DNA of 64,000 bases from an uncultured Flavobacteriaceae bacterium. Its GTDB lineage: Bacteria; Bacteroidota; Bacteroidia; Flavobacteriales; Flavobacteriaceae. This document shows, one piece after another, positions 1 through 64,000 of this stretch; position 1 is the first letter of the stretch, and each line of letters starts with the position of its first letter. Made by a program: the position numbers and the translations under genes. Location of the stretch: positions 124,001 through 188,000 of the forward strand of contig CALTCK010000001.1 of assembly GCA_943842625.1 (NCBI GenBank). The letters run 5' to 3'. The notes below the pieces were generated by a model. It was not told the DNA's origin. It was given only the letters and a program-made list of their open reading frames with translations, and searched no databases.

Positions 1-1568
1 TTGAACGTTGCGTCCTCATCCCATAAAACATAACCCCATTTTAAATGACTACCAGAGGGATCTAAACCTCTCCACCAAGAGGTATTCCAATTGATCCAAT
101 CGGTACATACTACAAAGGAGTTGATTAAAATATAATCGACTAAACTAGTCACATCAATTTCAGCGGCCACTTGCTGGTAATTTGCTTGGATAGATAAATC
201 ATTTGATAAAGCAAAGGAGTGAATTTCTTCCCAATCATCAAATGCATCCTGTCCACCATATTGCGCCCAAGTACCTCCCCAATTCATTAAATATTGAACA
301 TTATATTTGTCTTGATCGTAATAAAAATCGGTATAATCAGAATCACTTACTTTTTCTCTTATGGAATAGACACCCCAGAATACGCCATTTGCATAAACAA
401 CACAACGATCTCCTCTTCTCAAGTCGACATTTAAATTATTTTTATTGGCTAGTTTTTGGATAAAAACATCTCTGGTATGTGCACTTGAATCAATTCCTGG
501 ATAATTGTCATCGCCTGACGCTCTGATAATGATTCTCTGAAAACTTTCTCTTTCAGAATACTCTAAAAGTTTATCATTAATTGCATCATGGTATCCCATT
601 TCATCTCTGGCAATATAATCAAAACTTCGCTGAGGAAATTGCCAAGAATCTTGACCATGTTTGTTGTATTCTCCATAACCCGCATCTTTCCTTATACCCT
701 CAGCATCAAAATACTCAATAGTACCATGGGGTCTTAAACTTTGATTTCCATTTAATAGAACGGTTAGCTCGTCTGCTGATGTCGACAACACTGGTAATGA
801 ATGATTTTCATCGATAAAATAAGTGTTAAAAGAAATAAAACTTGGTAAAATTTCTGGATTATCGGAAATCACTATTGCTTTAACTATTTTTGTTTGAGAT
901 AACGTTAAAGCTGCAGAATATTCTGTTGAACTATCGGAGGGCAATGTTCCATTTAGCGTATAATAAATCGAAGAATTAGGTTCGTCTGATGTGATGGAAA
1001 CGTTTTGAGTCCCTTCATAAAAACCAGCTTCTAAGTTCATAACAGGAGTTTCTGCATAAGCTAGGTAGCTAGCACCTGAATTAGAATCGCCTAGAGTTGA
1101 AACTGTAAAAATTTTCCAATCTCCGGAACCATTAGGTGACTTTCCCATGGAATGTTCTAGTTGTGCTTTTTGAAGTTCTACATCTTCAAGAATAGATCCA
1201 CTAGCATCAGAAAAAACAATGTGCTCTTGGGTATTTCTTGTTTGTTTGAGTTTGAAATTTGTATGGTAATTATTTCCTGAAACCTCATCTCTTCCAGAGC
1301 ACCAAAAAACCAAATATCCGTTAGCAGGAATCACAGTCTCTTCTGGGATTTCCCATTTTGTTGGGTTGGTAGTTTTATCACTCAAGTAAAAACCCCCAAC
1401 ATTTACGGAAGAAGCGCCTGTGTTGTAAAGTTCAATCCAATCTTCTTCACCGCCATAATTATCCAAATAACTACTAAGATTAGAGACAGAATATTCATTA
1501 ATTACAACTTGACCAAAACAAGACATGGAAGCTATTACAATACTAAATAACAAAATAATTTTTTTCAT
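1..1568 (-). CDS. Secreted lamin-tail / CotH-kinase family protein, partial (3' end outside window)
   Basis: Reading the minus strand from the ATG at 1568-1566 gives an open frame of 522 codons that runs off the left edge. It opens with a signal peptide (MKKIILLFSIVIASMSCFGQ), followed by a lamin-tail domain at about residues 20-120 (INEYSVSN, EDWIELYN, GGFYLSD, GYLVFWCSG). Next is a chitobiase/hexosaminidase C-terminal-like domain at about 175-240 (YYTLNGTLPS), then a CotH-kinase-type region from about 260 (SLRPHG, DVFIQKLA, GVFWGVYSIREK, DYILINSFV, WRGLDPSG). These three domains commonly occur together in large secreted Bacteroidota proteins, often type IX cargo. The C-terminus, where a sorting domain would sit, is outside the window. 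CotH-like proteins are atypical kinases, but activity here is inferred only from the family. Confidence 0.88.
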   Translation of the reverse strand, partial: MKKIILLFSIVIASMSCFGQVVINEYSVSNLSSYLDNYGGEEDWIELYNTGASSVNVGGFYLSDKTTNPTKWEIPEETVIPANGYLVFWCSGRDEVSGNNYHTNFKLKQTRNTQEHIVFSDASGSILEDVELQKAQLEHSMGKSPNGSGDWKIFTVSTLGDSNSGASYLAYAETPVMNLEAGFYEGTQNVSITSDEPNSSIYYTLNGTLPSDSSTEYSAALTLSQTKIVKAIVISDNPEILPSFISFNTYFIDENHSLPVLSTSADELTVLLNGNQSLRPHGTIEYFDAEGIRKDAGYGEYNKHGQDSWQFPQRSFDYIARDEMGYHDAINDKLLEYSERESFQRIIIRASGDDNYPGIDSSAHTRDVFIQKLANKNNLNVDLRRGDRCVVYANGVFWGVYSIREKVSDSDYTDFYYDQDKYNVQYLMNWGGTWAQYGGQDAFDDWEEIHSFALSNDLSIQANYQQVAAEIDVTSLVDYILINSFVVCTDWINWNTSWWRGLDPSGSHLKWGYVLWDEDATF

Positions 1569-1606
1569 ATTTTTTTAACTTATTAAAGAATTTTTTTAAT
1601 AGAAAT

Positions 1607-1614
1607 CAAATATA
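1607..1614 (-). promoter_or_regulatory. -7 promoter element of the CotH-family gene
   Basis: The minus strand reads TATATTTG, an exact match to the Bacteroidota TAnnTTTG element, 38 bases before the ATG. No TTG was found at the usual 19-20 base spacing, so support is from the -7 box and position only. Confidence 0.4.
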
Positions 1615-1688
1615 GTCAAATTACACATCTTTACACTAGATGTCTAAAACTCAATATCTTTAAGGACTAATAGTCCATTTATTATGGA

Positions 1689-1711
1689 AAATAGCTCCTT
1701 TTATGCTATTT
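1689..1711 (+). terminator. Hairpin followed by T-rich tract in the leader of the 1802 operon
   Basis: AAATAGC at 1689-1695 pairs perfectly with GCTATTT at 1705-1711 around a nine-base loop and is followed by a T-rich stretch. It lies between two divergent genes, upstream of the -7 box at 1772. It could be a terminator-like element or chance in AT-rich DNA; the role is unproven. Confidence 0.25.
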
Positions 1712-1771
1712 GTATTTTTTTATTTAAGGTTTATTAAAGTAAAAAGAGCTTACATCTAAAAACATATTGAC

Positions 1772-1779
1772 TATTTTTG
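1772..1779 (+). promoter_or_regulatory. -7 promoter element of the 1802-8801 gene cluster
   Basis: TATTTTTG fits the Bacteroidota TAnnTTTG consensus 22 bases before the ATG at 1802. No clear TTG at -33 was found, so this is a moderate call. Confidence 0.4.
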
Positions 1780-1801
1780 AATACAATAAAACAATAAAAT
1801 T

Positions 1802-2227
1802 ATGTCTACTGAAAAAAAACCCAATTTAATTAAATGGAGCTTAAAATACTCCATAAGTGCTGCTATTGCTGGAATTTTATGCTGTGTAGCACCAGCTATT
1901 TTATTTATGTTTGGTATCATGAGTGGGGTGTATGCTATCTCCTTTGCTGATTTTTTCTATAATGACGATGGGAGTTCTGGAATAGGGGCATGGATTTTAA
2001 AAGGACTTGCTTTGTGTATCGGTATTTATGGAGTTTACTCATTCCGAAAAAAACAAAATCAATGTTCAATCGATAAAAAAAGTAAACAAAAAAATTTGAT
2101 TTTATTAATTATCATCGTTTTTTTCGCCGGTGTTGGTTTATTTCTAACGCTTGAAAAGTGGTCGTCATGGTACTTTGATAAACATATTGTTCCTGCCCAA
2201 CAAAAAGAACTTAATATTACCACCTAA
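1802..2227 (+). CDS. Small integral membrane protein, MerT-like, function unknown
   Basis: This 141-residue protein has three predicted membrane segments (about residues 17-39, 63-82 and 98-117). A vicinal cysteine pair in the first segment is followed by a proline (GILCCVAPA). That arrangement resembles the CC-P motif of mercuric/heavy-metal transporters of the MerT type, but no mer genes are nearby and the similarity is confined to the motif. The middle loop is basic (RKKQNQ, DKKSKQK), suggesting it is cytoplasmic. It is the first gene of a seven-gene plus-strand run, with the next gene starting 5 bases after its stop. A metal or small-solute role is a guess; membrane location is well supported. 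Confidence 0.75.
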   Translation: MSTEKKPNLIKWSLKYSISAAIAGILCCVAPAILFMFGIMSGVYAISFADFFYNDDGSSGIGAWILKGLALCIGIYGVYSFRKKQNQCSIDKKSKQKNLILLIIIVFFAGVGLFLTLEKWSSWYFDKHIVPAQQKELNITT

Positions 2228-2232
2228 AAAAA

Positions 2233-2928
2233 TTGAAGACCATAACTAAGGTAATTATACCTGCTCATAACGAGGAAAAATCAATTGCTAAAGTCATCCA
2301 AGATCTCCCATCTACTGTTGATGAAATAGTAGTGGTCAGCAACAACTCGTCAGATGAAACTGTAGGCGTGGCAAAAAAAGCTGGCGCTACTGTCTTAACT
2401 GAAAAAAGAAGAGGATATGGATATGCCTGTTTAAAAGGAATATCCTATATAAAATCTAAAAGCATCAAGCCCGATATTATTGTTTTTCTAGACGGTGATT
2501 ACAGTGATTATCCAAAAGAACTCAACAAATTAATTGCGCCCATAATCAATGAGGATTTTGATTTTGTTGTTGGAGCTAGATCAAAAAAATTAAGAGAAAA
2601 AGGATCGATGACAGCACCACAAATTTTTGGAAATTGGTTAGCAACTAGCTTAATGGCATTTTTTTTTAATTCAAAATTCACAGATTTAGGGCCCTTCAGA
2701 GCTATTAAATACAATAAGTTAATTGACTTAAACATGAAGGACAAAACCTATGGCTGGACTGTTGAAATGCAATTAAAAGCTTTAAAAATGAACTATTTAT
2801 ACAAAGAAATTCATGTGAAATACAGAAACAGAATTGGTGTTTCTAAAGTTTCAGGAACCTTAAAAGGTACTATATTTGCAGGTATTAAAATTTTATATTG
2901 GATAATTAAGTACTCATTTATTAAATGA
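2233..2928 (+). CDS. Family 2 glycosyltransferase, dolichyl-phosphate-mannose-synthase-like
   Basis: This 231-residue GT-A fold transferase starts at TTG. The nucleotide-sugar site is visible as PAHNEE (10-15) and the DGD metal-binding triad at 87-89. Later motifs LTDLGPFRAI-like (TDLGPFRAI) and YGWTVEMQ are characteristic of the bacterial DPM/DPG-synthase-like subgroup, which typically moves a sugar from a nucleotide donor to a polyprenyl phosphate on the cytoplasmic face. There is no GtrA flippase domain and at most one weak hydrophobic segment at the C-terminus. The stop overlaps the next ATG by four bases, so the two transferases are probably translationally coupled. A polyprenyl-phosphate acceptor would suit the GT87-like enzyme at the end of the same run; that link is inference. 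Confidence 0.85.
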   Translation: MKTITKVIIPAHNEEKSIAKVIQDLPSTVDEIVVVSNNSSDETVGVAKKAGATVLTEKRRGYGYACLKGISYIKSKSIKPDIIVFLDGDYSDYPKELNKLIAPIINEDFDFVVGARSKKLREKGSMTAPQIFGNWLATSLMAFFFNSKFTDLGPFRAIKYNKLIDLNMKDKTYGWTVEMQLKALKMNYLYKEIHVKYRNRIGVSKVSGTLKGTIFAGIKILYWIIKYSFIK

Positions 2929-4415
2929 TTTTAGAAACTCTTATCATAGCGGTATATTCAATTGCATTGATTCTGATTTTCATTTATGCATTGGCGCAAC
3001 TTAATTTACTTTATAATTTTTTAAGAGCTATTGTAAAGAATTCTAAGTGTGAAAAATTTGATTTTTCAAAAGAAGAAGAAATACCCTATGTAACCATTCA
3101 ACTTCCTGTCTATAACGAATTGTATGTTATGGAACGTTTATTAAAAAATATCGCTAAAATAAATTATCCTAACAATAAGCTTGAAATACAAGTGCTGGAC
3201 GATTCAACAGACGAGTCTTTTAGTAAAACTTCAGAACAAATTTCAGTATTACAGAATAAAGGATTAGACATCAAGCATGTAACTAGGTCTGATAGAACAA
3301 ACTTTAAAGCAGGAGCTTTAAAGGAAGGTTTAAAAATTGCAAAAGGAGAATTCATTACAATTTTTGATGCAGATTTTTTACCTCAAAAAGATTGGTTACA
3401 AAAAACAATTCCTTACTTTAAAAACCCTAAAATAGGAGTTGTACAAACGAGATGGGGGCATTTAAATAGAAATTTTTCAATTTTAACAAAAGTTCAAGCA
3501 TTTGCGTTGGACGCTCACTTTACACTGGAACAAGTAGGTAGAAGCAGTATGAATCATTTTATTAATTTTAATGGAACTGCTGGTGTCTGGCGTAAAGAAT
3601 GTATTTTGGATGCAGGCAATTGGCAAGGTGATACGCTTACTGAAGACTTAGATTTGAGTTACAGAGCACAATTAAAAAACTGGAAATTTAAATACCTACT
3701 GGAGGTTGAAACACCTGCAGAACTACCTTTATTAGTAAGTGCTGCGAGGTCACAACAGTTTAGATGGAATAAGGGGGGCGCTGAAAATTTTCAAAAATTT
3801 AAATGGCGAATTTTAAAAGACAATAATCTTTCCATAAAAACAAAACTACATGGAATACTTCATTTATTGAACAGTACTATGTTCTTAAATGTTTTATTAG
3901 TTGCTATTTTAAGCATTCCCATACTCTATATAAAAAATGAACATGAAGAGTTAAAAAATTATTTTTTTGCTATGAGTTTTTTTATTTCTAGCACCCTAAT
4001 ATTTTTTATTTGTTATTGGTTTTCTTTTAAAACTATTTGCGGTGGTGGCTTTAAACAATTTTTAAAATATATTGGTTTATTTTTTACGTTCTTTACCATT
4101 GCAATGGGATTTTCACTAAACAATTCGATAGCTGTTATTGAAGGGCATTTTGGTAAAAAAAGTGAATTTATAAGAACACCAAAATTTAATATCCAGTCTA
4201 TGAAAGATTCTTGGAAAAAAAATAAATATATTTCAAAGAATATATCTGTGAACGTAATAATAGAGGGGGCACTAGCTATGTATTTTGCCTTTGGTATGTA
4301 CAGTGCGTTTGTGGTGGGCAGTGAAGGTGGTGATTTTGGATTATTCCCTTTTCATTTAATGCTTTTTATTGGCTTTAGTTTTATGTTTTCCAAGAGTATA
4401 ACAAATAACACTTAA
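2925..4415 (+). CDS. Membrane-bound processive-type family 2 glycosyltransferase
   Basis: The 496-residue protein has one N-terminal membrane helix, a large cytoplasmic GT-A domain and about four C-terminal membrane helices. All motifs of the cellulose-synthase/CslA/ceramide-glucosyltransferase type are present in order: DDSTDES near residue 91, FDADF near 148, TEDLDLSY near 240 and QQFRW near 277. It therefore probably builds a beta-linked glycan or adds a sugar to a membrane lipid at the cytoplasmic face. No PilZ domain and no BcsB/BcsC partner are present, so it is not a standard cellulose synthase. It overlaps the upstream GT2 by four bases. The actual sugar and acceptor cannot be read from sequence. 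Confidence 0.87.
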   Translation: MILETLIIAVYSIALILIFIYALAQLNLLYNFLRAIVKNSKCEKFDFSKEEEIPYVTIQLPVYNELYVMERLLKNIAKINYPNNKLEIQVLDDSTDESFSKTSEQISVLQNKGLDIKHVTRSDRTNFKAGALKEGLKIAKGEFITIFDADFLPQKDWLQKTIPYFKNPKIGVVQTRWGHLNRNFSILTKVQAFALDAHFTLEQVGRSSMNHFINFNGTAGVWRKECILDAGNWQGDTLTEDLDLSYRAQLKNWKFKYLLEVETPAELPLLVSAARSQQFRWNKGGAENFQKFKWRILKDNNLSIKTKLHGILHLLNSTMFLNVLLVAILSIPILYIKNEHEELKNYFFAMSFFISSTLIFFICYWFSFKTICGGGFKQFLKYIGLFFTFFTIAMGFSLNNSIAVIEGHFGKKSEFIRTPKFNIQSMKDSWKKNKYISKNISVNVIIEGALAMYFAFGMYSAFVVGSEGGDFGLFPFHLMLFIGFSFMFSKSITNNT

Positions 4416-4433
4416 GAAATCATTTGTAAGTTA

Positions 4434-5360
4434 ATTAAATATAGCCTTTTGATTTTGTTTTCATTCATTACATCATTTGCTTATTCTCAAAATATTCAAG
4501 ACAGCATAAGCTCTGAAACCATAAGGAATCATCAAATTGAGTTGCGTCATGACAATGACTTTCTACAATTTACGGATAAATATTATACAACTGGTAATTT
4601 TATTTCATATCGTTGGCTGCTAAAAAACAAAAAATATAAAAAACAAAATAGTATATTTTTAAGTCAAGAAATATACACTCCATCTCTTATAGAAGAGACT
4701 GATATTTCAAAATTTGATAGACCCTATGGGGGCTTCTTAGCTATCAATTTCGAACATACAATCACCGGAAAAGATTGGATTTTTGATTTTATTTACTCTT
4801 TTGGGGTGACTGGTGAAATTTCAGGAGGAGAATGGTTACAAAATTTGTTTCATAGCACTGCTGCAACTGACTCAAGGATTGCCTCCTGGGTCGGTCAAAT
4901 TGAAAATAATTTCACAAACAACTGTTATTTTAAATATATAAAAGAGTGGGAATTACACACAGATCCGTTTAATGTATATTTTGCAATAGCACCCAGCGCT
5001 GCAGTTGGAATTAAGGAAGTCTATTTTCAGAATGATATTTTATTTTTTATTGGTAAAAGAAATTCTATGCTACATACTTCGGCATACCATCAACTTGGAG
5101 TTCTAAAAAATGAATTCTTCCTTGGAATAAATGCTGGATATCGATATGTTGCTCATAACACCATGTTGGAAGGAAATCTGATAGGAGACAATTCTATTTT
5201 TTTAGTAGATGCACTCAACCATTTATTATTTATGAGTACAGATATTCATCTAAGAAGAGGACGATCAGATATCAAACTGTCTTATAAATTTATGAGCGCA
5301 GAAACAAAAACAACTGAAAGTCATTTACATGTCTCTTTATCTTTAGCAAGAAATTTTTAG
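4434..5360 (+). CDS. LpxR-like outer-membrane lipid A deacylase family protein (DUF2219)
   Basis: The protein carries a signal peptide followed by the LpxR/DUF2219 N-terminal signature (HDND followed by TDKYYTTG), then a YGG strand and alternating beta-barrel strands to a terminal aromatic residue. Known LpxR enzymes remove the 3'-acyloxyacyl chain of lipid A in the outer membrane, with Asn, Asp and His in the catalytic site. The first ordinary start is TTG at 4449, but that leaves a signal peptide without basic residues. Extending to ATT-AAA at 4434 gives KYSLLILFSFITSFAYSQ, a complete signal peptide, so I start there; ATT initiation is rare and this is tentative. It is 18 bases after the GT2 gene and one base before the next open frame. 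Specificity in this organism is unknown. Confidence 0.8.
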   Translation: MKYSLLILFSFITSFAYSQNIQDSISSETIRNHQIELRHDNDFLQFTDKYYTTGNFISYRWLLKNKKYKKQNSIFLSQEIYTPSLIEETDISKFDRPYGGFLAINFEHTITGKDWIFDFIYSFGVTGEISGGEWLQNLFHSTAATDSRIASWVGQIENNFTNNCYFKYIKEWELHTDPFNVYFAIAPSAAVGIKEVYFQNDILFFIGKRNSMLHTSAYHQLGVLKNEFFLGINAGYRYVAHNTMLEGNLIGDNSIFLVDALNHLLFMSTDIHLRRGRSDIKLSYKFMSAETKTTESHLHVSLSLARNF

Positions 5361-5408
5361 GTGTTTATAAATCGTAAACTTAACAATTTGATTACTTTTA
5401 AAATTGAA

Positions 5409-6308
5409 ATGCAACAAGAACTAGATTCCATTAGATTAAATTTTGACTCAGAGAGTTTATTCTTTCTAAATTTAACACTAGCAGTAATTATGTTTGGAGT
5501 TGCTCTAAACATAAGAATTGATGACTTTTTGAGAGTTTTAAAAAACCCAAAAAGTGTCATTGTAGGATTTCTGTCCCAATTTATTCTATTACCCGCTGTT
5601 ACTTTTTTATTGGTATTACTTATAAAACCAATCCCTAGTATTGCACTAGGGATGTTTATGGTAGCCGCATGTCCTGGAGGCAATATTTCTAACTTTATGA
5701 GTAATTATGCCAATGGAAATACTGCTTTGTCGGTTAGTTTAACTGCTATTGCAACATTAATGGCGATTATAATGACTCCCTTTAATTTTCAATTTTGGTC
5801 AAGTTTTTACGAACCAACCTCTAGCTTGGTACATAGCATATCATTATCTCCATTTGAAATGGCAAAAGTGATCTCGTTATTATTAGGACTTCCCCTATTA
5901 CTTGGAATGCTAGTTCGAAATTATTTCCCAAAATTTGCAGATAAAACTAGTTCTTTTTTTAAACTAGGATCAATTTTATTTTTTATTATCCTTATTTTTT
6001 TAGCCTTATATAAAAACATAGCTATTTTTGAAAAATATATTCATTATGTTTTTTTTATTGTATTTATACATAATCTATTAGCCCTAACATTAGGGTATAG
6101 TGTTGCAAGTTTAACAAGATTGAGCAAACAAAATAAAAGAACCCTAGCAATTGAAACAGGAATTCAAAATTCTGGGTTAGGTTTGTTGTTAATTTTTAGT
6201 TTTTTTGACGGATTAGGAGGCATGGCTTTGTTGGCTGCTTTTTGGGGAATATGGCATATGGTGTCTGGACTTTTTTTAGCAACCTATTGGTCAAAAAAAC
6301 AAATTTAA
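5409..6308 (+). CDS. Bile acid:sodium symporter (BASS) family carrier
   Basis: A highly hydrophobic protein of 299 residues (counting from the ATG at 5409) with about nine to ten membrane helices. It contains family hallmarks: FGVALNI in the first helices, MVAACPGGNISNFMS with the family Pro-Gly-Gly-Asn crossover, and ETGIQNSGLG with the second discontinuous-helix glutamate and asparagine. Members move organic acids, pantothenate, bile acids or other anions with sodium. An in-frame GTG at 5361, directly after the preceding stop, would add 16 residues, but the family usually begins just before the first helix. Its presence among glycolipid genes suggests export or uptake of an amphipathic anion, which is only an inference. 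Confidence 0.87.
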   Translation: MQQELDSIRLNFDSESLFFLNLTLAVIMFGVALNIRIDDFLRVLKNPKSVIVGFLSQFILLPAVTFLLVLLIKPIPSIALGMFMVAACPGGNISNFMSNYANGNTALSVSLTAIATLMAIIMTPFNFQFWSSFYEPTSSLVHSISLSPFEMAKVISLLLGLPLLLGMLVRNYFPKFADKTSSFFKLGSILFFIILIFLALYKNIAIFEKYIHYVFFIVFIHNLLALTLGYSVASLTRLSKQNKRTLAIETGIQNSGLGLLLIFSFFDGLGGMALLAAFWGIWHMVSGLFLATYWSKKQI

Positions 6309-6321
6309 AACGATTATTATT

Positions 6322-7350
6322 TTGAACACACTTTGGATAAAATTTTTACAATCATACTTAATATTAGGTTTTAAGTTTTATTATCGAAAAACAAGTGCAA
6401 TTTATTTAGAAAAAATCCCGAAAGATAAAGCTATATTGTTTTTGGGAAATCATCAAAATGCTTTGTTAGATCCACTTTTATTAACAGTTAAAAGCCATAG
6501 AATAAATCATTTTCTGACTCGAGCTGCTGTATTTAAAAACTCAACCGTTGCGAAAATTTTAAATAGCGTACAAATGCTCCCTGTTTACAGAATGATCGAT
6601 GGGGTAAATACCATTCAAAAAAACAAACCCATTTTTACATTTTGTACTCAATTGCTACGCGATAAAAAATCGATTGTACTTTTTCCGGAAGGAAGTCATT
6701 CTTTACTTCGAAAAGTTAGACCTCTAAAAAAAGGCGCTGCTAGAATTATTGAAGAAACGTTACAAAACTATCCAACTACAGAAATTTTAATTATACCTGT
6801 GGGTGTAAACTATCAATCTCCTACCAGTTACGGAGACTCTATGTCTATTTATTTTGGTCATCATATTTCTCCAAACAATTACTGGAATGGTACTAATTTA
6901 GATATACAAGGCTTAAATAAGGAGTTATCCGAAAATTTAAAAACGTTGACAACCCACATTAAAAGTAGTTCTGATTACGACTTAAGTTTAAAAAAATTAG
7001 AAAAACTAAAGGTTGACTTTACATCGCCTATTGAAGTAAATGAATGCTTAAAAAATAATTTTAAGTATTCAGGAAAAAAAGAACAAACATCCGTTGTCTT
7101 TTTGATGATGAGTTTTTTAATTAAGTTATTTTATTTTATTCCCTACTTAATTTGGAAAAAAGTAGCCTATCCAAAAATTAAAGAAAAAGAATTTGTTGGG
7201 ACCTTTCGCTATGCCTTGATCATTACACTAGTGCCCTTATATTTAATACTAATGACTGTTTTGTTGAGTATCGTACTTGGAAAAAACATTGGATTAATCA
7301 CTTTAGCAATTGGGATTTTTTTACCCTTAATTACGCTTCGTACTAAATAA
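6322..7350 (+). CDS. PlsC-like 1-acyl-glycerol-phosphate acyltransferase family protein
   Basis: This 342-residue protein begins at TTG. It carries the acyltransferase catalytic motif as NHQNALLDP near residue 43, a Bacteroidota variant with one extra residue between the His and Asp of the usual HX4D. The substrate-binding FPEGSHS motif is near residue 120, and two or three hydrophobic segments follow at the C-terminus (about 255-275 and 290-340). Such enzymes transfer an acyl chain from acyl-ACP or acyl-CoA to a lipid or sugar hydroxyl at the inner membrane. The C-terminal membrane domain and the glycosyltransferase neighbours point to a specialised acceptor rather than the main phosphatidate pathway, but this cannot be settled here. 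Confidence 0.85.
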   Translation: MNTLWIKFLQSYLILGFKFYYRKTSAIYLEKIPKDKAILFLGNHQNALLDPLLLTVKSHRINHFLTRAAVFKNSTVAKILNSVQMLPVYRMIDGVNTIQKNKPIFTFCTQLLRDKKSIVLFPEGSHSLLRKVRPLKKGAARIIEETLQNYPTTEILIIPVGVNYQSPTSYGDSMSIYFGHHISPNNYWNGTNLDIQGLNKELSENLKTLTTHIKSSSDYDLSLKKLEKLKVDFTSPIEVNECLKNNFKYSGKKEQTSVVFLMMSFLIKLFYFIPYLIWKKVAYPKIKEKEFVGTFRYALIITLVPLYLILMTVLLSIVLGKNIGLITLAIGIFLPLITLRTK

Positions 7351-7430
7351 CAGTAGTATTAAACTACCATCAACTAACAAAAAAACTACCAACTATATAA
7401 TTAAAATAGATACGGTATTAATTTTATGAA

Positions 7431-8801
7431 GTGTTAAAAAATTTATTTAATAGAGATATAATAACTTTACTCCTCGTAGTCCTAGGATTGTTATTTTATA
7501 TCTCATTTGGTTATGATTTAAGCCGAGGGGACTTTCCTAAACTAATAACTTTATATGGAGTATTATTTTTTGTCTCTTACAGGGTTCTGAAAATTAATCA
7601 GGATCGATTTTGGCTAGTCGCTGGTATTGGAGTAGCTTTTAGGTTACTATTTCTGGTAAGTCTTCCTAATTTATCACAAGATTTTTATCGTTTTATTTGG
7701 GATGGAAGATTACTTATTAAAGGAATCAGTCCATACCTATTTATACCAGAAAATCTTATTATCAGTGATTTTAATACGCTCGGCTTGACTATAAGCCAAG
7801 CGGAACAACTATACCATGGAATGGGGCAACTAAATGGAAGTCACTACAGTAATTATCCTCCAATAAACCAATTGTGCTTTGCTCTTGCAACTTTGTTTTC
7901 TGGTAAAAGTATTTTAGGAGCAGTAATCGTAATGCGATTGTTTGTTATTCTTGCTGATGTCGGTATTCTTTTCTTTGGGAGAAAGCTACTTTTAAAGTTA
8001 AATCTAAATCCAAACCAAATTTTTTGGTATTTTTTAAATCCTTTTATCATTATAGAATTAACTGGCAACCTTCATTTTGAGGGTGTTATGTTGTTTTTCT
8101 TAATTTCTTCTATCTATTTAGTCCATCAAAAAAAATGGATTGAATCTGCAGTTTTATTTGGAATTGCTGTATCCGTCAAATTAATTCCATTACTATTTCT
8201 TCCTTTATTCTTTAAATGGTTTATAACTAATTTTAATAAAGGTTTATTAAAACTTTTTTTCTATTATTTATTAGTAATTAGTACCACTCTATTAACATTT
8301 ACTCCTTTTTTATCTTTAGCATTTTTTAATAATTTTTTAGAAACAACCGTTTTATGGTTTCAAGATTTTGAGTTCAATGCAAGTATTTACTATATTATTC
8401 GGTGGATCGGATTTAAAGTCGTGGGTTGGAATATGATAGCAATCATTGGGAAAATTCTTTCATTAGTCATTCTCATATTTATTATAATGTTAACTTTTTT
8501 TAGAAAGAATAAATCAATACAACAACTTATTACCACTTTATTATTTGGAATTTCTGCATACTATATACTTTCTACAACAATTCATCCTTGGTATATCGCA
8601 AGTCCTTTATTACTTTCTGTATTTACAAAATATAAATTTCCAATAGTTTGGAGTTTTGTGATTGTTTTAAGTTATTCAGCTTATAGTATTGAGGTGTTTT
8701 CTGAAAATATATGGCTGCTGACTTTAGAGTATTTTATAGTATTTAGTTTTTTTATTTGGGAGTTATTAAAACCTAAGAATAAGGCTATTAAGTTTTATTA
8801 A
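7431..8801 (+). CDS. GT87-like polyprenyl-phosphate-dependent mannosyltransferase (GT-C fold)
   Basis: A 456-residue integral membrane protein with roughly eleven to twelve helices. The first large external loop carries DFYRFIWDGRLL and a GISPYLF segment, followed by NYPPINQ; the acidic loop after the first helices and the YPP motif are typical of the DUF2029/GT87 mannosyltransferases. Those enzymes use a polyprenyl-phosphate sugar on the periplasmic side. The DPM-like gene at 2233 would make such a donor, so the first and last glycosyltransferases of this run fit one pathway (inference). The start is GTG at 7431; an ATG five bases earlier is out of frame and closes at once. The gene converges on mutS ten bases away. 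Confidence 0.82.
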   Translation: MLKNLFNRDIITLLLVVLGLLFYISFGYDLSRGDFPKLITLYGVLFFVSYRVLKINQDRFWLVAGIGVAFRLLFLVSLPNLSQDFYRFIWDGRLLIKGISPYLFIPENLIISDFNTLGLTISQAEQLYHGMGQLNGSHYSNYPPINQLCFALATLFSGKSILGAVIVMRLFVILADVGILFFGRKLLLKLNLNPNQIFWYFLNPFIIIELTGNLHFEGVMLFFLISSIYLVHQKKWIESAVLFGIAVSVKLIPLLFLPLFFKWFITNFNKGLLKLFFYYLLVISTTLLTFTPFLSLAFFNNFLETTVLWFQDFEFNASIYYIIRWIGFKVVGWNMIAIIGKILSLVILIFIIMLTFFRKNKSIQQLITTLLFGISAYYILSTTIHPWYIASPLLLSVFTKYKFPIVWSFVIVLSYSAYSIEVFSENIWLLTLEYFIVFSFFIWELLKPKNKAIKFY

Positions 8802-8811
8802 GAAACATATT

Positions 8812-11448
8812 TTATTTTTTTGACTTTAAGGTTGTCTTTGGAAGTAACATCCTTTTGATTTCGTTGAGTTTCATTAAGGCCTCAACTGGAGTTAACGTAT
8901 CGATATTGATATTTAAAATTTCATCTCGTATTTCTTCTAAAAGCGGATCGTCCAGATTAAAAAAACTAAGTTGCATTTTATCTTCCGCTATCGTTTTCAT
9001 TTCATTAGTAAGTTCTTTTGATGAATGAGATTTTTCTAACCTTCTTAATATTTTATTTGCTCTATCTAAAACAGCCTTAGGCATACCTGCCATTTTTGCA
9101 ACATGAATACCAAAACTATGATGCGAACCACCCGGAACTAATTTTCTTAAAAATAGAACAGTCTCTTTCAACTCTTTTACTGAAACATTATAGTTTTTTA
9201 CCCTATCAAATGTTTCCGTCATTTCATTTAACTCATGATAATGTGTAGCGAATAATGTTTTTGCTCTGGAAGGGTGCTCATGTAAATATTCGCTGATTGC
9301 CCAGGCAATAGATATCCCGTCATAAGTACTGGTTCCTCGACCAATTTCATCTAACAAAACCAAGCTTCGCTCGGAAATATTATTTAAAATACTTGCAGCT
9401 TCATTCATTTCTACCATAAATGTTGATTCTCCCATCGAAATATTATCGCTCGCACCCACTCTTGTAAATATTTTATCTACTACTCCTAGCCGAGCTTCTT
9501 TTGCAGGGACAAAACTTCCTATTTGAGCTAGTAAAACAATCAATGCTGTTTGCCTCAAAATTGCAGATTTACCACTCATATTAGGGCCGGTAATCATTAT
9601 AATCTGCTGCATCTCTCTATCTAAATAAACATCATTAGGTATAAAAGATTGATCGGCAGAAAGTTGTTTTTCTATCACGGGATGTCTTCCTTCTTTAATA
9701 TCAATTTCAAAGGATTCATCTAATAATGGACGGGTATAGTTAGCCTCGATTGCTAAGGAAGCGAAAGAACATAAACAATCTAATTTTCCAATTAATTGGG
9801 CATTTTGTTGTACTTGACCAATAAATTGTAACATCCATTCTATCAGTTTGTTAAAAACCTCTGATTCTAAAAAAGCAATTTTTTCTTCAGCACCTAGTAT
9901 TTTTGCTTCATATTCTTTTAATTCTTCGGTAATATACCGTTCTGCATTCACTAGTGTTTGTTTTCGGATCCACTCTTCTGGAACTTTATCCTTATGTGTA
10001 TTTCTAACCTCTATATAATATCCAAATACGTTGTTGGAAGCAATTTTTAGAGAGTTGATACCCGTTCGATCCGTTTCTCTTTCCAACATTTCATTTAAAT
10101 AATCTTTTCCTCCTTTTGCGATAGATCTAAGTTCGTCAAGTTCTTCTGAAACCCCCTCAGCTATGGCATTTCCTTTTTGTATTAATACCGGAGCATCCTC
10201 ATTTAGAGTGTTGGTAATTTTCTCTCTTAATAATTTGCAATCTTGTAAGTTTTCACCAATTGTTTTGATCGCATTATTTTTAGCATTTTCTGCCTCTTTT
10301 TTGATCGGGAGAATCGCTTCTAAAGAATTTTTTAGTTGAACCACTTCTCTTGGGCTTACTTTTCCTGTAGCTACTTTAGATATTAATCGCTCTATATCGC
10401 CAATACATTTAATATTGGTTTGTATAGCTGTTAGTATCGGTTGTTTGTTTAACAAATAGCTTACGACCTCGTGCCTATTTATAATTTTACTTTTATTCTT
10501 TAGAGGTAAAGCAACCCAACGTTTTAATAACCTACCTCCCATAGGAGATATCGTTTTATCTATAACGTCTAATAAGGTGACTGCATTTTGAGACGAAGTA
10601 TGATAAAGCTCAAGATTACCAATAGTAAATCGATCCATCCAAACATATTCATTCTCCGCGATCCGAGCTATTTTGGTAATGTGCTGTAATTTATCATGTC
10701 TAGTTTCTGACAAATAATGTAAGGCTGCGCCAGCAGCGATAATCCCAGATGGTAAAAGATCCACTCCAAACCCTTTTAACGAAGTGGTATTAAATTGTTT
10801 ATTCAAGACTTCTTCAGCATAATCACTTTGAAAAACCCAATCCTCTAAATAAAAAACATGATGGTGAGCTCCAAACACTTCCGCAAATAGTTTTCTTTTT
10901 TGTTTCGAAAAAAGTATCTCAGATGGATTAAAGTTTTGGATTAACTTATCGATATAATCAATATTTCCTTGGGATATTAAAAATTCTCCCGTAGAAACAT
11001 CTAAAAAAGAAATCCCAATTTCATCCTTCTTTTTTTTAGCGCTATTAAAATGGATCGCTGCTAAAAAATTATTTGATTTGGATTTTAGGATATCATCATT
11101 TAAAGCCACTCCTGGAGTCACTAATTCAGTAACCCCTCTTTTTACAATCTTTTTAGTTTGCTTTGGGTCTTCTAATTGATCACAGATTGCTACTCGACAA
11201 CCCGCCATTACTAATTTTGGCAAATAGGTATTTAGAGAATGATGCGGAAATCCAGCTAATTCTATTTTTTCGCCATCGCCGCCATTATTCCGCGCCGTTA
11301 ACGTAATATTTAATATACCTGCAGAACGTATGGCATCTTCTCCAAAGGTTTCGTAAAAGTCGCCCACTCTAAATAACAATAATGCATCAGGATGCTTAGC
11401 TTTTATGCTATTGTATTGTTTCATTAAAGGAGTTTCTTTTTTTGCCAT
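8812..11448 (-). CDS. mutS: DNA mismatch repair protein MutS
   Basis: The 878-residue protein is full length for MutS. The mismatch-binding Phe-X-Glu wedge is visible in [10 protein letters not shown] near residue 31. The ATPase domain has Walker A GPNMSGKS near 622, the MutS signature region with STFMVEMNE and Walker [17 protein letters not shown], and a helix-turn-helix end with [15 protein letters not shown]. It recognises mispairs and small loops and recruits MutL. The gene is monocistronic, convergent with the glycosyltransferase cluster and divergent from the methyltransferase at 11586. Nothing suggests loss of function, so a hypermutator explanation for the frameshifts further right gets no support from this gene. 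Confidence 0.98.
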
Positions 11449-11573
11449 AACTTGGATAGATAATAAGCTAAAGTAAAGAAATCTTATTTTATTTGAAACG
11501 CTTTATGATTGAATTCATTTCTTTTATCAACAATATTTCTATTAAATAATTCCAATTATGTAGGATATAAAAT

Positions 11574-11581
11574 TATTTTTG
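11574..11581 (+). promoter_or_regulatory. -7 element directly before the TrmH-family gene
   Basis: TATTTTTG fits TAnnTTTG and ends only four bases before the ATG at 11586. If used, transcription would begin at or next to the start codon, giving a nearly leaderless mRNA. No TTG at -33 was found. Confidence 0.35.
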
Positions 11582-11585
11582 TGTC

Positions 11586-12122
11586 ATGAAGAACCGAAAA
11601 TTAAAAAATAGCGAACTAAATAGAATAAACAATATCGAATTTAAATCTTCAAAAAAAACTCCTTTAATTGTTATTCTGGACAACATTAGAAGTTTGAATA
11701 ATATCGGTTCCGTTTTTCGTACCTCAGATGCGTTTTTAATTGAAAAGATTTACCTCTGTGGTATCACTGCAAAACCACCCCATAAAGATATTCATAAAAC
11801 TGCTTTAGGTGCTACCGATAGTGTTGAATGGGAATATGTTGACGACACTTTAGCTTTGATTCTCCAATTAAAATCTGAGGGTACAGCTGTTGTAAGTATT
11901 GAACAAGCTGAGGAATCTGTATCGCTTGAAGAGTTTAAAACCCAACCCAACACTACCTATGCTATTGTTTTTGGAAACGAAGTAAAAGGAGTTGCACAGG
12001 AAGTTGTTTCTGCAAGCGATTATATCGTTGAGATTCCTCAATACGGCACGAAACATTCATTAAATATTTCAGTAAGTTGTGGTCTTGTTATTTGGGATTT
12101 GTTTATGAAATTAAAAGCCTAA
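11586..12122 (+). CDS. SpoU/TrmH-family RNA 2'-O-methyltransferase
   Basis: This 178-residue protein has the three SPOUT motifs of the TrmH family: NIRSLNNIGSVFRTSDAF at about 35-52, FGNEVKGV near 130 and a C-terminal HSLNISVSCGLVIWD that forms the deep trefoil knot binding S-adenosylmethionine. The arginine of motif 1 and the serine/asparagine of motif 3 are present. It methylates a ribose 2'-hydroxyl in tRNA or rRNA, but which position cannot be told from sequence. It lacks the N-terminal substrate-binding domain of RlmB-type members. It stands alone between divergent mutS and convergent folK. Confidence 0.92.
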   Translation: MKNRKLKNSELNRINNIEFKSSKKTPLIVILDNIRSLNNIGSVFRTSDAFLIEKIYLCGITAKPPHKDIHKTALGATDSVEWEYVDDTLALILQLKSEGTAVVSIEQAEESVSLEEFKTQPNTTYAIVFGNEVKGVAQEVVSASDYIVEIPQYGTKHSLNISVSCGLVIWDLFMKLKA

Positions 12123-12134
12123 ATTTTTATTGAG

Positions 12135-13262
12135 CTAACTGGCTATTTCTTTTAAAATAGATAGGTAATCTTCTCTATTATTTACAAAGTCTAAATTTGA
12201 AATATCAATAATTTTAATTTTATCTGAAGCTTGGCTTCTAATAAACTCGATATAACCTTCATTTATTTTTTGTAAATAATTCGCTTCTATATCTTGCTCA
12301 AAATCACGGCCTCTTTTTTTTATATTCTCTAATAATCGTTCGGTGTTTTGATATAGATAAACATACATGTCAGGGTTAGGAAGCTCTTTATGCATGATAT
12401 AAAATAATTTTTTATAAAGGGTATATTCCTCCTCTTGTAGCGTTATTTTTGCAAATATTAACGATTTGTAACCATCATAATCTCCAATAACATTTTCTTT
12501 AAACAAGTCGTATTGAGTCAGATCATCCAAAAGCTGCTGGTAACGATCTGCCAAAAAAGACATCTCCAAAGGAAAAGCAAATCGAGATGGGTCCTCATAA
12601 AATTTGGGCAAAAAAGGATTTTCTTTAAATCGCTCCAATATTAATTTAGCATTAAAGTCTTTAGCCATTTGTGTGGCCAAACTCGTTTTTCCTGCACCTA
12701 TATTTCCTTCAATCGCAATATACCTGTGGTTAGATATGTCAAAATCTATTATCGGATTTTTTAATTGTTGCGTTAATTCAATAAGTGCATCAGTATCATT
12801 TGTCACCTCATGCAAGAGCTCTATACGCTTATTTAATTCTGGATGAATAAAATCCGGGGCAATACATTTAAGAGGCTCTAAAACAAAGTTACGGTTTGGT
12901 ATCTCAGGATGCGGTATTGTTAAATTTTCTTTACATATAAGCTGGTCATCAAAAAACAAGATATCAATATCGATAGGTCTTGCAGTATAACCTTCATTTA
13001 TATTTCTAATTCTTCCTATTTTTTGCTCAATGGAAAGTATAGTTTCTAATAATTTTTCGGCCGGCAAATTGGTTTCCAGTTTCAACACACAATTTAAAAA
13101 ATCAGCACTTTCAAATCCCTTAGAGGGGGTCTGAAAGACAGGTGAAATAGTGATAATCGAACCTACCCTTTCAAATACAGCATCAACTGCTTCTTGTAAA
13201 TAGTCAAATTTATTACCTAAGTTGCTCCCTAATGAAAGATATATATTATGCTGTGATTTAAT
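12135..13262 (-). CDS. folK: FolK (HPPK) fused to deoxynucleoside kinase
   Basis: Two enzymes in one chain. The N-terminal 160 residues are HPPK, which pyrophosphorylates 6-hydroxymethyl-dihydropterin in folate synthesis: YLSLGSNLGN, KGFESADFLN, RPIDIDILFFD, RNFVLEPL. From about residue 180 follows a deoxyadenosine/deoxyguanosine kinase with P-loop GNIGAGKTSLA, the ERF segment and a DRYQQLL motif. This fusion is typical of Bacteroidota. An internal TTG at 13088 would remove the first third of HPPK, including its SLGSN motif. Homology continues upstream to KSQHNIYLSLGSN, but that stretch back to the in-frame stop has no ATG, GTG or TTG. The residue before KSQH is coded by ATT (13262-13260), which I take as the start; a G-to-T error at an ATG is equally possible. 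Confidence 0.9.
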   Translation of the reverse strand: MKSQHNIYLSLGSNLGNKFDYLQEAVDAVFERVGSIITISPVFQTPSKGFESADFLNCVLKLETNLPAEKLLETILSIEQKIGRIRNINEGYTARPIDIDILFFDDQLICKENLTIPHPEIPNRNFVLEPLKCIAPDFIHPELNKRIELLHEVTNDTDALIELTQQLKNPIIDFDISNHRYIAIEGNIGAGKTSLATQMAKDFNAKLILERFKENPFLPKFYEDPSRFAFPLEMSFLADRYQQLLDDLTQYDLFKENVIGDYDGYKSLIFAKITLQEEEYTLYKKLFYIMHKELPNPDMYVYLYQNTERLLENIKKRGRDFEQDIEANYLQKINEGYIEFIRSQASDKIKIIDISNLDFVNNREDYLSILKEIAS

Positions 13263-13336
13263 TAAATTAATTTTTAAGACTGAACAACGAAATTAAGTAA
13301 AAGCTTTTTAAGTATCTTTAAAAAAATTAAAATCTT

Positions 13337-14029
13337 GTGTCAAAACTCAGTGTAAAAGATCAACTTTTTGCTCAAAAAATTTATCTCATCTTAGGGGCCT
13401 TGTTTGTTGCTTCTTTAGTGGCGTCTAATTTAATTTTTCAGAAATTTTTTTATTGGGACTTTTTTGGCCTGTACACTTTCGAAATATCTGTTGGAATTTT
13501 ACCCTATCCTATTACCTTTCTAATTACTGACATTATCAGTGAAGTTTATGGAAAAAGAAAAGCAAATCAAATTGTAACAATTGGTATTTTCGCTTCTTTT
13601 TTTTCAATGTTAATTGTATTTGTATCAGGAATAGTTCCTGCTACAGACTGGAGTCCTGTTAGCGACACTCTTTTTAATAAAGTATTTGGAGCTACAGCAA
13701 TTGCCGTTTTAGCATCGATGTTGGCCTATTTATTTGCGCAATACATCGATATTCAACTATTTCACTTTTGGAAACGACTAACCAAAGGCAAGCATCTCTG
13801 GTTAAGAAATAATTTTTCAACTTTTCTTTCTCAATTTGTAGATACTTTTACCGTACTAATTTTACTTTGTAGCTTCGGGAAAATTGAATGGAAATTATTT
13901 TCGTCACTATTGTTAAGTGGTTTTTTATTTAAAGTATTGATTGCAGCATTAGACACTCCTTTATTATACCTAGCTGTCTATGCATTTCGGAATCGATTTG
14001 GTTTAGCAATGGGAGAAGAAATAGAATAA
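13337..14029 (+). CDS. Queuosine precursor transporter, VUT/YhhQ family
   Basis: A 230-residue membrane protein with six to seven helices and a GTG start. The family signature is the loop with GILPYPITFLITDIISEVYG followed by RKANQIV, plus DTPLLYLAVYAF at the C-terminus. YhhQ-type ECF-like proteins import 7-cyano-7-deazaguanine or related queuosine precursors. QueG, which carries out the last queuosine step, is encoded further right at 60179, consistent with queuosine-modified tRNAs in this organism. It is divergent from folK and convergent with the DUF2797 gene three bases away. Confidence 0.9.
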   Translation: MSKLSVKDQLFAQKIYLILGALFVASLVASNLIFQKFFYWDFFGLYTFEISVGILPYPITFLITDIISEVYGKRKANQIVTIGIFASFFSMLIVFVSGIVPATDWSPVSDTLFNKVFGATAIAVLASMLAYLFAQYIDIQLFHFWKRLTKGKHLWLRNNFSTFLSQFVDTFTVLILLCSFGKIEWKLFSSLLLSGFLFKVLIAALDTPLLYLAVYAFRNRFGLAMGEEIE

Positions 14030-14032
14030 ATT

Positions 14033-14827
14033 CTAATTAATCGTAATTGAAACAACATATCCTTCGTTACTTCTTATATTAAAAATAGTTTGATCTTCAA
14101 AAATTAAATATTGGCCTTTAATTCCCTTTAATACTCCTTCAAAATGTGGTGTTTTAACTAGATTTAAACTCTTTGGCTTTTCAGGATATTGTTTAACTGG
14201 AAAATCCATATGTGTTTCTTTATTGTTTTCGATAAAATAAGACATCGCCTCTGTTGGAATATACTTTTTTAATTTATCGCGCCATTCCGTTAAATTTTGA
14301 TCTGTAATTTTATTGGTAATCATACTTCTCCAATTGGTTTTGTCGCCTACATAATTTTTTAGTGCCACTTCGGTAATACCAGCTAAATATCGGTTAGGGA
14401 CCTCGACAATTTCAATAGCTTCATGTGCTCCTTGATCGATCCATCGTGTGGGAACTTGTGTTTTTCGAGTTACCCCAACCTTTATAGTACTACTATTGGC
14501 CAGATAAACAATATGTGGTTTTAGCTGGACCTTTTTTTCATATTCTAGATCTCGATCTTCAATATTTAAGTGCGCTTTACTTAACTCAGGGTGCATGATC
14601 CAGTCTGCTGCCTGAGGAATTTCAAAAAAACAATCATAGCAAAAACCTTGGCGATAAATTTTTTTTTCTTTTTCGCAGTTTAAACATTGACACCCTATAA
14701 AACTTATTTTTACTTTTTTATCAAGTAATTGATTGACATTTAGGAAATCATCCTTGAATACTAAATAGTATTGAATAGGAGTGCCTAATTCTGTTTTCAT
14801 TTTTGTGAGTACACCTTGATAATTCAT
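14033..14827 (-). CDS. DUF2797 family protein with zinc-finger-like cysteines
   Basis: A 264-residue protein of the DUF2797 family. Residues 45-67 carry four cysteines (CQCLNC and CYDC) that could hold a zinc ion. The central region has HIVYLANSSTIKVGVTR and PTRWIDQGA, segments reminiscent of a GIY-YIG nuclease fold that several DUF2797 proteins share; WIDQGA is strongly conserved in the family. The biochemical role is unknown. It is divergent from the GH3-like gene and ends three bases from the transporter gene. Confidence 0.85.
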   Translation of the reverse strand: MNYQGVLTKMKTELGTPIQYYLVFKDDFLNVNQLLDKKVKISFIGCQCLNCEKEKKIYRQGFCYDCFFEIPQAADWIMHPELSKAHLNIEDRDLEYEKKVQLKPHIVYLANSSTIKVGVTRKTQVPTRWIDQGAHEAIEIVEVPNRYLAGITEVALKNYVGDKTNWRSMITNKITDQNLTEWRDKLKKYIPTEAMSYFIENNKETHMDFPVKQYPEKPKSLNLVKTPHFEGVLKGIKGQYLIFEDQTIFNIRSNEGYVVSITIN

Positions 14828-14872
14828 CTAAATAATTTGATTATTTTTATAACGTAAATATACTGTATAATA

Positions 14873-16384
14873 ATGCCCTTACCAATAGTAAATTCGATCG
14901 CCTCTTGGTTTTTAAAAAAAAGAATACATCAAATAGATTTATTTCTAAAGTATCCTATTGATGTTCAAGATGAACTCTTAAAGGGATTGATTCATAAAGC
15001 AAAATCTACTGAAATTGGAAAACAGTATGATTTTAAAAGTATAAATAATTATCTCGATTTTACTGAAAGAGTACCGGTTACCAGCTATGAAGACAATCAA
15101 TCTTTATATGAAAGAGCTCGTAAAGGGGAGAGTAATATTTTTTGGCCAAGTCCTATAAAGTGGTTTGCTAAATCTAGTGGAACCACTAATGCGAGAAGTA
15201 AGTTTTTACCTGTAAGTCCGGAATCTTTAGAAAATTGTCACTATGCAGCCAGTAAAGACTTATTATGTTTGTATCTGAATAACAATCCGGATTCTGAATT
15301 ATTTGTTGGTAAAAGTTTACGCCTAGGAGGAAGTAAAGAGCTGTATGAAGAAAATGGAACTGTATTCGGTGATCTTTCTGCCATATTAATAGACAATATG
15401 CCTTTTTGGGCAGAGTATAGTAGTACCCCAAGTAATGAAGTTTCATTAATGTCTGATTGGGAAACTAAAATGCAAGCTATTGTAGACGAAACTATAAATG
15501 AAAACGTAACCAGCTTGGTAGGTGTCCCGTCTTGGGTCTTGGTTTTATTAAATAATGTCTTAGAGACTACTCAAAAGAAAAATTTATTTGAAGTTTGGCC
15601 AAATTTGGAGGCTTATTTTCATGGTGGTGTTAATTTTGATCCATACAGAGAGCAATATCAAAAGTTATTACCAAATAATAATTTTAGGTATTACGAAACT
15701 TATAATGCCTCCGAGGGATTTTTTGCCATTCAGGATCGCAATAATAGTAACGAATTACTTTTGATGTTAGATTATGGAATTTTTTATGAATTTATACCGA
15801 TGAATACTTACAATACTTCAAAAGAAAAAGTAATTCCTTTAAGTGAAGTTGAACAAGGTAAAAATTATGCGATTGTTATAACAACCAATGCAGGGTTATG
15901 GCGTTATAAAATAGGAGATACCGTTCGCTTTACTTCCAAATACCCTTATCGGATTAAAGTAACAGGACGAACCAAGCATCACATCAATGTGTTTGGGGAG
16001 GAATTGATTATTGAAAATGCTGAATCTGCGTTGCGAAAGGCTTCAAAATTAACGCATTCTGAAATAGTTGATTATACCGCTGGTCCAATTTTTATGGAAG
16101 GAAAAGAAAAAGGAGCCCATGAATGGATTATTGAGTTTAAGAAACTTCCCGACGACAATTCTACTTTTAATCAATTGTTAGATGCTTTTCTGCAGGAGGC
16201 TAATAGTGACTATGAAGCAAAACGCTATAATAATACCACACTAAATTTCCCAAAAGTCCATATTGCTAGAAAAAATCTATTCAAAGATTGGCTAAAACAA
16301 CATGATAAATTAGGAGGTCAACATAAAATCCCTAGATTATCAAACTCAAGAGATTTTTTAGAAGAATTACTAAAAATTAATTAA
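14873..16384 (+). CDS. GH3-family acyl-acid-amide-synthetase-like protein
   Basis: The 503-residue protein belongs to the GH3 branch of the acyl-adenylate (ANL) superfamily. The phosphate-binding segment is [16 protein letters not shown] near residue 102, the second motif YNASEGFFA near 278 and the hinge region [13 protein letters not shown] near 343. Plant GH3 enzymes join amino acids to jasmonate or auxin; bacterial homologues are common in Bacteroidota and their substrate is unknown. The gene starts at ATG 14873 and overlaps the convergent clpX stop by four bases. Function beyond adenylation of a carboxylate is inference. Confidence 0.9.
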
Positions 16385-17613
16385 GAAACAGCTTTCAACT
16401 TCTTGATCGTAGATTTGTTGAGTTTGCTTTCAACATAAACTCTAGAAACTTCTAGTTTCTTTTCTTTACTATCAGGCAACTCAAACATAGCATCTGTTAA
16501 AACAGCTTCACAAAGCGATCGTAACCCTCGAGCACCTAGTTTATACTCTACCGCTTTTTCTACTATAAAGTCTAAAGCTTCCTCATTAATAGAAAATTCA
16601 ATTTCGTCCATTGCAAACAATTTTTCATATTGTTTGATGATGGCATTTTTAGGTTGCGTTAAAATTGCTCTTAAAGTAGCTGAATCTAAGGGATTCATAT
16701 AGGTTAAAACAGGAAGTCTACCAATAATTTCTGGTATCAAACCAAAATCTTTTAAATCTTTTGGAATGATATATTTTAATAAATTATCTATATCTACAAC
16801 ATCTTCCTGCATGGAGGCACTGAATCCAACTGCTTGGAGATTTAATCGCTTTGAAATTTTACGCTCTATACCACTAAATGCGCCACCAGCTATAAATAAT
16901 ATATTTTCTGTATTGACCTCGATAAACTTTTGATCTGGGTGCTTACGTCCTCCTTTTGGAGGTACATTAACCACAGTTCCTTCTAATAATTTTAATAAAG
17001 CTTGTTGTACTCCTTCTCCACTAACATCCCTAGTAATGGAAGGGTTATCCCCTTTACGGGCAATTTTATCTATTTCATCAATAAATACAATTCCCTTTTG
17101 AGCTTTTTCTAAGTTATAATCTGCAGCTTGCAACAATCGGGTTAAAATACTCTCCACATCTTCTCCTACATAACCTGCCTCTGTTAACACCGTAGCATCA
17201 ACAATAGCTAGAGGTACATTTAACATTTTAGCAATCGTTTTTGCCATTAATGTTTTACCTGTACCGGTTTCACCCACCATGATAATATTACTTTTCTCGA
17301 TCTCTACATCATCTTCCGTATTTTTTTGTAGCAATCTTTTGTAATGATTGTAAACCGCAACGGACATTACTTTTTTTGAATAATTCTGACCAATAATGTA
17401 GGTGTCTAAAAATTCCTTTATTTTTCTAGGCTTTTTCAGCATCAATTCGTCAGTCAATTCATTATTAGATGAATGATTTGATTCCTCTGTAACGATACCG
17501 TGTGCCTGCTCAATACATCGATCACATATATGTGCATCTAATCCCGCTATCAACAGGTTAGTTTCTGGTTTTTTACGACCACAAAATGAACATTCTAATT
17601 CTTCTTTCGACAT
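16381..17613 (-). CDS. clpX: ATP-dependent Clp protease ATP-binding subunit ClpX
   Basis: This 410-residue AAA+ unfoldase has the N-terminal zinc-binding domain (CSFCGRKK and CDRC), Walker A GETGTGKT near residue 114, Walker B VFIDEIDK, the pore motif region with GYVGEDVE, sensor 2 LGARGLR, and the IGF-equivalent ClpP-docking loop in the C-terminal half. It unfolds tagged substrates and feeds them to ClpP. It lies directly downstream of clpP (33 bases), forming the usual clpP-clpX pair. Confidence 0.98.
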
Positions 17614-17646
17614 TTTTTAATTCTTAATTTTTCAATTATGCAATCC

Positions 17647-18321
17647 TTATGATCGGGTTAAAATTTCGTCTATCATTCCATATTCTAGGGCTTTGTCTGC
17701 TTTCATCCAATAATCACGATCACTGTCTTCGTAAACTTTATCATATTTTTGTCCTGAATGCTTAGAGATAATTTCGTAGAGTTCTTTTTTTAGTGTAAGA
17801 ATTTCTCTAGCAGTAATTTCAATATCACTCGCTTGTCCTTGAGCGCCTCCAAGAGGTTGGTGTATCATAACTCTAGAATGTGTTAATCCACTTCGTTTTC
17901 CAGGCGCACCAGCACACAATAAAACAGCCCCCATTGAAGCAGCCATTCCAGTACATATGGTAGCTACGTCAGGCTTGATGAACTGCATGGTATCATAAAT
18001 TCCTAGACCTGCATACACCCCACCACCTGGAGAGTTGATATATATTTGAATGTCCTTTGAGGCGTCAGTACTTTCAAGAAATAAAAGCTGCGCTTGAACA
18101 ATATTTGCTATTTGATCATTGATACCGGTTCCTAAAAATATAATACGATCCATCATTAAACGTGAGAACACATCCATTGCCACAGCATTCATTTGTCGTT
18201 CCTCAATAATATTTGGAGTGAAACCCATAGGATTCATACTGCTTGTTATTTGATCGTAATACAAGCTGTTAATTCCTTGGTCTTTAATGGCGAATTTTTT
18301 AAACTCTTTCCCGTAGTTCAT
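17647..18321 (-). CDS. clpP: ATP-dependent Clp protease proteolytic subunit ClpP
   Basis: The 224-residue serine peptidase shows the catalytic triad: Ser in GMAASMGA, His in SRVMIHQP and Asp in the DRDYWM segment. It has the usual Gly-rich INSPGGGVYAG strand and forms the tetradecameric chamber with ClpX. A strong terminator at 18343-18376 separates it from the upstream lipoprotein gene, so clpP-clpX must be transcribed from a promoter between 18322 and about 18345. Confidence 0.97.
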   Translation of the reverse strand: MNYGKEFKKFAIKDQGINSLYYDQITSSMNPMGFTPNIIEERQMNAVAMDVFSRLMMDRIIFLGTGINDQIANIVQAQLLFLESTDASKDIQIYINSPGGGVYAGLGIYDTMQFIKPDVATICTGMAASMGAVLLCAGAPGKRSGLTHSRVMIHQPLGGAQGQASDIEITAREILTLKKELYEIISKHSGQKYDKVYEDSDRDYWMKADKALEYGMIDEILTRS

Positions 18322-18342
18322 AAATTTGATTATTGTTTATTT

Positions 18343-18376
18343 AAAAAAAAAGCGTTGAATTAATATAATTCAACGC
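18343..18376 (-). terminator. Rho-independent terminator of the Cys-rich lipoprotein gene
   Basis: GCGTTGAATT at 18352-18361 pairs perfectly with AATTCAACGC at 18367-18376 around a five-base loop. On the minus strand the stem is followed by a run of nine T (18343-18351). It sits 27 bases after the stop of the gene at 18404-18700. Confidence 0.9.
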
Positions 18377-18403
18377 CATAAATATAATGATTTTTAGACT
18401 TTT

Positions 18404-18700
18404 TTAGGTAAGACACACACAATCTTCTGATATCGTTCCTTCAACACCGTCATTTTCACAAGGGTCACCAATGTTAGCTTCTATTTCTGGACAATCAAAA
18501 TCTGGACCATCTACTAAACATTCGCAATCTTCTGATATAATACCCACAGTACCGTTACCACCATCGTCAACAAAACATTCATCCCCAAAATTAGCCTCTA
18601 GGTCTGGACAATCAAAAGTTTCTTCTTCTTCACAACTTACAAATACAGTAAGACAGATAGCGATCAAGAAAATTAAATAGATTATTTTACTCTTTTTCAT
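18404..18700 (-). CDS. Small lipoprotein with two Cys-rich repeats
   Basis: A 98-residue protein with a lipoprotein signal peptide ending in the lipobox VFVSC (Cys about residue 23). The mature part is two copies of an acidic repeat with shared pattern FDCP-x-LEAN-x-GD-x-C, then G and ISEDC-x-C: the first near residues 29-62, the second near 67-97. The same kind of repeat decorates secreted flavobacterial proteins; four cysteines per repeat suggest disulphide bonds or metal binding. It has its own terminator and stands between tig and clpP. Function unknown; surface or periplasmic anchoring is likely. Confidence 0.8.
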   Translation of the reverse strand: MKKSKIIYLIFLIAICLTVFVSCEEEETFDCPDLEANFGDECFVDDGGNGTVGIISEDCECLVDGPDFDCPEIEANIGDPCENDGVEGTISEDCVCLT

Positions 18701-18767
18701 AAACTTGTTTTTTAAAATTAAAAAAATAACGTTGTTTATTATAAAACAACTTTATTTTTATTTACCC

Positions 18768-18803
18768 TAAAAAAAAAGGTATTGAACTGCAGTTCAATAC
18801 CTT
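18768..18803 (-). terminator. Rho-independent terminator of tig (28-base perfect palindrome)
   Basis: Positions 18776-18803 form a perfect inverted repeat with 14 bases per arm (AAGGTATTGAACTG and its complement) and no loop bases. On the minus strand it is followed by T-rich sequence (about 18768-18775). It lies 23 bases past the tig stop and acts as its terminator. Confidence 0.88.
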
Positions 18804-18826
18804 AATACGCTTCGTATGGTACTAAA

Positions 18827-20149
18827 TTAACTGTAGGCTTCTTTTATGAATTTATCATACGTTATTTTTTTAGCTTTTAATTTTGTCGTTTCCTTGAAAA
18901 ATTTCAACAATTTCTGACTGTTTAATTGTTCAGATAACTTCTTTACTTCTTCTTGGTTTGACATGATACGAGCTGCAATAGAATCCAACTCCTCATCAGA
19001 GGGATTCATTTGTCCATATTGAGCCATTTGCATCTTTATCATATTTTTTGAATAATCCTTTAACTCATCAAAAGAAACTTGAATATCATTATCTTTTCTA
19101 ATTTTTCCTTCGATTAATTGAAAGCGCAATCCTTTTTCACTTTTTTCATATTCGGCTTTTGCCTCCTCTTCAGTCATCGGGTTTTCACCTGAAAACTGGA
19201 TCCATTTAGTTAAAAATTCTCCAGGTAAATCAAATTTTGTATTGGAAATTAAAGACTCTACTACTTCATCCATCAATTTCTGGTCACTTTGCTGAACAAA
19301 TTGCTTCTCAGCATCTTCCTTAATTTTAGCTTTTAACTCATCTTCAGATTTAACAACATCTTTTCCAAAAATTTTATCAAAAAATTCTTGGTTTAGCACT
19401 GCCATTTCACGCAGATTTACCTCTTTTATTTCAAAATTAACTTCAATATCTAAACCCTGAGCATCGTCCTGCGATACGCCTAAATAAGTTTGGTTTTGAT
19501 GATCGTTTTCAAAAAGATTTTTTGTTTTTAGACTCAATGTATCACCAACCTTAGCCCCTATTATTTTTTTTAATTGAGTTTTGCCTTTAATTGCATCTAA
19601 AGAAAAAGTGGTGTCTTTATTAATTTCTTTTTCTTCGTTAGAAAAAGTACCTGTAATTTCATCTCCTTTTTCAACTTCGTTTTTTGAAATCAATTTCCCA
19701 TATTGTTTACGGATAGAAGTAACTTGGTCGTTTACCATCTTATCATCCGCTTCGATGTTATAATGCGTAATCGCTTTTTTACCCACTACATCTACATCAA
19801 ATTTGGGAGAAAGCCCCAATTCAAAATCAAAAGTAAAATCTTTTGCATCCCAATCTATTTCAGTATCATTTTTAGGTAAGGGGTTTCCTAATACATCCAA
19901 CTTTTCCTCAGTTAAATAATTATGCAGTGCATCTTGAAGAATTTTATTTACTTCTTCTACCAAAACTGCTTTGCCATATTGCTTTTTAACCATTCCCATA
20001 GGAACATGACCTTTTCTAAAACCCGGTATATTTGCGGTCTTTCTGTAATTATTTAATATTTTCTGAACTTTATCTGTGTAATCTTCAGCTTTAACTGCCA
20101 CAGTAACCACTGCATTTAAACTATCGATGTCTTTTTTTGTAATCTCCAT
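18827..20149 (-). CDS. tig: Trigger factor
   Basis: The 440-residue ribosome-associated chaperone has the N-terminal ribosome-binding domain with the GFRKGHVP signature near residue 42, a central FKBP-like region at about 150-235 (GDEITGTFSNEE, IIGAKVGDTL) and a long helical C-terminal chaperone domain. As in other Bacteroidota, the central prolyl-isomerase domain is divergent. It has its own promoter at 20185-20215 and its own terminator. Confidence 0.96.
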   Translation of the reverse strand: MEITKKDIDSLNAVVTVAVKAEDYTDKVQKILNNYRKTANIPGFRKGHVPMGMVKKQYGKAVLVEEVNKILQDALHNYLTEEKLDVLGNPLPKNDTEIDWDAKDFTFDFELGLSPKFDVDVVGKKAITHYNIEADDKMVNDQVTSIRKQYGKLISKNEVEKGDEITGTFSNEEKEINKDTTFSLDAIKGKTQLKKIIGAKVGDTLSLKTKNLFENDHQNQTYLGVSQDDAQGLDIEVNFEIKEVNLREMAVLNQEFFDKIFGKDVVKSEDELKAKIKEDAEKQFVQQSDQKLMDEVVESLISNTKFDLPGEFLTKWIQFSGENPMTEEEAKAEYEKSEKGLRFQLIEGKIRKDNDIQVSFDELKDYSKNMIKMQMAQYGQMNPSDEELDSIAARIMSNQEEVKKLSEQLNSQKLLKFFKETTKLKAKKITYDKFIKEAYS

Positions 20150-20184
20150 TTTGTATAAAATTTTACCCTTTTATTTTGGGAGTG

Positions 20185-20215
20185 CAAAAGTACAAAACGA
20201 AAAACCTTGATACAA
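20185..20215 (-). promoter_or_regulatory. tig promoter (TTG, 20 bases, TACTTTTG)
   Basis: On the minus strand TTG (20215-20213) is separated by 20 bases from TACTTTTG (20192-20185). This matches the Bacteroidota sigma-factor consensus and lies 35 bases before the tig ATG. Confidence 0.65.
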
Positions 20216-20234
20216 GTATTTTAAGAATAGATTG

Positions 20235-20585
20235 TTAGCTTTGACGGCCTTCTTTTAAAACGGAATGCAATAAAGATTGTAAAAAGGTGAGCATTAGACT
20301 AAATAATAGGGCCCACCAAAAAGAGATTACGTTGAATCCACTTAAGATATTAGAAGCAATCAATATGATACACGCATTGATTACAAATAAAAACAAGCCC
20401 AAAGTAACTAGGGTTGCCGGAAGGGTGAAAAAAATTAAAACAGGACGTAAAAAACCGTTTAAAACACCAATTATAACAGCTACCCATATAGCATACATGT
20501 AGCTTTCCACAACAACGCCTGGTAAAATATTAGCGAGTAAAAAAACTGCCAATGCAGTCAACAATAATTTTAAGAGCCATTTCAT
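20235..20585 (-). CDS. Phage-holin-family (DUF360-type) membrane protein
   Basis: This 116-residue protein is almost entirely four membrane helices with the signature GVLNGFLRPVL and FFTLPATLVTLGLF, matching the mycobacteriophage-type holin superfamily IV. Despite that name, chromosomal members are widespread in bacteria without phage context, and there are no phage genes here. It probably serves an unknown membrane function. Confidence 0.87.
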   Translation of the reverse strand: MKWLLKLLLTALAVFLLANILPGVVVESYMYAIWVAVIIGVLNGFLRPVLIFFTLPATLVTLGLFLFVINACIILIASNILSGFNVISFWWALLFSLMLTFLQSLLHSVLKEGRQS

Positions 20586-20619
20586 AAAAGACTAATTAAA
20601 AAAGGAGAATCTTATCCAA

Positions 20620-21384
20620 CTAAGATAAGTATTTAAATACTTCCGTACAAAAATCAGTAGGATTTTCTGCATGCAGCCAATGTCCTGCATTTTGTATGGT
20701 GATTATTTTAGAATTTGGAAATTGTTTTTTGATTAAAAATTCATCCTGAATTTCGATGTAGTTGGAATTTTCTCCTTTTAAAAATAAAGTTTTCTCATAA
20801 AAAACAACATTTTCGTAAAGTGCCTTCCCTACTTCTTCAATATGTTTAATTAAAACAGGAAGATTAACTCGCAACCCTAACTTTCCCTTTTCCACCCAAA
20901 ATAAATTTTTAAGCAAAAACTGACGAACTCCGGGAGATTTTACATACATAGAAATCGCTTCATCCGCCTTTTTTCTGGAATCAATCTTATTAAAATCTAA
21001 AGAGGATAATGCTTTTAAAATATCTTGGTGATGTAGGGGATATTTTTTAGGTGCAATATCTGCAATAATTAATTTGGATACTATCTCAGGGTATTTTACC
21101 GAGAAAGTCATCGCTGTTTTCCCGCCCATAGAGTGACCCAATAAAATAATATCTTCTAACTGATGAAAATTACAGTAGTTTTTTAGGTCTTCTGATAAAA
21201 AACTATAATCAAAGAATTCACTGCGAAAACTTCGCCCATGATTGCGTTGATCTATTAAGTGAACTTGATAGCCTTGTTCTGCAAAACGTTTTCCGAGACT
21301 TTTCCAATTATCACCCATTCCTAAAAAACCATGGAGAATAATGAATGGTTTACCAGCACCTATAATATTGGAATGTAATTGCAT
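20620..21384 (-). CDS. Alpha/beta-fold hydrolase, YbfF-like
   Basis: A 254-residue alpha/beta hydrolase. The oxyanion region HGFLGMGDNW is near residue 18, the DQRNHGRS strand near 45, the nucleophile elbow GHSMGG (Ser about 84) and the catalytic His in NAGHWLHAE near 236. This pattern matches acyl-CoA/ester hydrolases of the YbfF type. Its start codon overlaps the pdxJ stop by one base, so the two are cotranscribed. Natural substrate unknown. Confidence 0.9.
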   Translation of the reverse strand: MQLHSNIIGAGKPFIILHGFLGMGDNWKSLGKRFAEQGYQVHLIDQRNHGRSFRSEFFDYSFLSEDLKNYCNFHQLEDIILLGHSMGGKTAMTFSVKYPEIVSKLIIADIAPKKYPLHHQDILKALSSLDFNKIDSRKKADEAISMYVKSPGVRQFLLKNLFWVEKGKLGLRVNLPVLIKHIEEVGKALYENVVFYEKTLFLKGENSNYIEIQDEFLIKKQFPNSKIITIQNAGHWLHAENPTDFCTEVFKYLS

Positions 21385-22097
21385 TATTTCAATTTTTGTA
21401 AATATTGCCCAATTACATTTTCTATTCCCATATAAATCGATTCACAAATTAAAGCGTGTCCTATGGATACTTCTAATAAATTAGGAATATTTTCTTTAAA
21501 AAATCGAATATTCTCTAAAGACAAATCGTGACCAGCATTAACACCTAGTCCCAATTCAGCAGCCTTTAAAGCACAATGGGTATAGGGTTCTACAGCTTTT
21601 TTGTTTCCCAAATTATATTGCACTGCAAAATCTTCGGTATATAATTCGATTCGATCAGTCCCCGTAGCAGCAGCACCCTCAATCATTTCTAGGCTGGGAT
21701 CTACAAATATAGAAGTTCGAATTCCCTGTCTTTTAAATTCTGAAATAATTTCTGTTAAGTAATTCCTGTGTTTAATAGTATCCCAACCAGCATTTGAAGT
21801 CAAGGCATCAACGGCGTCTGGAACTAAGGTAACTTGAGTTGGTTTTATATCAAAAACCATTTTCAAGAAGGATTCAATTGGATTTCCTTCGATATTGTAC
21901 TCTGTAGTGATAATGGTTCGAAGATCGTAAGCGTCTTGATACCTAATGTGCCGTTCGTCTGGTCTTGGATGAATAGTAACACCCTGGGCTCCAAATTTTT
22001 GAACATCGATAGCAGCTTGAAATACATTGGGGGTCTGACCACCTCTTGAGTTTCTTAAAGTTGCTATTTTATTTATATTGACACTTAATTTTGTCAT
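21384..22097 (-). CDS. pdxJ: Pyridoxine 5'-phosphate synthase PdxJ
   Basis: The 237-residue TIM-barrel enzyme condenses 1-deoxyxylulose 5-phosphate with aminoacetone 3-phosphate to give pyridoxine 5'-phosphate. Typical elements are VNINKIATLRN at the N-terminus, VTIHPRPDERHI with the catalytic His, the Glu of VTLVPDA and the C-terminal VSIGHALI phosphate site. In most relatives the alpha/beta hydrolase gene follows, as here. Confidence 0.97.
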   Translation of the reverse strand: MTKLSVNINKIATLRNSRGGQTPNVFQAAIDVQKFGAQGVTIHPRPDERHIRYQDAYDLRTIITTEYNIEGNPIESFLKMVFDIKPTQVTLVPDAVDALTSNAGWDTIKHRNYLTEIISEFKRQGIRTSIFVDPSLEMIEGAAATGTDRIELYTEDFAVQYNLGNKKAVEPYTHCALKAAELGLGVNAGHDLSLENIRFFKENIPNLLEVSIGHALICESIYMGIENVIGQYLQKLK

Positions 22098-22114
22098 ATT
22101 CCTTTTTTTGAATG

Positions 22115-22122
22115 CAAAAATA
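22115..22122 (-). promoter_or_regulatory. -7 promoter element of pdxJ
   Basis: The minus strand reads TATTTTTG, matching TAnnTTTG, 17 bases before the pdxJ ATG. A matching TTG at -33 was not found. Confidence 0.4.
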
Positions 22123-22179
22123 CAATTTGAACTAGGTATTTAAAGCTATTTTTTAAGTAATTTGCAAAAAATAATAATT

Positions 22180-22836
22180 TTGAACACACAAGAATACATA
22201 ATTAATGACATTGCACCTTTTAATATAAATGCAAATATTTTGGAGGTTCAAAGTATATTTAAACAACTTACATACTCTCACATTCCTGTGAAAAAAGAGG
22301 GTAGTTATATAGGGTGTATTTCTGAAAATGATGCTCATTGTTTTGACGGCACAGAACAATTGAAAGATTATTTGTACGCGCTAGAGTCTTTTTTTGTAAG
22401 AGAAAAAACAAACTGGTTAGATATTTTAGAAGCATTTGCTTTGTACAATAGTAATATCATGCCTATCCTTTCGGACGATAATGAATATATAGGTTATTAT
22501 GAACTAAGTGATATTATGTCTTTATTTAATGACACACCCTTTTTGAATGAAGCAGGTGGAATTATTGTTATTGAAAAAGACCAAAAAGAGTACTCTTTCA
22601 GTGAAATTTGTCAGATTATAGAATCTAACAATGCAAAAATATTAGGAGTTTTTATTTCTAAATTAAATAATAATACAGTACAATTAACTGTTAAGATTGG
22701 ACATACGGGCATGAATGCAATTGTTCAAACATTCAGGCGTTACAACTATCATATAGTTTCTAGCCATGAAGAAGATCGTTTTATTGAAGATTTGAAAGAC
22801 CGATCCAATTACTTGGATAAATACCTAAATATATAA
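22180..22836 (+). CDS. CBS-domain protein
   Basis: A soluble protein of 218 residues with two CBS repeats in the first 125 residues (SHIPVKKEGSYIGCISEND and IMPILSDDNEYIGYYE) and an ACT-like C-terminal region (GGIIVIEK, IVQTFRRYNYHI). CBS pairs bind adenosine nucleotides and gate partner proteins. Start choice: TTG at 22180 gives MNTQEYIIND, the more family-like end; TTG at 22162 would add six residues. It is two bases upstream of nadK, so it may be linked to NAD or energy sensing, which is inference. Confidence 0.88.
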   Translation: MNTQEYIINDIAPFNINANILEVQSIFKQLTYSHIPVKKEGSYIGCISENDAHCFDGTEQLKDYLYALESFFVREKTNWLDILEAFALYNSNIMPILSDDNEYIGYYELSDIMSLFNDTPFLNEAGGIIVIEKDQKEYSFSEICQIIESNNAKILGVFISKLNNNTVQLTVKIGHTGMNAIVQTFRRYNYHIVSSHEEDRFIEDLKDRSNYLDKYLNI

Positions 22837-22838
22837 TT

Positions 22839-23723
22839 ATGAAGATAGGAGTTTACGGTCAATTTTATCATCAGGACTCTGAAGTTTATATCCAGTGTAT
22901 TTTAGATGTTTTACAAGATAAAAACGTTGATATTGTAGTTGAAGATGCTTTTTTAAAAAGTATTCAAAAACACAAAGATATCTCTAAGAGTTATTCCAAA
23001 GTTTCATCTTTCAAGGAAATTGATGATAGTTATGATTTTTTCTTGAGTATTGGGGGAGACGGAACTATTCTAAAATCTGTAACCTATGTTAAAGACCTGG
23101 GAATTCCAATTATTGGAATTAATACCGGAAGACTTGGTTTTTTAGCAACCATTCAGAAAGAAAAAATAACCGAAAGTTTACATCAAATTTTAAATGGAAA
23201 TTATGTTCTATCAGAACGCAGTTTATTATCTATCTATACCTCTCCAAACAACAAAGAAAATTTGCCATTAAATTTTGCTTTGAATGAAATTGCAGTAAAT
23301 AGAAAAAATACGACCTCCATGATTAAGGTAGAGACTATGGTAAATAACAAACACCTAACATCTTACTGGTCCGACGGCTTAATCATATCAACACCAACAG
23401 GCTCAACAGGTTATTCTTTAAGTTGTGGCGGCCCTGTTTTAGACCCAAATACAAACAGTATTGTCATTACTCCTATTGCCCCACACAACTTAAATGCAAG
23501 ACCACTTGTACTCCCTGATAATAGTATAATTAACCTCAAAGTATCTGGGCGTGGTAAATCGCATCTGGTTTCGTTAGACTCAAGAATAGCTACCCTAAAA
23601 AATGAAACTTTAATCACTATAAAAAAAGCACCTTTCCAAATAAAACTAGTTCAACTTTCTGAAAACAGCTTTATTAAAACACTCCGAAAAAAATTATTAT
23701 GGGGTGAAGACAAGAGAAATTAA
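22839..23723 (+). CDS. nadK: NAD kinase
   Basis: The 294-residue enzyme phosphorylates NAD to NADP. Diagnostic motifs are GGDGTIL near residue 70, NTGRLGFLA near 96, and the PTGSTGYSLSCGGP segment near 188. Length and motif spacing fit bacterial NadK. It is the second gene of the CBS-nadK pair and precedes the outer-membrane biogenesis genes. Confidence 0.97.
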   Translation: MKIGVYGQFYHQDSEVYIQCILDVLQDKNVDIVVEDAFLKSIQKHKDISKSYSKVSSFKEIDDSYDFFLSIGGDGTILKSVTYVKDLGIPIIGINTGRLGFLATIQKEKITESLHQILNGNYVLSERSLLSIYTSPNNKENLPLNFALNEIAVNRKNTTSMIKVETMVNNKHLTSYWSDGLIISTPTGSTGYSLSCGGPVLDPNTNSIVITPIAPHNLNARPLVLPDNSIINLKVSGRGKSHLVSLDSRIATLKNETLITIKKAPFQIKLVQLSENSFIKTLRKKLLWGEDKRN

Positions 23724-23796
23724 ACAATAAAACCATTTATTTGTTGTTTATACTGATAGTCTTAGCTTGTGAGTTATTAGATGAAAAGTTTATTAT

Positions 23797-23804
23797 TATA
23801 TTTG
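23797..23804 (+). promoter_or_regulatory. -7 promoter element of the DUF6089-uppS-bamA operon
   Basis: TATATTTG is an exact TAnnTTTG match 16 bases before the ATG at 23821, in a 97-base gap after nadK. The nearest TTG (23767-23769) is too far upstream for a standard spacing. Confidence 0.45.
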
Positions 23805-23820
23805 CAGACTTTTTAGAGTT

Positions 23821-24513
23821 ATGAGGTTTTATATATTTTTATTTGTTTTCATACTCATACCAAATATTATGAGTTCTCAAACCTACGAAATTGGGGGTTT
23901 TTTGGGTGCAGCTAATTATATAGGTGATGTAGGTAAAACGACATTTATAGCACCTAAAACATCTGTTTTTGGAGGCGTTTTTAAATGGAACCGAAGTCCA
24001 AGACATTCGTTTAGAGGCACTATTTTATTTGGTAAAATAGAAGGAGATGACAGTCAATCTAAAGATCCCAGAAGAAACGAAAGAGGCTATAAATTCGAAA
24101 ATAGTCTAAATGAAGTGACTATTGGATTGGAATATACTTTTTGGGAGTTTAGCATGTACAGCGGGCAGACAGCACACACGCCCTATTTATTTACTGGTTT
24201 ATCTTACCTTGGGTATAATTCGCTCATAAAAAAAATTAATGGCCGGATAATTAAAGATAGTAATGCAAGTACCTTAGCTATTCCTATGATTGTTGGTTAT
24301 AAAACTACTCTCGGGCAAAACTTTGTGCTTGCAGCTGAAATTGGAGCTCGATATACCTTTACAGACAATCTTGACGGTAGCAATCCAAATAAAGCTAGTG
24401 AAAATCAAGATGATGTAAGTTTTGGAAATATAAATAATAATGATTGGTACGTATTTACTGGAATTACTTTAACTTTCACTTTTGGAAGAAAACCATGTTA
24501 TTGCAATTTTTAA
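23821..24513 (+). CDS. DUF6089-type outer-membrane beta-barrel protein
   Basis: A 230-residue protein with an N-terminal signal peptide (cleavage after SSQT) and repeated amphipathic strands such as EIGGFLGAANYIGDV and LEYTFWEF, ending GRKPCYCNF. It belongs to the conserved Bacteroidota family that nearly always precedes uppS and bamA. The conserved arrangement suggests a part in envelope assembly. The stop directly abuts the uppS ATG. The precise role is not known. Confidence 0.85.
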   Translation: MRFYIFLFVFILIPNIMSSQTYEIGGFLGAANYIGDVGKTTFIAPKTSVFGGVFKWNRSPRHSFRGTILFGKIEGDDSQSKDPRRNERGYKFENSLNEVTIGLEYTFWEFSMYSGQTAHTPYLFTGLSYLGYNSLIKKINGRIIKDSNASTLAIPMIVGYKTTLGQNFVLAAEIGARYTFTDNLDGSNPNKASENQDDVSFGNINNNDWYVFTGITLTFTFGRKPCYCNF

Positions 24514-25254
24514 ATGAGTCTATTAAGTGAAATAAATATTGACCAATTACCCAATCACATTGCTATTATTATGGACGGTAATGGGCGATGGGCAAAAAGT
24601 AAAGGATTGTTAAGGAATATTGGACATCAAAATGGGGCAAAAACTGTCAAAGAAGTAGTTGAAACTTGCGCAAAAATTAATGTCAAATACTTAACCTTAT
24701 ATGCATTTTCGACTGAGAATTGGAACCGTCCAAAGTTAGAAGTTGAATTATTGATGAAGTTATTGATATCGTCATTAAAAAAAGAGGTGGAAACACTTCA
24801 AAAAAACAACATCAAACTCTCGACAATTGGAAACTTAAATTCTCTACCAACTATTGTGGCTAAAGAGCTGAAGGATGTTATTGAAAAAACTAAAGATAAT
24901 AATAGATTAACTTTAACACTCGCTTTAAGTTACGGATCTCGAGAAGAATTAATAAAAACTATAAAAGAGATTAGTCTTAAAGTTAAAAATAACCTAATTT
25001 CGCCCGAAAATATTGACAAATCGGTAATTAATAATCATCTTTACGATCATTATTTGCCAGACGTAGATTTACTAATACGAACCAGTGGTGAACAACGTAT
25101 AAGTAACTTTTTACTTTGGGAAATTGCATACGCTGAATTGTTCTTTTCGGACATACTTTGGCCAGACTTTAATAAAGAAAACCTTTTTGAGGCAATATTG
25201 AATTATCAAAATAGAGAACGAAGATTTGGAAAGACAAGTGATCAACTTAAATAA
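24514..25254 (+). CDS. uppS: Isoprenyl (undecaprenyl) diphosphate synthase
   Basis: This 246-residue cis-prenyltransferase makes the C55 lipid carrier for peptidoglycan and surface glycans. Motifs: IMDGNGRWAKSKG near residue 18 with the catalytic Asp, YAFSTENWNRP near 67, and the C-terminal LLIRTSGEQRISNFLLWE. The 3' end overlaps the bamA start by 29 bases. Confidence 0.97.
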   Translation: MSLLSEINIDQLPNHIAIIMDGNGRWAKSKGLLRNIGHQNGAKTVKEVVETCAKINVKYLTLYAFSTENWNRPKLEVELLMKLLISSLKKEVETLQKNNIKLSTIGNLNSLPTIVAKELKDVIEKTKDNNRLTLTLALSYGSREELIKTIKEISLKVKNNLISPENIDKSVINNHLYDHYLPDVDLLIRTSGEQRISNFLLWEIAYAELFFSDILWPDFNKENLFEAILNYQNRERRFGKTSDQLK

Positions 25255-27832
25255 TAGTGCTCAAATAAATGCCTACAGAAAGATTTGTTGTATAATATTT
25301 TTTATAATAATATCTTCATTTTCAATGTTTGCCCAGCGATCCCCGCTTCAAGGAAATAAAAAATATACTATTAATTCTTTAACTGTCTCTGGTGAACAAA
25401 GTTTTAATAAAAAAACAATTATTGCATTTACAGGGCTAAAAGTTGGTGATCGCATTTACATCCCTGGAGAAAAACTTAGTGAGATCACAAAGAAACTTTG
25501 GGATCAAGGACTATTCAGTGATATCGCATTTTACATCACAAATATTGTTGGAGATAAAGTAGATCTTGAATTGAACATCGTAGAGCTCCCAAAAATTAAA
25601 GATGTTACAATTGTTGGCATAAAAAAAGGTAAACAAAAAGAGATTATTAAAGACAACAATTTAAAACCTGGTGTTAAAATCACAAAAAATCTTATTACTA
25701 CAACAAAAAACTACATTAAAAAGAAATATCGTGAAGATGGATTTTTTAATACCGAAGTAGAAATAACTACGAAGCCGTTTATCGACTCTTTAGGTGTAGA
25801 ATTTTCAAAACATTTGACGGTAAATATCAATAGAAACAAAAAAGTGAAAATTTCTTCTATAGAGATCAAAGGAAACGAAGAACTTAGTGACAGTAAATTG
25901 AAGGCCTCTATGAAAGATACAAAAGAGAAATCGTTTTTTCGTATTTGGAAAAGGTCAAAATTCACAAATAATAGTTTTGAAACTGATAAAGAGTCCATAC
26001 TCACTAAATTTAGATCAAATGGATTTAGAGATGCACGTATTTTAAGCGATACCATTATAGAAGAAGACAATAAAAATATTACACTAAAAATCAATGTAGA
26101 AGAGGGTAGAAGATATTATTTTGGGGATATTAATTTTATTGGAAATAGTATATACACCAACAGACAGCTGCGAAGCGTTTTAGGAATCGGCGAAGGAAAT
26201 ACTTACAACGGTGTTTTATTACAAGAAAGAATTGAAAATGCCGAGGATCCTGAAGCAAATGACTTAACTAACCTCTATCAAAACAATGGTTATTTATTTT
26301 CACGTATCAATCCAGTTGAAGTTGCTGTTAAAAACGATACAATCGATTTTGAAGTACGAATTCATGAAGGCAAAATTGCTTATTTTGATCACATAACTGT
26401 TGTTGGAAACGACAAAACTAATGACCATGTAATTTATAGAGAAATAAGAACGCGTCCAGGTCAAAAATATAGCAAACGTAACGTAGTAAGAACCATCCGA
26501 GAGCTTGGACAACTAGGATATTTTGATGCAGAACAAATTTCGCCAAACTTCAAAAATGTAGATCCAAATAATGGCACCCTAGATATGGAGTATTCTGTAG
26601 TTGAAAAAGGGTCAAGTCAAATAGAACTTCAAGGAGGATATGGTGGAGGTGGATTTGTAGGGACTCTTGGTCTTTCATTCAACAATTTTTCTATCCGAAA
26701 TATCCTCAATAAAGAAGCCTACCATCCTTTACCAATGGGTGATGGTCAAAAATTATCAATAAGAGCACAAGGAAGTTCTTTTTATCAAACTTACAGTCTT
26801 TCTTTGGTTGAGCCTTGGCTTGGAGGGAAAAAACCGATTCAACTAAGCACCTCTTTTTCTCATACCGTTCAGTATTTCTTCGATCCCAGAAGAAGAGACG
26901 TTGATAAATCTAGACGTTTTTTAATCACCGGAGGAGCTGTTGGTCTTGCAAAAAGACTAAAATGGCCTGACGATTATTTTACATTATCTCATTCGTTGAG
27001 TTATCAACACTATAACTTAAAAAATTACAATACCGGTTTATTTACTTTTGGAGATGGAGAATCAAATAATTTAGCCTATACGATAGGAATTAGCCGAAAT
27101 AACACTGCAACAAATCCAATCTTTCCAATGTCTGGTTCAGATTTTAGTGTTTCCGCTAAAGTAACTTTACCTTACTCATTTTTTAGTGACACCGATTGGA
27201 AAACTTTAGATAATGAGCGTCAAGGACTAGAAGAAATTACACCTACTGACCCTGACTTTGTAAATGCTACTGAAAGAATAGCCGAAATAGACCAACAAAA
27301 ATTTAAATGGCTAGAATATTATAAAATAAAATTTAAGGGAACTTGGTATACCCAGTTAGTAGGAAAAATGGTTTTACGACCAAGTGCAGAATTTGGTTTT
27401 TTGGGGGCCTATAATCAAGACAGAGGGCTTCCTCCTTTTGAAAGATTTTTCTTAGGAGGAGATGGGTTAGGTGCTTTCAGTTTAGATGGCCGAGAAGTTA
27501 TTGCTTTAAGAGGATATCCTAATCAATCATTATCAACATTAGACGGAAACGCTATTTATAATAAATTTTCATTAGAATTACGTTATCCAATTACTTTAAA
27601 GCAGCTTGCATCGATATATGCTTTAACATTTATCGAAGGTGGAGCAGCTTATGATAATTTTAGAGAGTACAATCCTTTTCAATTAAAAAGGTCTGCTGGC
27701 TTAGGATTGCGTATATTTATGCCGGCATTTGGATTATTAGGAATCGATTTCGGTTACGGATTCGACCCTATACAAGGTGGTTTTCAACCAAACGGTTGGG
27801 AAACTCATTTTATAATAGGGCAACAATTTTAA
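25226..27832 (+). CDS. bamA: Outer membrane protein assembly factor BamA
   Basis: The 868-residue protein has a signal peptide, about five POTRA repeats (residues 45-440, for example GNSIYTNRQLRSVL and VVGNDKTNDHVIYREI) and a C-terminal 16-strand Omp85 barrel with FFLGGDGLGAFS- and LRGY-type signature segments, ending in an aromatic residue. It inserts outer-membrane proteins. The only normal start is TTG at 25226 inside uppS; this gives a 16-residue N-region before the hydrophobic core, so initiation slightly downstream is possible. Its place between uppS and two Skp-like chaperone genes is standard for the phylum. Confidence 0.96.
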   Translation: MERQVINLNNSAQINAYRKICCIIFFIIISSFSMFAQRSPLQGNKKYTINSLTVSGEQSFNKKTIIAFTGLKVGDRIYIPGEKLSEITKKLWDQGLFSDIAFYITNIVGDKVDLELNIVELPKIKDVTIVGIKKGKQKEIIKDNNLKPGVKITKNLITTTKNYIKKKYREDGFFNTEVEITTKPFIDSLGVEFSKHLTVNINRNKKVKISSIEIKGNEELSDSKLKASMKDTKEKSFFRIWKRSKFTNNSFETDKESILTKFRSNGFRDARILSDTIIEEDNKNITLKINVEEGRRYYFGDINFIGNSIYTNRQLRSVLGIGEGNTYNGVLLQERIENAEDPEANDLTNLYQNNGYLFSRINPVEVAVKNDTIDFEVRIHEGKIAYFDHITVVGNDKTNDHVIYREIRTRPGQKYSKRNVVRTIRELGQLGYFDAEQISPNFKNVDPNNGTLDMEYSVVEKGSSQIELQGGYGGGGFVGTLGLSFNNFSIRNILNKEAYHPLPMGDGQKLSIRAQGSSFYQTYSLSLVEPWLGGKKPIQLSTSFSHTVQYFFDPRRRDVDKSRRFLITGGAVGLAKRLKWPDDYFTLSHSLSYQHYNLKNYNTGLFTFGDGESNNLAYTIGISRNNTATNPIFPMSGSDFSVSAKVTLPYSFFSDTDWKTLDNERQGLEEITPTDPDFVNATERIAEIDQQKFKWLEYYKIKFKGTWYTQLVGKMVLRPSAEFGFLGAYNQDRGLPPFERFFLGGDGLGAFSLDGREVIALRGYPNQSLSTLDGNAIYNKFSLELRYPITLKQLASIYALTFIEGGAAYDNFREYNPFQLKRSAGLGLRIFMPAFGLLGIDFGYGFDPIQGGFQPNGWETHFIIGQQF

Positions 27833-27871
27833 AAAATGGCACGATATTTTCTTAACATACAACTAACAATT

Positions 27872-28729
27872 ATGAAAACAAAAAAGTTACTATTTATAAC
27901 TCTCATTCTTTTGTGTTTTTCTTTTGTAGCTAATGCACAAAGAGGGGTTCGAATTGGATATATTGATATGGAATATATTCTTGAAAACGTACCTGAATAT
28001 AAGGAGGCTTCTACCCAATTAAACGGAAAAGTTCAACGTTGGAAAAAAGATCTCGAAAAGAAGAATGATCAAATAGAACTTCTAAAAATTAATTTGAGTA
28101 CAGAAAGAGTATTGCTCACTACTGAATTAATTGAAGAAAGAGAAGAGGACATAAAAGTATTAGAAGACGAAATGATAAAATACCAACAAGACCGGTTTGG
28201 TCCCAATGGGGATTTATTTTTACAAAGGCAACAGTTAGTGCAACCAATTCAGGATCAGGTTTTTAATATTGTACAAGAAATTGCAGAAAACAAGAAATAT
28301 GATTTTATTTTTGATAGGTCAGCTGATATTGTAATGTTATTTTCTGCAGATAGACATGACATCAGTGACATTGTTTTAAGAAGTATTAATCGTTCAGCCA
28401 AAAGAAAAGAAATAAGTAACAAAAAAGAAAAGAGAGAGGTAGAACGTGAAGAAGATCTAACTGTAGAAGAAGATAAAGCTATTTCTGAAAGAGAAAAAGC
28501 AATAGAAGATAAGAAAAATGCGCGTGAGAAAGATATGGAAGAAAGGAAAAGAGTTCGAGATTCAATTCGTGAAGCCAAGCGAATAGAATATGAAGCAAGA
28601 AAACAACAATTGCTTGACGAAAGACAACGAAAGAGAGATTCTATACTAGCCGCTAGAGAAAATAGATTAAATCCAAATCCAACCAATAATAATGAAGGAG
28701 ATGGTGAAGACGAAAATGGAATAAACTAA
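27872..28729 (+). CDS. OmpH/Skp family periplasmic chaperone (longer paralogue)
   Basis: From the ATG at 27872 the protein has 285 residues: signal peptide (ending VANAQ), the conserved IGYIDMEYILENVPEY Skp motif and a long coiled coil. An upstream ATG at 27836 would add 12 residues in front of a complete signal peptide and is unlikely. The C-terminal third is extremely charged (Lys/Glu/Arg repeats such as REEDLTVEEDK) and probably helical, ending in an acidic, Asn-rich tail. Skp-like proteins hold unfolded outer-membrane proteins for BamA. Confidence 0.92.
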   Translation: MKTKKLLFITLILLCFSFVANAQRGVRIGYIDMEYILENVPEYKEASTQLNGKVQRWKKDLEKKNDQIELLKINLSTERVLLTTELIEEREEDIKVLEDEMIKYQQDRFGPNGDLFLQRQQLVQPIQDQVFNIVQEIAENKKYDFIFDRSADIVMLFSADRHDISDIVLRSINRSAKRKEISNKKEKREVEREEDLTVEEDKAISEREKAIEDKKNAREKDMEERKRVRDSIREAKRIEYEARKQQLLDERQRKRDSILAARENRLNPNPTNNNEGDGEDENGIN

Positions 28730-28770
28730 GAATAAACAATAAATAATACTTAATTTTTAATACAATTACA

Positions 28771-29271
28771 ATGAAAAAAATCAAATCATTATTCGTAGCG
28801 ATCATGCTAATAGTAGGAGCTACAAGCTTTGTGAATGCACAAACAAAAGTTGCACACATTGACACTCAGGCACTTGCTGAATCAATGCCAGAAATGAAAG
28901 AAGCACAAAGTCAATTAGAAAAACTTCAAAAAACATACGATACAGAAATAAAAACATTAGTGAGAGAGTTTGAAACTAAAATTAAGCAATATGAAGTAGA
29001 GGCAGAAAGTAAAACTGCAGAAGAAAATGCAAAACGTGCTGAAGAGGTTCAAGGAATGCAAACTAATATTAATGCTTACAGACAGGGTGCTCTGGAAGAT
29101 TTACAGAAAAAACAAGAGGATTTAATAGCACCAATTCTAGAGAAAGCAAGAGTTGCAATCCAAAAAGTAGGAAGAGCTCAAGGGTATCAATATGTAATGG
29201 ATAGCAGCACATTGCTTTTGGCAGAGGGTAAAGACTTATTGGTCGATGTAAAAAAAGAACTAGGAATTTAA
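28771..29271 (+). CDS. OmpH/Skp family periplasmic chaperone (shorter paralogue)
   Basis: A 166-residue Skp-like chaperone with signal peptide (SFVNAQ), conserved VAHIDTQALAESMPEM motif and a central coiled coil rich in Glu and Lys, ending in the beta strand MDSSTLLLAEG. It is the second member of the tandem pair downstream of bamA, 41 bases after the first, and is followed by a terminator at 29296-29327. Confidence 0.94.
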   Translation: MKKIKSLFVAIMLIVGATSFVNAQTKVAHIDTQALAESMPEMKEAQSQLEKLQKTYDTEIKTLVREFETKIKQYEVEAESKTAEENAKRAEEVQGMQTNINAYRQGALEDLQKKQEDLIAPILEKARVAIQKVGRAQGYQYVMDSSTLLLAEGKDLLVDVKKELGI

Positions 29272-29295
29272 TTTCTAATTTTAAAAAATAATATT

Positions 29296-29327
29296 AAAAC
29301 TGTTCTCCCTTTGGTGAGCAGTTTTTT
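29296..29327 (+). terminator. Rho-independent terminator of the bamA-ompH operon
   Basis: AAAACTG at 29296-29302 pairs with CAGTTTT at 29319-29325; the inner stem continues with one wobble and one mismatch around a CTTT loop and a T-run follows. It lies 25 bases after the second ompH stop, just before murI. Confidence 0.8.
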
Positions 29328-29338
29328 ATTTTTATAAC

Positions 29339-30097
29339 ATGAATAACAATCCAATTGGTTTATTTGATTCTGGTGTTGGTGGTACTTCAATTTGGAAGGA
29401 AATTCATCAATTACTTCCTTATGAAAATACTATTTATTTAGCCGATAGTCTGAATGCACCTTATGGTTATAAGTCAAAGGAAGAAATAATATCATTAAGT
29501 TTAAAGAATACCGAACTGTTATTAGAAAAAGGCTGTAAAATAATTGTTGTTGCCTGTAATACAGCCACTACGAACGCCATAACTGTGCTGCGTGAAAGAT
29601 TCAGAGTACCATTTATAGGAATCGAACCAGCCATCAAACCTGCAGTATTACAATCAAAAACTAAGAGTATTGGAATTCTTGCAACAAAAGGTACTTTAAA
29701 TAGTGAACTATTCTCACTTGCCACAAAAGATTTCACCAAAGATATTATGATGACAGAAGTTATTGGCGAAGGATTAGTGCCTTTAATTGAAGAGGGAGCT
29801 TTGTTAAGTCCTGAAATCTCGAGCTTATTAGAAAAATTTCTTAAGCCAATGTTGAAAAATAACATAGACCACCTTGTATTAGGATGCAGCCATTACCCAT
29901 ATTTAATTCCACAGTTGACTAATTTATTACCAAATCACATAAAAATTATAGATTCTGGAGAAGCCGTTGCTAAGCAAACAAAAAGCATATTATTAAAAAA
30001 AAACTTACTAAGAGAGGCTAGCAATCAACCTATTATTCAATTTATCACAAACTCATCAGATATAACCTTAAAGCTTCTATTAAAAAAATATCTGTGA
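29339..30097 (+). CDS. murI: Glutamate racemase
   Basis: The 252-residue enzyme makes D-glutamate for peptidoglycan. FDSGVGG near residue 9 provides the catalytic Asp, VACNTATT near 75 the first cysteine and LGCSHYP near 184 the second cysteine. Length is standard. It converges on the PorP/SprF-like gene. Confidence 0.97.
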   Translation: MNNNPIGLFDSGVGGTSIWKEIHQLLPYENTIYLADSLNAPYGYKSKEEIISLSLKNTELLLEKGCKIIVVACNTATTNAITVLRERFRVPFIGIEPAIKPAVLQSKTKSIGILATKGTLNSELFSLATKDFTKDIMMTEVIGEGLVPLIEEGALLSPEISSLLEKFLKPMLKNNIDHLVLGCSHYPYLIPQLTNLLPNHIKIIDSGEAVAKQTKSILLKKNLLREASNQPIIQFITNSSDITLKLLLKKYL

Positions 30098-30162
30098 AAA
30101 AGTTGATATAAAAACAAGAAAATTCTAACAAGAATACCTGACAGTAAATTTAACTGATATCA

Positions 30163-31161
30163 TTAATTAATTGCAGGACAATTACAGTCATAAGGTTCAC
30201 GACCACCAAGGAAATCAATACCTAATGTTATTTGATGAAAAGAGCCGTTACTAAACTTAACGTTACCCATTTGGCTCGAATAGGTGTAAGCAAACAAAAA
30301 TTTGTTGAAACTAACTCCAAGAACAGCAGTTAGATACTGCAATTTTTGATTTTCAACTTCTATTCCATTAAGATACTCTGCTCCATCAAAACTCCTTCGA
30401 TAAGATAATCCGCCCCATAATTTTCCAAAGTCCATTGCTCTATAAACTTTTCCATTGATGTCAATTAATTGTTCTTTTGTTCTCTCTTGAAATTGATACA
30501 TTAATGAAGGTTCATAGGTCCAAGAAGATCCAAAATTAGCAAAAGCATAAGCTCCAGATATAATAAATTTACGTTGATTAGAAGATTCATAATCAGCAGA
30601 ATTTAATTCCCTGCTTTGAAATATTATATTTTTAACAGTAAAATGCCCTGAAAAATTTAAAAAATTATAAGATACTCCTGCATCCACATTAAAATATGAA
30701 GAACTTTGAATTATTCCTGCTATTATTGGATCAAAATCTAATGGATCAAATTGAGTTTCATCTAGCCTAGATTGAATTAATCCAAAACTCAAACCAAATG
30801 AAAGTTGATTTAAATCTACTTCACTCCTGGAAAACATTATATGATGAGCGTAAGTAAGGTATCCTCCGGTCTGAGAATGGTAGCCATTTTTATCATTAAA
30901 GAATATAGCTCCTAAACCCGACCTTTCACCTACCCTAGCGTTGATATTTAACGTTTGCATATTTGGCGCTTCATTTTGGTCAAACCATTGCTTTCTGGCT
31001 GTCAATCTGATTTGATTACTTGTTGCTGCCCCTGCCATAGAGGGATGTAATAAATATAAATTGTCTGATAAGTAATCTGAATAAACAGGAATACCATCTT
31101 GTGAATATGTTACATAAGATAACAAAACAAATAAAACTAAGTAGATTTTTTTTACGTCCAT
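30163..31161 (-). CDS. PorP/SprF family type IX secretion outer-membrane protein
   Basis: A 332-residue protein with a signal peptide (SYVTYSQDG) followed by the typical PorP/SprF opening YSDYLSDNLYLLHPSMAGA and ARKQWFDQNEAP. The remainder is a beta-barrel with regular aromatic strands. PorP/SprF proteins work with the type IX machinery or with individual large adhesins. Here no adhesin gene is beside it; it is a single gene. SprA, the T9SS translocon, lies at 52080-59339. Confidence 0.9.
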   Translation of the reverse strand: MDVKKIYLVLFVLLSYVTYSQDGIPVYSDYLSDNLYLLHPSMAGAATSNQIRLTARKQWFDQNEAPNMQTLNINARVGERSGLGAIFFNDKNGYHSQTGGYLTYAHHIMFSRSEVDLNQLSFGLSFGLIQSRLDETQFDPLDFDPIIAGIIQSSSYFNVDAGVSYNFLNFSGHFTVKNIIFQSRELNSADYESSNQRKFIISGAYAFANFGSSWTYEPSLMYQFQERTKEQLIDINGKVYRAMDFGKLWGGLSYRRSFDGAEYLNGIEVENQKLQYLTAVLGVSFNKFLFAYTYSSQMGNVKFSNGSFHQITLGIDFLGGREPYDCNCPAIN

Positions 31162-31177
31162 GTGTAGGTTAAGTTAT

Positions 31178-31185
31178 CAAATATA
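31178..31185 (-). promoter_or_regulatory. -7 promoter element of the PorP/SprF-like gene
   Basis: TATATTTG on the minus strand, 16 bases before the ATG at 31161. It partly shares the intergenic region with the divergent nifU-like promoter. Confidence 0.45.
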
Positions 31186-31216
31186 TTGAATACATTACTT
31201 TCTTTTTATATTTTTG
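31186..31216 (+). promoter_or_regulatory. Promoter of the NifU-like gene (TTG, 20 bases, TATTTTTG)
   Basis: TTG at 31186-31188, then 20 bases, then TATTTTTG at 31209-31216; the start codon is at 31232. It fits the Bacteroidota consensus and is back to back with the porP element at 31178-31185. Confidence 0.65.
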
Positions 31217-31231
31217 TGAAAAAGTTAAGAA

Positions 31232-32146
31232 ATGTCAAAAATAAACATAACTGTACAACTTACAAATAACGATAATATTGTAAAGTTTGTTACTAAATCA
31301 TTTATTACACAATCAAAAAGTTATGAGTTCAATAATATTGATGATGCAAAAGAAAGTCCTATTGCACAAAGACTATTTCATCTTCCTTTTGTAAAAACTA
31401 TTTATATTTCTCAAAATTTTATTGCTATTGAAAAATTCCCTTTTAACCTAACTCAAGTTAAATGGCAGGATGTTCAAGATGAAGTTGCTGAATCGATTTC
31501 AGATTATTTTAAATCAGGGCAACCTGTAATAAATGAGAAGGATAAAGAATCTTCAAAAAAAAACCCTATAACCATTTACGCCGAAAGCACCCCTAATCCA
31601 GAAGTTTTAAAATTTGTAGCAAATAGAACCTTGGCAAACACTGTGTATGAGTTCAAAAACAAAAGTGAAACAGTTTTTGCTCCTTTAGCGAATGAACTAT
31701 TTAATTTTCCGTTCGTAAAAGAAGTTTTCATGAATACAAATTATATTTCAATTACAAAAAAAAATAATTATAATTGGCAGGAATTTTCGAATGAGTTAAG
31801 GGAATTCATCCGAAACTATATTGAAAATAATAAAACAATATTTAAAGACGAAATACTCCAGAAAAAAGAACAAACAAATCAGTTAACTGAAGATAGAGAT
31901 TATTCAGAAATTGAAAAAGAGATTATTTCAATACTTAATGAATACATCCGCCCAGCTGTCGAAGGAGATGGCGGCAATATTGCTTTTGATTCCTATAATA
32001 TAGATACTAAAACTGTAAAAGTTATATTGCAAGGTGCTTGTAGCGGATGTCCTTCCTCTACAGTAACTCTTAAAAATGGGATTGAAAACATGTTAAGAGA
32101 GATGCTTAGCGGAAAAGTTGATTATGTTGAAGCCCTAAACGAATAA
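31232..32146 (+). CDS. NifU/Nfu-type iron-sulphur scaffold with duplicated N-terminal domain
   Basis: The 304-residue protein has two consecutive Nfu_N-like domains (about residues 1-90 and 108-195; the second begins ITIYAESTPNPEVLKFV and both contain an LFNFPFVK/LFHLPFVK segment) and a C-terminal NifU domain with VEGDGGNIAF and the cluster-binding GACSGCPSS (CxxC). It probably carries or transfers Fe-S clusters. Two N domains are common in Bacteroidota members; the first copy is more degenerate. It is followed after 37 bases by the DUF255 lipoprotein. Confidence 0.92.
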   Translation: MSKINITVQLTNNDNIVKFVTKSFITQSKSYEFNNIDDAKESPIAQRLFHLPFVKTIYISQNFIAIEKFPFNLTQVKWQDVQDEVAESISDYFKSGQPVINEKDKESSKKNPITIYAESTPNPEVLKFVANRTLANTVYEFKNKSETVFAPLANELFNFPFVKEVFMNTNYISITKKNNYNWQEFSNELREFIRNYIENNKTIFKDEILQKKEQTNQLTEDRDYSEIEKEIISILNEYIRPAVEGDGGNIAFDSYNIDTKTVKVILQGACSGCPSSTVTLKNGIENMLREMLSGKVDYVEALNE

Positions 32147-32183
32147 GTCAATTTTAAACATACATTTAAATAAATAATACAGC

Positions 32184-34298
32184 ATGCGAATTCTATTAAT
32201 TGTTTTAATTTTATCAATGACGATTCTCTCTTGTAACTCTTCAAAAAAAGATATTTTGGATATAAAACATCAGTACACCAACGAATTAATTAATGAAACA
32301 AGCCCTTATTTATTGCAACATGCTCACAATCCTGTTAATTGGAGAGCTTGGAATTCAGAAACCTTACAAAAAGCTAAAGAGGAAGAAAAACTTATGGTGA
32401 TAAGTATTGGTTACTCTGCCTGTCATTGGTGTCATGTAATGGAAAAAGAAAGTTTTGAAGATTCTACGGTTGCAGCTACTATGAATAAATATTTTGTAGC
32501 TGTAAAAGTAGACCGTGAAGAACGCCCTGATGTGGATCAAATTTATATTAATGCTGTTCAATTAATGACGGGAAGTGCAGGCTGGCCTCTTAATGTCATT
32601 ACGTTACCGGATGGAAGACCAGTTTGGGGCGGCACCTATTTTAGAAAAGATGCTTGGATAAATTCTCTAGAAAAAATTCAAAAAATTTATCAAGAGAATC
32701 CTCAAAAACTAATCGATTATGCAACTCAACTTGAGGAAGGTATTAAAAGTATGGATTTAATCTCTGTGAATACGAATGAATTAAATTTTACAAAATTTCC
32801 CTCTGATAGTATCGTTGAAAAATGGAGTGAATCTTTTGATTATAAGTATGGAGGACCTGACAGATCACCAAAATTTATGATGCCAAATAATTTAGAATAT
32901 TTATTAAGACACGGTATACAATACAATAATGAAAAACTATTAAATTATGTTTACGTAACTCTAGACCGCATTGCATACGGAGGAGTTTACGACCACGTAG
33001 GAGGTGGTTTTGCAAGGTATAGTACCGATTTAAGATGGCATGTACCGCATTTCGAAAAAATGTTATATGACAATGCACAATTGGTAAGTTTATACAGCAA
33101 GGCATATCAAATAACAAAAAAACCTTTATACAAAGAGGTGGTTTTAGAAACTCTCGAATTTATAAAAAGGGAAATGACAAATCCAGAAGGAGCATTTTAC
33201 TCCTCTTTAGATGCCGATAGTCTAACAAAAGAAGGTGAGTTAGAAGAAGGGGCCTATTATGTTTTTAACAAAAATGAATTAAAATTAATTTTAGAAGATG
33301 ACTTCTCGTTATTTTCTGAATATTATAATATTAATAGCTATGGTAAATGGGAAAAGGAGAATTATGTTCTGATAAGACGAAAAAGTGACATTTTGATAAC
33401 TGATGAATTTTCAATTTCACAAATTGAACTTGAACAGAAAAAAAAGAATTGGAAAAACAAGTTAAGAGCCTATAGAGATAATAGAGAGAAACCAAGGCTT
33501 GACGATAAAACATTAACCTCTTGGAATGCATTGATGATAAAGGGCTATGTAGAGGCTTTCAAAACTTTTCAGGTACAAGCTTATTTGACTGAAGCTCTAA
33601 AAAATGCTCAATTTATCATTGAAAACCAATTACAATCCAATGGTGCATTAAACCATAATTATAAAGACGGTCAAAGCAGCATCAACGGATACCTAGAAGA
33701 TTATGCAACCTTAATAGATGCTTTTATTTCACTACACGAGGTAACGCTTGATGAAAAATGGATTCGTTTATCAAAAAAACTAACTGATCATACTTATGAA
33801 AACTTTTATAATCAAGAAAATAGTATGTTTTACTTCACCTCTAAAAAGGACGAAAAATTAGTTACTAGAAGTTTTGAATATCGGGATAATGTAATAGCTG
33901 CCTCTAATTCAATTATGGCAAAAAATCTCTTTATATTATCGCACCATTTGGACAATGAAAAGTATTTAAATACCTCCTCAAAAATGCTTCATAATGTTCA
34001 TCCAGAAATTAAAACTTACCCAAGTGGCTATTCCAATTGGCTAGATTTGACAGAAAATTATAAAAACAAATACTACGAAATAGTTGTTGTTGGGAAAGAT
34101 GCAAACAGTAAAATTAAAGAATTAAATACATCGTATCTCCCTAATGCACTTGTAGCTGGAAGCTCAAAAGAGAGCACAAAACCTTTATTAAAATATAGAT
34201 ACATTGATGACGAAACCTTGATTTATGTTTGCGTAAACAATAGTTGTAAACTTCCTGTTTCAGAGGTATCGGAGGCATTAAAACTTCTAAATAATTAA
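32184..34298 (+). CDS. Thioredoxin-domain (DUF255/YyaL/SSP411) protein, predicted lipoprotein
   Basis: The 704-residue protein begins with a lipoprotein signal ending TILSC. An N-terminal thioredoxin-like DUF255 domain starts with [12 protein letters not shown] and carries SACHWCHVM near residue 80 (CxxC active site) and [10 protein letters not shown]. The long remainder is an (alpha/alpha)6-barrel related to N-acylglucosamine epimerases ([27 protein letters not shown]). The family is common, and its reaction is not established. The lipobox suggests attachment on the periplasmic or outer-membrane side, unlike cytosolic relatives. Confidence 0.92.
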
Positions 34299-34380
34299 TT
34301 TTTAAATAACTAGCAGATTTCAAGCAATTCATCTAATTAAATCTCTAAGTAATTTTAGTAATTTTTAACAAATTATTGTT

Positions 34381-34410
34381 TTGCTTATCAGCGTTAATGA
34401 AATATATTCG
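34381..34410 (+). promoter_or_regulatory. Promoter of the first secreted paralogue (TTG, 19 bases, TATATTCG)
   Basis: TTG at 34381-34383 and TATATTCG at 34403-34410 are exactly 19 bases apart, 23 bases before the ATG at 34434. One mismatch to TAnnTTTG. Confidence 0.6.
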
Positions 34411-34433
34411 CACTTTAGAATAATAACAAAAAA

Positions 34434-35129
34434 ATGAAAAATAAATTCCTTATCACCACCTCTATTATTGTATCGCTTTATTCAGTTAATATTAAAGCTC
34501 AATCTGTATTCAATGAATCAGATATTGATTCCTATATTTCTCAAAGAAGTGTAGAAGTGTATCTAGAGGCTGATTTTACAGGAACTCCTTACAAGGATAA
34601 AATGTTTAAGAATGGAACCATTCAAAAAAATGGAGTTCCGCTAGCAAAAAATATTGGCTTAAGATACAATGCTTCTAAAGATTTATTTGAGGTTAAAAAA
34701 TCTTCTGTGCTAAAAGATGATCAAGCAAAAGTTTTAAAAAGTTCTAGTGATTTGTCTATTAAAATAGGAAATGAAAATTATGTGTTTTTAGCACCTAACG
34801 AGAACAATAATAATCAAGGTTATTTTATAGTTGTTTTTAATAGTACGACAACATCTCTTTTCAAAAAAATTAAAAAAGAATACATACCAGAACAAAAAGC
34901 ATACACATCGTTAGCCAGCAATATTGCTGCAAATTATAAAGAAAAGCAAAGTCTATATTTATACACAAGCGATGGTCTTTTAATAGAGCTTCCAGGATCT
35001 AAAAGCAAACGATTAAAAGCTTTTGGCGATAAATCAAAAGAGGTCAAAGTGTTTGTAAAAGAAAATAAAATCAACCTCAACAAAGAAGCAGGTCTTATTG
35101 AAGTTATTAAGTATTACGACACTTTATAA
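34434..35129 (+). CDS. Secreted conserved flavobacterial protein, paralogue A
   Basis: A 231-residue protein with a signal peptide (cleaved near IKAQS). I do not know its function. It shares with the next plus-strand gene a common framework: GTPY near residue 43, LRYNA near 73, YF(I/V)VVF near 133, a basic/proline segment (KEYIPEQKA) and LPGSKSKRLKAFG near 190, ending in a long charged helix (KVFVKENKINLN). The end of the protein resembles a recurring C-terminal pattern in flavobacterial proteins annotated as hypothetical. It is probably periplasmic or surface exposed. Confidence 0.8.
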   Translation: MKNKFLITTSIIVSLYSVNIKAQSVFNESDIDSYISQRSVEVYLEADFTGTPYKDKMFKNGTIQKNGVPLAKNIGLRYNASKDLFEVKKSSVLKDDQAKVLKSSSDLSIKIGNENYVFLAPNENNNNQGYFIVVFNSTTTSLFKKIKKEYIPEQKAYTSLASNIAANYKEKQSLYLYTSDGLLIELPGSKSKRLKAFGDKSKEVKVFVKENKINLNKEAGLIEVIKYYDTL

Positions 35130-35140
35130 AATTTATTGAT

Positions 35141-35233
35141 CTAATTCTCTAATTGCCTCAGATAATAAGAAGGATAAATCCCATATTTTTTATTCAATGC
35201 TTTTAAATAAGATTCTGTATTTATAAATTCCAT
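35141..35233 (-). CDS. Possible 30-residue small protein or remnant between the paralogues
   Basis: A complete minus-strand frame, ATG at 35233 to TAG at 35141, encodes 30 residues with a natural-looking composition: aromatic and charged, including LKALNKKYGIYPSYYLRQLE. The intergenic segment is otherwise non-coding. There is no obvious -7 box and no known family, so it may be a remnant of a longer gene, a real micro-protein or chance. Confidence 0.25.
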   Translation of the reverse strand: MEFINTESYLKALNKKYGIYPSYYLRQLEN

Positions 35234-35258
35234 TATTTATAAATACATATTGGCATAG

Positions 35259-35290
35259 TTTGTGGTTTAAATAATTCATCATTACTTTTA
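35259..35290 (+). promoter_or_regulatory. Promoter of the second secreted paralogue (TTTG, 20 bases, TACTTTTA)
   Basis: TTTG at 35259-35262 and TACTTTTA at 35283-35290 are 20 bases apart, ending 33 bases before the ATG at 35324. One mismatch in the last base of TAnnTTTG. Confidence 0.5.
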
Positions 35291-35323
35291 TAAAAAAATA
35301 ACTGCACCAGTAAATTTAAAACA

Positions 35324-36034
35324 ATGAAAAAGATAATTAACAGTACTTTAATAGTAATATATTTTGCTTGCTCAATTGGTTTTGCGCAAAATAGAAAGAC
35401 CCAATTTGCAACAGAAATATTTGTATATAGTGCTGACGTTTATGATACTCGAAGTCTTTATGATCCAGCTACCCCAGAAAACTATGATGGAACACCTTAT
35501 TATGTAAATGATTTTTTATTAGGAGATGTTTATTTAGAAAACGAAATGATTTTAAGTAACGGAGCTTTAAGATACAATGCGGTAGCTGATGAAATAGAAT
35601 ACAAAGAATCCCTAAATGATGACGATGAATTGGCAAAAGCACTTGTAAAATCAAAGGAGATTTATGCAGAAATCATGAACGATACATTTGTGTTTATCCC
35701 AAGTCAAGGTTACTATCTTGTTGTATTTGATGGTAATAATCTAAGTTTATTAAAAAAAGTAACCAAGAGGTACTTTCCGCCAAAAAAAGCACAAAATAAT
35801 TATGAGAGATCAACCCTGGCAAGATTTGAAGACCGTTTTATCTATACCATGTATTCAAAAAATGGAAAAACATTAGAATTACCAAGATCTAAAAACAAAA
35901 AACTAAAAGCATTTGGCGGTAATGAAAAAAATGTAAAGAATTATACTAAAGAGCATAACTTAGATCTCAATAACGAAAAGGATTTAAAAAAATTAACCCT
36001 TTACTTAGACAAAATTGAAGGTTTTAGTCTTTAG
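35324..36034 (+). CDS. Secreted conserved flavobacterial protein, paralogue B
   Basis: A 236-residue protein with signal peptide (SIGFAQN), homologous along its length with the gene at 34434. Shared landmarks are GTPYYVNDF near residue 52, ALRYNA, GYYLVVF, KRYFPPKKA and LPRSKNKKLKAFGG near 190, then KNYTKEHNLDLNNE. The two are tandem duplicates that have diverged strongly, each with its own promoter. Molecular function is unknown. Confidence 0.8.
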   Translation: MKKIINSTLIVIYFACSIGFAQNRKTQFATEIFVYSADVYDTRSLYDPATPENYDGTPYYVNDFLLGDVYLENEMILSNGALRYNAVADEIEYKESLNDDDELAKALVKSKEIYAEIMNDTFVFIPSQGYYLVVFDGNNLSLLKKVTKRYFPPKKAQNNYERSTLARFEDRFIYTMYSKNGKTLELPRSKNKKLKAFGGNEKNVKNYTKEHNLDLNNEKDLKKLTLYLDKIEGFSL

Positions 36035-36055
36035 TTTACTATCACTTCGATAATT

Positions 36056-36091
36056 AAAAAACCCAACTGTATAAGAATAGTTGGTTTTTTT
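36056..36091 (+). terminator. Terminator shared by paralogue B and convergent tsaB
   Basis: AAAAAACC-C-AACT (36056-36068) pairs with AGTTGGTTTTTT (36079-36090), leaving one bulged C. A-run on the left and T-run on the right allow it to work in both directions between the two convergent genes. Confidence 0.85.
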
Positions 36092-36119
36092 ATTTAACAC
36101 TATAATTTAGTAGGTTGAT

Positions 36120-36781
36120 TTATCCTGCAATAAAATCTTTTAAATAATAGGGTTCAAAATAAGCGACATCTTCAAATTCGTTATTTTGATATTTATTTTC
36201 GGCCAAAATTCCCATTTCATTGGACGATGGTAAATTTTGACCCATAAAAATCGCATCGTTATGCTTACAAATTGGTTTAAATTTTTCAACGCCATTACCA
36301 ATAAAATAAATGATGTATTTTCATTTAAATAATTAGCAAACGAATGGTCGTCTAGTACCTCTGCTCTGGTATCTCTAATTTGAATTTTATCTTTTGAAAA
36401 AACCGCAGAATATACTTCTAAACGCCTAGCATCTAACATGGGCACTATAGTTCCATCTGTATTTTTCACCTGATATGCTAGTGCTTCTAGTGTAGGAATT
36501 GAAATAAGAGGGATTTCCAAAGCAAAACACAAGCCTTTAGCTGCTGAAACACCAATACGGAGCCCGGTATAAGACCCTGGACCCTTACTTACTGCTATAG
36601 CGTCTAAATTGTCTTTTGTTATTTTACTTTTGACCAACACATCTTCAATAAACAAATGTAGTTTTTCGGCATGTGAATAATTTTTATCGTTTTCCTCTTT
36701 TAAGGAGACTACAATTCCATCAACTGATAAGGCAACAGAGCAGTTGGTTGTAGTTGTTTCAATACATAAAATTGTTGCCAT
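36120..36781 (-). CDS. tsaB: TsaB, tRNA threonylcarbamoyladenosine synthesis, frameshifted
   Basis: The intact N-terminal part (MATILCIETTTTNCSVAL, KGPGSYTGLRIG, LCFALEIP) is TsaB, the partner of TsaD that is needed for t6A in tRNA. After NENTSFI the open frame diverges to low-complexity sequence ending at 36140. If one T is restored in the short T-run at 36303-36306 (minus strand), the typical end FIGNGVEKF, then EDVAYFEPYYLKDF, continues to the stop at 36120-36122, giving 220 residues. So one base is missing. The gene is 14 bases downstream of the HlyD-like adaptor gene in the same direction. A base-call deletion is more likely than loss of an essential gene. Confidence 0.9.
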
Positions 36782-36794
36782 TAAAATGTGTATA

Positions 36795-38069
36795 TTATTC
36801 TTTTTGTTCCTCTATTTTAGTCTCAACTTTACTACCGGGTTTTAATATTTTAGTAACGGTGTTATAGGGACCTGTAATAACTAAATCTTCCTCTTTTAAT
36901 CCCGAAATAATTTCAATATTTGAATCATCTTGAATTCCCGTAGTGATCACTCTTAATTTAGCAACATCGCCTTCTTTTACAAACACACATTCAAACTTTT
37001 CTGCTGTTGTCGATTTTGTTTCTTTTACAACTTGTTTCGCAGTGGTACTGGATGTGTCTGTTTTAATAACTATCGAACTGATGGGTACCCCAATTATTTT
37101 CTCTTTTAAATTGGTAATAATATCCACCGTCGCAGTCATTCCTGGTCTAAATGGCGAATAGTTATCGGACCTATTTACTGTTAAATCTTTATAGGAGTCT
37201 GGAAGAATTCTAACTTTTACCTTAAAGTTTGTTACTTGGTCAACGGATAAGGTGTTTTCGGCCGTATTTGCAATTTCTGTAACAACTCCTTTAAATTCTC
37301 TTTTTAGATAAGCATCAACTTCTACAATTGTTGAATCTCCAACATTTACTTTAACAATATCTGTTTCATTAACATCAACTTCAACCTCCATATTATTTAG
37401 GTTAGCAACTCTAACAATTTCAGTACCTGCCATTTGAGCTGTCCCAACAACACGTTCTCCTAATTCCACTGAAAGTTTAGAAATTGTTCCATCTCTTGGA
37501 GCAAAAATCGATGTTCTGGATAAATTATCTCTAGATTGTTTTACAGAGGACTTTGCACTTTCTACATTATAAAAAGCAGATCTTACGTTTGCTTGCGCTA
37601 CTTCATAATCAGTTTGTGAACGCTCCCAATCAGATCTTGAAATTACTCCCTTTTCAAAAAGAGATTTATTTCTCTCAAAATTAATTTTAACATTTGCTAA
37701 ATTTGCCTCAGCTTGAGTTAATTGTGCTTTTACATTTTGTAATCCTGCTTGAGATTGATCTACCATTGCTTGTACCAAATCGGGATTAATACTAACTAAT
37801 AAATCTCCTTTTTTAACTTGTTGCCCTTCAATAATAGGTAGTTCAATTATTTCTCCCGAAACTTCAGAAGATAATTTAATCTCAACCTCAGGTTGAATTT
37901 TTCCGGTTGCTGCAACGGTCTCAACAATATCAATTAAACGAATACTTGTAACTTCAACTTCTTTAAAATTTCCGCTTTTACCGAACCAACCAGCTTTTTT
38001 ACCAGAAATTAGTACAATCAATAAAATTACAACAATAACAATTATCCAAACGAAGGTCTTTTTTTTCAT
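36795..38069 (-). CDS. Periplasmic adaptor subunit of a tripartite efflux pump (HlyD/MFP family)
   Basis: The 424-residue protein has a single N-terminal membrane anchor (residues 7-21), then the lipoyl half-motifs (ATGKIQPEVE and GDLLVSINPDLV), an alpha-hairpin coiled coil at about 95-180 and a beta-barrel (RPGMTATVDI). It bridges an inner-membrane permease and an outer-membrane channel. It directly follows the TolC-like gene (two bases). A second adaptor in this operon (39597-40750) is frameshifted, so this intact copy may be the working one if those shifts are real. Confidence 0.9.
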   Translation of the reverse strand: MKKKTFVWIIVIVVILLIVLISGKKAGWFGKSGNFKEVEVTSIRLIDIVETVAATGKIQPEVEIKLSSEVSGEIIELPIIEGQQVKKGDLLVSINPDLVQAMVDQSQAGLQNVKAQLTQAEANLANVKINFERNKSLFEKGVISRSDWERSQTDYEVAQANVRSAFYNVESAKSSVKQSRDNLSRTSIFAPRDGTISKLSVELGERVVGTAQMAGTEIVRVANLNNMEVEVDVNETDIVKVNVGDSTIVEVDAYLKREFKGVVTEIANTAENTLSVDQVTNFKVKVRILPDSYKDLTVNRSDNYSPFRPGMTATVDIITNLKEKIIGVPISSIVIKTDTSSTTAKQVVKETKSTTAEKFECVFVKEGDVAKLRVITTGIQDDSNIEIISGLKEEDLVITGPYNTVTKILKPGSKVETKIEEQKE

Positions 38070-38071
38070 AA

Positions 38072-39529
38072 TTAAAATTTAAGCTCAGTAGCTGGTATTC
38101 CAAAGTATAATTCCAATACTTTTAATTTAAAAATATAATCAAATTTAGTTCTATTAGCTTCAATATTAGCAGTACTATATCGTAGTTTGGATTGACTAAA
38201 CTCAAATGAGTTTGTTAAACCTACATCAAACCTAGTTTTTGCATATTCGTAAGCTAACTCTTGAGATTTAAATGATGCCAATGCAGCATCGTACGATTTC
38301 TTTGCTCCATCTGCATCGACATAGGCTTGATATACCGATGATTCTAAATCGAGTTTAGCTTGTTCCAGTTGATATTCGTTTCTTTTTACATTAACTATAT
38401 TACGCTTTACATTGTTTCTAGTAGAAAATCCGTTAAAAATTGGAAGACTTAAATTTAATCCATAAGAAACACCGTCATTGTCAGACAACTGATCTGTAAA
38501 TGCTTTTGCTGGTGTTTGTATCAAGCTGGTATTTGGTACTTCCGATAAAACAACTTCTCCTGTAGATCCTACATAACCTATTTGAGTAGTTAATGTTGGA
38601 TTGTCAGGATTTAACACCGAAGAAATTTGAGGAATATCATTTTCGCGAGTATTGTAATTAAAATATGCATTAAGAGTAGGCCAATAAATACTTCTAGAAA
38701 TTTCTAGATCTTTATTGGCAATATTCATATTTTGTTCTGCAATTTTTACTTCATATCTATTTTCTTTGGCAGAATTAATTACTTCGTCAATATTTTTCTC
38801 TGCTACTTCAGATAATATTACAGAAAATTCTTGATCTGCAATATCGAAATTTCCATAATCTTTAATTAGTAATAATTGAGCTAAACTCACTAAAGATATT
38901 CTAACATTACTTTCAGAATTTACAATCGCTTGTTGCTCTTGAGCACTAACCGCATTAATTTCTAATAAGTCTCCTTCAGGTAATACTCCTGAGTCTACTA
39001 ATTCTTTAGTTCTTGAAATTTGATCTTTAGTGACCTTATTTTGTTCCAATGCAACCTCTAAATTTGCTTTTGCTAACAATACTTGTAAATAATTATTTGC
39101 AACAAACAATGCGATGTCATCTTTTATCTTACTTGAGTTATATTGCGAAGAAAGTTGTTGCATTTTTGCTTTTTGTAATTCTCGGTGATTTCTTAAACCA
39201 CTAAAAACAGTAACTCCAGCAGAAACACTGTAGGATGAACTCCTCGAAGTAATATTTCTTAAAATCCCCGTTGTAACGTCTTGTGTTAAACCTGTATTCC
39301 AGCTGTTAGAAGCCGAGCCGTTGATCGATGGCAAGAAGTTTCCAATGGCTCCACTTTTTGCTATATCAGAGTTTTCAATATCTAATTCTGATTGTTTTAC
39401 AGAAATATTGTTTTCTATCGCATAAGCAACACATTCTTGAAGTGTCCATTTTTTATTTTGTGCTATTAATGTTACTTCCATACCCAGAAATAAACACAAC
39501 ATTACTAAAGTCTTCATATTGATAATCAT
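38072..39529 (-). CDS. TolC-family outer-membrane efflux channel
   Basis: A 485-residue protein with a signal peptide (EVTLIAQN) and two OEP repeats of long helices plus barrel strands (WTLQECVAYAIENN at the start of the mature protein, SLPIFNGFSTRNNVKRN in the second half). It forms a trimeric duct across the outer membrane and periplasm. It is transcribed between the two adaptor genes and together with the MacB-type permeases. Confidence 0.93.
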   Translation of the reverse strand: MIINMKTLVMLCLFLGMEVTLIAQNKKWTLQECVAYAIENNISVKQSELDIENSDIAKSGAIGNFLPSINGSASNSWNTGLTQDVTTGILRNITSRSSSYSVSAGVTVFSGLRNHRELQKAKMQQLSSQYNSSKIKDDIALFVANNYLQVLLAKANLEVALEQNKVTKDQISRTKELVDSGVLPEGDLLEINAVSAQEQQAIVNSESNVRISLVSLAQLLLIKDYGNFDIADQEFSVILSEVAEKNIDEVINSAKENRYEVKIAEQNMNIANKDLEISRSIYWPTLNAYFNYNTRENDIPQISSVLNPDNPTLTTQIGYVGSTGEVVLSEVPNTSLIQTPAKAFTDQLSDNDGVSYGLNLSLPIFNGFSTRNNVKRNIVNVKRNEYQLEQAKLDLESSVYQAYVDADGAKKSYDAALASFKSQELAYEYAKTRFDVGLTNSFEFSQSKLRYSTANIEANRTKFDYIFKLKVLELYFGIPATELKF

Positions 39530-39596
39530 AATTGAATTGGTCTTTATTATGTTAAAAATGTTACAGTTTTATTTTAATTAAATTTTATCTACGTCT

Positions 39597-40750
39597 TTAA
39601 AAGTTAGCTCTTGGTTTTAATTGGTTCCAAACTTTAATTTTGTCATTTGGTGATATTCCGGCTTTTACTTCTACATTAATACCGTCACTAATTCCTAGCT
39701 CTATCTCTTTTCTTTCAAACTTTTGATCCCCTATTTCTATTTCAACAAAAGGAGTTTTTGTTTTTATATCATACTGTATCAATGCCTCTTTTAATAGCTA
39801 TTACGCTATCTGCCCTTGCAAGAATAATAGAAGCATTTGCACTAAGACCTGCTCTGATAAACGTAGCGTCCTTTTTATTTAAAGTCCCTTTGATTTCGAA
39901 TTGAATTGCTCCGTTTTCATCGATGCCCTTGGGCGCAATATAATCTAAAGTTGCATCAAATTTTTTATTATCAATGGCTCCAACTGTAATTTCTAAAGCT
40001 AAATCTTCTTTAATCTTTCCTACTTCACTTTCATCAACTTTTCCCTCAAAAATCATGTTCGTAACATCTGCGATTGTTGCGATTGTAGTTCCATCGTTAA
40101 AATTATTGGACTCTATAACTTGATTTCCTGTTTTTACTGGAACATCCAAAACCATTCCAGAAACAGTAGCTCTTATTTCAGTATTTGCAGCTGCTCCCAT
40201 TCCACTTGTAGTACCTGTTTTAATAATATCATAATTTTGGCGGGCGTTATTTAAGCTAATCTGTTCTTGTTTATAACGTTGTAATGATTGATTATAGGAT
40301 AACTGTGCATTGTCAAATTCGTTTGCAGATATCACTCCTTTTTCAAATAATCCTTTTTGCCTGTTGTAAATACTTTCTTGATTTTGAAAGGCTAATTTTG
40401 CTGTTTCAACTTGAGTGCTTACCGAATTGATATTATTTTTAGCACTATTTAGATGAAGAAACGTTTGGGACTACTTTTACCATAGCTAATAAATCTCCCG
40501 ATTTTACATAGTCGCCAGCTTCCACAAATATTTGATCTATAATACCAGAGATATTTGGCTTAATAAGAACCTCCTCCTTGGGCACTATACTCCCAGTAGC
40601 TACTGTTTTTTTTAAAATTGTGTGTCTAAAAGAACTTTGAGTTTCATAAACTACTGGATCTTTTTGATCTTTTAAGTAGATGTAACGTATTCCAAATACA
40701 AATGCAATTAAAATAACGGTTAAAGTGATAATAGTTCCTATTCTTTTCAT
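39597..40750 (-). CDS. Second HlyD/MFP efflux adaptor, interrupted by two frameshifts
   Basis: Three overlapping-frame pieces add up to one adaptor. MKRIGTIITLTVILIAFVF (anchor) and VATGSIVPKEEVLIKPNISG end at a stop near 40451; the coiled-coil and barrel continue in another frame (NEFDNAQLSYNQSLQRY, APKGIDENG, RAGLSANASI) to a stop near 39769; the last 60 residues (DIKTKTPFVEIEIG, GISPNDKIKVWN) are in a third. Total length 1154 bases equals 384 codons plus two extra bases, consistent with one inserted base near 40452-40460 and one in the T-run at 39789-39792. Reassembled length is 383 residues. It precedes the TolC gene by 67 bases. Confidence 0.88.
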
Positions 40751-40787
40751 AGTGGGTAATACTTTATATTTCTATTCTTTTTAAGTT

Positions 40788-42047
40788 TTATTCTGTTCTT
40801 AATGCGTCTACAGGTTTCATTCTAGTGGCTCTCGTAGCAGGAATTAATCCTGCTAAAACACCAAAGAGAACTAATATCAATAAAGCAATTAAAATTACTT
40901 TTATATCGACAGCAGGATTGGCAAAGTTATCTATAGGTCCAATACTATCTATTATTGAATTTGTCAGCCATATTGCTCCTGAAGCAAATGCAATACCAGC
41001 CATTCCAGAAACGATAGTTAATAACAAAGACTCTTGAAGTATTTGTGTTCTTATGTTAAATGGAGTCGCTCCGAGTGCTCTTCGTATTCCTATTTCTTTC
41101 GTCCGTTCCTTTACAACAATCAACATAATATTACTAATTCCTATAGCGCCAGAGAGCAGAACAAGAGTTCCAACAAAAAAACCAACAAAAGTCAATATAC
41201 TAAACAGTCCCGATATTTTACTAAACTGTTGGGCTAAATCATAATCTCCAATTGCACGATTATCTTTTGGATGAATTGTGTGTTGCTTTCTGATGATAGA
41301 AAATATCTTGGGTTTAAGATCCGTTATATTTATTTTATCCTCTGCTGTGATTGCCATCCAACTTACTGTATCTCCATAATTAAATACTTGTGAAAATGTG
41401 GTAAATGGTACAAATATCGTATTGGCATCTTCTTCTTCATCTCCGTTACTATTACTTTTTTTAAAAACTCCGATAACTAAAAAATTAACTCCATTAATTT
41501 TTACATAGGATTCTAAAATATCCTCGTCTAGATCATATAACGATTTTACTACATCTGCTCCAATAACGGCTACTTTCCTTTTTTCATTAATATCTGAATA
41601 ACTTATAAAACGCCCTTGTGTTATGTCCATGGGTTGTTGATAAATGAATTCAGGGTAATCACCTGTAATACTAAAAGCTCCTGTTTTATCTTTTCTTGTA
41701 ACATTATTTGCACCTCTGTAACCTCCTAGTTGGTTTCTTGGAGAAACATATTTTAATGAAGGTACTTTTTCTTTTAAAAGAGCTACATCATCAATTTTAA
41801 AATTATACCGCCTTCCCTTAGGTAATCCTTTATATGCCTTGGATGTACTTTGCGACCACATAAAAATTGAATTGGTTGCAAAATCACCAAAATCTTTGAT
41901 AACTCCATTTTTTAAACCATTTGTTAAGGCGAGTAACAATACCAAAATCATGATCCCCCAAAAAACACCAAAAGCGGTCATTAAAGTCCTAAAGCGGTTG
42001 GCATTTAATGCCTCTAATATTTCATTCCAACGATCTTTGTTCAACAT
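40788..42047 (-). CDS. MacB-type ABC transporter permease (intact)
   Basis: The 419-residue permease has an N-terminal membrane helix, a large periplasmic MacB core domain (residues 45-270) and three C-terminal helices forming the FtsX-like domain with the conserved TKEIGIRRALGATPFNIRTQI segment and ending MKPVDALRTE. It uses the separate ATPase at 43291 and hands substrates to the adaptor-TolC system. It is nine bases downstream of the second, frameshifted permease. Confidence 0.93.
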   Translation of the reverse strand: MLNKDRWNEILEALNANRFRTLMTAFGVFWGIMILVLLLALTNGLKNGVIKDFGDFATNSIFMWSQSTSKAYKGLPKGRRYNFKIDDVALLKEKVPSLKYVSPRNQLGGYRGANNVTRKDKTGAFSITGDYPEFIYQQPMDITQGRFISYSDINEKRKVAVIGADVVKSLYDLDEDILESYVKINGVNFLVIGVFKKSNSNGDEEEDANTIFVPFTTFSQVFNYGDTVSWMAITAEDKINITDLKPKIFSIIRKQHTIHPKDNRAIGDYDLAQQFSKISGLFSILTFVGFFVGTLVLLSGAIGISNIMLIVVKERTKEIGIRRALGATPFNIRTQILQESLLLTIVSGMAGIAFASGAIWLTNSIIDSIGPIDNFANPAVDIKVILIALLILVLFGVLAGLIPATRATRMKPVDALRTE

Positions 42048-42056
42048 AACTTTTTA

Positions 42057-43303
42057 CTATTCTACCCTAAGTGCTTCTATGGGTCTTATATGTGCTGCTC
42101 TTCTTGCTGGTACAAAGCCAGCAAAAACCCCAGCTATAATCAATATAGTGACTGTAATAATTGCAGTTTTAAAATCTACTTGAGGTGACTTTATAAAATC
42201 ATTATCTACCATTGGACTAATTAATTCTAACAAACCAACTCCAGCAAACAAGCCTAAAAAACCCGCAAAAGCTGTGATAAAAATTGCTTCTTGGAGAATC
42301 ATTCCAATGATGGAGCTTGGCAATGCCCCGAGTGCTTTTCGAATTCCAATTTCTTTGGTCCGCTCTTTCACAACAATGAGCATAATATTACTTACACCAA
42401 CAACTCCGGCAATAATAGTACCGATTCCTACAAACCAAAAAACATAACTAATTGTTGCAATGAGAGTGTATATTCTTTTTGCTTCTTCTAATGTGTTTTC
42501 AACCCTTACAGCACTTCGATCGTCTGGAGAAATAGTATGTTTAGTTCTAATATCGTTTTCAAAACTTTCTGATAAAGCCATTGACAGCGCTACGGCTTCA
42601 TCGAAATTATCAGACATCTTTACTGTATAGGCTAAAGATCTGACTTTGTCTCCCGCATTAAAAATTTGTTGGGCAGTAGTTAACGGAATAAAAACTCGAC
42701 TTTCCTCTCGTTTTCCACCAGGATCAGCATAAACTCCCACGACTTTAAAATTAATTCCCGAAATTTGAACATATTCTCCTATAGGATTTATCTCTTTAAA
42801 AAGATCTTGTTTAATTTGATTTCCAATAATAGCAACTTTTTCTAATTGATTAATATCATTGTTATTTAGAAATCGTCCAGAAACCATGCCTTGGTTTTCA
42901 ATAAATTGTTGATCTGGATATGCTCCCTTCTACTCTATAGTTTCCAACTTCACCATTATAAAGTAGTTGTCCTCTCCAAACGCTATATATCGATGTTTTG
43001 TACTCTAAATTATCCGTATATTTTTCGTTAAATTCCTCAAAATCATTATTTCTTAATTGAATTAATCTACCTGGATTTAGACCTTTATATTCTTTAGTAG
43101 TCCTTCTAGTTCTGATTGCAATTCGGTTGGTAGCATCTTCTTCGAATTGAGATTTTACTCCCTTTTCAATTCCACTACTAAAGCCAACTAGGATTACTAA
43201 AATAAAAATTCCGAAAAAACACAGAAACCATTGTTAAAAACGTTTGAAGTTTATTTTTTAACATGGTCTCAAAAATTTCTTGCCAGCTTTCTAAACTAAA
43301 CAT
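42057..43303 (-). CDS. MacB-type ABC permease, interrupted by two frameshifts
   Basis: The C-terminal 276 residues are an ordinary MacB permease (MVSGRFLNN, TKEIGIRKALGALP, IRPIEALRVE). The N-terminal third is in two other frames: SLESWQEIFETMLKNKLQT and FLTMVSVFF from the ATG at 43303, then FSSGIEKGVKSQFEEDA to GEVGNYRVEG. Length 1247 is 415 codons plus two bases. The extra bases lie in the A-run at 43214-43219 and the C-run at 42924-42926 (plus-strand notation). The ATG overlaps the ATPase gene by 13 bases. It pairs with the permease at 40788 to give a heterodimeric transporter. Confidence 0.88.
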
Positions 43304-44004
43304 ATTCTCTTAGTTTTAGCCCTCACCTGTTTTACTTTTGAATCACTTATAATAATACCATCTTTAAGATTTACAATTCGCTTACACATGTGGGCTATAT
43401 CATCTTCATGCGTAACAATTAAAATCGTTTTCCCTTCATCATTTATTTGTTGAATTAACTCCATCACCTCATAGGAAGTTGTTGAATCTAACGCTCCGGT
43501 AGGTTCATCTGCTAACAATACTTTGGGGTCACTAGCCAAAGCTCTTGCAATAGCAACACGCTGTTTCTGACCCCCAGAAAGTTCATTGGGTAAGTGACCA
43601 GCCCAGTCTGCTAAACCTACTTTTTCGAGATACTGCAATGCTTTTTCAATTCGAACAGTTCTGCTAACTCCTTGATAATAAAGAGGCATCGCAACGTTTT
43701 CTAGTGCAGATTTATAGTTTATTAAATTGAAAGACTGAAAAACAAAACCTAAAAACTTATTTCTGTATTTCGCAGCAATTTTTTCATTAAGATTTTTAAT
43801 GAGGGTACTATTTAAATTATAAACCCCTTCATCTGGTTCGTCTAGAATTCCTAAGATATTGAGTAATGTTGATTTACCAGAGCCTGAAGATCCCATAATA
43901 GCAACCATTTCACCTTCAGAAACTTCAAAATTAATTCCTTTTAAAACATGAAGTGAGTTGCTCCCCATTTTATAGGACTTGTGCAGATTTTTAATTTCGA
44001 TCAT
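43291..44004 (-). CDS. ABC transporter ATP-binding subunit, MacB/LolD type
   Basis: The 237-residue ATPase has Walker A GSSGSGKST near residue 37, signature LSGGQKQRVAIARA near 142, Walker B VLLADEPTGALD near 162 and the switch histidine VTHE. It is the first gene of the seven-gene minus-strand operon running ATPase, permease, permease, adaptor, TolC, adaptor, tsaB. It energises the MacB-type permeases. Confidence 0.94.
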   Translation of the reverse strand: MIEIKNLHKSYKMGSNSLHVLKGINFEVSEGEMVAIMGSSGSGKSTLLNILGILDEPDEGVYNLNSTLIKNLNEKIAAKYRNKFLGFVFQSFNLINYKSALENVAMPLYYQGVSRTVRIEKALQYLEKVGLADWAGHLPNELSGGQKQRVAIARALASDPKVLLADEPTGALDSTTSYEVMELIQQINDEGKTILIVTHEDDIAHMCKRIVNLKDGIIISDSKVKQVRAKTKRICLV

Positions 44005-44140
44005 GGTTGTTTATTAATACTGACAAAGTACAGAAATTATAATTTGTTATATGTGAAATTGATGTTAAGAAATAGCTCAACACTACTCTTCATAAATTTC
44101 ATAAATAAGACCTTTAAAAAAATAAAATGTTACAGATTCT

Positions 44141-44368
44141 TTAGTTTTTTTTTCTAGACCTATAAATAGCAAATCCTATAGCACCAATGAGTAGATAAGG
44201 AAATACCATCAAATACATAATTCCGTTGTTAACACCTCTTGCCGTTTGTTGATTTTCGCCACTCTCTAGCACTGCTCTGCACATTGCGCATTGTGCTTCA
44301 ATAGTAATGCTATTGAATAAAAAAAACAATGACACTATGAGTATTAATTTTCGCTGCATTAATATCAT
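44141..44368 (-). CDS. Small membrane protein with a CxxC motif in the cytochrome oxidase assembly cluster
   Basis: A 75-residue protein with a signal peptide (SITIEAQ), a mature N-terminus containing QCAMCRAV and one membrane segment near residues 48-68, then a basic tail (RSRKKN). This gene is regularly found after DUF420 and SCO genes in Bacteroidota. The CxxC and its neighbours suggest a role in copper or thiol chemistry for cytochrome oxidase assembly; that is inference. It starts one base from the stop of DUF420. Confidence 0.78.
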   Translation of the reverse strand: MILMQRKLILIVSLFFLFNSITIEAQCAMCRAVLESGENQQTARGVNNGIMYLMVFPYLLIGAIGFAIYRSRKKN

Positions 44369-44896
44369 TTAATAGTAAGGAGAAATCATAAAATATACTA
44401 TAACACCAGTAACAGCTACATATAACCAAAGTGGAAAAGTATAACGTGCTATTTTTTTATGCTCTTCAAATTGACCAGAAATCCCTCGAAGATAGGTGAA
44501 TAAGACAAAAGGGATTACCAGTATTGAAAGAAAAATATGAGAGGTTAAAATAAAATAATATACATATTTAATAAAACCTTCTCCGCCAAATTTAGTAGAA
44601 TCAGAAGTCATGTGATAGACAACATAAAAAACTAAAAATAATACAGAGAGAAATATCGCAAACTTCATTAAAGTTTCATGATTTTTTCGATTTCCTTTTT
44701 TTATTTGAAATACAGCAGTTACTAACACTAACGCCGTTAAAGCATTAATTCCAGCGTACACAGGAGGTAAAAAGCCTAAACGCTCCACCCCAGGAATTCT
44801 AATTCCAAATAATGCAGCAACAGCAATAGGAATAACAATGGATAAAATCCAAATTAATCGAGTGTATTTTTTTTCGTTTAAAGTTGTATGTTTCAT
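44369..44896 (-). CDS. DUF420 integral membrane protein
   Basis: A 175-residue protein with five membrane helices belonging to DUF420, which recurs in cytochrome oxidase operons and is distantly like CtaG/CtaM-type assembly factors. Histidines in the membrane segments (YHMTSD, TSHIFLSILVIPF) match the family. It sits between SCO and the small CxxC protein, with spacings of one and zero bases, so it is cotranscribed with them. Confidence 0.9.
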   Translation of the reverse strand: MKHTTLNEKKYTRLIWILSIVIPIAVAALFGIRIPGVERLGFLPPVYAGINALTALVLVTAVFQIKKGNRKNHETLMKFAIFLSVLFLVFYVVYHMTSDSTKFGGEGFIKYVYYFILTSHIFLSILVIPFVLFTYLRGISGQFEEHKKIARYTFPLWLYVAVTGVIVYFMISPYY

Positions 44897-44897
44897 A

Positions 44898-45539
44898 TTA
44901 CAATAATAATTTAATGTCTTCTTTTATCATTTGTATTCCATCATCATCAAGTCCATTATAATAGATGATTGGATTTTCATTTTCATCTATTCTACATCTA
45001 ATATATCCTTCTTGATCTATCAATGCAAAAAAACCAGAATGTTCAAAACCTTCCTCAAATTCTGAATCTTCTCCTACAAATAAGTTGAACCCCAAATTAG
45101 CAAGCGCATATATATTTTCTTTATCTCCAGTTAATAAATGCCAATTTGGGTTCGTGATTTTATAACTCGTTGCGTATTGTTTTAATACCTCAGGGGTGTC
45201 TGTATTAGGATCGATACTAAATGAGGCCATCCCAAGATTAGGATTTCCATAAAATTCATCTTGAATCTTTACCATATTTCTATTCATAATTGGACAAATA
45301 GAAGGACAGGTAGTGAAGAAAAACTCAACAACATAAACCTTTCCCTTATAAGATTCATTGGTGATTTGTCTATTATCCTGATTAATAAAACTAAAATCAG
45401 GAACTTTCTTTAAGTCCTTATTTGCATCTAAAATATAAGATAGTTCTTTGTTGGTGAATTTATCAACAATCTTAGGAACTGACCAAATTCCAAATACCAA
45501 TATAATAAATGAAATACCAATGTATGAATAGTTTTTCAT
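44898..45539 (-). CDS. SCO1/SenC-family copper chaperone for cytochrome oxidase
   Basis: The 213-residue protein has an N-terminal membrane anchor and a thioredoxin-like domain with the copper-binding TTCPSICPIMN (CxxxC) near residue 76 and the later histidine in FEHSGFFALID near 165. SCO proteins deliver copper to the CuA site of subunit II. It is intact, and lies four bases after the frame-broken SCO-like gene. Confidence 0.94.
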   Translation of the reverse strand: MKNYSYIGISFIILVFGIWSVPKIVDKFTNKELSYILDANKDLKKVPDFSFINQDNRQITNESYKGKVYVVEFFFTTCPSICPIMNRNMVKIQDEFYGNPNLGMASFSIDPNTDTPEVLKQYATSYKITNPNWHLLTGDKENIYALANLGFNLFVGEDSEFEEGFEHSGFFALIDQEGYIRCRIDENENPIIYYNGLDDDGIQMIKEDIKLLL

Positions 45540-45543
45540 AGAC

Positions 45544-46207
45544 TTAAATTTCTCTTTTAGAATTATACTTTTTTAGTGCTAATCGATATTCTGCTAGCAA
45601 AATTCGTACGTCATCATCCATTTTATTATTAATTTCAGAGTAATTACTTGAATCAAAACCATATAACATTCCTACATCTTCATCATCATCTCTTCCCCTA
45701 AGATTTCGTTCCTTATCTATTAAAAAAACTTGATTTGAAGCAAAATTTTTATTAAGCACTATAACTGGAACCCAAGGAATTAAAAACTTTTTGTATTTCA
45801 GTGGTATCGCCAAAAACAAAATTCCAATTTTCAGGGTTTTCAATTTCAGAAAGTTTTTGTTTTAAATTTTGAATTTGAGGTTCTGTACCTCTTGGAGTTA
45901 AAATAATAAATTGCAAATCTTTAAATTGATAATTTTTCTTATAAATTTTATGAGCTAAATTAAAAGCATTAGACTGCGTTAATTCAAGATCATTACCAAA
46001 AAAACATAAAATTGTGAGGTGATTTTGTAATTCTTTTTTTACTTTATTTTCCGATTCAAATTGATCAATTTCCAAAACACCTCTGGTTAATACCGGCAAC
46101 TTTGCAAAATTGTTAACTCCAGAGGAAAAAAACAAATAAGCAGTTATAGGTAATAAGAATAAGATTCCTAGAATTGTAAATTTTTTTATTTTTTCTGATG
46201 TTTTCAA
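45544..46207 (-). CDS. SCO-like membrane-anchored protein lacking the copper motif, frameshifted
   Basis: Two frames join to 220 residues. The first part (TTG start at 46207, IKKFTILGILFLLPITAYLF anchor, FGDTTEIQKVFNSLG) ends at a stop near 45752; the rest (NKNFASNQVFLIDKERNLRG to the stop at 45544) continues in another frame. The junction is at about 45754-45763 and the total of 664 bases is one more than a multiple of three. The fold looks like thioredoxin/SCO, but the position of the CxxxC motif reads CFFGNDLE, so no copper pair is present. A pairing with the neighbouring active SCO is plausible. Confidence 0.75.
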
Positions 46208-46211
46208 GCTA

Positions 46212-46242
46212 CAAAAGTAATTGGTAAAAAATATAAGAACAA
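46212..46242 (-). promoter_or_regulatory. Promoter of the SCO/DUF420 gene group (TTG, 20 bases, TACTTTTG)
   Basis: On the minus strand TTG (46242-46240) and TACTTTTG (46219-46212) are 20 bases apart. The box ends four bases from the TTG start codon, so the transcript would have almost no leader. It follows the terminator of the upstream oxidase genes. Confidence 0.55.
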
Positions 46243-46263
46243 TTAATTTAGGTTAAAAAAATA

Positions 46264-46292
46264 TAAAAAAAAACCATTCAAAGAATGAATGG
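46264..46292 (-). terminator. Terminator after cytochrome oxidase subunit IV
   Basis: CCATTC (46274-46279) pairs with GAATGG (46287-46292); on the minus strand the stem is followed by about ten T (46264-46273). It separates the oxidase structural genes from the SCO group. Confidence 0.8.
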
Positions 46293-46320
46293 AGATTTTT
46301 AAAATTTTCTAAAGTCCTAT

Positions 46321-46704
46321 CTAAAAATTAAATTTTATATAATTTTCTTTATAAACATCGAAGATATAATCTCCTTCAATTAATAAGATTGCTACCAAAT
46401 AAATAATTAGAAAGACCGCAGTCCAAACAACTACCCTTCTTAAACCCATTTTTTCATCACGCATGTGCATGAAATCCCAAGTGATATAATAGGCTTTTAC
46501 TACAGTAAGTATTAAAAAAATCCAGTTGAGATATTTTAAGGTGAATAACTTATTAGTTGTTAAAAACTCTGGTTTTATAATACCAAGAGCTACTTCAATT
46601 ATTGTTATTATAGAAAGTAAGGTAAATACTCCCCATATTTTTGATTGATTAGATTTAAACTTAAGTCTTCCTCTAAATATTGCTAAATTGTGATCCTGTG
46701 CCAT
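46321..46704 (-). CDS. Cytochrome c oxidase subunit IV-like protein
   Basis: A 127-residue protein with three membrane helices matching the prokaryotic subunit IV (COX4 pro) pattern: TLKYLNWIFLILTVVKAYYI followed by WDFMHMRDEK, in which the WxFMH segment is typical. It has no cofactor ligands and stabilises the oxidase. It is 18 bases after the large subunit III gene. Confidence 0.9.
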   Translation of the reverse strand: MAQDHNLAIFRGRLKFKSNQSKIWGVFTLLSIITIIEVALGIIKPEFLTTNKLFTLKYLNWIFLILTVVKAYYITWDFMHMRDEKMGLRRVVVWTAVFLIIYLVAILLIEGDYIFDVYKENYIKFNF

Positions 46705-46722
46705 TTCTTAAATTTTATTCTT

Positions 46723-47700
46723 TTATACAAGGTAAAAAACTGTAAATACAAAAACCCATACTAAATCTACGAAGTGCCAATACAAACCTACTTTTTCTAC
46801 CATTTCATAATTTTTTCTTCTTTCATAGGTTCCGATAACTACGTTAAAGAAAATAATAATATTAAATATTACTCCCGAAAAAACGTGAAACCCGTGAAAT
46901 CCAGTTATAAAAAAGAAAAAATCGGCAAATAAAGGAGTCCCGTATTCGTTATGCTTTAAATTAGCACCTTCAACTATACCTATCCCATCATTATTTAATT
47001 TAGCTACGGACTCCGCTCTGTTAAGTACAATTCGTTCACCGTTTTCATCTAGGTATTGAGTTCTAATTAACAAAGATTCATCTGTTAAAAAACCTTTTGT
47101 AACCTCTGCTAAGGTAACACTTGGCAATTCCTTTTCAGACAAAAACCAAATACCTTCATTACTGTCTTGTGTGTTTCTTTCCGTATGTATAGGTACTGCA
47201 AAATCTCCTAGGGCTACTCTTTTTCCGTCTTCTTTTACAAACTGAAGAACTTTTCCTCCTTTAGTTTCTACAGCTCCATAACTACCTTTTATAAAAGTAT
47301 TCCATTCCCAGGCTTGAGAACCAACAAAAATTAAACCTCCGATTATAGTGAGAAAAAGATAAATTATTACTTTATTTTTTTTCAGATGATGTCCAGCATC
47401 CACAGCCAGAACCATTGTAACAGAAGAAAATATTAAAATAAATGTCATGAATGCCACATAATACATAGGAAAATTACCATGTATAAAAGGTATGTGAGTA
47501 AATACTTCGTCAGCTATGGGCCAAGAGTCTATAAATTTAAATCTTGAAAAGCCATAAGCGGCAAGAAATCCTGAAAATGTTAAAGCATCAGAAACAATAA
47601 AAAACCACATCATCATTTTGCCATAACTGGCATTTAATGGTTTATTTCCACCGTTCCAAGTTGTATTTTCATTGCTTGGTTTTTCAACTGTCGCGTTCAT
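46723..47700 (-). CDS. Cytochrome c oxidase subunit III (large form)
   Basis: The 325-residue protein has seven membrane helices of heme-copper oxidase subunit III. A hydrophilic insert of about 90 residues (roughly 140-235, for example KVLQFVKEDGKRV and ERNTQDSNEGIW) interrupts the helices; such an insert is typical of Bacteroidota. The second half contains FFFFITGFHGFHVFSG and ends with YWHFVDLVWVFVF, the subunit III signature. A second, shorter subunit III gene lies upstream. Confidence 0.94.
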   Translation of the reverse strand: MNATVEKPSNENTTWNGGNKPLNASYGKMMMWFFIVSDALTFSGFLAAYGFSRFKFIDSWPIADEVFTHIPFIHGNFPMYYVAFMTFILIFSSVTMVLAVDAGHHLKKNKVIIYLFLTIIGGLIFVGSQAWEWNTFIKGSYGAVETKGGKVLQFVKEDGKRVALGDFAVPIHTERNTQDSNEGIWFLSEKELPSVTLAEVTKGFLTDESLLIRTQYLDENGERIVLNRAESVAKLNNDGIGIVEGANLKHNEYGTPLFADFFFFITGFHGFHVFSGVIFNIIIFFNVVIGTYERRKNYEMVEKVGLYWHFVDLVWVFVFTVFYLV

Positions 47701-47743
47701 ATAATAAATTGATTTTAATAGGGTTCAAAAATACATATATTTT

Positions 47744-48326
47744 TTATCTAATAAAATAGAAAAATAAAAAGAGGTAAAGCCATAAAACATCAACAAAATG
47801 CCAAAAAGTAGCTGCTATCTCAATCCCTACAGTGTTTCCCAACGTATACCTTTGTTTATAATGATTATAAATTACAACCAATACTGAAATTAGAGCAGCA
47901 ACAATATGCGCCAAATGCAATAGTACTACTAAATAAATAAATGAAGTGGTAATTGTACTTTCACTTCCAGTAAAAAAATAACCGTAGGAAATAATTTCTG
48001 AAAACCCTTTAAATTGATAAATAACAAAAATAACACCAAGAATAAATGTGCTAATTAAAAAAATCATTCCTTTGTTTCTTTCTTGTGCTATTACATTTTT
48101 TTTTGCCAGGTAGAAAGTAAAACTACTTATGATGATGATCACTAAACTAATATAGAAGGCTGGTGGTATTTGAAAATCGTTTAACCAATCCGGGCGTTCT
48201 TTACTAACAATATAGCCACTTGTTATTCCCAGAAAACTCATCGTTAAACTAATCATTCCAAACCAAAGCATCATTTTTTTTGCTTTGTCTAGTTTAAATT
48301 TATAATTATCTGTTTTTATTTTCCAT
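47744..48326 (-). CDS. Second cytochrome c oxidase subunit III, frameshift near the start
   Basis: A 193-residue subunit III-like protein with five helices, LHLAHIVAAL and FWHFVDVLWLYLF. The intact frame opens only at 48274 (MMLWFGMIS), but its sequence continues upstream in frame with KFKLDKAKK and then has no start. An ATG at 48326-48324 (MENK) comes into frame if one A is removed from the five-A run (plus 48313-48317). The total of 583 bases is 194 codons plus one. So the 5' end is probably disturbed by a one-base insertion; alternatively the protein really starts at 48274. Confidence 0.85.
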
Positions 48327-48354
48327 TTGTGGGTCTTATTTAAAGTGCTATTTT

Positions 48355-49234
48355 TTATCTAATAAACTTATCAGCAACGTAAATTATTTGTAATAAAGTT
48401 ATATAACTAACGCTCACCAACATAAAATGTTTGGCAGCTTTGTTCGATCTGTATCTGTATAAACGGATTGAAAAGTATAAAAACCCTAAGCCAATTAAGC
48501 CTATTAACACCCCAGACAGAGGAGTTAAATATAATTTCCCTGTAACTCCAAAAACAGGTATTAAGGAGGCTAAAACGGTCCATAAGGTGTATAGTACCGC
48601 TTGAAGCGCAGTGCTTTTATCTCTTTTACCAGTCGGAAGCATAAAAAACCCTGCTTTTTCATAATCGTCAAACAAAAACCAGGCAATTGCCCAAAAATGA
48701 GGGAATTGCCAAAAAAACTGAATCATAAATAAAGTACCCGGCTCAATCCCAAAATTTCCAGTAGCAGCAACCCATCCTAGCATAAAAGGTATTGCTCCAG
48801 GGAATGCGCCTATAAAAACAGATAATGGAGTTTTCGTTTTAAGCGGAGTATACAAACTGACATACATAAATATACAAACCGAGCCAAACATAGCAGTAAT
48901 TGGATTGATTATGTAGAGGGCTATGATTCCAATTATTGTTAAGCTAACAGCGATTATAAAAGCTAACTGTACAGACATTCTGCCTGAAGGAATCGGTCTG
49001 TTTTTAGTACGATCCATTAAGACGTCTAAGTCCTTTTCGATAATTTGATTGTAGACATTAGAAGCTCCCACCATGGAGTATCCTCCAATGCATAATAAGT
49101 ATAACCTCCGCAACACTAACCAGGTCAGTTCCTAGCAAGTAGCCAGCAACAGAAGAGAATAAAACACTTACCGACAACCTGACTTTAGTAATCTCGAGAA
49201 AATTATTAAGGAAAGACCTCTTTTTTAAATGCAT
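48355..49234 (-). CDS. cyoE: Protoheme IX farnesyltransferase CyoE/CtaB, frameshifted
   Basis: A UbiA-type prenyltransferase that makes heme O for the oxidase. The ATG at 49234 opens with ITKVRLSVSVLFSSVAGYL. After VAEVIL the frame runs into nonsense, whereas from residue 47 onward the protein continues in another frame as CIGGYSMVGASNVYNQI, then EKDLDVLMDRTKNRP (prenyl diphosphate motif). An extra base lies near 49093-49102; the total is 293 codons plus one base. Restored length is 292 residues with about nine helices. An upstream in-frame TTG at 49249 is possible but less likely. Confidence 0.92.
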
Positions 49235-49269
49235 GTTTATACTTGACAAGTCCTAATTATTTGATTTTG

Positions 49270-49300
49270 CAAATATAAAACACCTCTCAAAGCTCCACAA
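49270..49300 (-). promoter_or_regulatory. Promoter of the cyoE-cox operon (TTG, 20 bases, TATATTTG)
   Basis: Minus-strand TTG (49300-49298) and TATATTTG (49277-49270), 20 bases apart, 35 bases before the ATG at 49234. A near-ideal Bacteroidota promoter. Confidence 0.7.
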
Positions 49301-49342
49301 TAATTTTAAGGTTTTCTTAAATAATAATAAATTGATTTTTAG

Positions 49343-49350
49343 TAATTTTG
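49343..49350 (+). promoter_or_regulatory. -7 element of the metallo-beta-lactamase-like gene
   Basis: TAATTTTG matches TAnnTTTG 21 bases before the ATG at 49372. The potential TTG start at 49348 lies inside this box, which supports 49372 as the real start. Confidence 0.4.
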
Positions 49351-49371
49351 ATTAAAATTAAACAACATAAA

Positions 49372-50424
49372 ATGTATAGAAAAACTATAACAATCGCTTT
49401 ACTTTTATTCTTAAGTTTTAACTCTTTTGCTCAACAAGATGGTGCAAGTAAAAAAGAAGAATATTATGCAAAAAAGAAAAAAATGATGGAAACCCCCCCT
49501 CCATTTAGTTTAAGTGAAATTGAACAAGCTAATTCAAGTGGAAACACGATGCTTATTAATATTCTACCAGGCTTATACTATTTTCAAGGGAATCATAATA
49601 TGGGAGTATATTTAGTCGAAGATAAATTTACTTTAATTGATACTCAAGAAGAAGATAATATGAATCGAAATTTAAATATAATAAAAAGAATAAATAAAAA
49701 AGCTTCCATAAAATACTTAATATCAACCTCGAATGAGTTAAAAGCATTAAAGACAGTTAAAGACTTAAAAAAAGATGGAGTCCTATTAATATCGCAAAGA
49801 GTAACTGAAAAAAGTCAGTTAAAACGAAAAGTAAGTGGTGAATCAGGCTTCAGTGGTTCTTTTAAGCCAGACTTTTCTTTTACGGAACAACTTAATCTAA
49901 ATATTGAAACAAAAACAATTGAAATTACGTCCATTAGTGATGAAGGTAATTCATTAGTTTATTTACCAAATGAAAATGTTCTTTTCACAGGAGCTATTTA
50001 TACCCACAAAAAATACCCACATTTAGATTATGAGAATGGAATTACCCTTGGGTCAATGTTACAGAACATATCAAAAATCGGAGATTTTGTTGATGAAAAT
50101 ACCATTATAGTCCCAGGAAAAGGAACTTTAGCCAACGCACTAGACTTAATAAATTATCAAAAAGTAATGACTAAAATTGTAAAACAACTTGTGACTATGA
50201 TTAAAAATGGTGATACTTTAGAAACTGTTTTAGCCAAGAAAAGTATTACCAATAATTTAGACTCTCGAGGTTTTGGCGATGGTTCTGTTACTACTGAAAT
50301 GTTCCTAACTTCGTTATATGAAGAATTAACCTATCAATTAGGCCCTGTTGATACTAGAAGTCCTGAAGAAAGAGCAATGGAAAGATTAAAAGAAATGCAA
50401 AAGAATAAAGAAAATAAAAACTAA
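49372..50424 (+). CDS. Secreted metallo-beta-lactamase-fold protein without zinc ligands
   Basis: From ATG 49372 the protein has 350 residues, with a signal peptide ending FNSFAQQ. Its layout follows secreted class B-type lactamase-fold hydrolases: GLYYFQG, GVYLVEDKFTLIDTQ, IKYLIST, GNSLVYLPNENVLFTG, YENGITLGSML, IIVPGKGTLA. However, the HxHxDH position reads STSNELKA, the second histidine region reads ISDEGNS and the PGHG motif reads PGKG. All zinc ligands that can be aligned are therefore missing. It is a likely pseudoenzyme, perhaps a binding protein. It stands alone on the plus strand between tonB and cyoE. Confidence 0.82.
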   Translation: MYRKTITIALLLFLSFNSFAQQDGASKKEEYYAKKKKMMETPPPFSLSEIEQANSSGNTMLINILPGLYYFQGNHNMGVYLVEDKFTLIDTQEEDNMNRNLNIIKRINKKASIKYLISTSNELKALKTVKDLKKDGVLLISQRVTEKSQLKRKVSGESGFSGSFKPDFSFTEQLNLNIETKTIEITSISDEGNSLVYLPNENVLFTGAIYTHKKYPHLDYENGITLGSMLQNISKIGDFVDENTIIVPGKGTLANALDLINYQKVMTKIVKQLVTMIKNGDTLETVLAKKSITNNLDSRGFGDGSVTTEMFLTSLYEELTYQLGPVDTRSPEERAMERLKEMQKNKENKN

Positions 50425-50434
50425 TAAGTTTTAC

Positions 50435-50472
50435 AAAAAAAAGCCCACGGAACACCATGGGCTTTTTTTTTG
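50435..50472 (+). terminator. Bidirectional terminator between the lactamase-fold gene and tonB
   Basis: GCCCA-C-GG pairs with CC-A-TGGGC (one mismatch) around an AACA loop; A-run on the left, T-run on the right. It can stop both the plus-strand gene and tonB from the other side. Confidence 0.85.
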
Positions 50473-50533
50473 TGCTTTTTTTAATAACTCTGCACTAATA
50501 AGTCTATAACTACTTTAAGTTTATAATTATAAT

Positions 50534-51253
50534 TTAGTTCTCTACTTGAAATAAAATTGGTAAAGAATAGAGTACACCTACAGCTGTTCCTCGTTGTCTT
50601 CCTGGGACCATTTTTGGCAAGGCTTTCACAACCTTTACGGCCTCTTGCTCTAATTTCGGATGAGGAGCTCGTGCTCTAACATTGACTACATCACCATTTT
50701 TATCAATTTTAAACTGAACAGCTATTCGTTGTCTACCCTCCAGTCCTAAATCACCTGCAAGTTCTGTATTGAATTTCTTCTGAACAAATTTTTGAACTTT
50801 TTCAGACATACACTTCTTTTTTTCAGCATTGGATCTCTTTTTCTCACATCCTGGATAAACAGGTACATTTTCAATAACCGCAAATGGAACGTCTGCAATT
50901 TCTTCTTCCGCCTCTTCGATTTCATCAATTTCCATAATCTCTTCTTCCTGATTCACTTCAGCAGATTCAATTATTGTTTCTTCAATATCTGCTTCGTCTT
51001 CAATCACCTCAATAACTTCAGGAGCTGGCGGTGGTGGTGGTGGTGGTGGTGGTGGAATATTCATATCAGTGATAGGAATATCTTCATCCAAATCATCACC
51101 TAGATTAAGCATATCTTGATTTATTTCAGCCTTTTCGTAAGTTTTATTTTCTATAGCTCTCCATGTAATAAAAAGCATTAATATCATTCCTAATTGGAAA
51201 AATATCATACTCTTACGATTTAGATCTGATTTTGGATTTTTTTTTGGTTCCAT
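50534..51253 (-). CDS. Energy transducer TonB
   Basis: The 239-residue protein has a cytoplasmic N-terminus, one membrane helix (residues 15-29), an acidic linker containing a ten-proline run, a Glu-rich stretch and the TonB C-terminal domain with VQFKIDKNGDVVNVRARAP and VPGRQRGTAVGVLYSLPI. The cysteine pair around residue 135 (PGCEKKR and KKKC) is common in Bacteroidota TonB. It couples the proton gradient to outer-membrane transporters. ExbB/ExbD genes are not nearby, so it is one of several TonB copies. Confidence 0.93.
   Translation of the reverse strand: MEPKKNPKSDLNRKSMIFFQLGMILMLFITWRAIENKTYEKAEINQDMLNLGDDLDEDIPITDMNIPPPPPPPPPPAPEVIEVIEDEADIEETIIESAEVNQEEEIMEIDEIEEAEEEIADVPFAVIENVPVYPGCEKKRSNAEKKKCMSEKVQKFVQKKFNTELAGDLGLEGRQRIAVQFKIDKNGDVVNVRARAPHPKLEQEAVKVVKALPKMVPGRQRGTAVGVLYSLPILFQVEN
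51027..51055 (+). repeat. GGT/GGC trinucleotide run coding for poly-proline in tonB
   Basis: A (GGT) run about 29 bases long, read as proline codons CCA/CCG-type on the tonB strand, encodes the Pro-rich linker. Such a triplet microsatellite can change length in frame without breaking the gene. Confidence 0.8.
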
Positions 51254-51309
51254 GAGGGTGTTTTTAACTAGTTGCTAAAATATATAATTTCTTGAGTAAA
51301 TAAAAAAAA

Positions 51310-51673
51310 TCAAGATGTAATTCTATTTTTATAATTTCTAAAAAACAACAGCCCTAAACTAGCGCCAAGTATATCGGCTATTACATCTAGAACTTCTGCT
51401 CCTCTTGACGACAGATAGTGTTCTTGAATTACTTCAATTAGTATGCCATACAACAAACAGACTGCCAGAATAAAAAATAAAGCTATTGGTTTTGTGTCAT
51501 TTAAAACACTATTGACATACAATAACCATAAAAAGGTCAAAACCAAAAATATAAACACATGAACTAATTTATCTATTGGGATGAAAGTATCAAATAGTTC
51601 TTGGAATCTCTTTACTAGGCAGCAAAAAAATAATAGTTATAAATAGAGAATAAAGGATACAGACAACAAGCAA
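51310..51673 (-). CDS. VanZ-like membrane protein, frameshifted
   Basis: The open frame from 51558 has three helices with AVCLLYGILIEVIQEHYLSS and RGAEVLDVIADILGASLGL, the VanZ signature. Upstream in the same frame the protein continues back to IPIDKLVHVFIFL; the preceding LPSKEIPRT and a first helix are in another frame from a TTG at 51673, next to the gcvH stop. The total is 121 codons plus one base, consistent with one inserted base near 51589-51600. VanZ-like proteins are of unknown function, some linked to teicoplanin resistance. It follows gcvH. Confidence 0.8.
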
Positions 51674-51677
51674 TTGT

Positions 51678-52061
51678 TTACTCTCCAATAAGCTCTTTAT
51701 AGGATTCTGCATCTAATAGTTGATTAATTTCTTCTGGATTTGATATCTTAATTTTTATCATCCAACCTTCGCCATATGCGTCAGAATTTACTTTTTCAGG
51801 TTCAGATTCTAGACCTTCATTGAACTCAATTACTTCTCCAGATAAAGGAATAAATAAGTCAGAGACTGTCTTTACAGCTTCCACAGTTCCAAAAACCTCA
51901 TCTTTATTTAAAGTTTCATCTAAAGTCTCTACTTCAACATAAACGATATCTCCTAATTCACTTTGTGCAAAATCAGTTATTCCTACCGTAGCTATGTCGC
52001 CATCAACATTAATCCATTCATGGTCTTTTGTATATTTTAAATTTGAAGGTGTATTCATCAT
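51678..52061 (-). CDS. gcvH: Glycine cleavage system H protein
   Basis: A 127-residue lipoyl carrier: KYTKDHEWI at the N-terminus, [10 protein letters not shown] with the lipoylated lysine near residue 67, and [14 protein letters not shown]-type tail. It shuttles the aminomethyl group between P, T and L proteins of glycine cleavage. It lies 18 bases after sprA. A second ATG one codon in (MNTPSNL) may be the real start. Confidence 0.97.
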
Positions 52062-52079
52062 AAATAATATAGGTTTTTA

Positions 52080-55000
52080 TTAATTTCCAAAGTTATATCG
52101 CAAGGTTAACCCTCCTCTTATGGTAGTTTGCGGAAAAGCTGTTGAAATTGCATATTCCGAAAAAGAATGATCATAATAAAACAGTGCTGTTAAATTTTTA
52201 CTCAACGCATAATCAACGGTTAATTGCGCTCCATAAATTGTTTGACCAGCTGTTGTTTGATTATTTGCAATATCAAGATATCTAATAATTGTTTTATTAT
52301 CTCTTCTAGATAAATCTAACTTAAAATTTAAATCACTTTTAAGAATTTGTTTCTTTCCGCCAAAATTTGTGCCAATCCTTAAATCTTTTATCCGGTATCC
52401 CGCTCCAATTACTATTTCATTCCCTTGAATTTCTGTCAACAAATTATTTGCAAAACTTAATGACAATGCTCTGTCTTTTTTTAATTCAAATAAAATGTTT
52501 ATTGAATTTTTCATTTCAAAATCAATTCTAATTAGTGGGGAAAACTGTTCTACTAAATTAACGTTGGTTAAAAGTGTTTTACTTTTAAAATTTCCTGACT
52601 GATCAGTATCCTCAGAATTATTGATATCAAAATCTAAATTGGTTCTGAATTGATTGACTGTATAGCCTGATCGATAACCGTGTTGCAGTGAAAATCGTTT
52701 AAAGTACTTTTTAAACCAAGAAAATTTCATCAAGCCTGTATATTTTAAATCCCAATTTGGGATTGGAATATCTCTGAAAATACTTGTACTTTCTTTCTCA
52801 GGGCTGCTCCCTTTGTAAGCTGACAAGAACGCTGGCAATAAAACATCTTGGCTAGTTTTTCCAAAACCAACTGGATACCCGGTTTCAGGGTCTACTGGAT
52901 ACGTAGAAGTACCATAATGCTCTTCAGCTAATCTTTTAGCTATTGTCAAACGATTGCTTCTAAAATCTTCAAATGGTTTAGAAGTAGTTTCATCACTAGT
53001 TGAAAACGCAGTCTTAATCAAAATAGTAGAAATATTGAAGTTACCAAAAACATTAGGAGTCAATGAACGATATAAATCGTTTTCTACTATATAATTTTCA
53101 GCATAATTTTCTGAATAAATTCTGCTAGCTGTTAAATCAATTTTTAAATCTTGAACAGGAATAAGATTTGCTTGAAGATCTAATTGAGTAGACTCTACTT
53201 CGGTATATTGCTCGTTAAATTCAGGGTATAATGTTAACCATCCATTTCTAGCTGCTAAATCTCTGATCTCTGCTTGACTTCCAAAAGTGAAGCCTGCAGT
53301 TGGTTTAAATGTACCTGCAAGACCAACAGTAGGGGTATATCCCGGTAGAAATATTCCATTATTTTCTTGATAATTAAACTGTACTTTTTTTACCATCGTA
53401 ACTAAATCTATCAATACATTCATAGATTTTTCTCCAGTTGTGAGAGAAGTTGAGAACTCTGTTCCATCGTTACACTTCTTGTGTCTCCGGATTGATTTGC
53501 TACTCCTTTTTTTGAATTTTTATTTTGTTGATTATCATCCTTCCCAGATTTTCCAAAAGATTTATCTCTATCATCTCTAGAGCTACTTTTTGTATCCTTT
53601 GAATTGGTTCCAGGCGGAACAATTTTTTTACTTTTCTTTCTTTTTATAAGTCCAACATATTTATAGAGAGTCTTCATGTCTAAACTCGAATTGATCCGGT
53701 GAGTTTGGGCATTTTGAACTGAGTTTCCTAGATTGTAAGACTGAGTTGTTCCATCCTCGTTAAGTATAGGAATATCTAGGAATAAATCACTACTTTTTTG
53801 CCATTGAAAATCTCCTGTATACGAGTATGTGGCTCTAATAAATTTCAAAAATGGTACTTTATTAAAGGGGATGTCGTAGTTCAGCTGAAGTGATTGAAAA
53901 TGTTGATTTGGATCACCAATATCAAAAAACCCATCCCAGACTCCAATAGTGTTATCTGTATTTCCAAAAATATCTATATAATTCTTAACAGTACGGTTGT
54001 TGGTGGACGAAAAATTAAATCTTAATGATTTTGTTAGATTATAATTAATCGTATACTGCCAGTCAAATAAGAAATTTCTTTGATACAGCGTGGGAACACC
54101 AATACTCCCTTCAGGTAAGTTTAACTCTCTAAACTTTTGTTCAGTATATTGCCTATTGTAGTTAGAGCCTACTGATATATTTGTTGGTAGATAATTGAAA
54201 TTAAAATCTTTTAATAATTTCCAATATTTACTTCTAAATATAGAGTCATTCTTTTTAAAAGGCTCTACAGGTTTTGGTCGGAAGTTATAATTATAAGTAC
54301 CGCCTAATAATACACTTTGTTCTTTAGATTGTTTTACTTCAAAACTTCTATGATCTACTTGGTTGTAGGAATAAGAAAAGGTGAAAGTTTTCGATATCAT
54401 AAACTTTTGGTTTGGAGTTACCTACCTTATTTTTTCGAACTCCAATAAAATTTATACTTTGCCTTTTGGTATATTCCTCTGACTGTTCTTGAATTTCTTG
54501 GCGCCTTTGAGAGTCTTGCTGATTATCAAGTCTTGTTTGAAGTTCTATATCCTGATATTCTTCGTCGTATTTTGGGGTTATTAGTTCTTCTGAAAGGCCA
54601 TAATTAAATGGTAATTGAATTCCCCATTTTTGAGGTAATAGCTGTCCTAAATTAAAGTTTGTAACCAAACCATACTCTTGAACATCTTCTAAACTCCTTT
54701 GATTTGGACCTTGTTCAATTGAGCCAAACCCAACAGTGCTTCTACTACCAGACGCACTTACAGTTGCAAAATCTGCTAAATTGACATCCATACTAGCTAC
54801 AGCAGCCCAACCTCCTTGATTGTCTAACTCTGTCATTCTTAACTCATTAAACCATGTTTCGCTACAAATTTCACTAGTTGTATTATTACGAATACCAATC
54901 ATTATAGTTCTTACATTACCAAAACTTGGATTACCTTTTATTCCTATTCTTAACTCATTTTCAGGACCAGAAAAATCCGGATCTAATTCAGATTGTAAAT

Positions 55001-58000
55001 AAAATGAAGTTTCATTTGGAATATTATTTTGATCCCCTAAGGCCAGTGACTTTACCTGCTGTAATAATTCAAATGGAAGAAGAAGTCTATTTTCAATTGG
55101 CCATATATCTTCAGGTGACGAACTGCCAAAAGTGGTAGGATTCAATGGTAGCTGAACTTCATAATAATTTTGAGATAAATCATTTCCCAATCTAACAAAT
55201 GCAACCATGTCGCCATCGGACAGCATGGCTTCGTTCTCAATAGATTCAGTATGAATGAACATCTCTAAATTTTTATACTGCCTCATGTCTACATTAAAGT
55301 TTTTGTAAACAGATCTTCCATCTTCCGGTTCTAATCCGCAGGTTCTTAATGATAACGACTGTTCGTTTTGACGGATTATATTATTATTATTATTAAGTTG
55401 TTCTCTATATACACCTGGTGGTAAAACATAAGGAATAGGAGATCTATTTTCATTCTCTTCAATACTAACAGTGAAATTTTCAAATAAAGTATTCCCTACT
55501 GTTGGATCTTGGGCATTTTCATCTAAAGCAACTTGATATCTTCTGTAATCTCCACGGATTAAATCTAATGTCCCAAATCGTAATATCATATCTTCTTCAA
55601 AATCGGATAAATACATACGCATAAATCGAATAGATCTAAAATCTGAAGCGCCATTTACTGACTCATCTGGCTCACTAATAGGAACTTTAAATTGAACCCA
55701 CCTTACAGGAATAATCTCGTTGTTTTGAAGGGTAACATTTATTTCTTTTGTATCGGTAATATAATCACTGTTGGTAGCGTCCATTCCAGGATAAACATCA
55801 ATGTTATACTCAAAATAACTATCTACGGTGTTCATCGTGTTATCTCGATTAATATCTTCCACATCAGGAAGAGGTGTTGAGCCTCTGTCAGTATTTGTTA
55901 AGATTTCTGGAGAATTTCCTTGAGTACCGTTATACTGGCTGTAACGTTGTACTAAATTTCCTTCTGCTTGTAAAAAATATTTATAATTATCTCCAGCGGG
56001 ATCAGATAAACCAGAAAATTCAGGATATAATTCTGCTTCTTCACCATCATTCAGACCATCGTATCCAATATCTTGATTAATTCTTTCTTGTCCTTGAGTA
56101 TCATAAACATAAAGTAATGATTGATTTGTGGGAACTTTACCATATGAGGTAGGTATCGTATTGGTATCAGAGCCGTCCTCAGGTAGTCCGTTTTCGTACT
56201 GCTTTCTTCCGTCTTTTAAAACATCCTCAGAAATATTTCCTAAATTAAAAGTAATAGTACCACCATCGCTTCCGGCTGTCTCATCGTATAAAAAAGGATC
56301 CATGAGCCAAAATTGAATATATTCAACATTTGACCTTTCAAAATCAGTAGTGGTTAATTGTCTAATAATTCCACCAAAATTAGACCCAGGATTCGGAATA
56401 GAATTGGTCCCGTTTGCTGCTGGATTGTAATTATATTGACCTCTCTCAGCTGGAGAAAAAGCAAGGTCTAAAGAAAACAGCGCTTGTGTTTGACCTTGAA
56501 TAATATCTTGATTTGGAAATATTTCATTTCTAAAAATTCTTCTAGTAAAAGGAGATGAAATATCGTCAATAGTTATTCCATCAGGTCTTTGAGAACTGTA
56601 AAATATCGGGTCAATGTTGTACCAAGACAATTTTGCGCGTCTGTAATTACTAGCTAAGTTTCCGTTACCTTGCTCACCTCCAAAACCGATAGGAGCACTT
56701 GATAAAAACCAAGTTAACGGAGAGCTAATATCAAAATTAGTTTGAGCCGCTTCAAAGTCATCGACGTACGCAGTTGTTTTACCATTCAAATTTGAAACTT
56801 TTGGAGCACCAGGTAATAAATATGCAAACTCGCCTCTTAAAGAAAAAACCGACTCCACATCAGTATCGATGTTAGGAAGTTTGTTCACTAACCTGGTAAG
56901 AAAAGGAACTTCGGTAGAGTAATTAGCGTTCAAGCCAAAAATAGAATTATTGATTGGTTCAGAACTAAAAGAAGATTTTTGAGTTAAAGGTCTTTCGTTT
57001 AAATTTAAAAAAGTTGCTCCCATTTGGAACTTTTCATTAAAAATATGTTCAACATTTAAACCTGTAAACCTTTTGGTTTGTTGGCCAAATAAGGTATTAT
57101 TTTCAGTAGAAACAGAAATTGGTGTATTGGAGTTTAATAACGAAGAATCTAAAATTTGAACCCTTCCTAATTGATAATTTACGGTATAATCTACTCCTTC
57201 TACTAAAACTCGACCACCAGCAGTTACTGTTACAGATCCTTGTGGTATGTTGAATGCTCCAATAGGAATTCCGTCTGCACCCGTAGATTTATAGGTTCCT
57301 TTTAATTGAAACTTATTTTTATCACTTTCTTCTTGCTCTGCTATAGTTTTTGTTGACTCATAAAGCTTTTTAAAAACGTATTTGTTTTGGTTTGCGTTAT
57401 AAGTTAAAGGATTGTTGTAATCTTCAGAGGCGTTGGGTGTATTTCCTAGCTTTTCAAATAAATGACTTCCAAAAGGCTCAATGTTTGTGAATATAATTCT
57501 TCCGTTTTGAGTATCTACCGTAATTCCTGGTGAAAAATCAAAAAACCCATCACCTCCTTGTTGTGGATCTCCATTAAAGTTCAATCGATCTAGATTGAAG
57601 ACTTTTAATAATGGTGTGTTATCAACATCAGAGGGTAAATCTAATGCTGGATATTCGATACTTCCCTCTGCTGCTGTTATAAAATTTTGAGGGGAAGGAT
57701 CTGTATATAATATATTCAAATTAAATCCATCTCGTTCTAATTGAAAAGCTCCTAGAGGATAAATATTTTTCATCATAATATCCCAGATAGGTTCCTCTAC
57801 ATTGGTGATATTACTCTTTAATAATTTAACAACAAGATTTTGAGATATTCCCTCAATCGGTTCATCATCATTCTCACCAGGAATTGTTCCTCCCGATGCG
57901 TCAACACCGTCACTAGAGAACTCTCCAACTTGATAAACTGTTCCGTTTACTGTAAATTGGAAAGCTACAGCCAATACTTCATCATTATTCAAACGCTGAT

Positions 58001-59339
58001 TCAAAGAAATGTAACCTAATTGGGTGTCTAATTTATATTCTCCAGTATTCAATTTTCTAGCGTTTTCTAAAGTCACATAATCTAACCCATCTCTAGTTTG
58101 AAGTCCACTAAAACCAGATTGTACTGTAGCTATATCTCGAATTGCAGGATTAAGTATCGAAGAATCATCACCTTCAATTCCGAGTGGGTTAAAATCGTTA
58201 TTATCATTATCTGGATAAGCTCTAGTTGGAGCATTTATAAATCCCCCTGAAGGAAAGGGTAAACCGATATTTTCTGGGTTTGACTCACCAATATCTTGCA
58301 ATGCAACAATATTTCTTACATTGTCTGTTGCATTTGTTCTGTTTGTAACCCAAACTTCTGTTCTAGTAATTTGAATATTTGTATTAATAAATGGGTACTG
58401 CGCCAAAACTCTATCATAGCTATCTCTGAAGTAATGGGATAAAAAGAAATGTCTATTTTCATCATAATCCAAAGCAAAAATATCAAAATCGGTTATCGTT
58501 GCACCACCTTCAGCTACAACGGTTCTTGTTTCAGATTTTTGTTCAGAAAACACACCTGTGATAGTAGTTTTACCAAATTGCACTTCTCCTTTAACACCAA
58601 ATAAACTTTGAGCACCTTGAATTAGAGAACTATTTAGAGGCATACTAACGTTACCGACCTCAATTTTTCTAATTATATCATCTTCAATTGGAGTATATTC
58701 TAGTTTAATCTGATTTTGAAAATCAAAAGTAGATTGCGTATCATAGTTAGCAGTAATCTGAAGTCTTTCACCAATTTTTCCCAATAAACTCAGGCTAATT
58801 CTTTGATCAAAATCAAAAGATAAATTACTTCTATTTCTTGGCGAAAAAGACGGATTATCTTGTTTAGTATAAAGCATTCCTAAATCAATTTCAACGCTAC
58901 CTTGAGGTATTATTTCTATGGTATTTCCCCCAAAAATAGATTCAAAAAAACTAGAATTAACATAAAAAGCGGGTAATAAGTTTTTTTGTAATTCTTCTGA
59001 GCCTTCTTTTCTGCCATCAGCAGCATCTATTTTATCTTTAAAATAAGATTTCATTTGCTGATTAAGAATTAAATCTCTATACTCTTCCGGTGTTAGAATT
59101 AATGGATAGGATATAGAGAAATCACCAACCATTTGAGAGTAAATATACATTTCTGTAATTGGATCGTAGGTATATAGATCTTGGATACTATTAGGAGTTG
59201 GAAGGTCCATCCTTCCCATAGTGCTGCCGGTGCTTGTTGAATCTTGAGAATAAGATGTTGCAAAAAAGCCTAAAAGGACGCTTAAAATTAATATTTGCTT
59301 GAAAAAGCTATTTTTAAAATTGTATTTTTTTACTCCCAA
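52080..59339 (-). CDS. sprA: Gliding/type IX secretion translocon SprA (Sov), two frameshifts
   Basis: Three pieces of 1663, 326 and 447 residues reassemble to 2419 residues, the usual SprA size. A signal peptide (ATSYSQ) is followed by the IQDLYTYDPITEMYIY start, SFDFDQRISLSLLGKIGERL, and an enormous barrel ending FPQTTIRGGLTLRYNF. SprA is the 36-strand outer-membrane pore for folded T9SS cargo, needed for gliding. Breaks: an extra T on the coding strand near 54386-54388 (ENFTFSYSYNQ would continue) and a missing A in the run at 53427-53431. The net effect on length is zero (2420 codons). The gene starts four bases after the ruvA stop, as in other flavobacteria. Confidence 0.95.
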
Positions 59340-59343
59340 TTTT

Positions 59344-59925
59344 TTACAAATTTTTTAAAGCTAACTTTATGATAGTTTCTACAGAAGCATTTGCATCGTT
59401 TTTTACAATAGAATCACAAATTTTTTCTGCTTGTTTTCTTCCAAAACCTAGCGTATCTAAAGCAGATAACGCCTCGTTTTTGTTAGTATTGTTTGAAACA
59501 ACAGAAACCTCATCTAAGCCATAGACTTTTAATATTTTATCTTTTAAATCCAAAACGACTCTTTGAGCAGTTTTAGATCCAATTCCTTTTACTGACTGAA
59601 TAGCTGCAAAATCATTTTGAGCTATCGCATCCTTAACTTGATCTGGAGTTAACGACGAAAGCATTGTTCTAGCTATACTTGCACCAACGCCAGATACAGA
59701 TATTAACAACCTAAATATTTCTCTTTCAACCTTGGTTAAAAAACCAAATAATGTATGTGAATCTTCACGCACTTGTAAGTGTGTAAATAACTTTATACTT
59801 TCGGCGTCAGAGAGATTCGAAAATGTATGTAATGAGATATGTACAAAATACCCAACTCCATTACAGTCTATAACTATATTAGTAGGGGTTTTTTCAACAA
59901 GTCTTCCCTGCAGATGGGTAATCAT
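59344..59925 (-). CDS. ruvA: Holliday junction branch migration protein RuvA
   Basis: The 193-residue DNA-binding subunit has the N-terminal OB fold (MITHLQGRLVEK), the two helix-hairpin-helix motifs (GVGASIARTML, GIGSKTAQRVVLDLK) and a short C-terminal domain (LDTLGFGRKQAE) that contacts RuvB. RuvB is encoded three genes upstream. It leads the ruvA-sprA transcript. Confidence 0.97.
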   Translation of the reverse strand: MITHLQGRLVEKTPTNIVIDCNGVGYFVHISLHTFSNLSDAESIKLFTHLQVREDSHTLFGFLTKVEREIFRLLISVSGVGASIARTMLSSLTPDQVKDAIAQNDFAAIQSVKGIGSKTAQRVVLDLKDKILKVYGLDEVSVVSNNTNKNEALSALDTLGFGRKQAEKICDSIVKNDANASVETIIKLALKNL

Positions 59926-59945
59926 TGGCTATACGGTTGATAGCT

Positions 59946-59975
59946 CAAATATAGTATAAATATTTGCATCTACAA
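59946..59975 (-). promoter_or_regulatory. ruvA-sprA promoter (TTG, 19 bases, TATATTTG)
   Basis: Minus-strand TTG (59975-59973) and TATATTTG (59953-59946) are 19 bases apart, 21 bases before the ruvA ATG. An excellent match to the phylum consensus. Confidence 0.7.
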
Positions 59976-59987
59976 TCCCTAAAAATG

Positions 59988-60185
59988 CTAAAAACACATT
60001 CTAGATTTAGCTTTTTTTCTTCTATTTTTCTTTTCTTTTTGCTTAGCATCAGCTACTGCAACTGCAGCAATATTTAAAATTTCCAAACATAGTTCGGTAA
60101 CACTAGGAGAATATGCAATTGACAAATCTCTTTGGGAACCATACCTCTTAGTTGGAACTACTTCTATCTTTCCTATATCTATTTT
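59988..60185 (-). pseudogene. maeB: Remnant of NADP-dependent malic enzyme (both ends fused, middle deleted)
   Basis: A 65-codon minus-strand frame with no start codon follows queG. It reads [20 protein letters not shown], then [12 protein letters not shown], which is the signature N-terminal region of bacterial malic enzymes (VPTK, QRDL, AYSPGV, CLEI). It then passes directly to [20 protein letters not shown] and a short basic tail. That second part resembles the end of the C-terminal phosphotransacetylase-like domain. Full MaeB has about 760 residues and in flavobacteria often lies between queG and ruvA, exactly here. The gene therefore seems to have lost its interior. QueG and ruvA reading frames are intact. 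Whether the loss is biological or an assembly collapse is open. Confidence 0.62.
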
Positions 60186-61105
60186 TTAAGAAAATTAATA
60201 TTTCTTGTTAATCCTGAAAATTTCGTTCTCTTAACTGCACTCTTTTTAAAAATTTCTTGAAATAACTCTTCTGTAATTTCTTCCCACTCGGATTTTGACA
60301 TTGATAATAATTTTTCATTTGGATTGAAGAGTGGTTCGCTATGAGCTTTACTAAATCGGTTCCATGGACATACATCTTGACAAATATCACATCCAAACAT
60401 CCAGTTATCAAAACTTCCTTTCATATTAGAAGGGAGTTCATTTTTTAGTTCAATAGTGAAATAAGAAATACATTTACTTCCGTCTACTACATAAGGGTCT
60501 ACAATAGCTTTTGTAGGGCAAGCATCTATACAAGCTGTGCAGGTACCACAATGATCCGTAGTTGGATTATCGTAATTTAACGGTAAATCTATTATTAACT
60601 CTGCAATAAAATAAAATGAACCGGCATCTTTTGTGATAAGGTTACTATTTTTTCCTACCCAACCTAGTCCGCTTTTCGCAGCCCACGCTTTGTCAAGAAC
60701 GGGAGCTGAATCTACGAACGCCCGGCCAGATACTTCACCTATTTCTTCATAAATAAATTCTAATAATCGCTTTAACTTTTCCTTGATAACAAAATGATAA
60801 TCAGTGCCATAAGCATATTTAGAGATTTTAGGAGCTGTTTCATCTTGAGGTTCTTTTGAGGGAAAATAATTTAGTAATAAAGAAACCACTGATTTTGAGT
60901 CTTCAACGAGTTTTGTTGGATCTAGTCGTTTATCGAAATGATTTTCCATATACTGCATCTCGCCATGCATATTCTTATTTAGCCAGTGCTCTAGTCGAGG
61001 TGCTTCTTCTTCAAGAAAATCTGATTTACTAATACCACAAGAAAGGAAGCCAAGTCTTTTTGCTTCATTTTTAATCAATTCTGTATGGATTGATTTTAAA
61101 TCCAA
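60179..61105 (-). CDS. queG: Epoxyqueuosine reductase QueG
   Basis: The 308-residue enzyme reduces epoxyqueuosine to queuosine in tRNA. It has the N-terminal cobalamin-binding half ([18 protein letters not shown]) and two [4Fe-4S] motifs: [12 protein letters not shown] near residue 187 and [11 protein letters not shown] near 240. The C-terminal RNA-binding HEAT repeats seen in longer homologues are absent, as in the short bacterial form. The stop overlaps the maeB remnant frame. Confidence 0.95.
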
Positions 61106-61108
61106 AGT

Positions 61109-62131
61109 TTAAAACAGACCGCCTTGACTTGGACCCTTAGTTTTTCCCAAATGTTTATACGCAGCTTCTGTAACCTCTCTTCCTCTTGGAGTTCTCATTA
61201 TAAACCCTTGTTGGATTAAAAAAGGCTCATAAACTTCTTCTATGGTTTCAGAACTTTCTGAAACCGCAGTCGCTAAGGTTGTGATTCCAACTGGACCGCC
61301 TTTAAATTTTTCTATGATGGTGATTAAAATTCTATTATCCATTTCATCCAAACCATGTGCATCAACATTCAAAGCCTCTAGAGCAAACTTAGCAATCTTA
61401 ATATCAATATTCCCGTCTCCTTTAATTTGGGCAAAATCTCTTACTCTTCGCAACAATGCATTAGCTATTCTTGGCGTACCTCTACTTCTACCTGCAATTT
61501 CTATAGCAGCCTCCATACTAATTGGAACTCCAAGTATTAATGCGCTTCGTTGAACAATGGTCGTCAATAAATCAGTCGTGTAATATTGTAATCTAGATGA
61601 AATGCCAAATCTAGCACGCATTGGTGCTGTTAACAAACCTGATCGTGTTGTGGCACCTACTAAGGTAAACGGATTCAAATTAATTTGAACAGACCTTGCG
61701 TTTGGACCTGACTCAATCATGATATCAATCTTATAGTCTTCCATTGCAGAGTATAAATACTCTTCGACAATTGGACTTAGTCTGTGAATTTCGTCAATAA
61801 ATAAAACGTCTCGTTCCTCTAGATTTGTCAATAACCCCGCTAAATCTCCAGGTTTATCCAAAACTGGTCCAGAAGTAACTTTAATACCAACTTCTAATTC
61901 GTTGGAAAGAATATGAGCTAAGGTAGTTTTTCCAAGACCAGGAGGTCCGTGAAATAAGGTATGATCTAAAGCTTCGCTTCTTAAGTTTGCAGCCTGAACA
62001 AATATTTTTAAATTTTCAAGAACTTGGTCTTGTCCTGAAAAGTCGTCAAAAGAAAGAGGGCGCAATTTTTTTTCTACCTCAAATTCTTCAGAAGTAAAAT
62101 TTTCATCAGATGGATCTAAATGTTCATTCAT
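61109..62131 (-). CDS. ruvB: Holliday junction DNA helicase RuvB
   Basis: The 340-residue AAA+ motor has Walker [12 protein letters not shown] near residue 62, Walker [10 protein letters not shown] near 112, arginine-finger region [18 protein letters not shown] and a C-terminal winged helix ([15 protein letters not shown]). It is three bases upstream of queG, forming ruvB-queG(-maeB remnant). Confidence 0.98.
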
Positions 62132-62137
62132 AGAAAC

Positions 62138-62145
62138 AAATATAC
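62138..62145 (-). promoter_or_regulatory. -7 promoter element of ruvB
   Basis: TATATTTG on the minus strand, six bases before the ATG at 62131, after the coxA terminator. No convincing TTG at -33. Confidence 0.35.
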
Positions 62146-62175
62146 AAATCGAAAGGGAACCATTAATTGAATAAA

Positions 62176-62206
62176 TAAAAAAAGCCTTTCGAAATCAAAA
62201 GGCTTT
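62176..62206 (-). terminator. Terminator of coxA
   Basis: AAAGCCTTT (62182-62190) pairs perfectly with AAAGGCTTT (62198-62206) around a seven-base loop; on the minus strand a T-rich tract follows. It lies 36 bases after the coxA stop. Confidence 0.85.
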
Positions 62207-62242
62207 GTTATGCTTGTTAAAAAAAATAATTATCATTAAACT

Positions 62243-64000
62243 TTAATGGTTTAATTTATCTTCATTCTCTTGAAGTGGAATATGCTGGGGAATGTAATCT
62301 TGTCCAGGAAGTACATAGTCTGAATTGTCTTTATTCAACTTGCTATAATCGTAGGACCAACGATGTACTTCTGGTATTGGACCATTCCAATTACCATGGA
62401 TGTGTTTGACTTCAGCTGTCCACTCAAGTGTAGTGGAATCCCAAGGGTTTTTATCTGCCATTTTACCATAAAACATTGAATGTATAAAATTATATAAGAA
62501 AATTAGTTGCCCGGCTGCAGTTATAAAGGCAAAAACAGATATAACAACATTTACCTCTAATAAATCATCAAAATATGGGAAATTGGTATTGGTGTAATAT
62601 CTTCTGGGTAATCCTGCCATACCAATAAAATGCATTGGGAAGAAAACTCCGTAAGCTCCTATGGCAGTAATCCAAAAGTGGATATATCCTAATTTTTTAT
62701 TTAGCAGTCTTCCTTCAAACATTATTGGAAACCAATGATAAACACCCGCAAAGAAACCATACAAAGCTGATATTCCCATTACTAAGTGAAAGTGAGCCAC
62801 TACGAACATGGTGTCGTGAACATTAATATCGAGAGCACTATCTCCTAAAATGATCCCTGTTAAACCACCACTTATAAAGGTAGATACAAAACCTATAGAA
62901 AATAACATAGCTGGATTCATCTTAAGATTTCCTTTCCATAGAGTTGTAATCCAATTAAACGCTTTTACCGCTGAAGGTATTGCAATTAATAAAGTTGTAA
63001 ATGTAAATACAGATCCTAAAAATGGGTTCATTCCTGTAATAAACATGTGGTGACCCCAAACTATAGTCGAAAGAAAAGCAATAGCTAAAACAGATACTAC
63101 CATAGCTCGATAACCAAATATTGGTTTTCTTGCATTGGTTGCCATTATTTCAGAAACTAATCCCATAGCAGGTAATATTACTATATAAACCTCTGGGTGA
63201 CCTAAAAACCAAAATAAATGTTCAAATAAAACCGGAGATCCCCCTTGATTATGTAAAACTTCTCCAGCTATATAAATATCGGATAGAAAGAAGGATGTTC
63301 CAAAACTTCTATCCATGATAAGCATTAAGGCTGCGGATAACAAAACAGGGAACGAAACAACACCAATTATTGCAGTTAAAAAGAAGCACCAAATTGTTAA
63401 CGGAAGTCTAGTCATTGACATTCCTTTAGTTCTTAGATTAAGAACTGTTACTATATAATTTAATGAACCTAGGAGGGACGAAGCAATAAAAATCGCCATT
63501 GAAACTAACCAAAGCGTCATTCCTGCACCAGATCCTGGCATTGCTTGTGGCAAAGCACTTAATGGAGGATATATGGTCCACCCTGCTGCTGCGGGGCCCG
63601 CTTCAACAAATAAAGAAAGTACCATTATGACACTTGACAGAAAGAATAACCAGTAAGAAATCATATTTAGAAATCCTGAAGCCATATCACGGGCACCGAT
63701 TTGTAGCGGTATCAACAAATTACTAAACGTACCGCTTAATCCTGCAGTTAAAACAAAAAACACCATAATAGTACCATGAATGGTAACTAAAGACAAGTAT
63801 ACATTAGGATCCATAACTCCGTTTTCTCCCCATTTTCCTAGAAAAATCTCATAAATAGTAAATTGATGATCTGGCCAAGCAAGTTGTAATCTAAAAAGTA
63901 ATGACATTGCGATACCAATGATTCCCATAAACAATCCTGTGATTAGGTATTGTTTAGAAATCATTTTGTGATCTTGACTAAAAATGTATTTAGTTACAAA
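62243..64000 (-). CDS. Cytochrome c oxidase subunit I, partial (5' end outside window)
   Basis: 586 codons are visible and the frame runs to the right edge; the last visible residues FVTKYIFSQDHKMIS show that the true start lies beyond 64000. It is the catalytic subunit with 12 helices. Heme and CuB ligands are visible in GHPEVYIVILPA (active-site His-Tyr) and WGHHMFITGMNPF, with HFHLVMG later for the heme-a3 and heme-a histidines. It receives electrons from cytochrome c and pumps protons. The matching assembly genes are at 44-49 kb. No sign of frameshift within the visible part. Confidence 0.96.
   Translation of the reverse strand, partial: FVTKYIFSQDHKMISKQYLITGLFMGIIGIAMSLLFRLQLAWPDHQFTIYEIFLGKWGENGVMDPNVYLSLVTIHGTIMVFFVLTAGLSGTFSNLLIPLQIGARDMASGFLNMISYWLFFLSSVIMVLSLFVEAGPAAAGWTIYPPLSALPQAMPGSGAGMTLWLVSMAIFIASSLLGSLNYIVTVLNLRTKGMSMTRLPLTIWCFFLTAIIGVVSFPVLLSAALMLIMDRSFGTSFFLSDIYIAGEVLHNQGGSPVLFEHLFWFLGHPEVYIVILPAMGLVSEIMATNARKPIFGYRAMVVSVLAIAFLSTIVWGHHMFITGMNPFLGSVFTFTTLLIAIPSAVKAFNWITTLWKGNLKMNPAMLFSIGFVSTFISGGLTGIILGDSALDINVHDTMFVVAHFHLVMGISALYGFFAGVYHWFPIMFEGRLLNKKLGYIHFWITAIGAYGVFFPMHFIGMAGLPRRYYTNTNFPYFDDLLEVNVVISVFAFITAAGQLIFLYNFIHSMFYGKMADKNPWDSTTLEWTAEVKHIHGNWNGPIPEVHRWSYDYSKLNKDNSDYVLPGQDYIPQHIPLQENEDKLNH

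Follow-up and report, generated by a model that had tools for sequence, protein, structure and literature searches.

Among the closest described systems to the broken genes reported here are the residual indel errors of long-read assemblies. In PacBio subreads, insertions are reported as the most frequent type of error and homopolymers account for 46% of indels, compared with 85% of indels in CCS reads; the same report gives insertions as the rarest error class of nanopore reads (PMC5553090). One review describes PacBio errors as random and without homopolymer bias (PMC4719071), and an account of a MinION assembly describes its insertions as having no tie to particular homopolymers (PMC12007338). 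For marine metagenomes sequenced in the HiFi mode of PacBio, a frameshift-tolerant gene caller is reported to have been chosen owing to the larger number of frameshifts (PMC10877868).

The DNA analyzed here (the window) is a stretch of 64,000 nucleotides at positions 124,001 to 188,000 of contig C1 (271,497 bases) in the draft genome (G000) of an uncultured member of the Flavobacteriaceae. The draft comprises 1.94 Mb in 17 contigs, and its completeness is estimated at 84%. Five relatives of the same genus were compared with it. G001 is ~96% identical to the window and collinear over nearly all of it; G011 (~90 to 92% identical) aligned from 19.5 kb onward, G017 (~84% identical) aligned from 41.9 kb onward, and G015 and G007 (~75 to 82% identical) aligned piecewise. 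G001 was the sole comparison genome before 19.5 kb, and it was also the only one for the intervals at 49,880 to 50,680 and 59,480 to 60,280, which are absent from the multigenome alignment. The open reading frame (ORF) at 49348 to 50424 showed many small gaps against G011 and few against G001 and looks to be evolving rapidly. Between 18410 and 18700, short pieces matched G001 at several offset positions, which suggests a local repeat whose copy number is unequal between the two genomes.

The initial annotation, made from the nucleotide sequence and its ORFs, had listed 11 single-base frameshifts in eight genes of the window, and all 11 frame breaks were present in the pairwise alignments and in the alignments of three or four genomes. 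Each break was a difference from both of the nearest relatives aligned at that place (~96% and 90 to 92% identical), and all were private to the window genome with respect to G001, G011, and, from ~42 kb onward, G017. The annotation had recommended comparison with orthologous genes in close relatives, and all 11 breaks proved to be absent from those genes. In tblastn searches with intact ORFs of the relatives, a frame change appeared at 9 of the 11 sites with at least two other genomes supporting it, and the other two sites (~48.3 and ~51.6 kb, in the second cytochrome oxidase subunit III gene and the VanZ-like gene) were visible in six-genome DNA alignments and their translations. The same test gave nine doubly supported breaks in the window, over 60.0 kb of coding sequence, and none in any of the five relatives (70.6, 51.3, 17.3, 28.8, and 30.8 kb). 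Singly supported sites, which were not counted, numbered one in the window, two in G001, one in G011, and none in the remaining relatives. By type, nine of the 11 breaks add a single base, one of the two in sprA lacks a base, and the one in tsaB is a two-base surplus relative to the relatives, with a frame effect of −1.

These genes lie on the reverse strand. tsaB (36123 to 36781) is broken at ~36.31 kb, and the genome contains one copy of it over the cutoff plus a weak match below the cutoff. The gene for an HlyD/RND-type periplasmic adaptor (39600 to 40750) has two breaks, at ~39.79 and ~40.45 kb, as does that for a MacB/FtsX-type permease (42060 to 43303), at ~42.93 and ~43.22 kb. The gene broken at ~45.76 kb (45547 to 46207) had been labeled SCO-like, a label that belongs instead to the next gene downstream, SCO1/SenC (44898 to 45539), which is open; the broken gene is of no known family and gave no Pfam or NCBIfam match in family searches. 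Its break has protein-level support from G007 and G015 only and DNA alignment support against G001, G011, and G017. The second COX3-family gene (cox III-2; 47744 to 48330, with an approximate end) is broken at ~48.31 kb, just past the start codon of the relatives; cyoE/ctaB, encoding heme o synthase (48358 to 49249), is broken at ~49.10 kb; and a VanZ-family gene (51253 to 51680, with approximate outer coordinates) is broken at ~51.60 kb. sprA/sov, encoding the outer membrane translocon of the T9SS (52083 to 59339), has breaks at ~53.47 and ~54.39 kb, the second of which in reading order restores the frame, and this split copy is the only one found in the genome. Two small terminal breaks had been missed. 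An extra base near 43,309 (~43.31 kb) changes only the final residues of a MacB-type ABC ATPase (43291 to 44004, reverse strand), and in the left half of the window, an extra base near 30,094 (~30.1 kb) shortens the C terminus encoded by murI (glutamate racemase; 29339 to 30097, forward strand).

The initial annotation had placed all breaks in the right-hand part of the window, with the first 36 kb and the interval from 59.3 to 64 kb clean. The latter interval contains no frame-changing difference from G001 within any ORF. The first 36 kb is nearly clean: the extra base in murI is specific to the window genome, and two frame-changing differences inside ORFs before 19.5 kb (~11.7 and ~18.0 kb) were attributed to changes in G001. 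Window-specific indels in nongenic DNA occur in both halves, at ~22.2, 23.8, 35.2 (two), 44.0, 46.3, and 62.2 kb. Confinement to the right-hand stretch describes the window but not the 271-kb contig, to which 34 coding breaks were assigned, 25 of them outside the window (at contig positions of ~5.6 to 30, 48.6, 73.2, 90.8 to 95.4, 112.7 to 119.4, 200.9, 210.8, 231.6, and 258.5 to 263.6 kb). The breaks cluster: of 36 contig events, 11 fall within 18.1 kb, more than a uniform distribution would give (P = 0.0016, or P = 0.04 after events less than 1 kb apart were merged), and the longest break-free gap was unremarkable (P = 0.09 and 0.45). This test combined the 34 contig events with tsaB and cox III-2, which the sorting rule had misfiled as ambiguous and as a G001 break, respectively, and which were added by hand; it spread the events over the full 271 kb, of which 259 kb is aligned.

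The G001 ORFs scored as broken in this genome numbered 27, and 18 of these were put through family searches; left out were seven that were short or on other contigs and two that crossed stretch borders, one of which was sprA, searched as its window piece instead. Genes that are broken here and intact in G001 include murC, rsmH, gldB, rsgA, infB, tsf, and aspS, those for a tail-specific protease, a ComEC-like protein, a pseudouridine synthase, a radical SAM protein, and a T9SS-dependent M36 peptidase, and one ORF of no known family. The M36 peptidase gene, which lies outside the window, has five frame breaks in ~540 bases (positions 263062 to 263603 of contig C1), the densest burst observed on the contig. 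The break in infB lies near the N terminus, since the conserved part remains open (897 codons), and the coding sequences of aspS and tsf are both divided between reading frames. The breaks are placed without regard to gene function, in essential and in dispensable genes, and single-copy genes generally held to be essential are among those hit. No second copy of aspS or tsf over the cutoff was found in this genome, although with a completeness of 84% an unseen second copy is possible. No bacterium is known that lacks the products of these two genes.

The letter context of the indels was assessed over 364 kb aligned to G001, of which 259 kb belongs to contig C1; C1 dominates because most of the other G001 stretches did not overlap the contigs of this genome that were compared. 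Alignments of less than 1,500 bits or with identity of 90% or less were left out, and gaps longer than 2 bases were not classed. Another 119 gaps with a compensating neighbor within 45 bases were set aside, and 6 ambiguous and 118 noncoding differences were kept apart. The coding breaks assigned to this genome against G001 then numbered 43, excluding the murI and ATPase events as too close to ORF ends, and consisted of 33 insertions of one base, 8 deletions of one base, and 2 two-base losses; single insertions outnumber single deletions with a binomial P value of 0.0001. The inserted letters stood in runs of lengths 1 to 6 in 20, 9, 2, 0, 0, and 2 cases (n = 33), for which random insertion predicts 58, 23, 10, 4, 2, and 2%. 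A model of neighbor duplication predicts no runs of length 1, compared with the 20 of 33 observed. Homopolymer slippage was rejected as the cause, the inserted letters without an identical neighbor being as frequent as random insertion would have them. The claim that most breaks sit in short homopolymers is not upheld within the window either: of its nine single extra bases, seven have no identical neighbor, one is in a run of two, and one is in a run of three. Among noncoding single-base differences, 30 of 95 were in runs of 6 to 9, as slippage would yield; because noncoding DNA is probably richer in such runs, the contrast with coding sequence is no more than suggestive.

Contig C1 of the G001 assembly (loci L099 to L102 and L151 to L170) itself carries extra-base breaks at ~16 distinct sites, recorded in 18 rows because some events were counted twice via two G000 contigs, and 13 of the 18 rows have no identical neighbor. 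The G001 assembly probably also carries insertion errors and is therefore unfit as a clean reference by itself. From these ~16 sites, it may be that G001 was sequenced with the same technology as the window genome.

The breaks could represent recent gene decay in this strain, with single-base indels having inactivated the genes. Like young pseudogenes in a bacterial genome undergoing reduction, these are frameshifted ORFs in the assembly whose orthologs are intact in relatives. There is also a slight surplus of differences outside third codon positions: the ratio of differences from G001 at first and second positions to those at third positions was 0.43 in 20 broken genes and 0.37 in 183 intact ORFs, a small excess (Fisher P = 0.015). 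Positions up to 25 bases from a break differed more often (5.8% versus 4.0%; P = 0.0006), and errors near the indels, misplaced gaps, or slight decay could each account for these excesses. However, the broken genes are still strongly constrained and are far from loss of constraint. Because very young pseudogenes would give similar codon-position counts, the essential genes that were hit weigh more. Pseudogenes would be expected only among dispensable genes or genes with a second copy, which is at odds with the splitting of aspS and tsf as the only copies found. In addition, decay in bacteria is deletion biased, whereas insertions predominate here, and we consider decay very improbable.

An alternative that leaves the genes functional is programmed or tolerated +1 frameshifting, through which the broken frames would be read normally during translation. 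The majority of the breaks are of the +1 type and the downstream frames are conserved, and a +1 shift that links two conserved frames is what programmed ribosomal frameshifting produces in prfB. However, the sites are absent in the 96% identical relative and in G011 and G017, many unrelated genes are affected, the letter context matches random insertion, no shared site motif was apparent by eye in the break contexts, and extra bases also occur in nongenic DNA (~44.0 and ~46.3 kb); such frameshifting is even less probable than decay. A hypermutating strain, in which a repair defect generates indels, would account for numerous single-base insertions in one lineage. However, mutS is intact, as the initial annotation had stated, being full length and over the cutoff. 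Mismatch repair mutators favor homopolymers, a preference that was not observed here. Divergence from G001 is alike in broken (4.03%) and intact (3.97%) genes, and essential genes are among those hit, and we give hypermutation scarcely any credence. It is just as hard to believe that the insertions are real and that the lineage, G001 partly included, gathers single-base insertions regardless of context, essential genes included, while its ribosomes tolerate or correct the +1 shifts.

We conclude, with a probability of about 0.96, that consensus errors left uncorrected in the draft genome account for the breaks, which are then not features of the living bacterium. Breaks that are private to one genome, rich in insertions, almost independent of letter context, indifferent to gene function, and grouped in bursts form the pattern that noisy single-pass reads would leave in a consensus. 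The initial annotation had preferred uncorrected indels to decay, programmed slippage, and hypermutation, and the absence of the breaks in relatives, the essential genes hit, the random-like placement, and the retained constraint all bear out that preference. The errors probably originate from long reads. Noisy long reads, few in number, may underlie the consensus within the bursts; their errors would be insertion rich and weakly linked to homopolymers, for which PacBio single-pass reads appear to be the best fit. Polishing would then leave some insertions in place, shifting the predicted frames while the real genes remain intact. The error pattern does not by itself settle the platform, as insertions in MinION assemblies, too, can show little association with homopolymers.

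The case is an ordinary one, and it cautions against declaring these genes lost. Automatic annotation would wrongly describe TsaB, heme o synthase, a cytochrome oxidase subunit, SprA, GldB, AspRS, and EF-Ts as lost or truncated. The case also illustrates that, without reads, assembly error can be told from biology by comparison with a close relative, by the bases that flank the inserted letters, by whether essential genes are affected, and by counts per codon position. The breaks resemble the residual indel errors described for PacBio and nanopore data, in which single-base indels split predicted genes that are whole in relatives (PMC12007338, PMC10182627). Unlike PacBio CCS reads, in which homopolymer indels are reported to dominate (PMC12007338), this genome shows insertions with little homopolymer link, and unlike the MinION assembly of the same report, in which deletions after homopolymers are said to dominate, it shows a predominance of insertions. 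Its indel context is that expected of raw long-read errors as profiled in PMC5553090 and PMC4719071, and with insertions dominant and only a weak link to homopolymers, it comes closer to the PacBio subreads described in PMC5553090.
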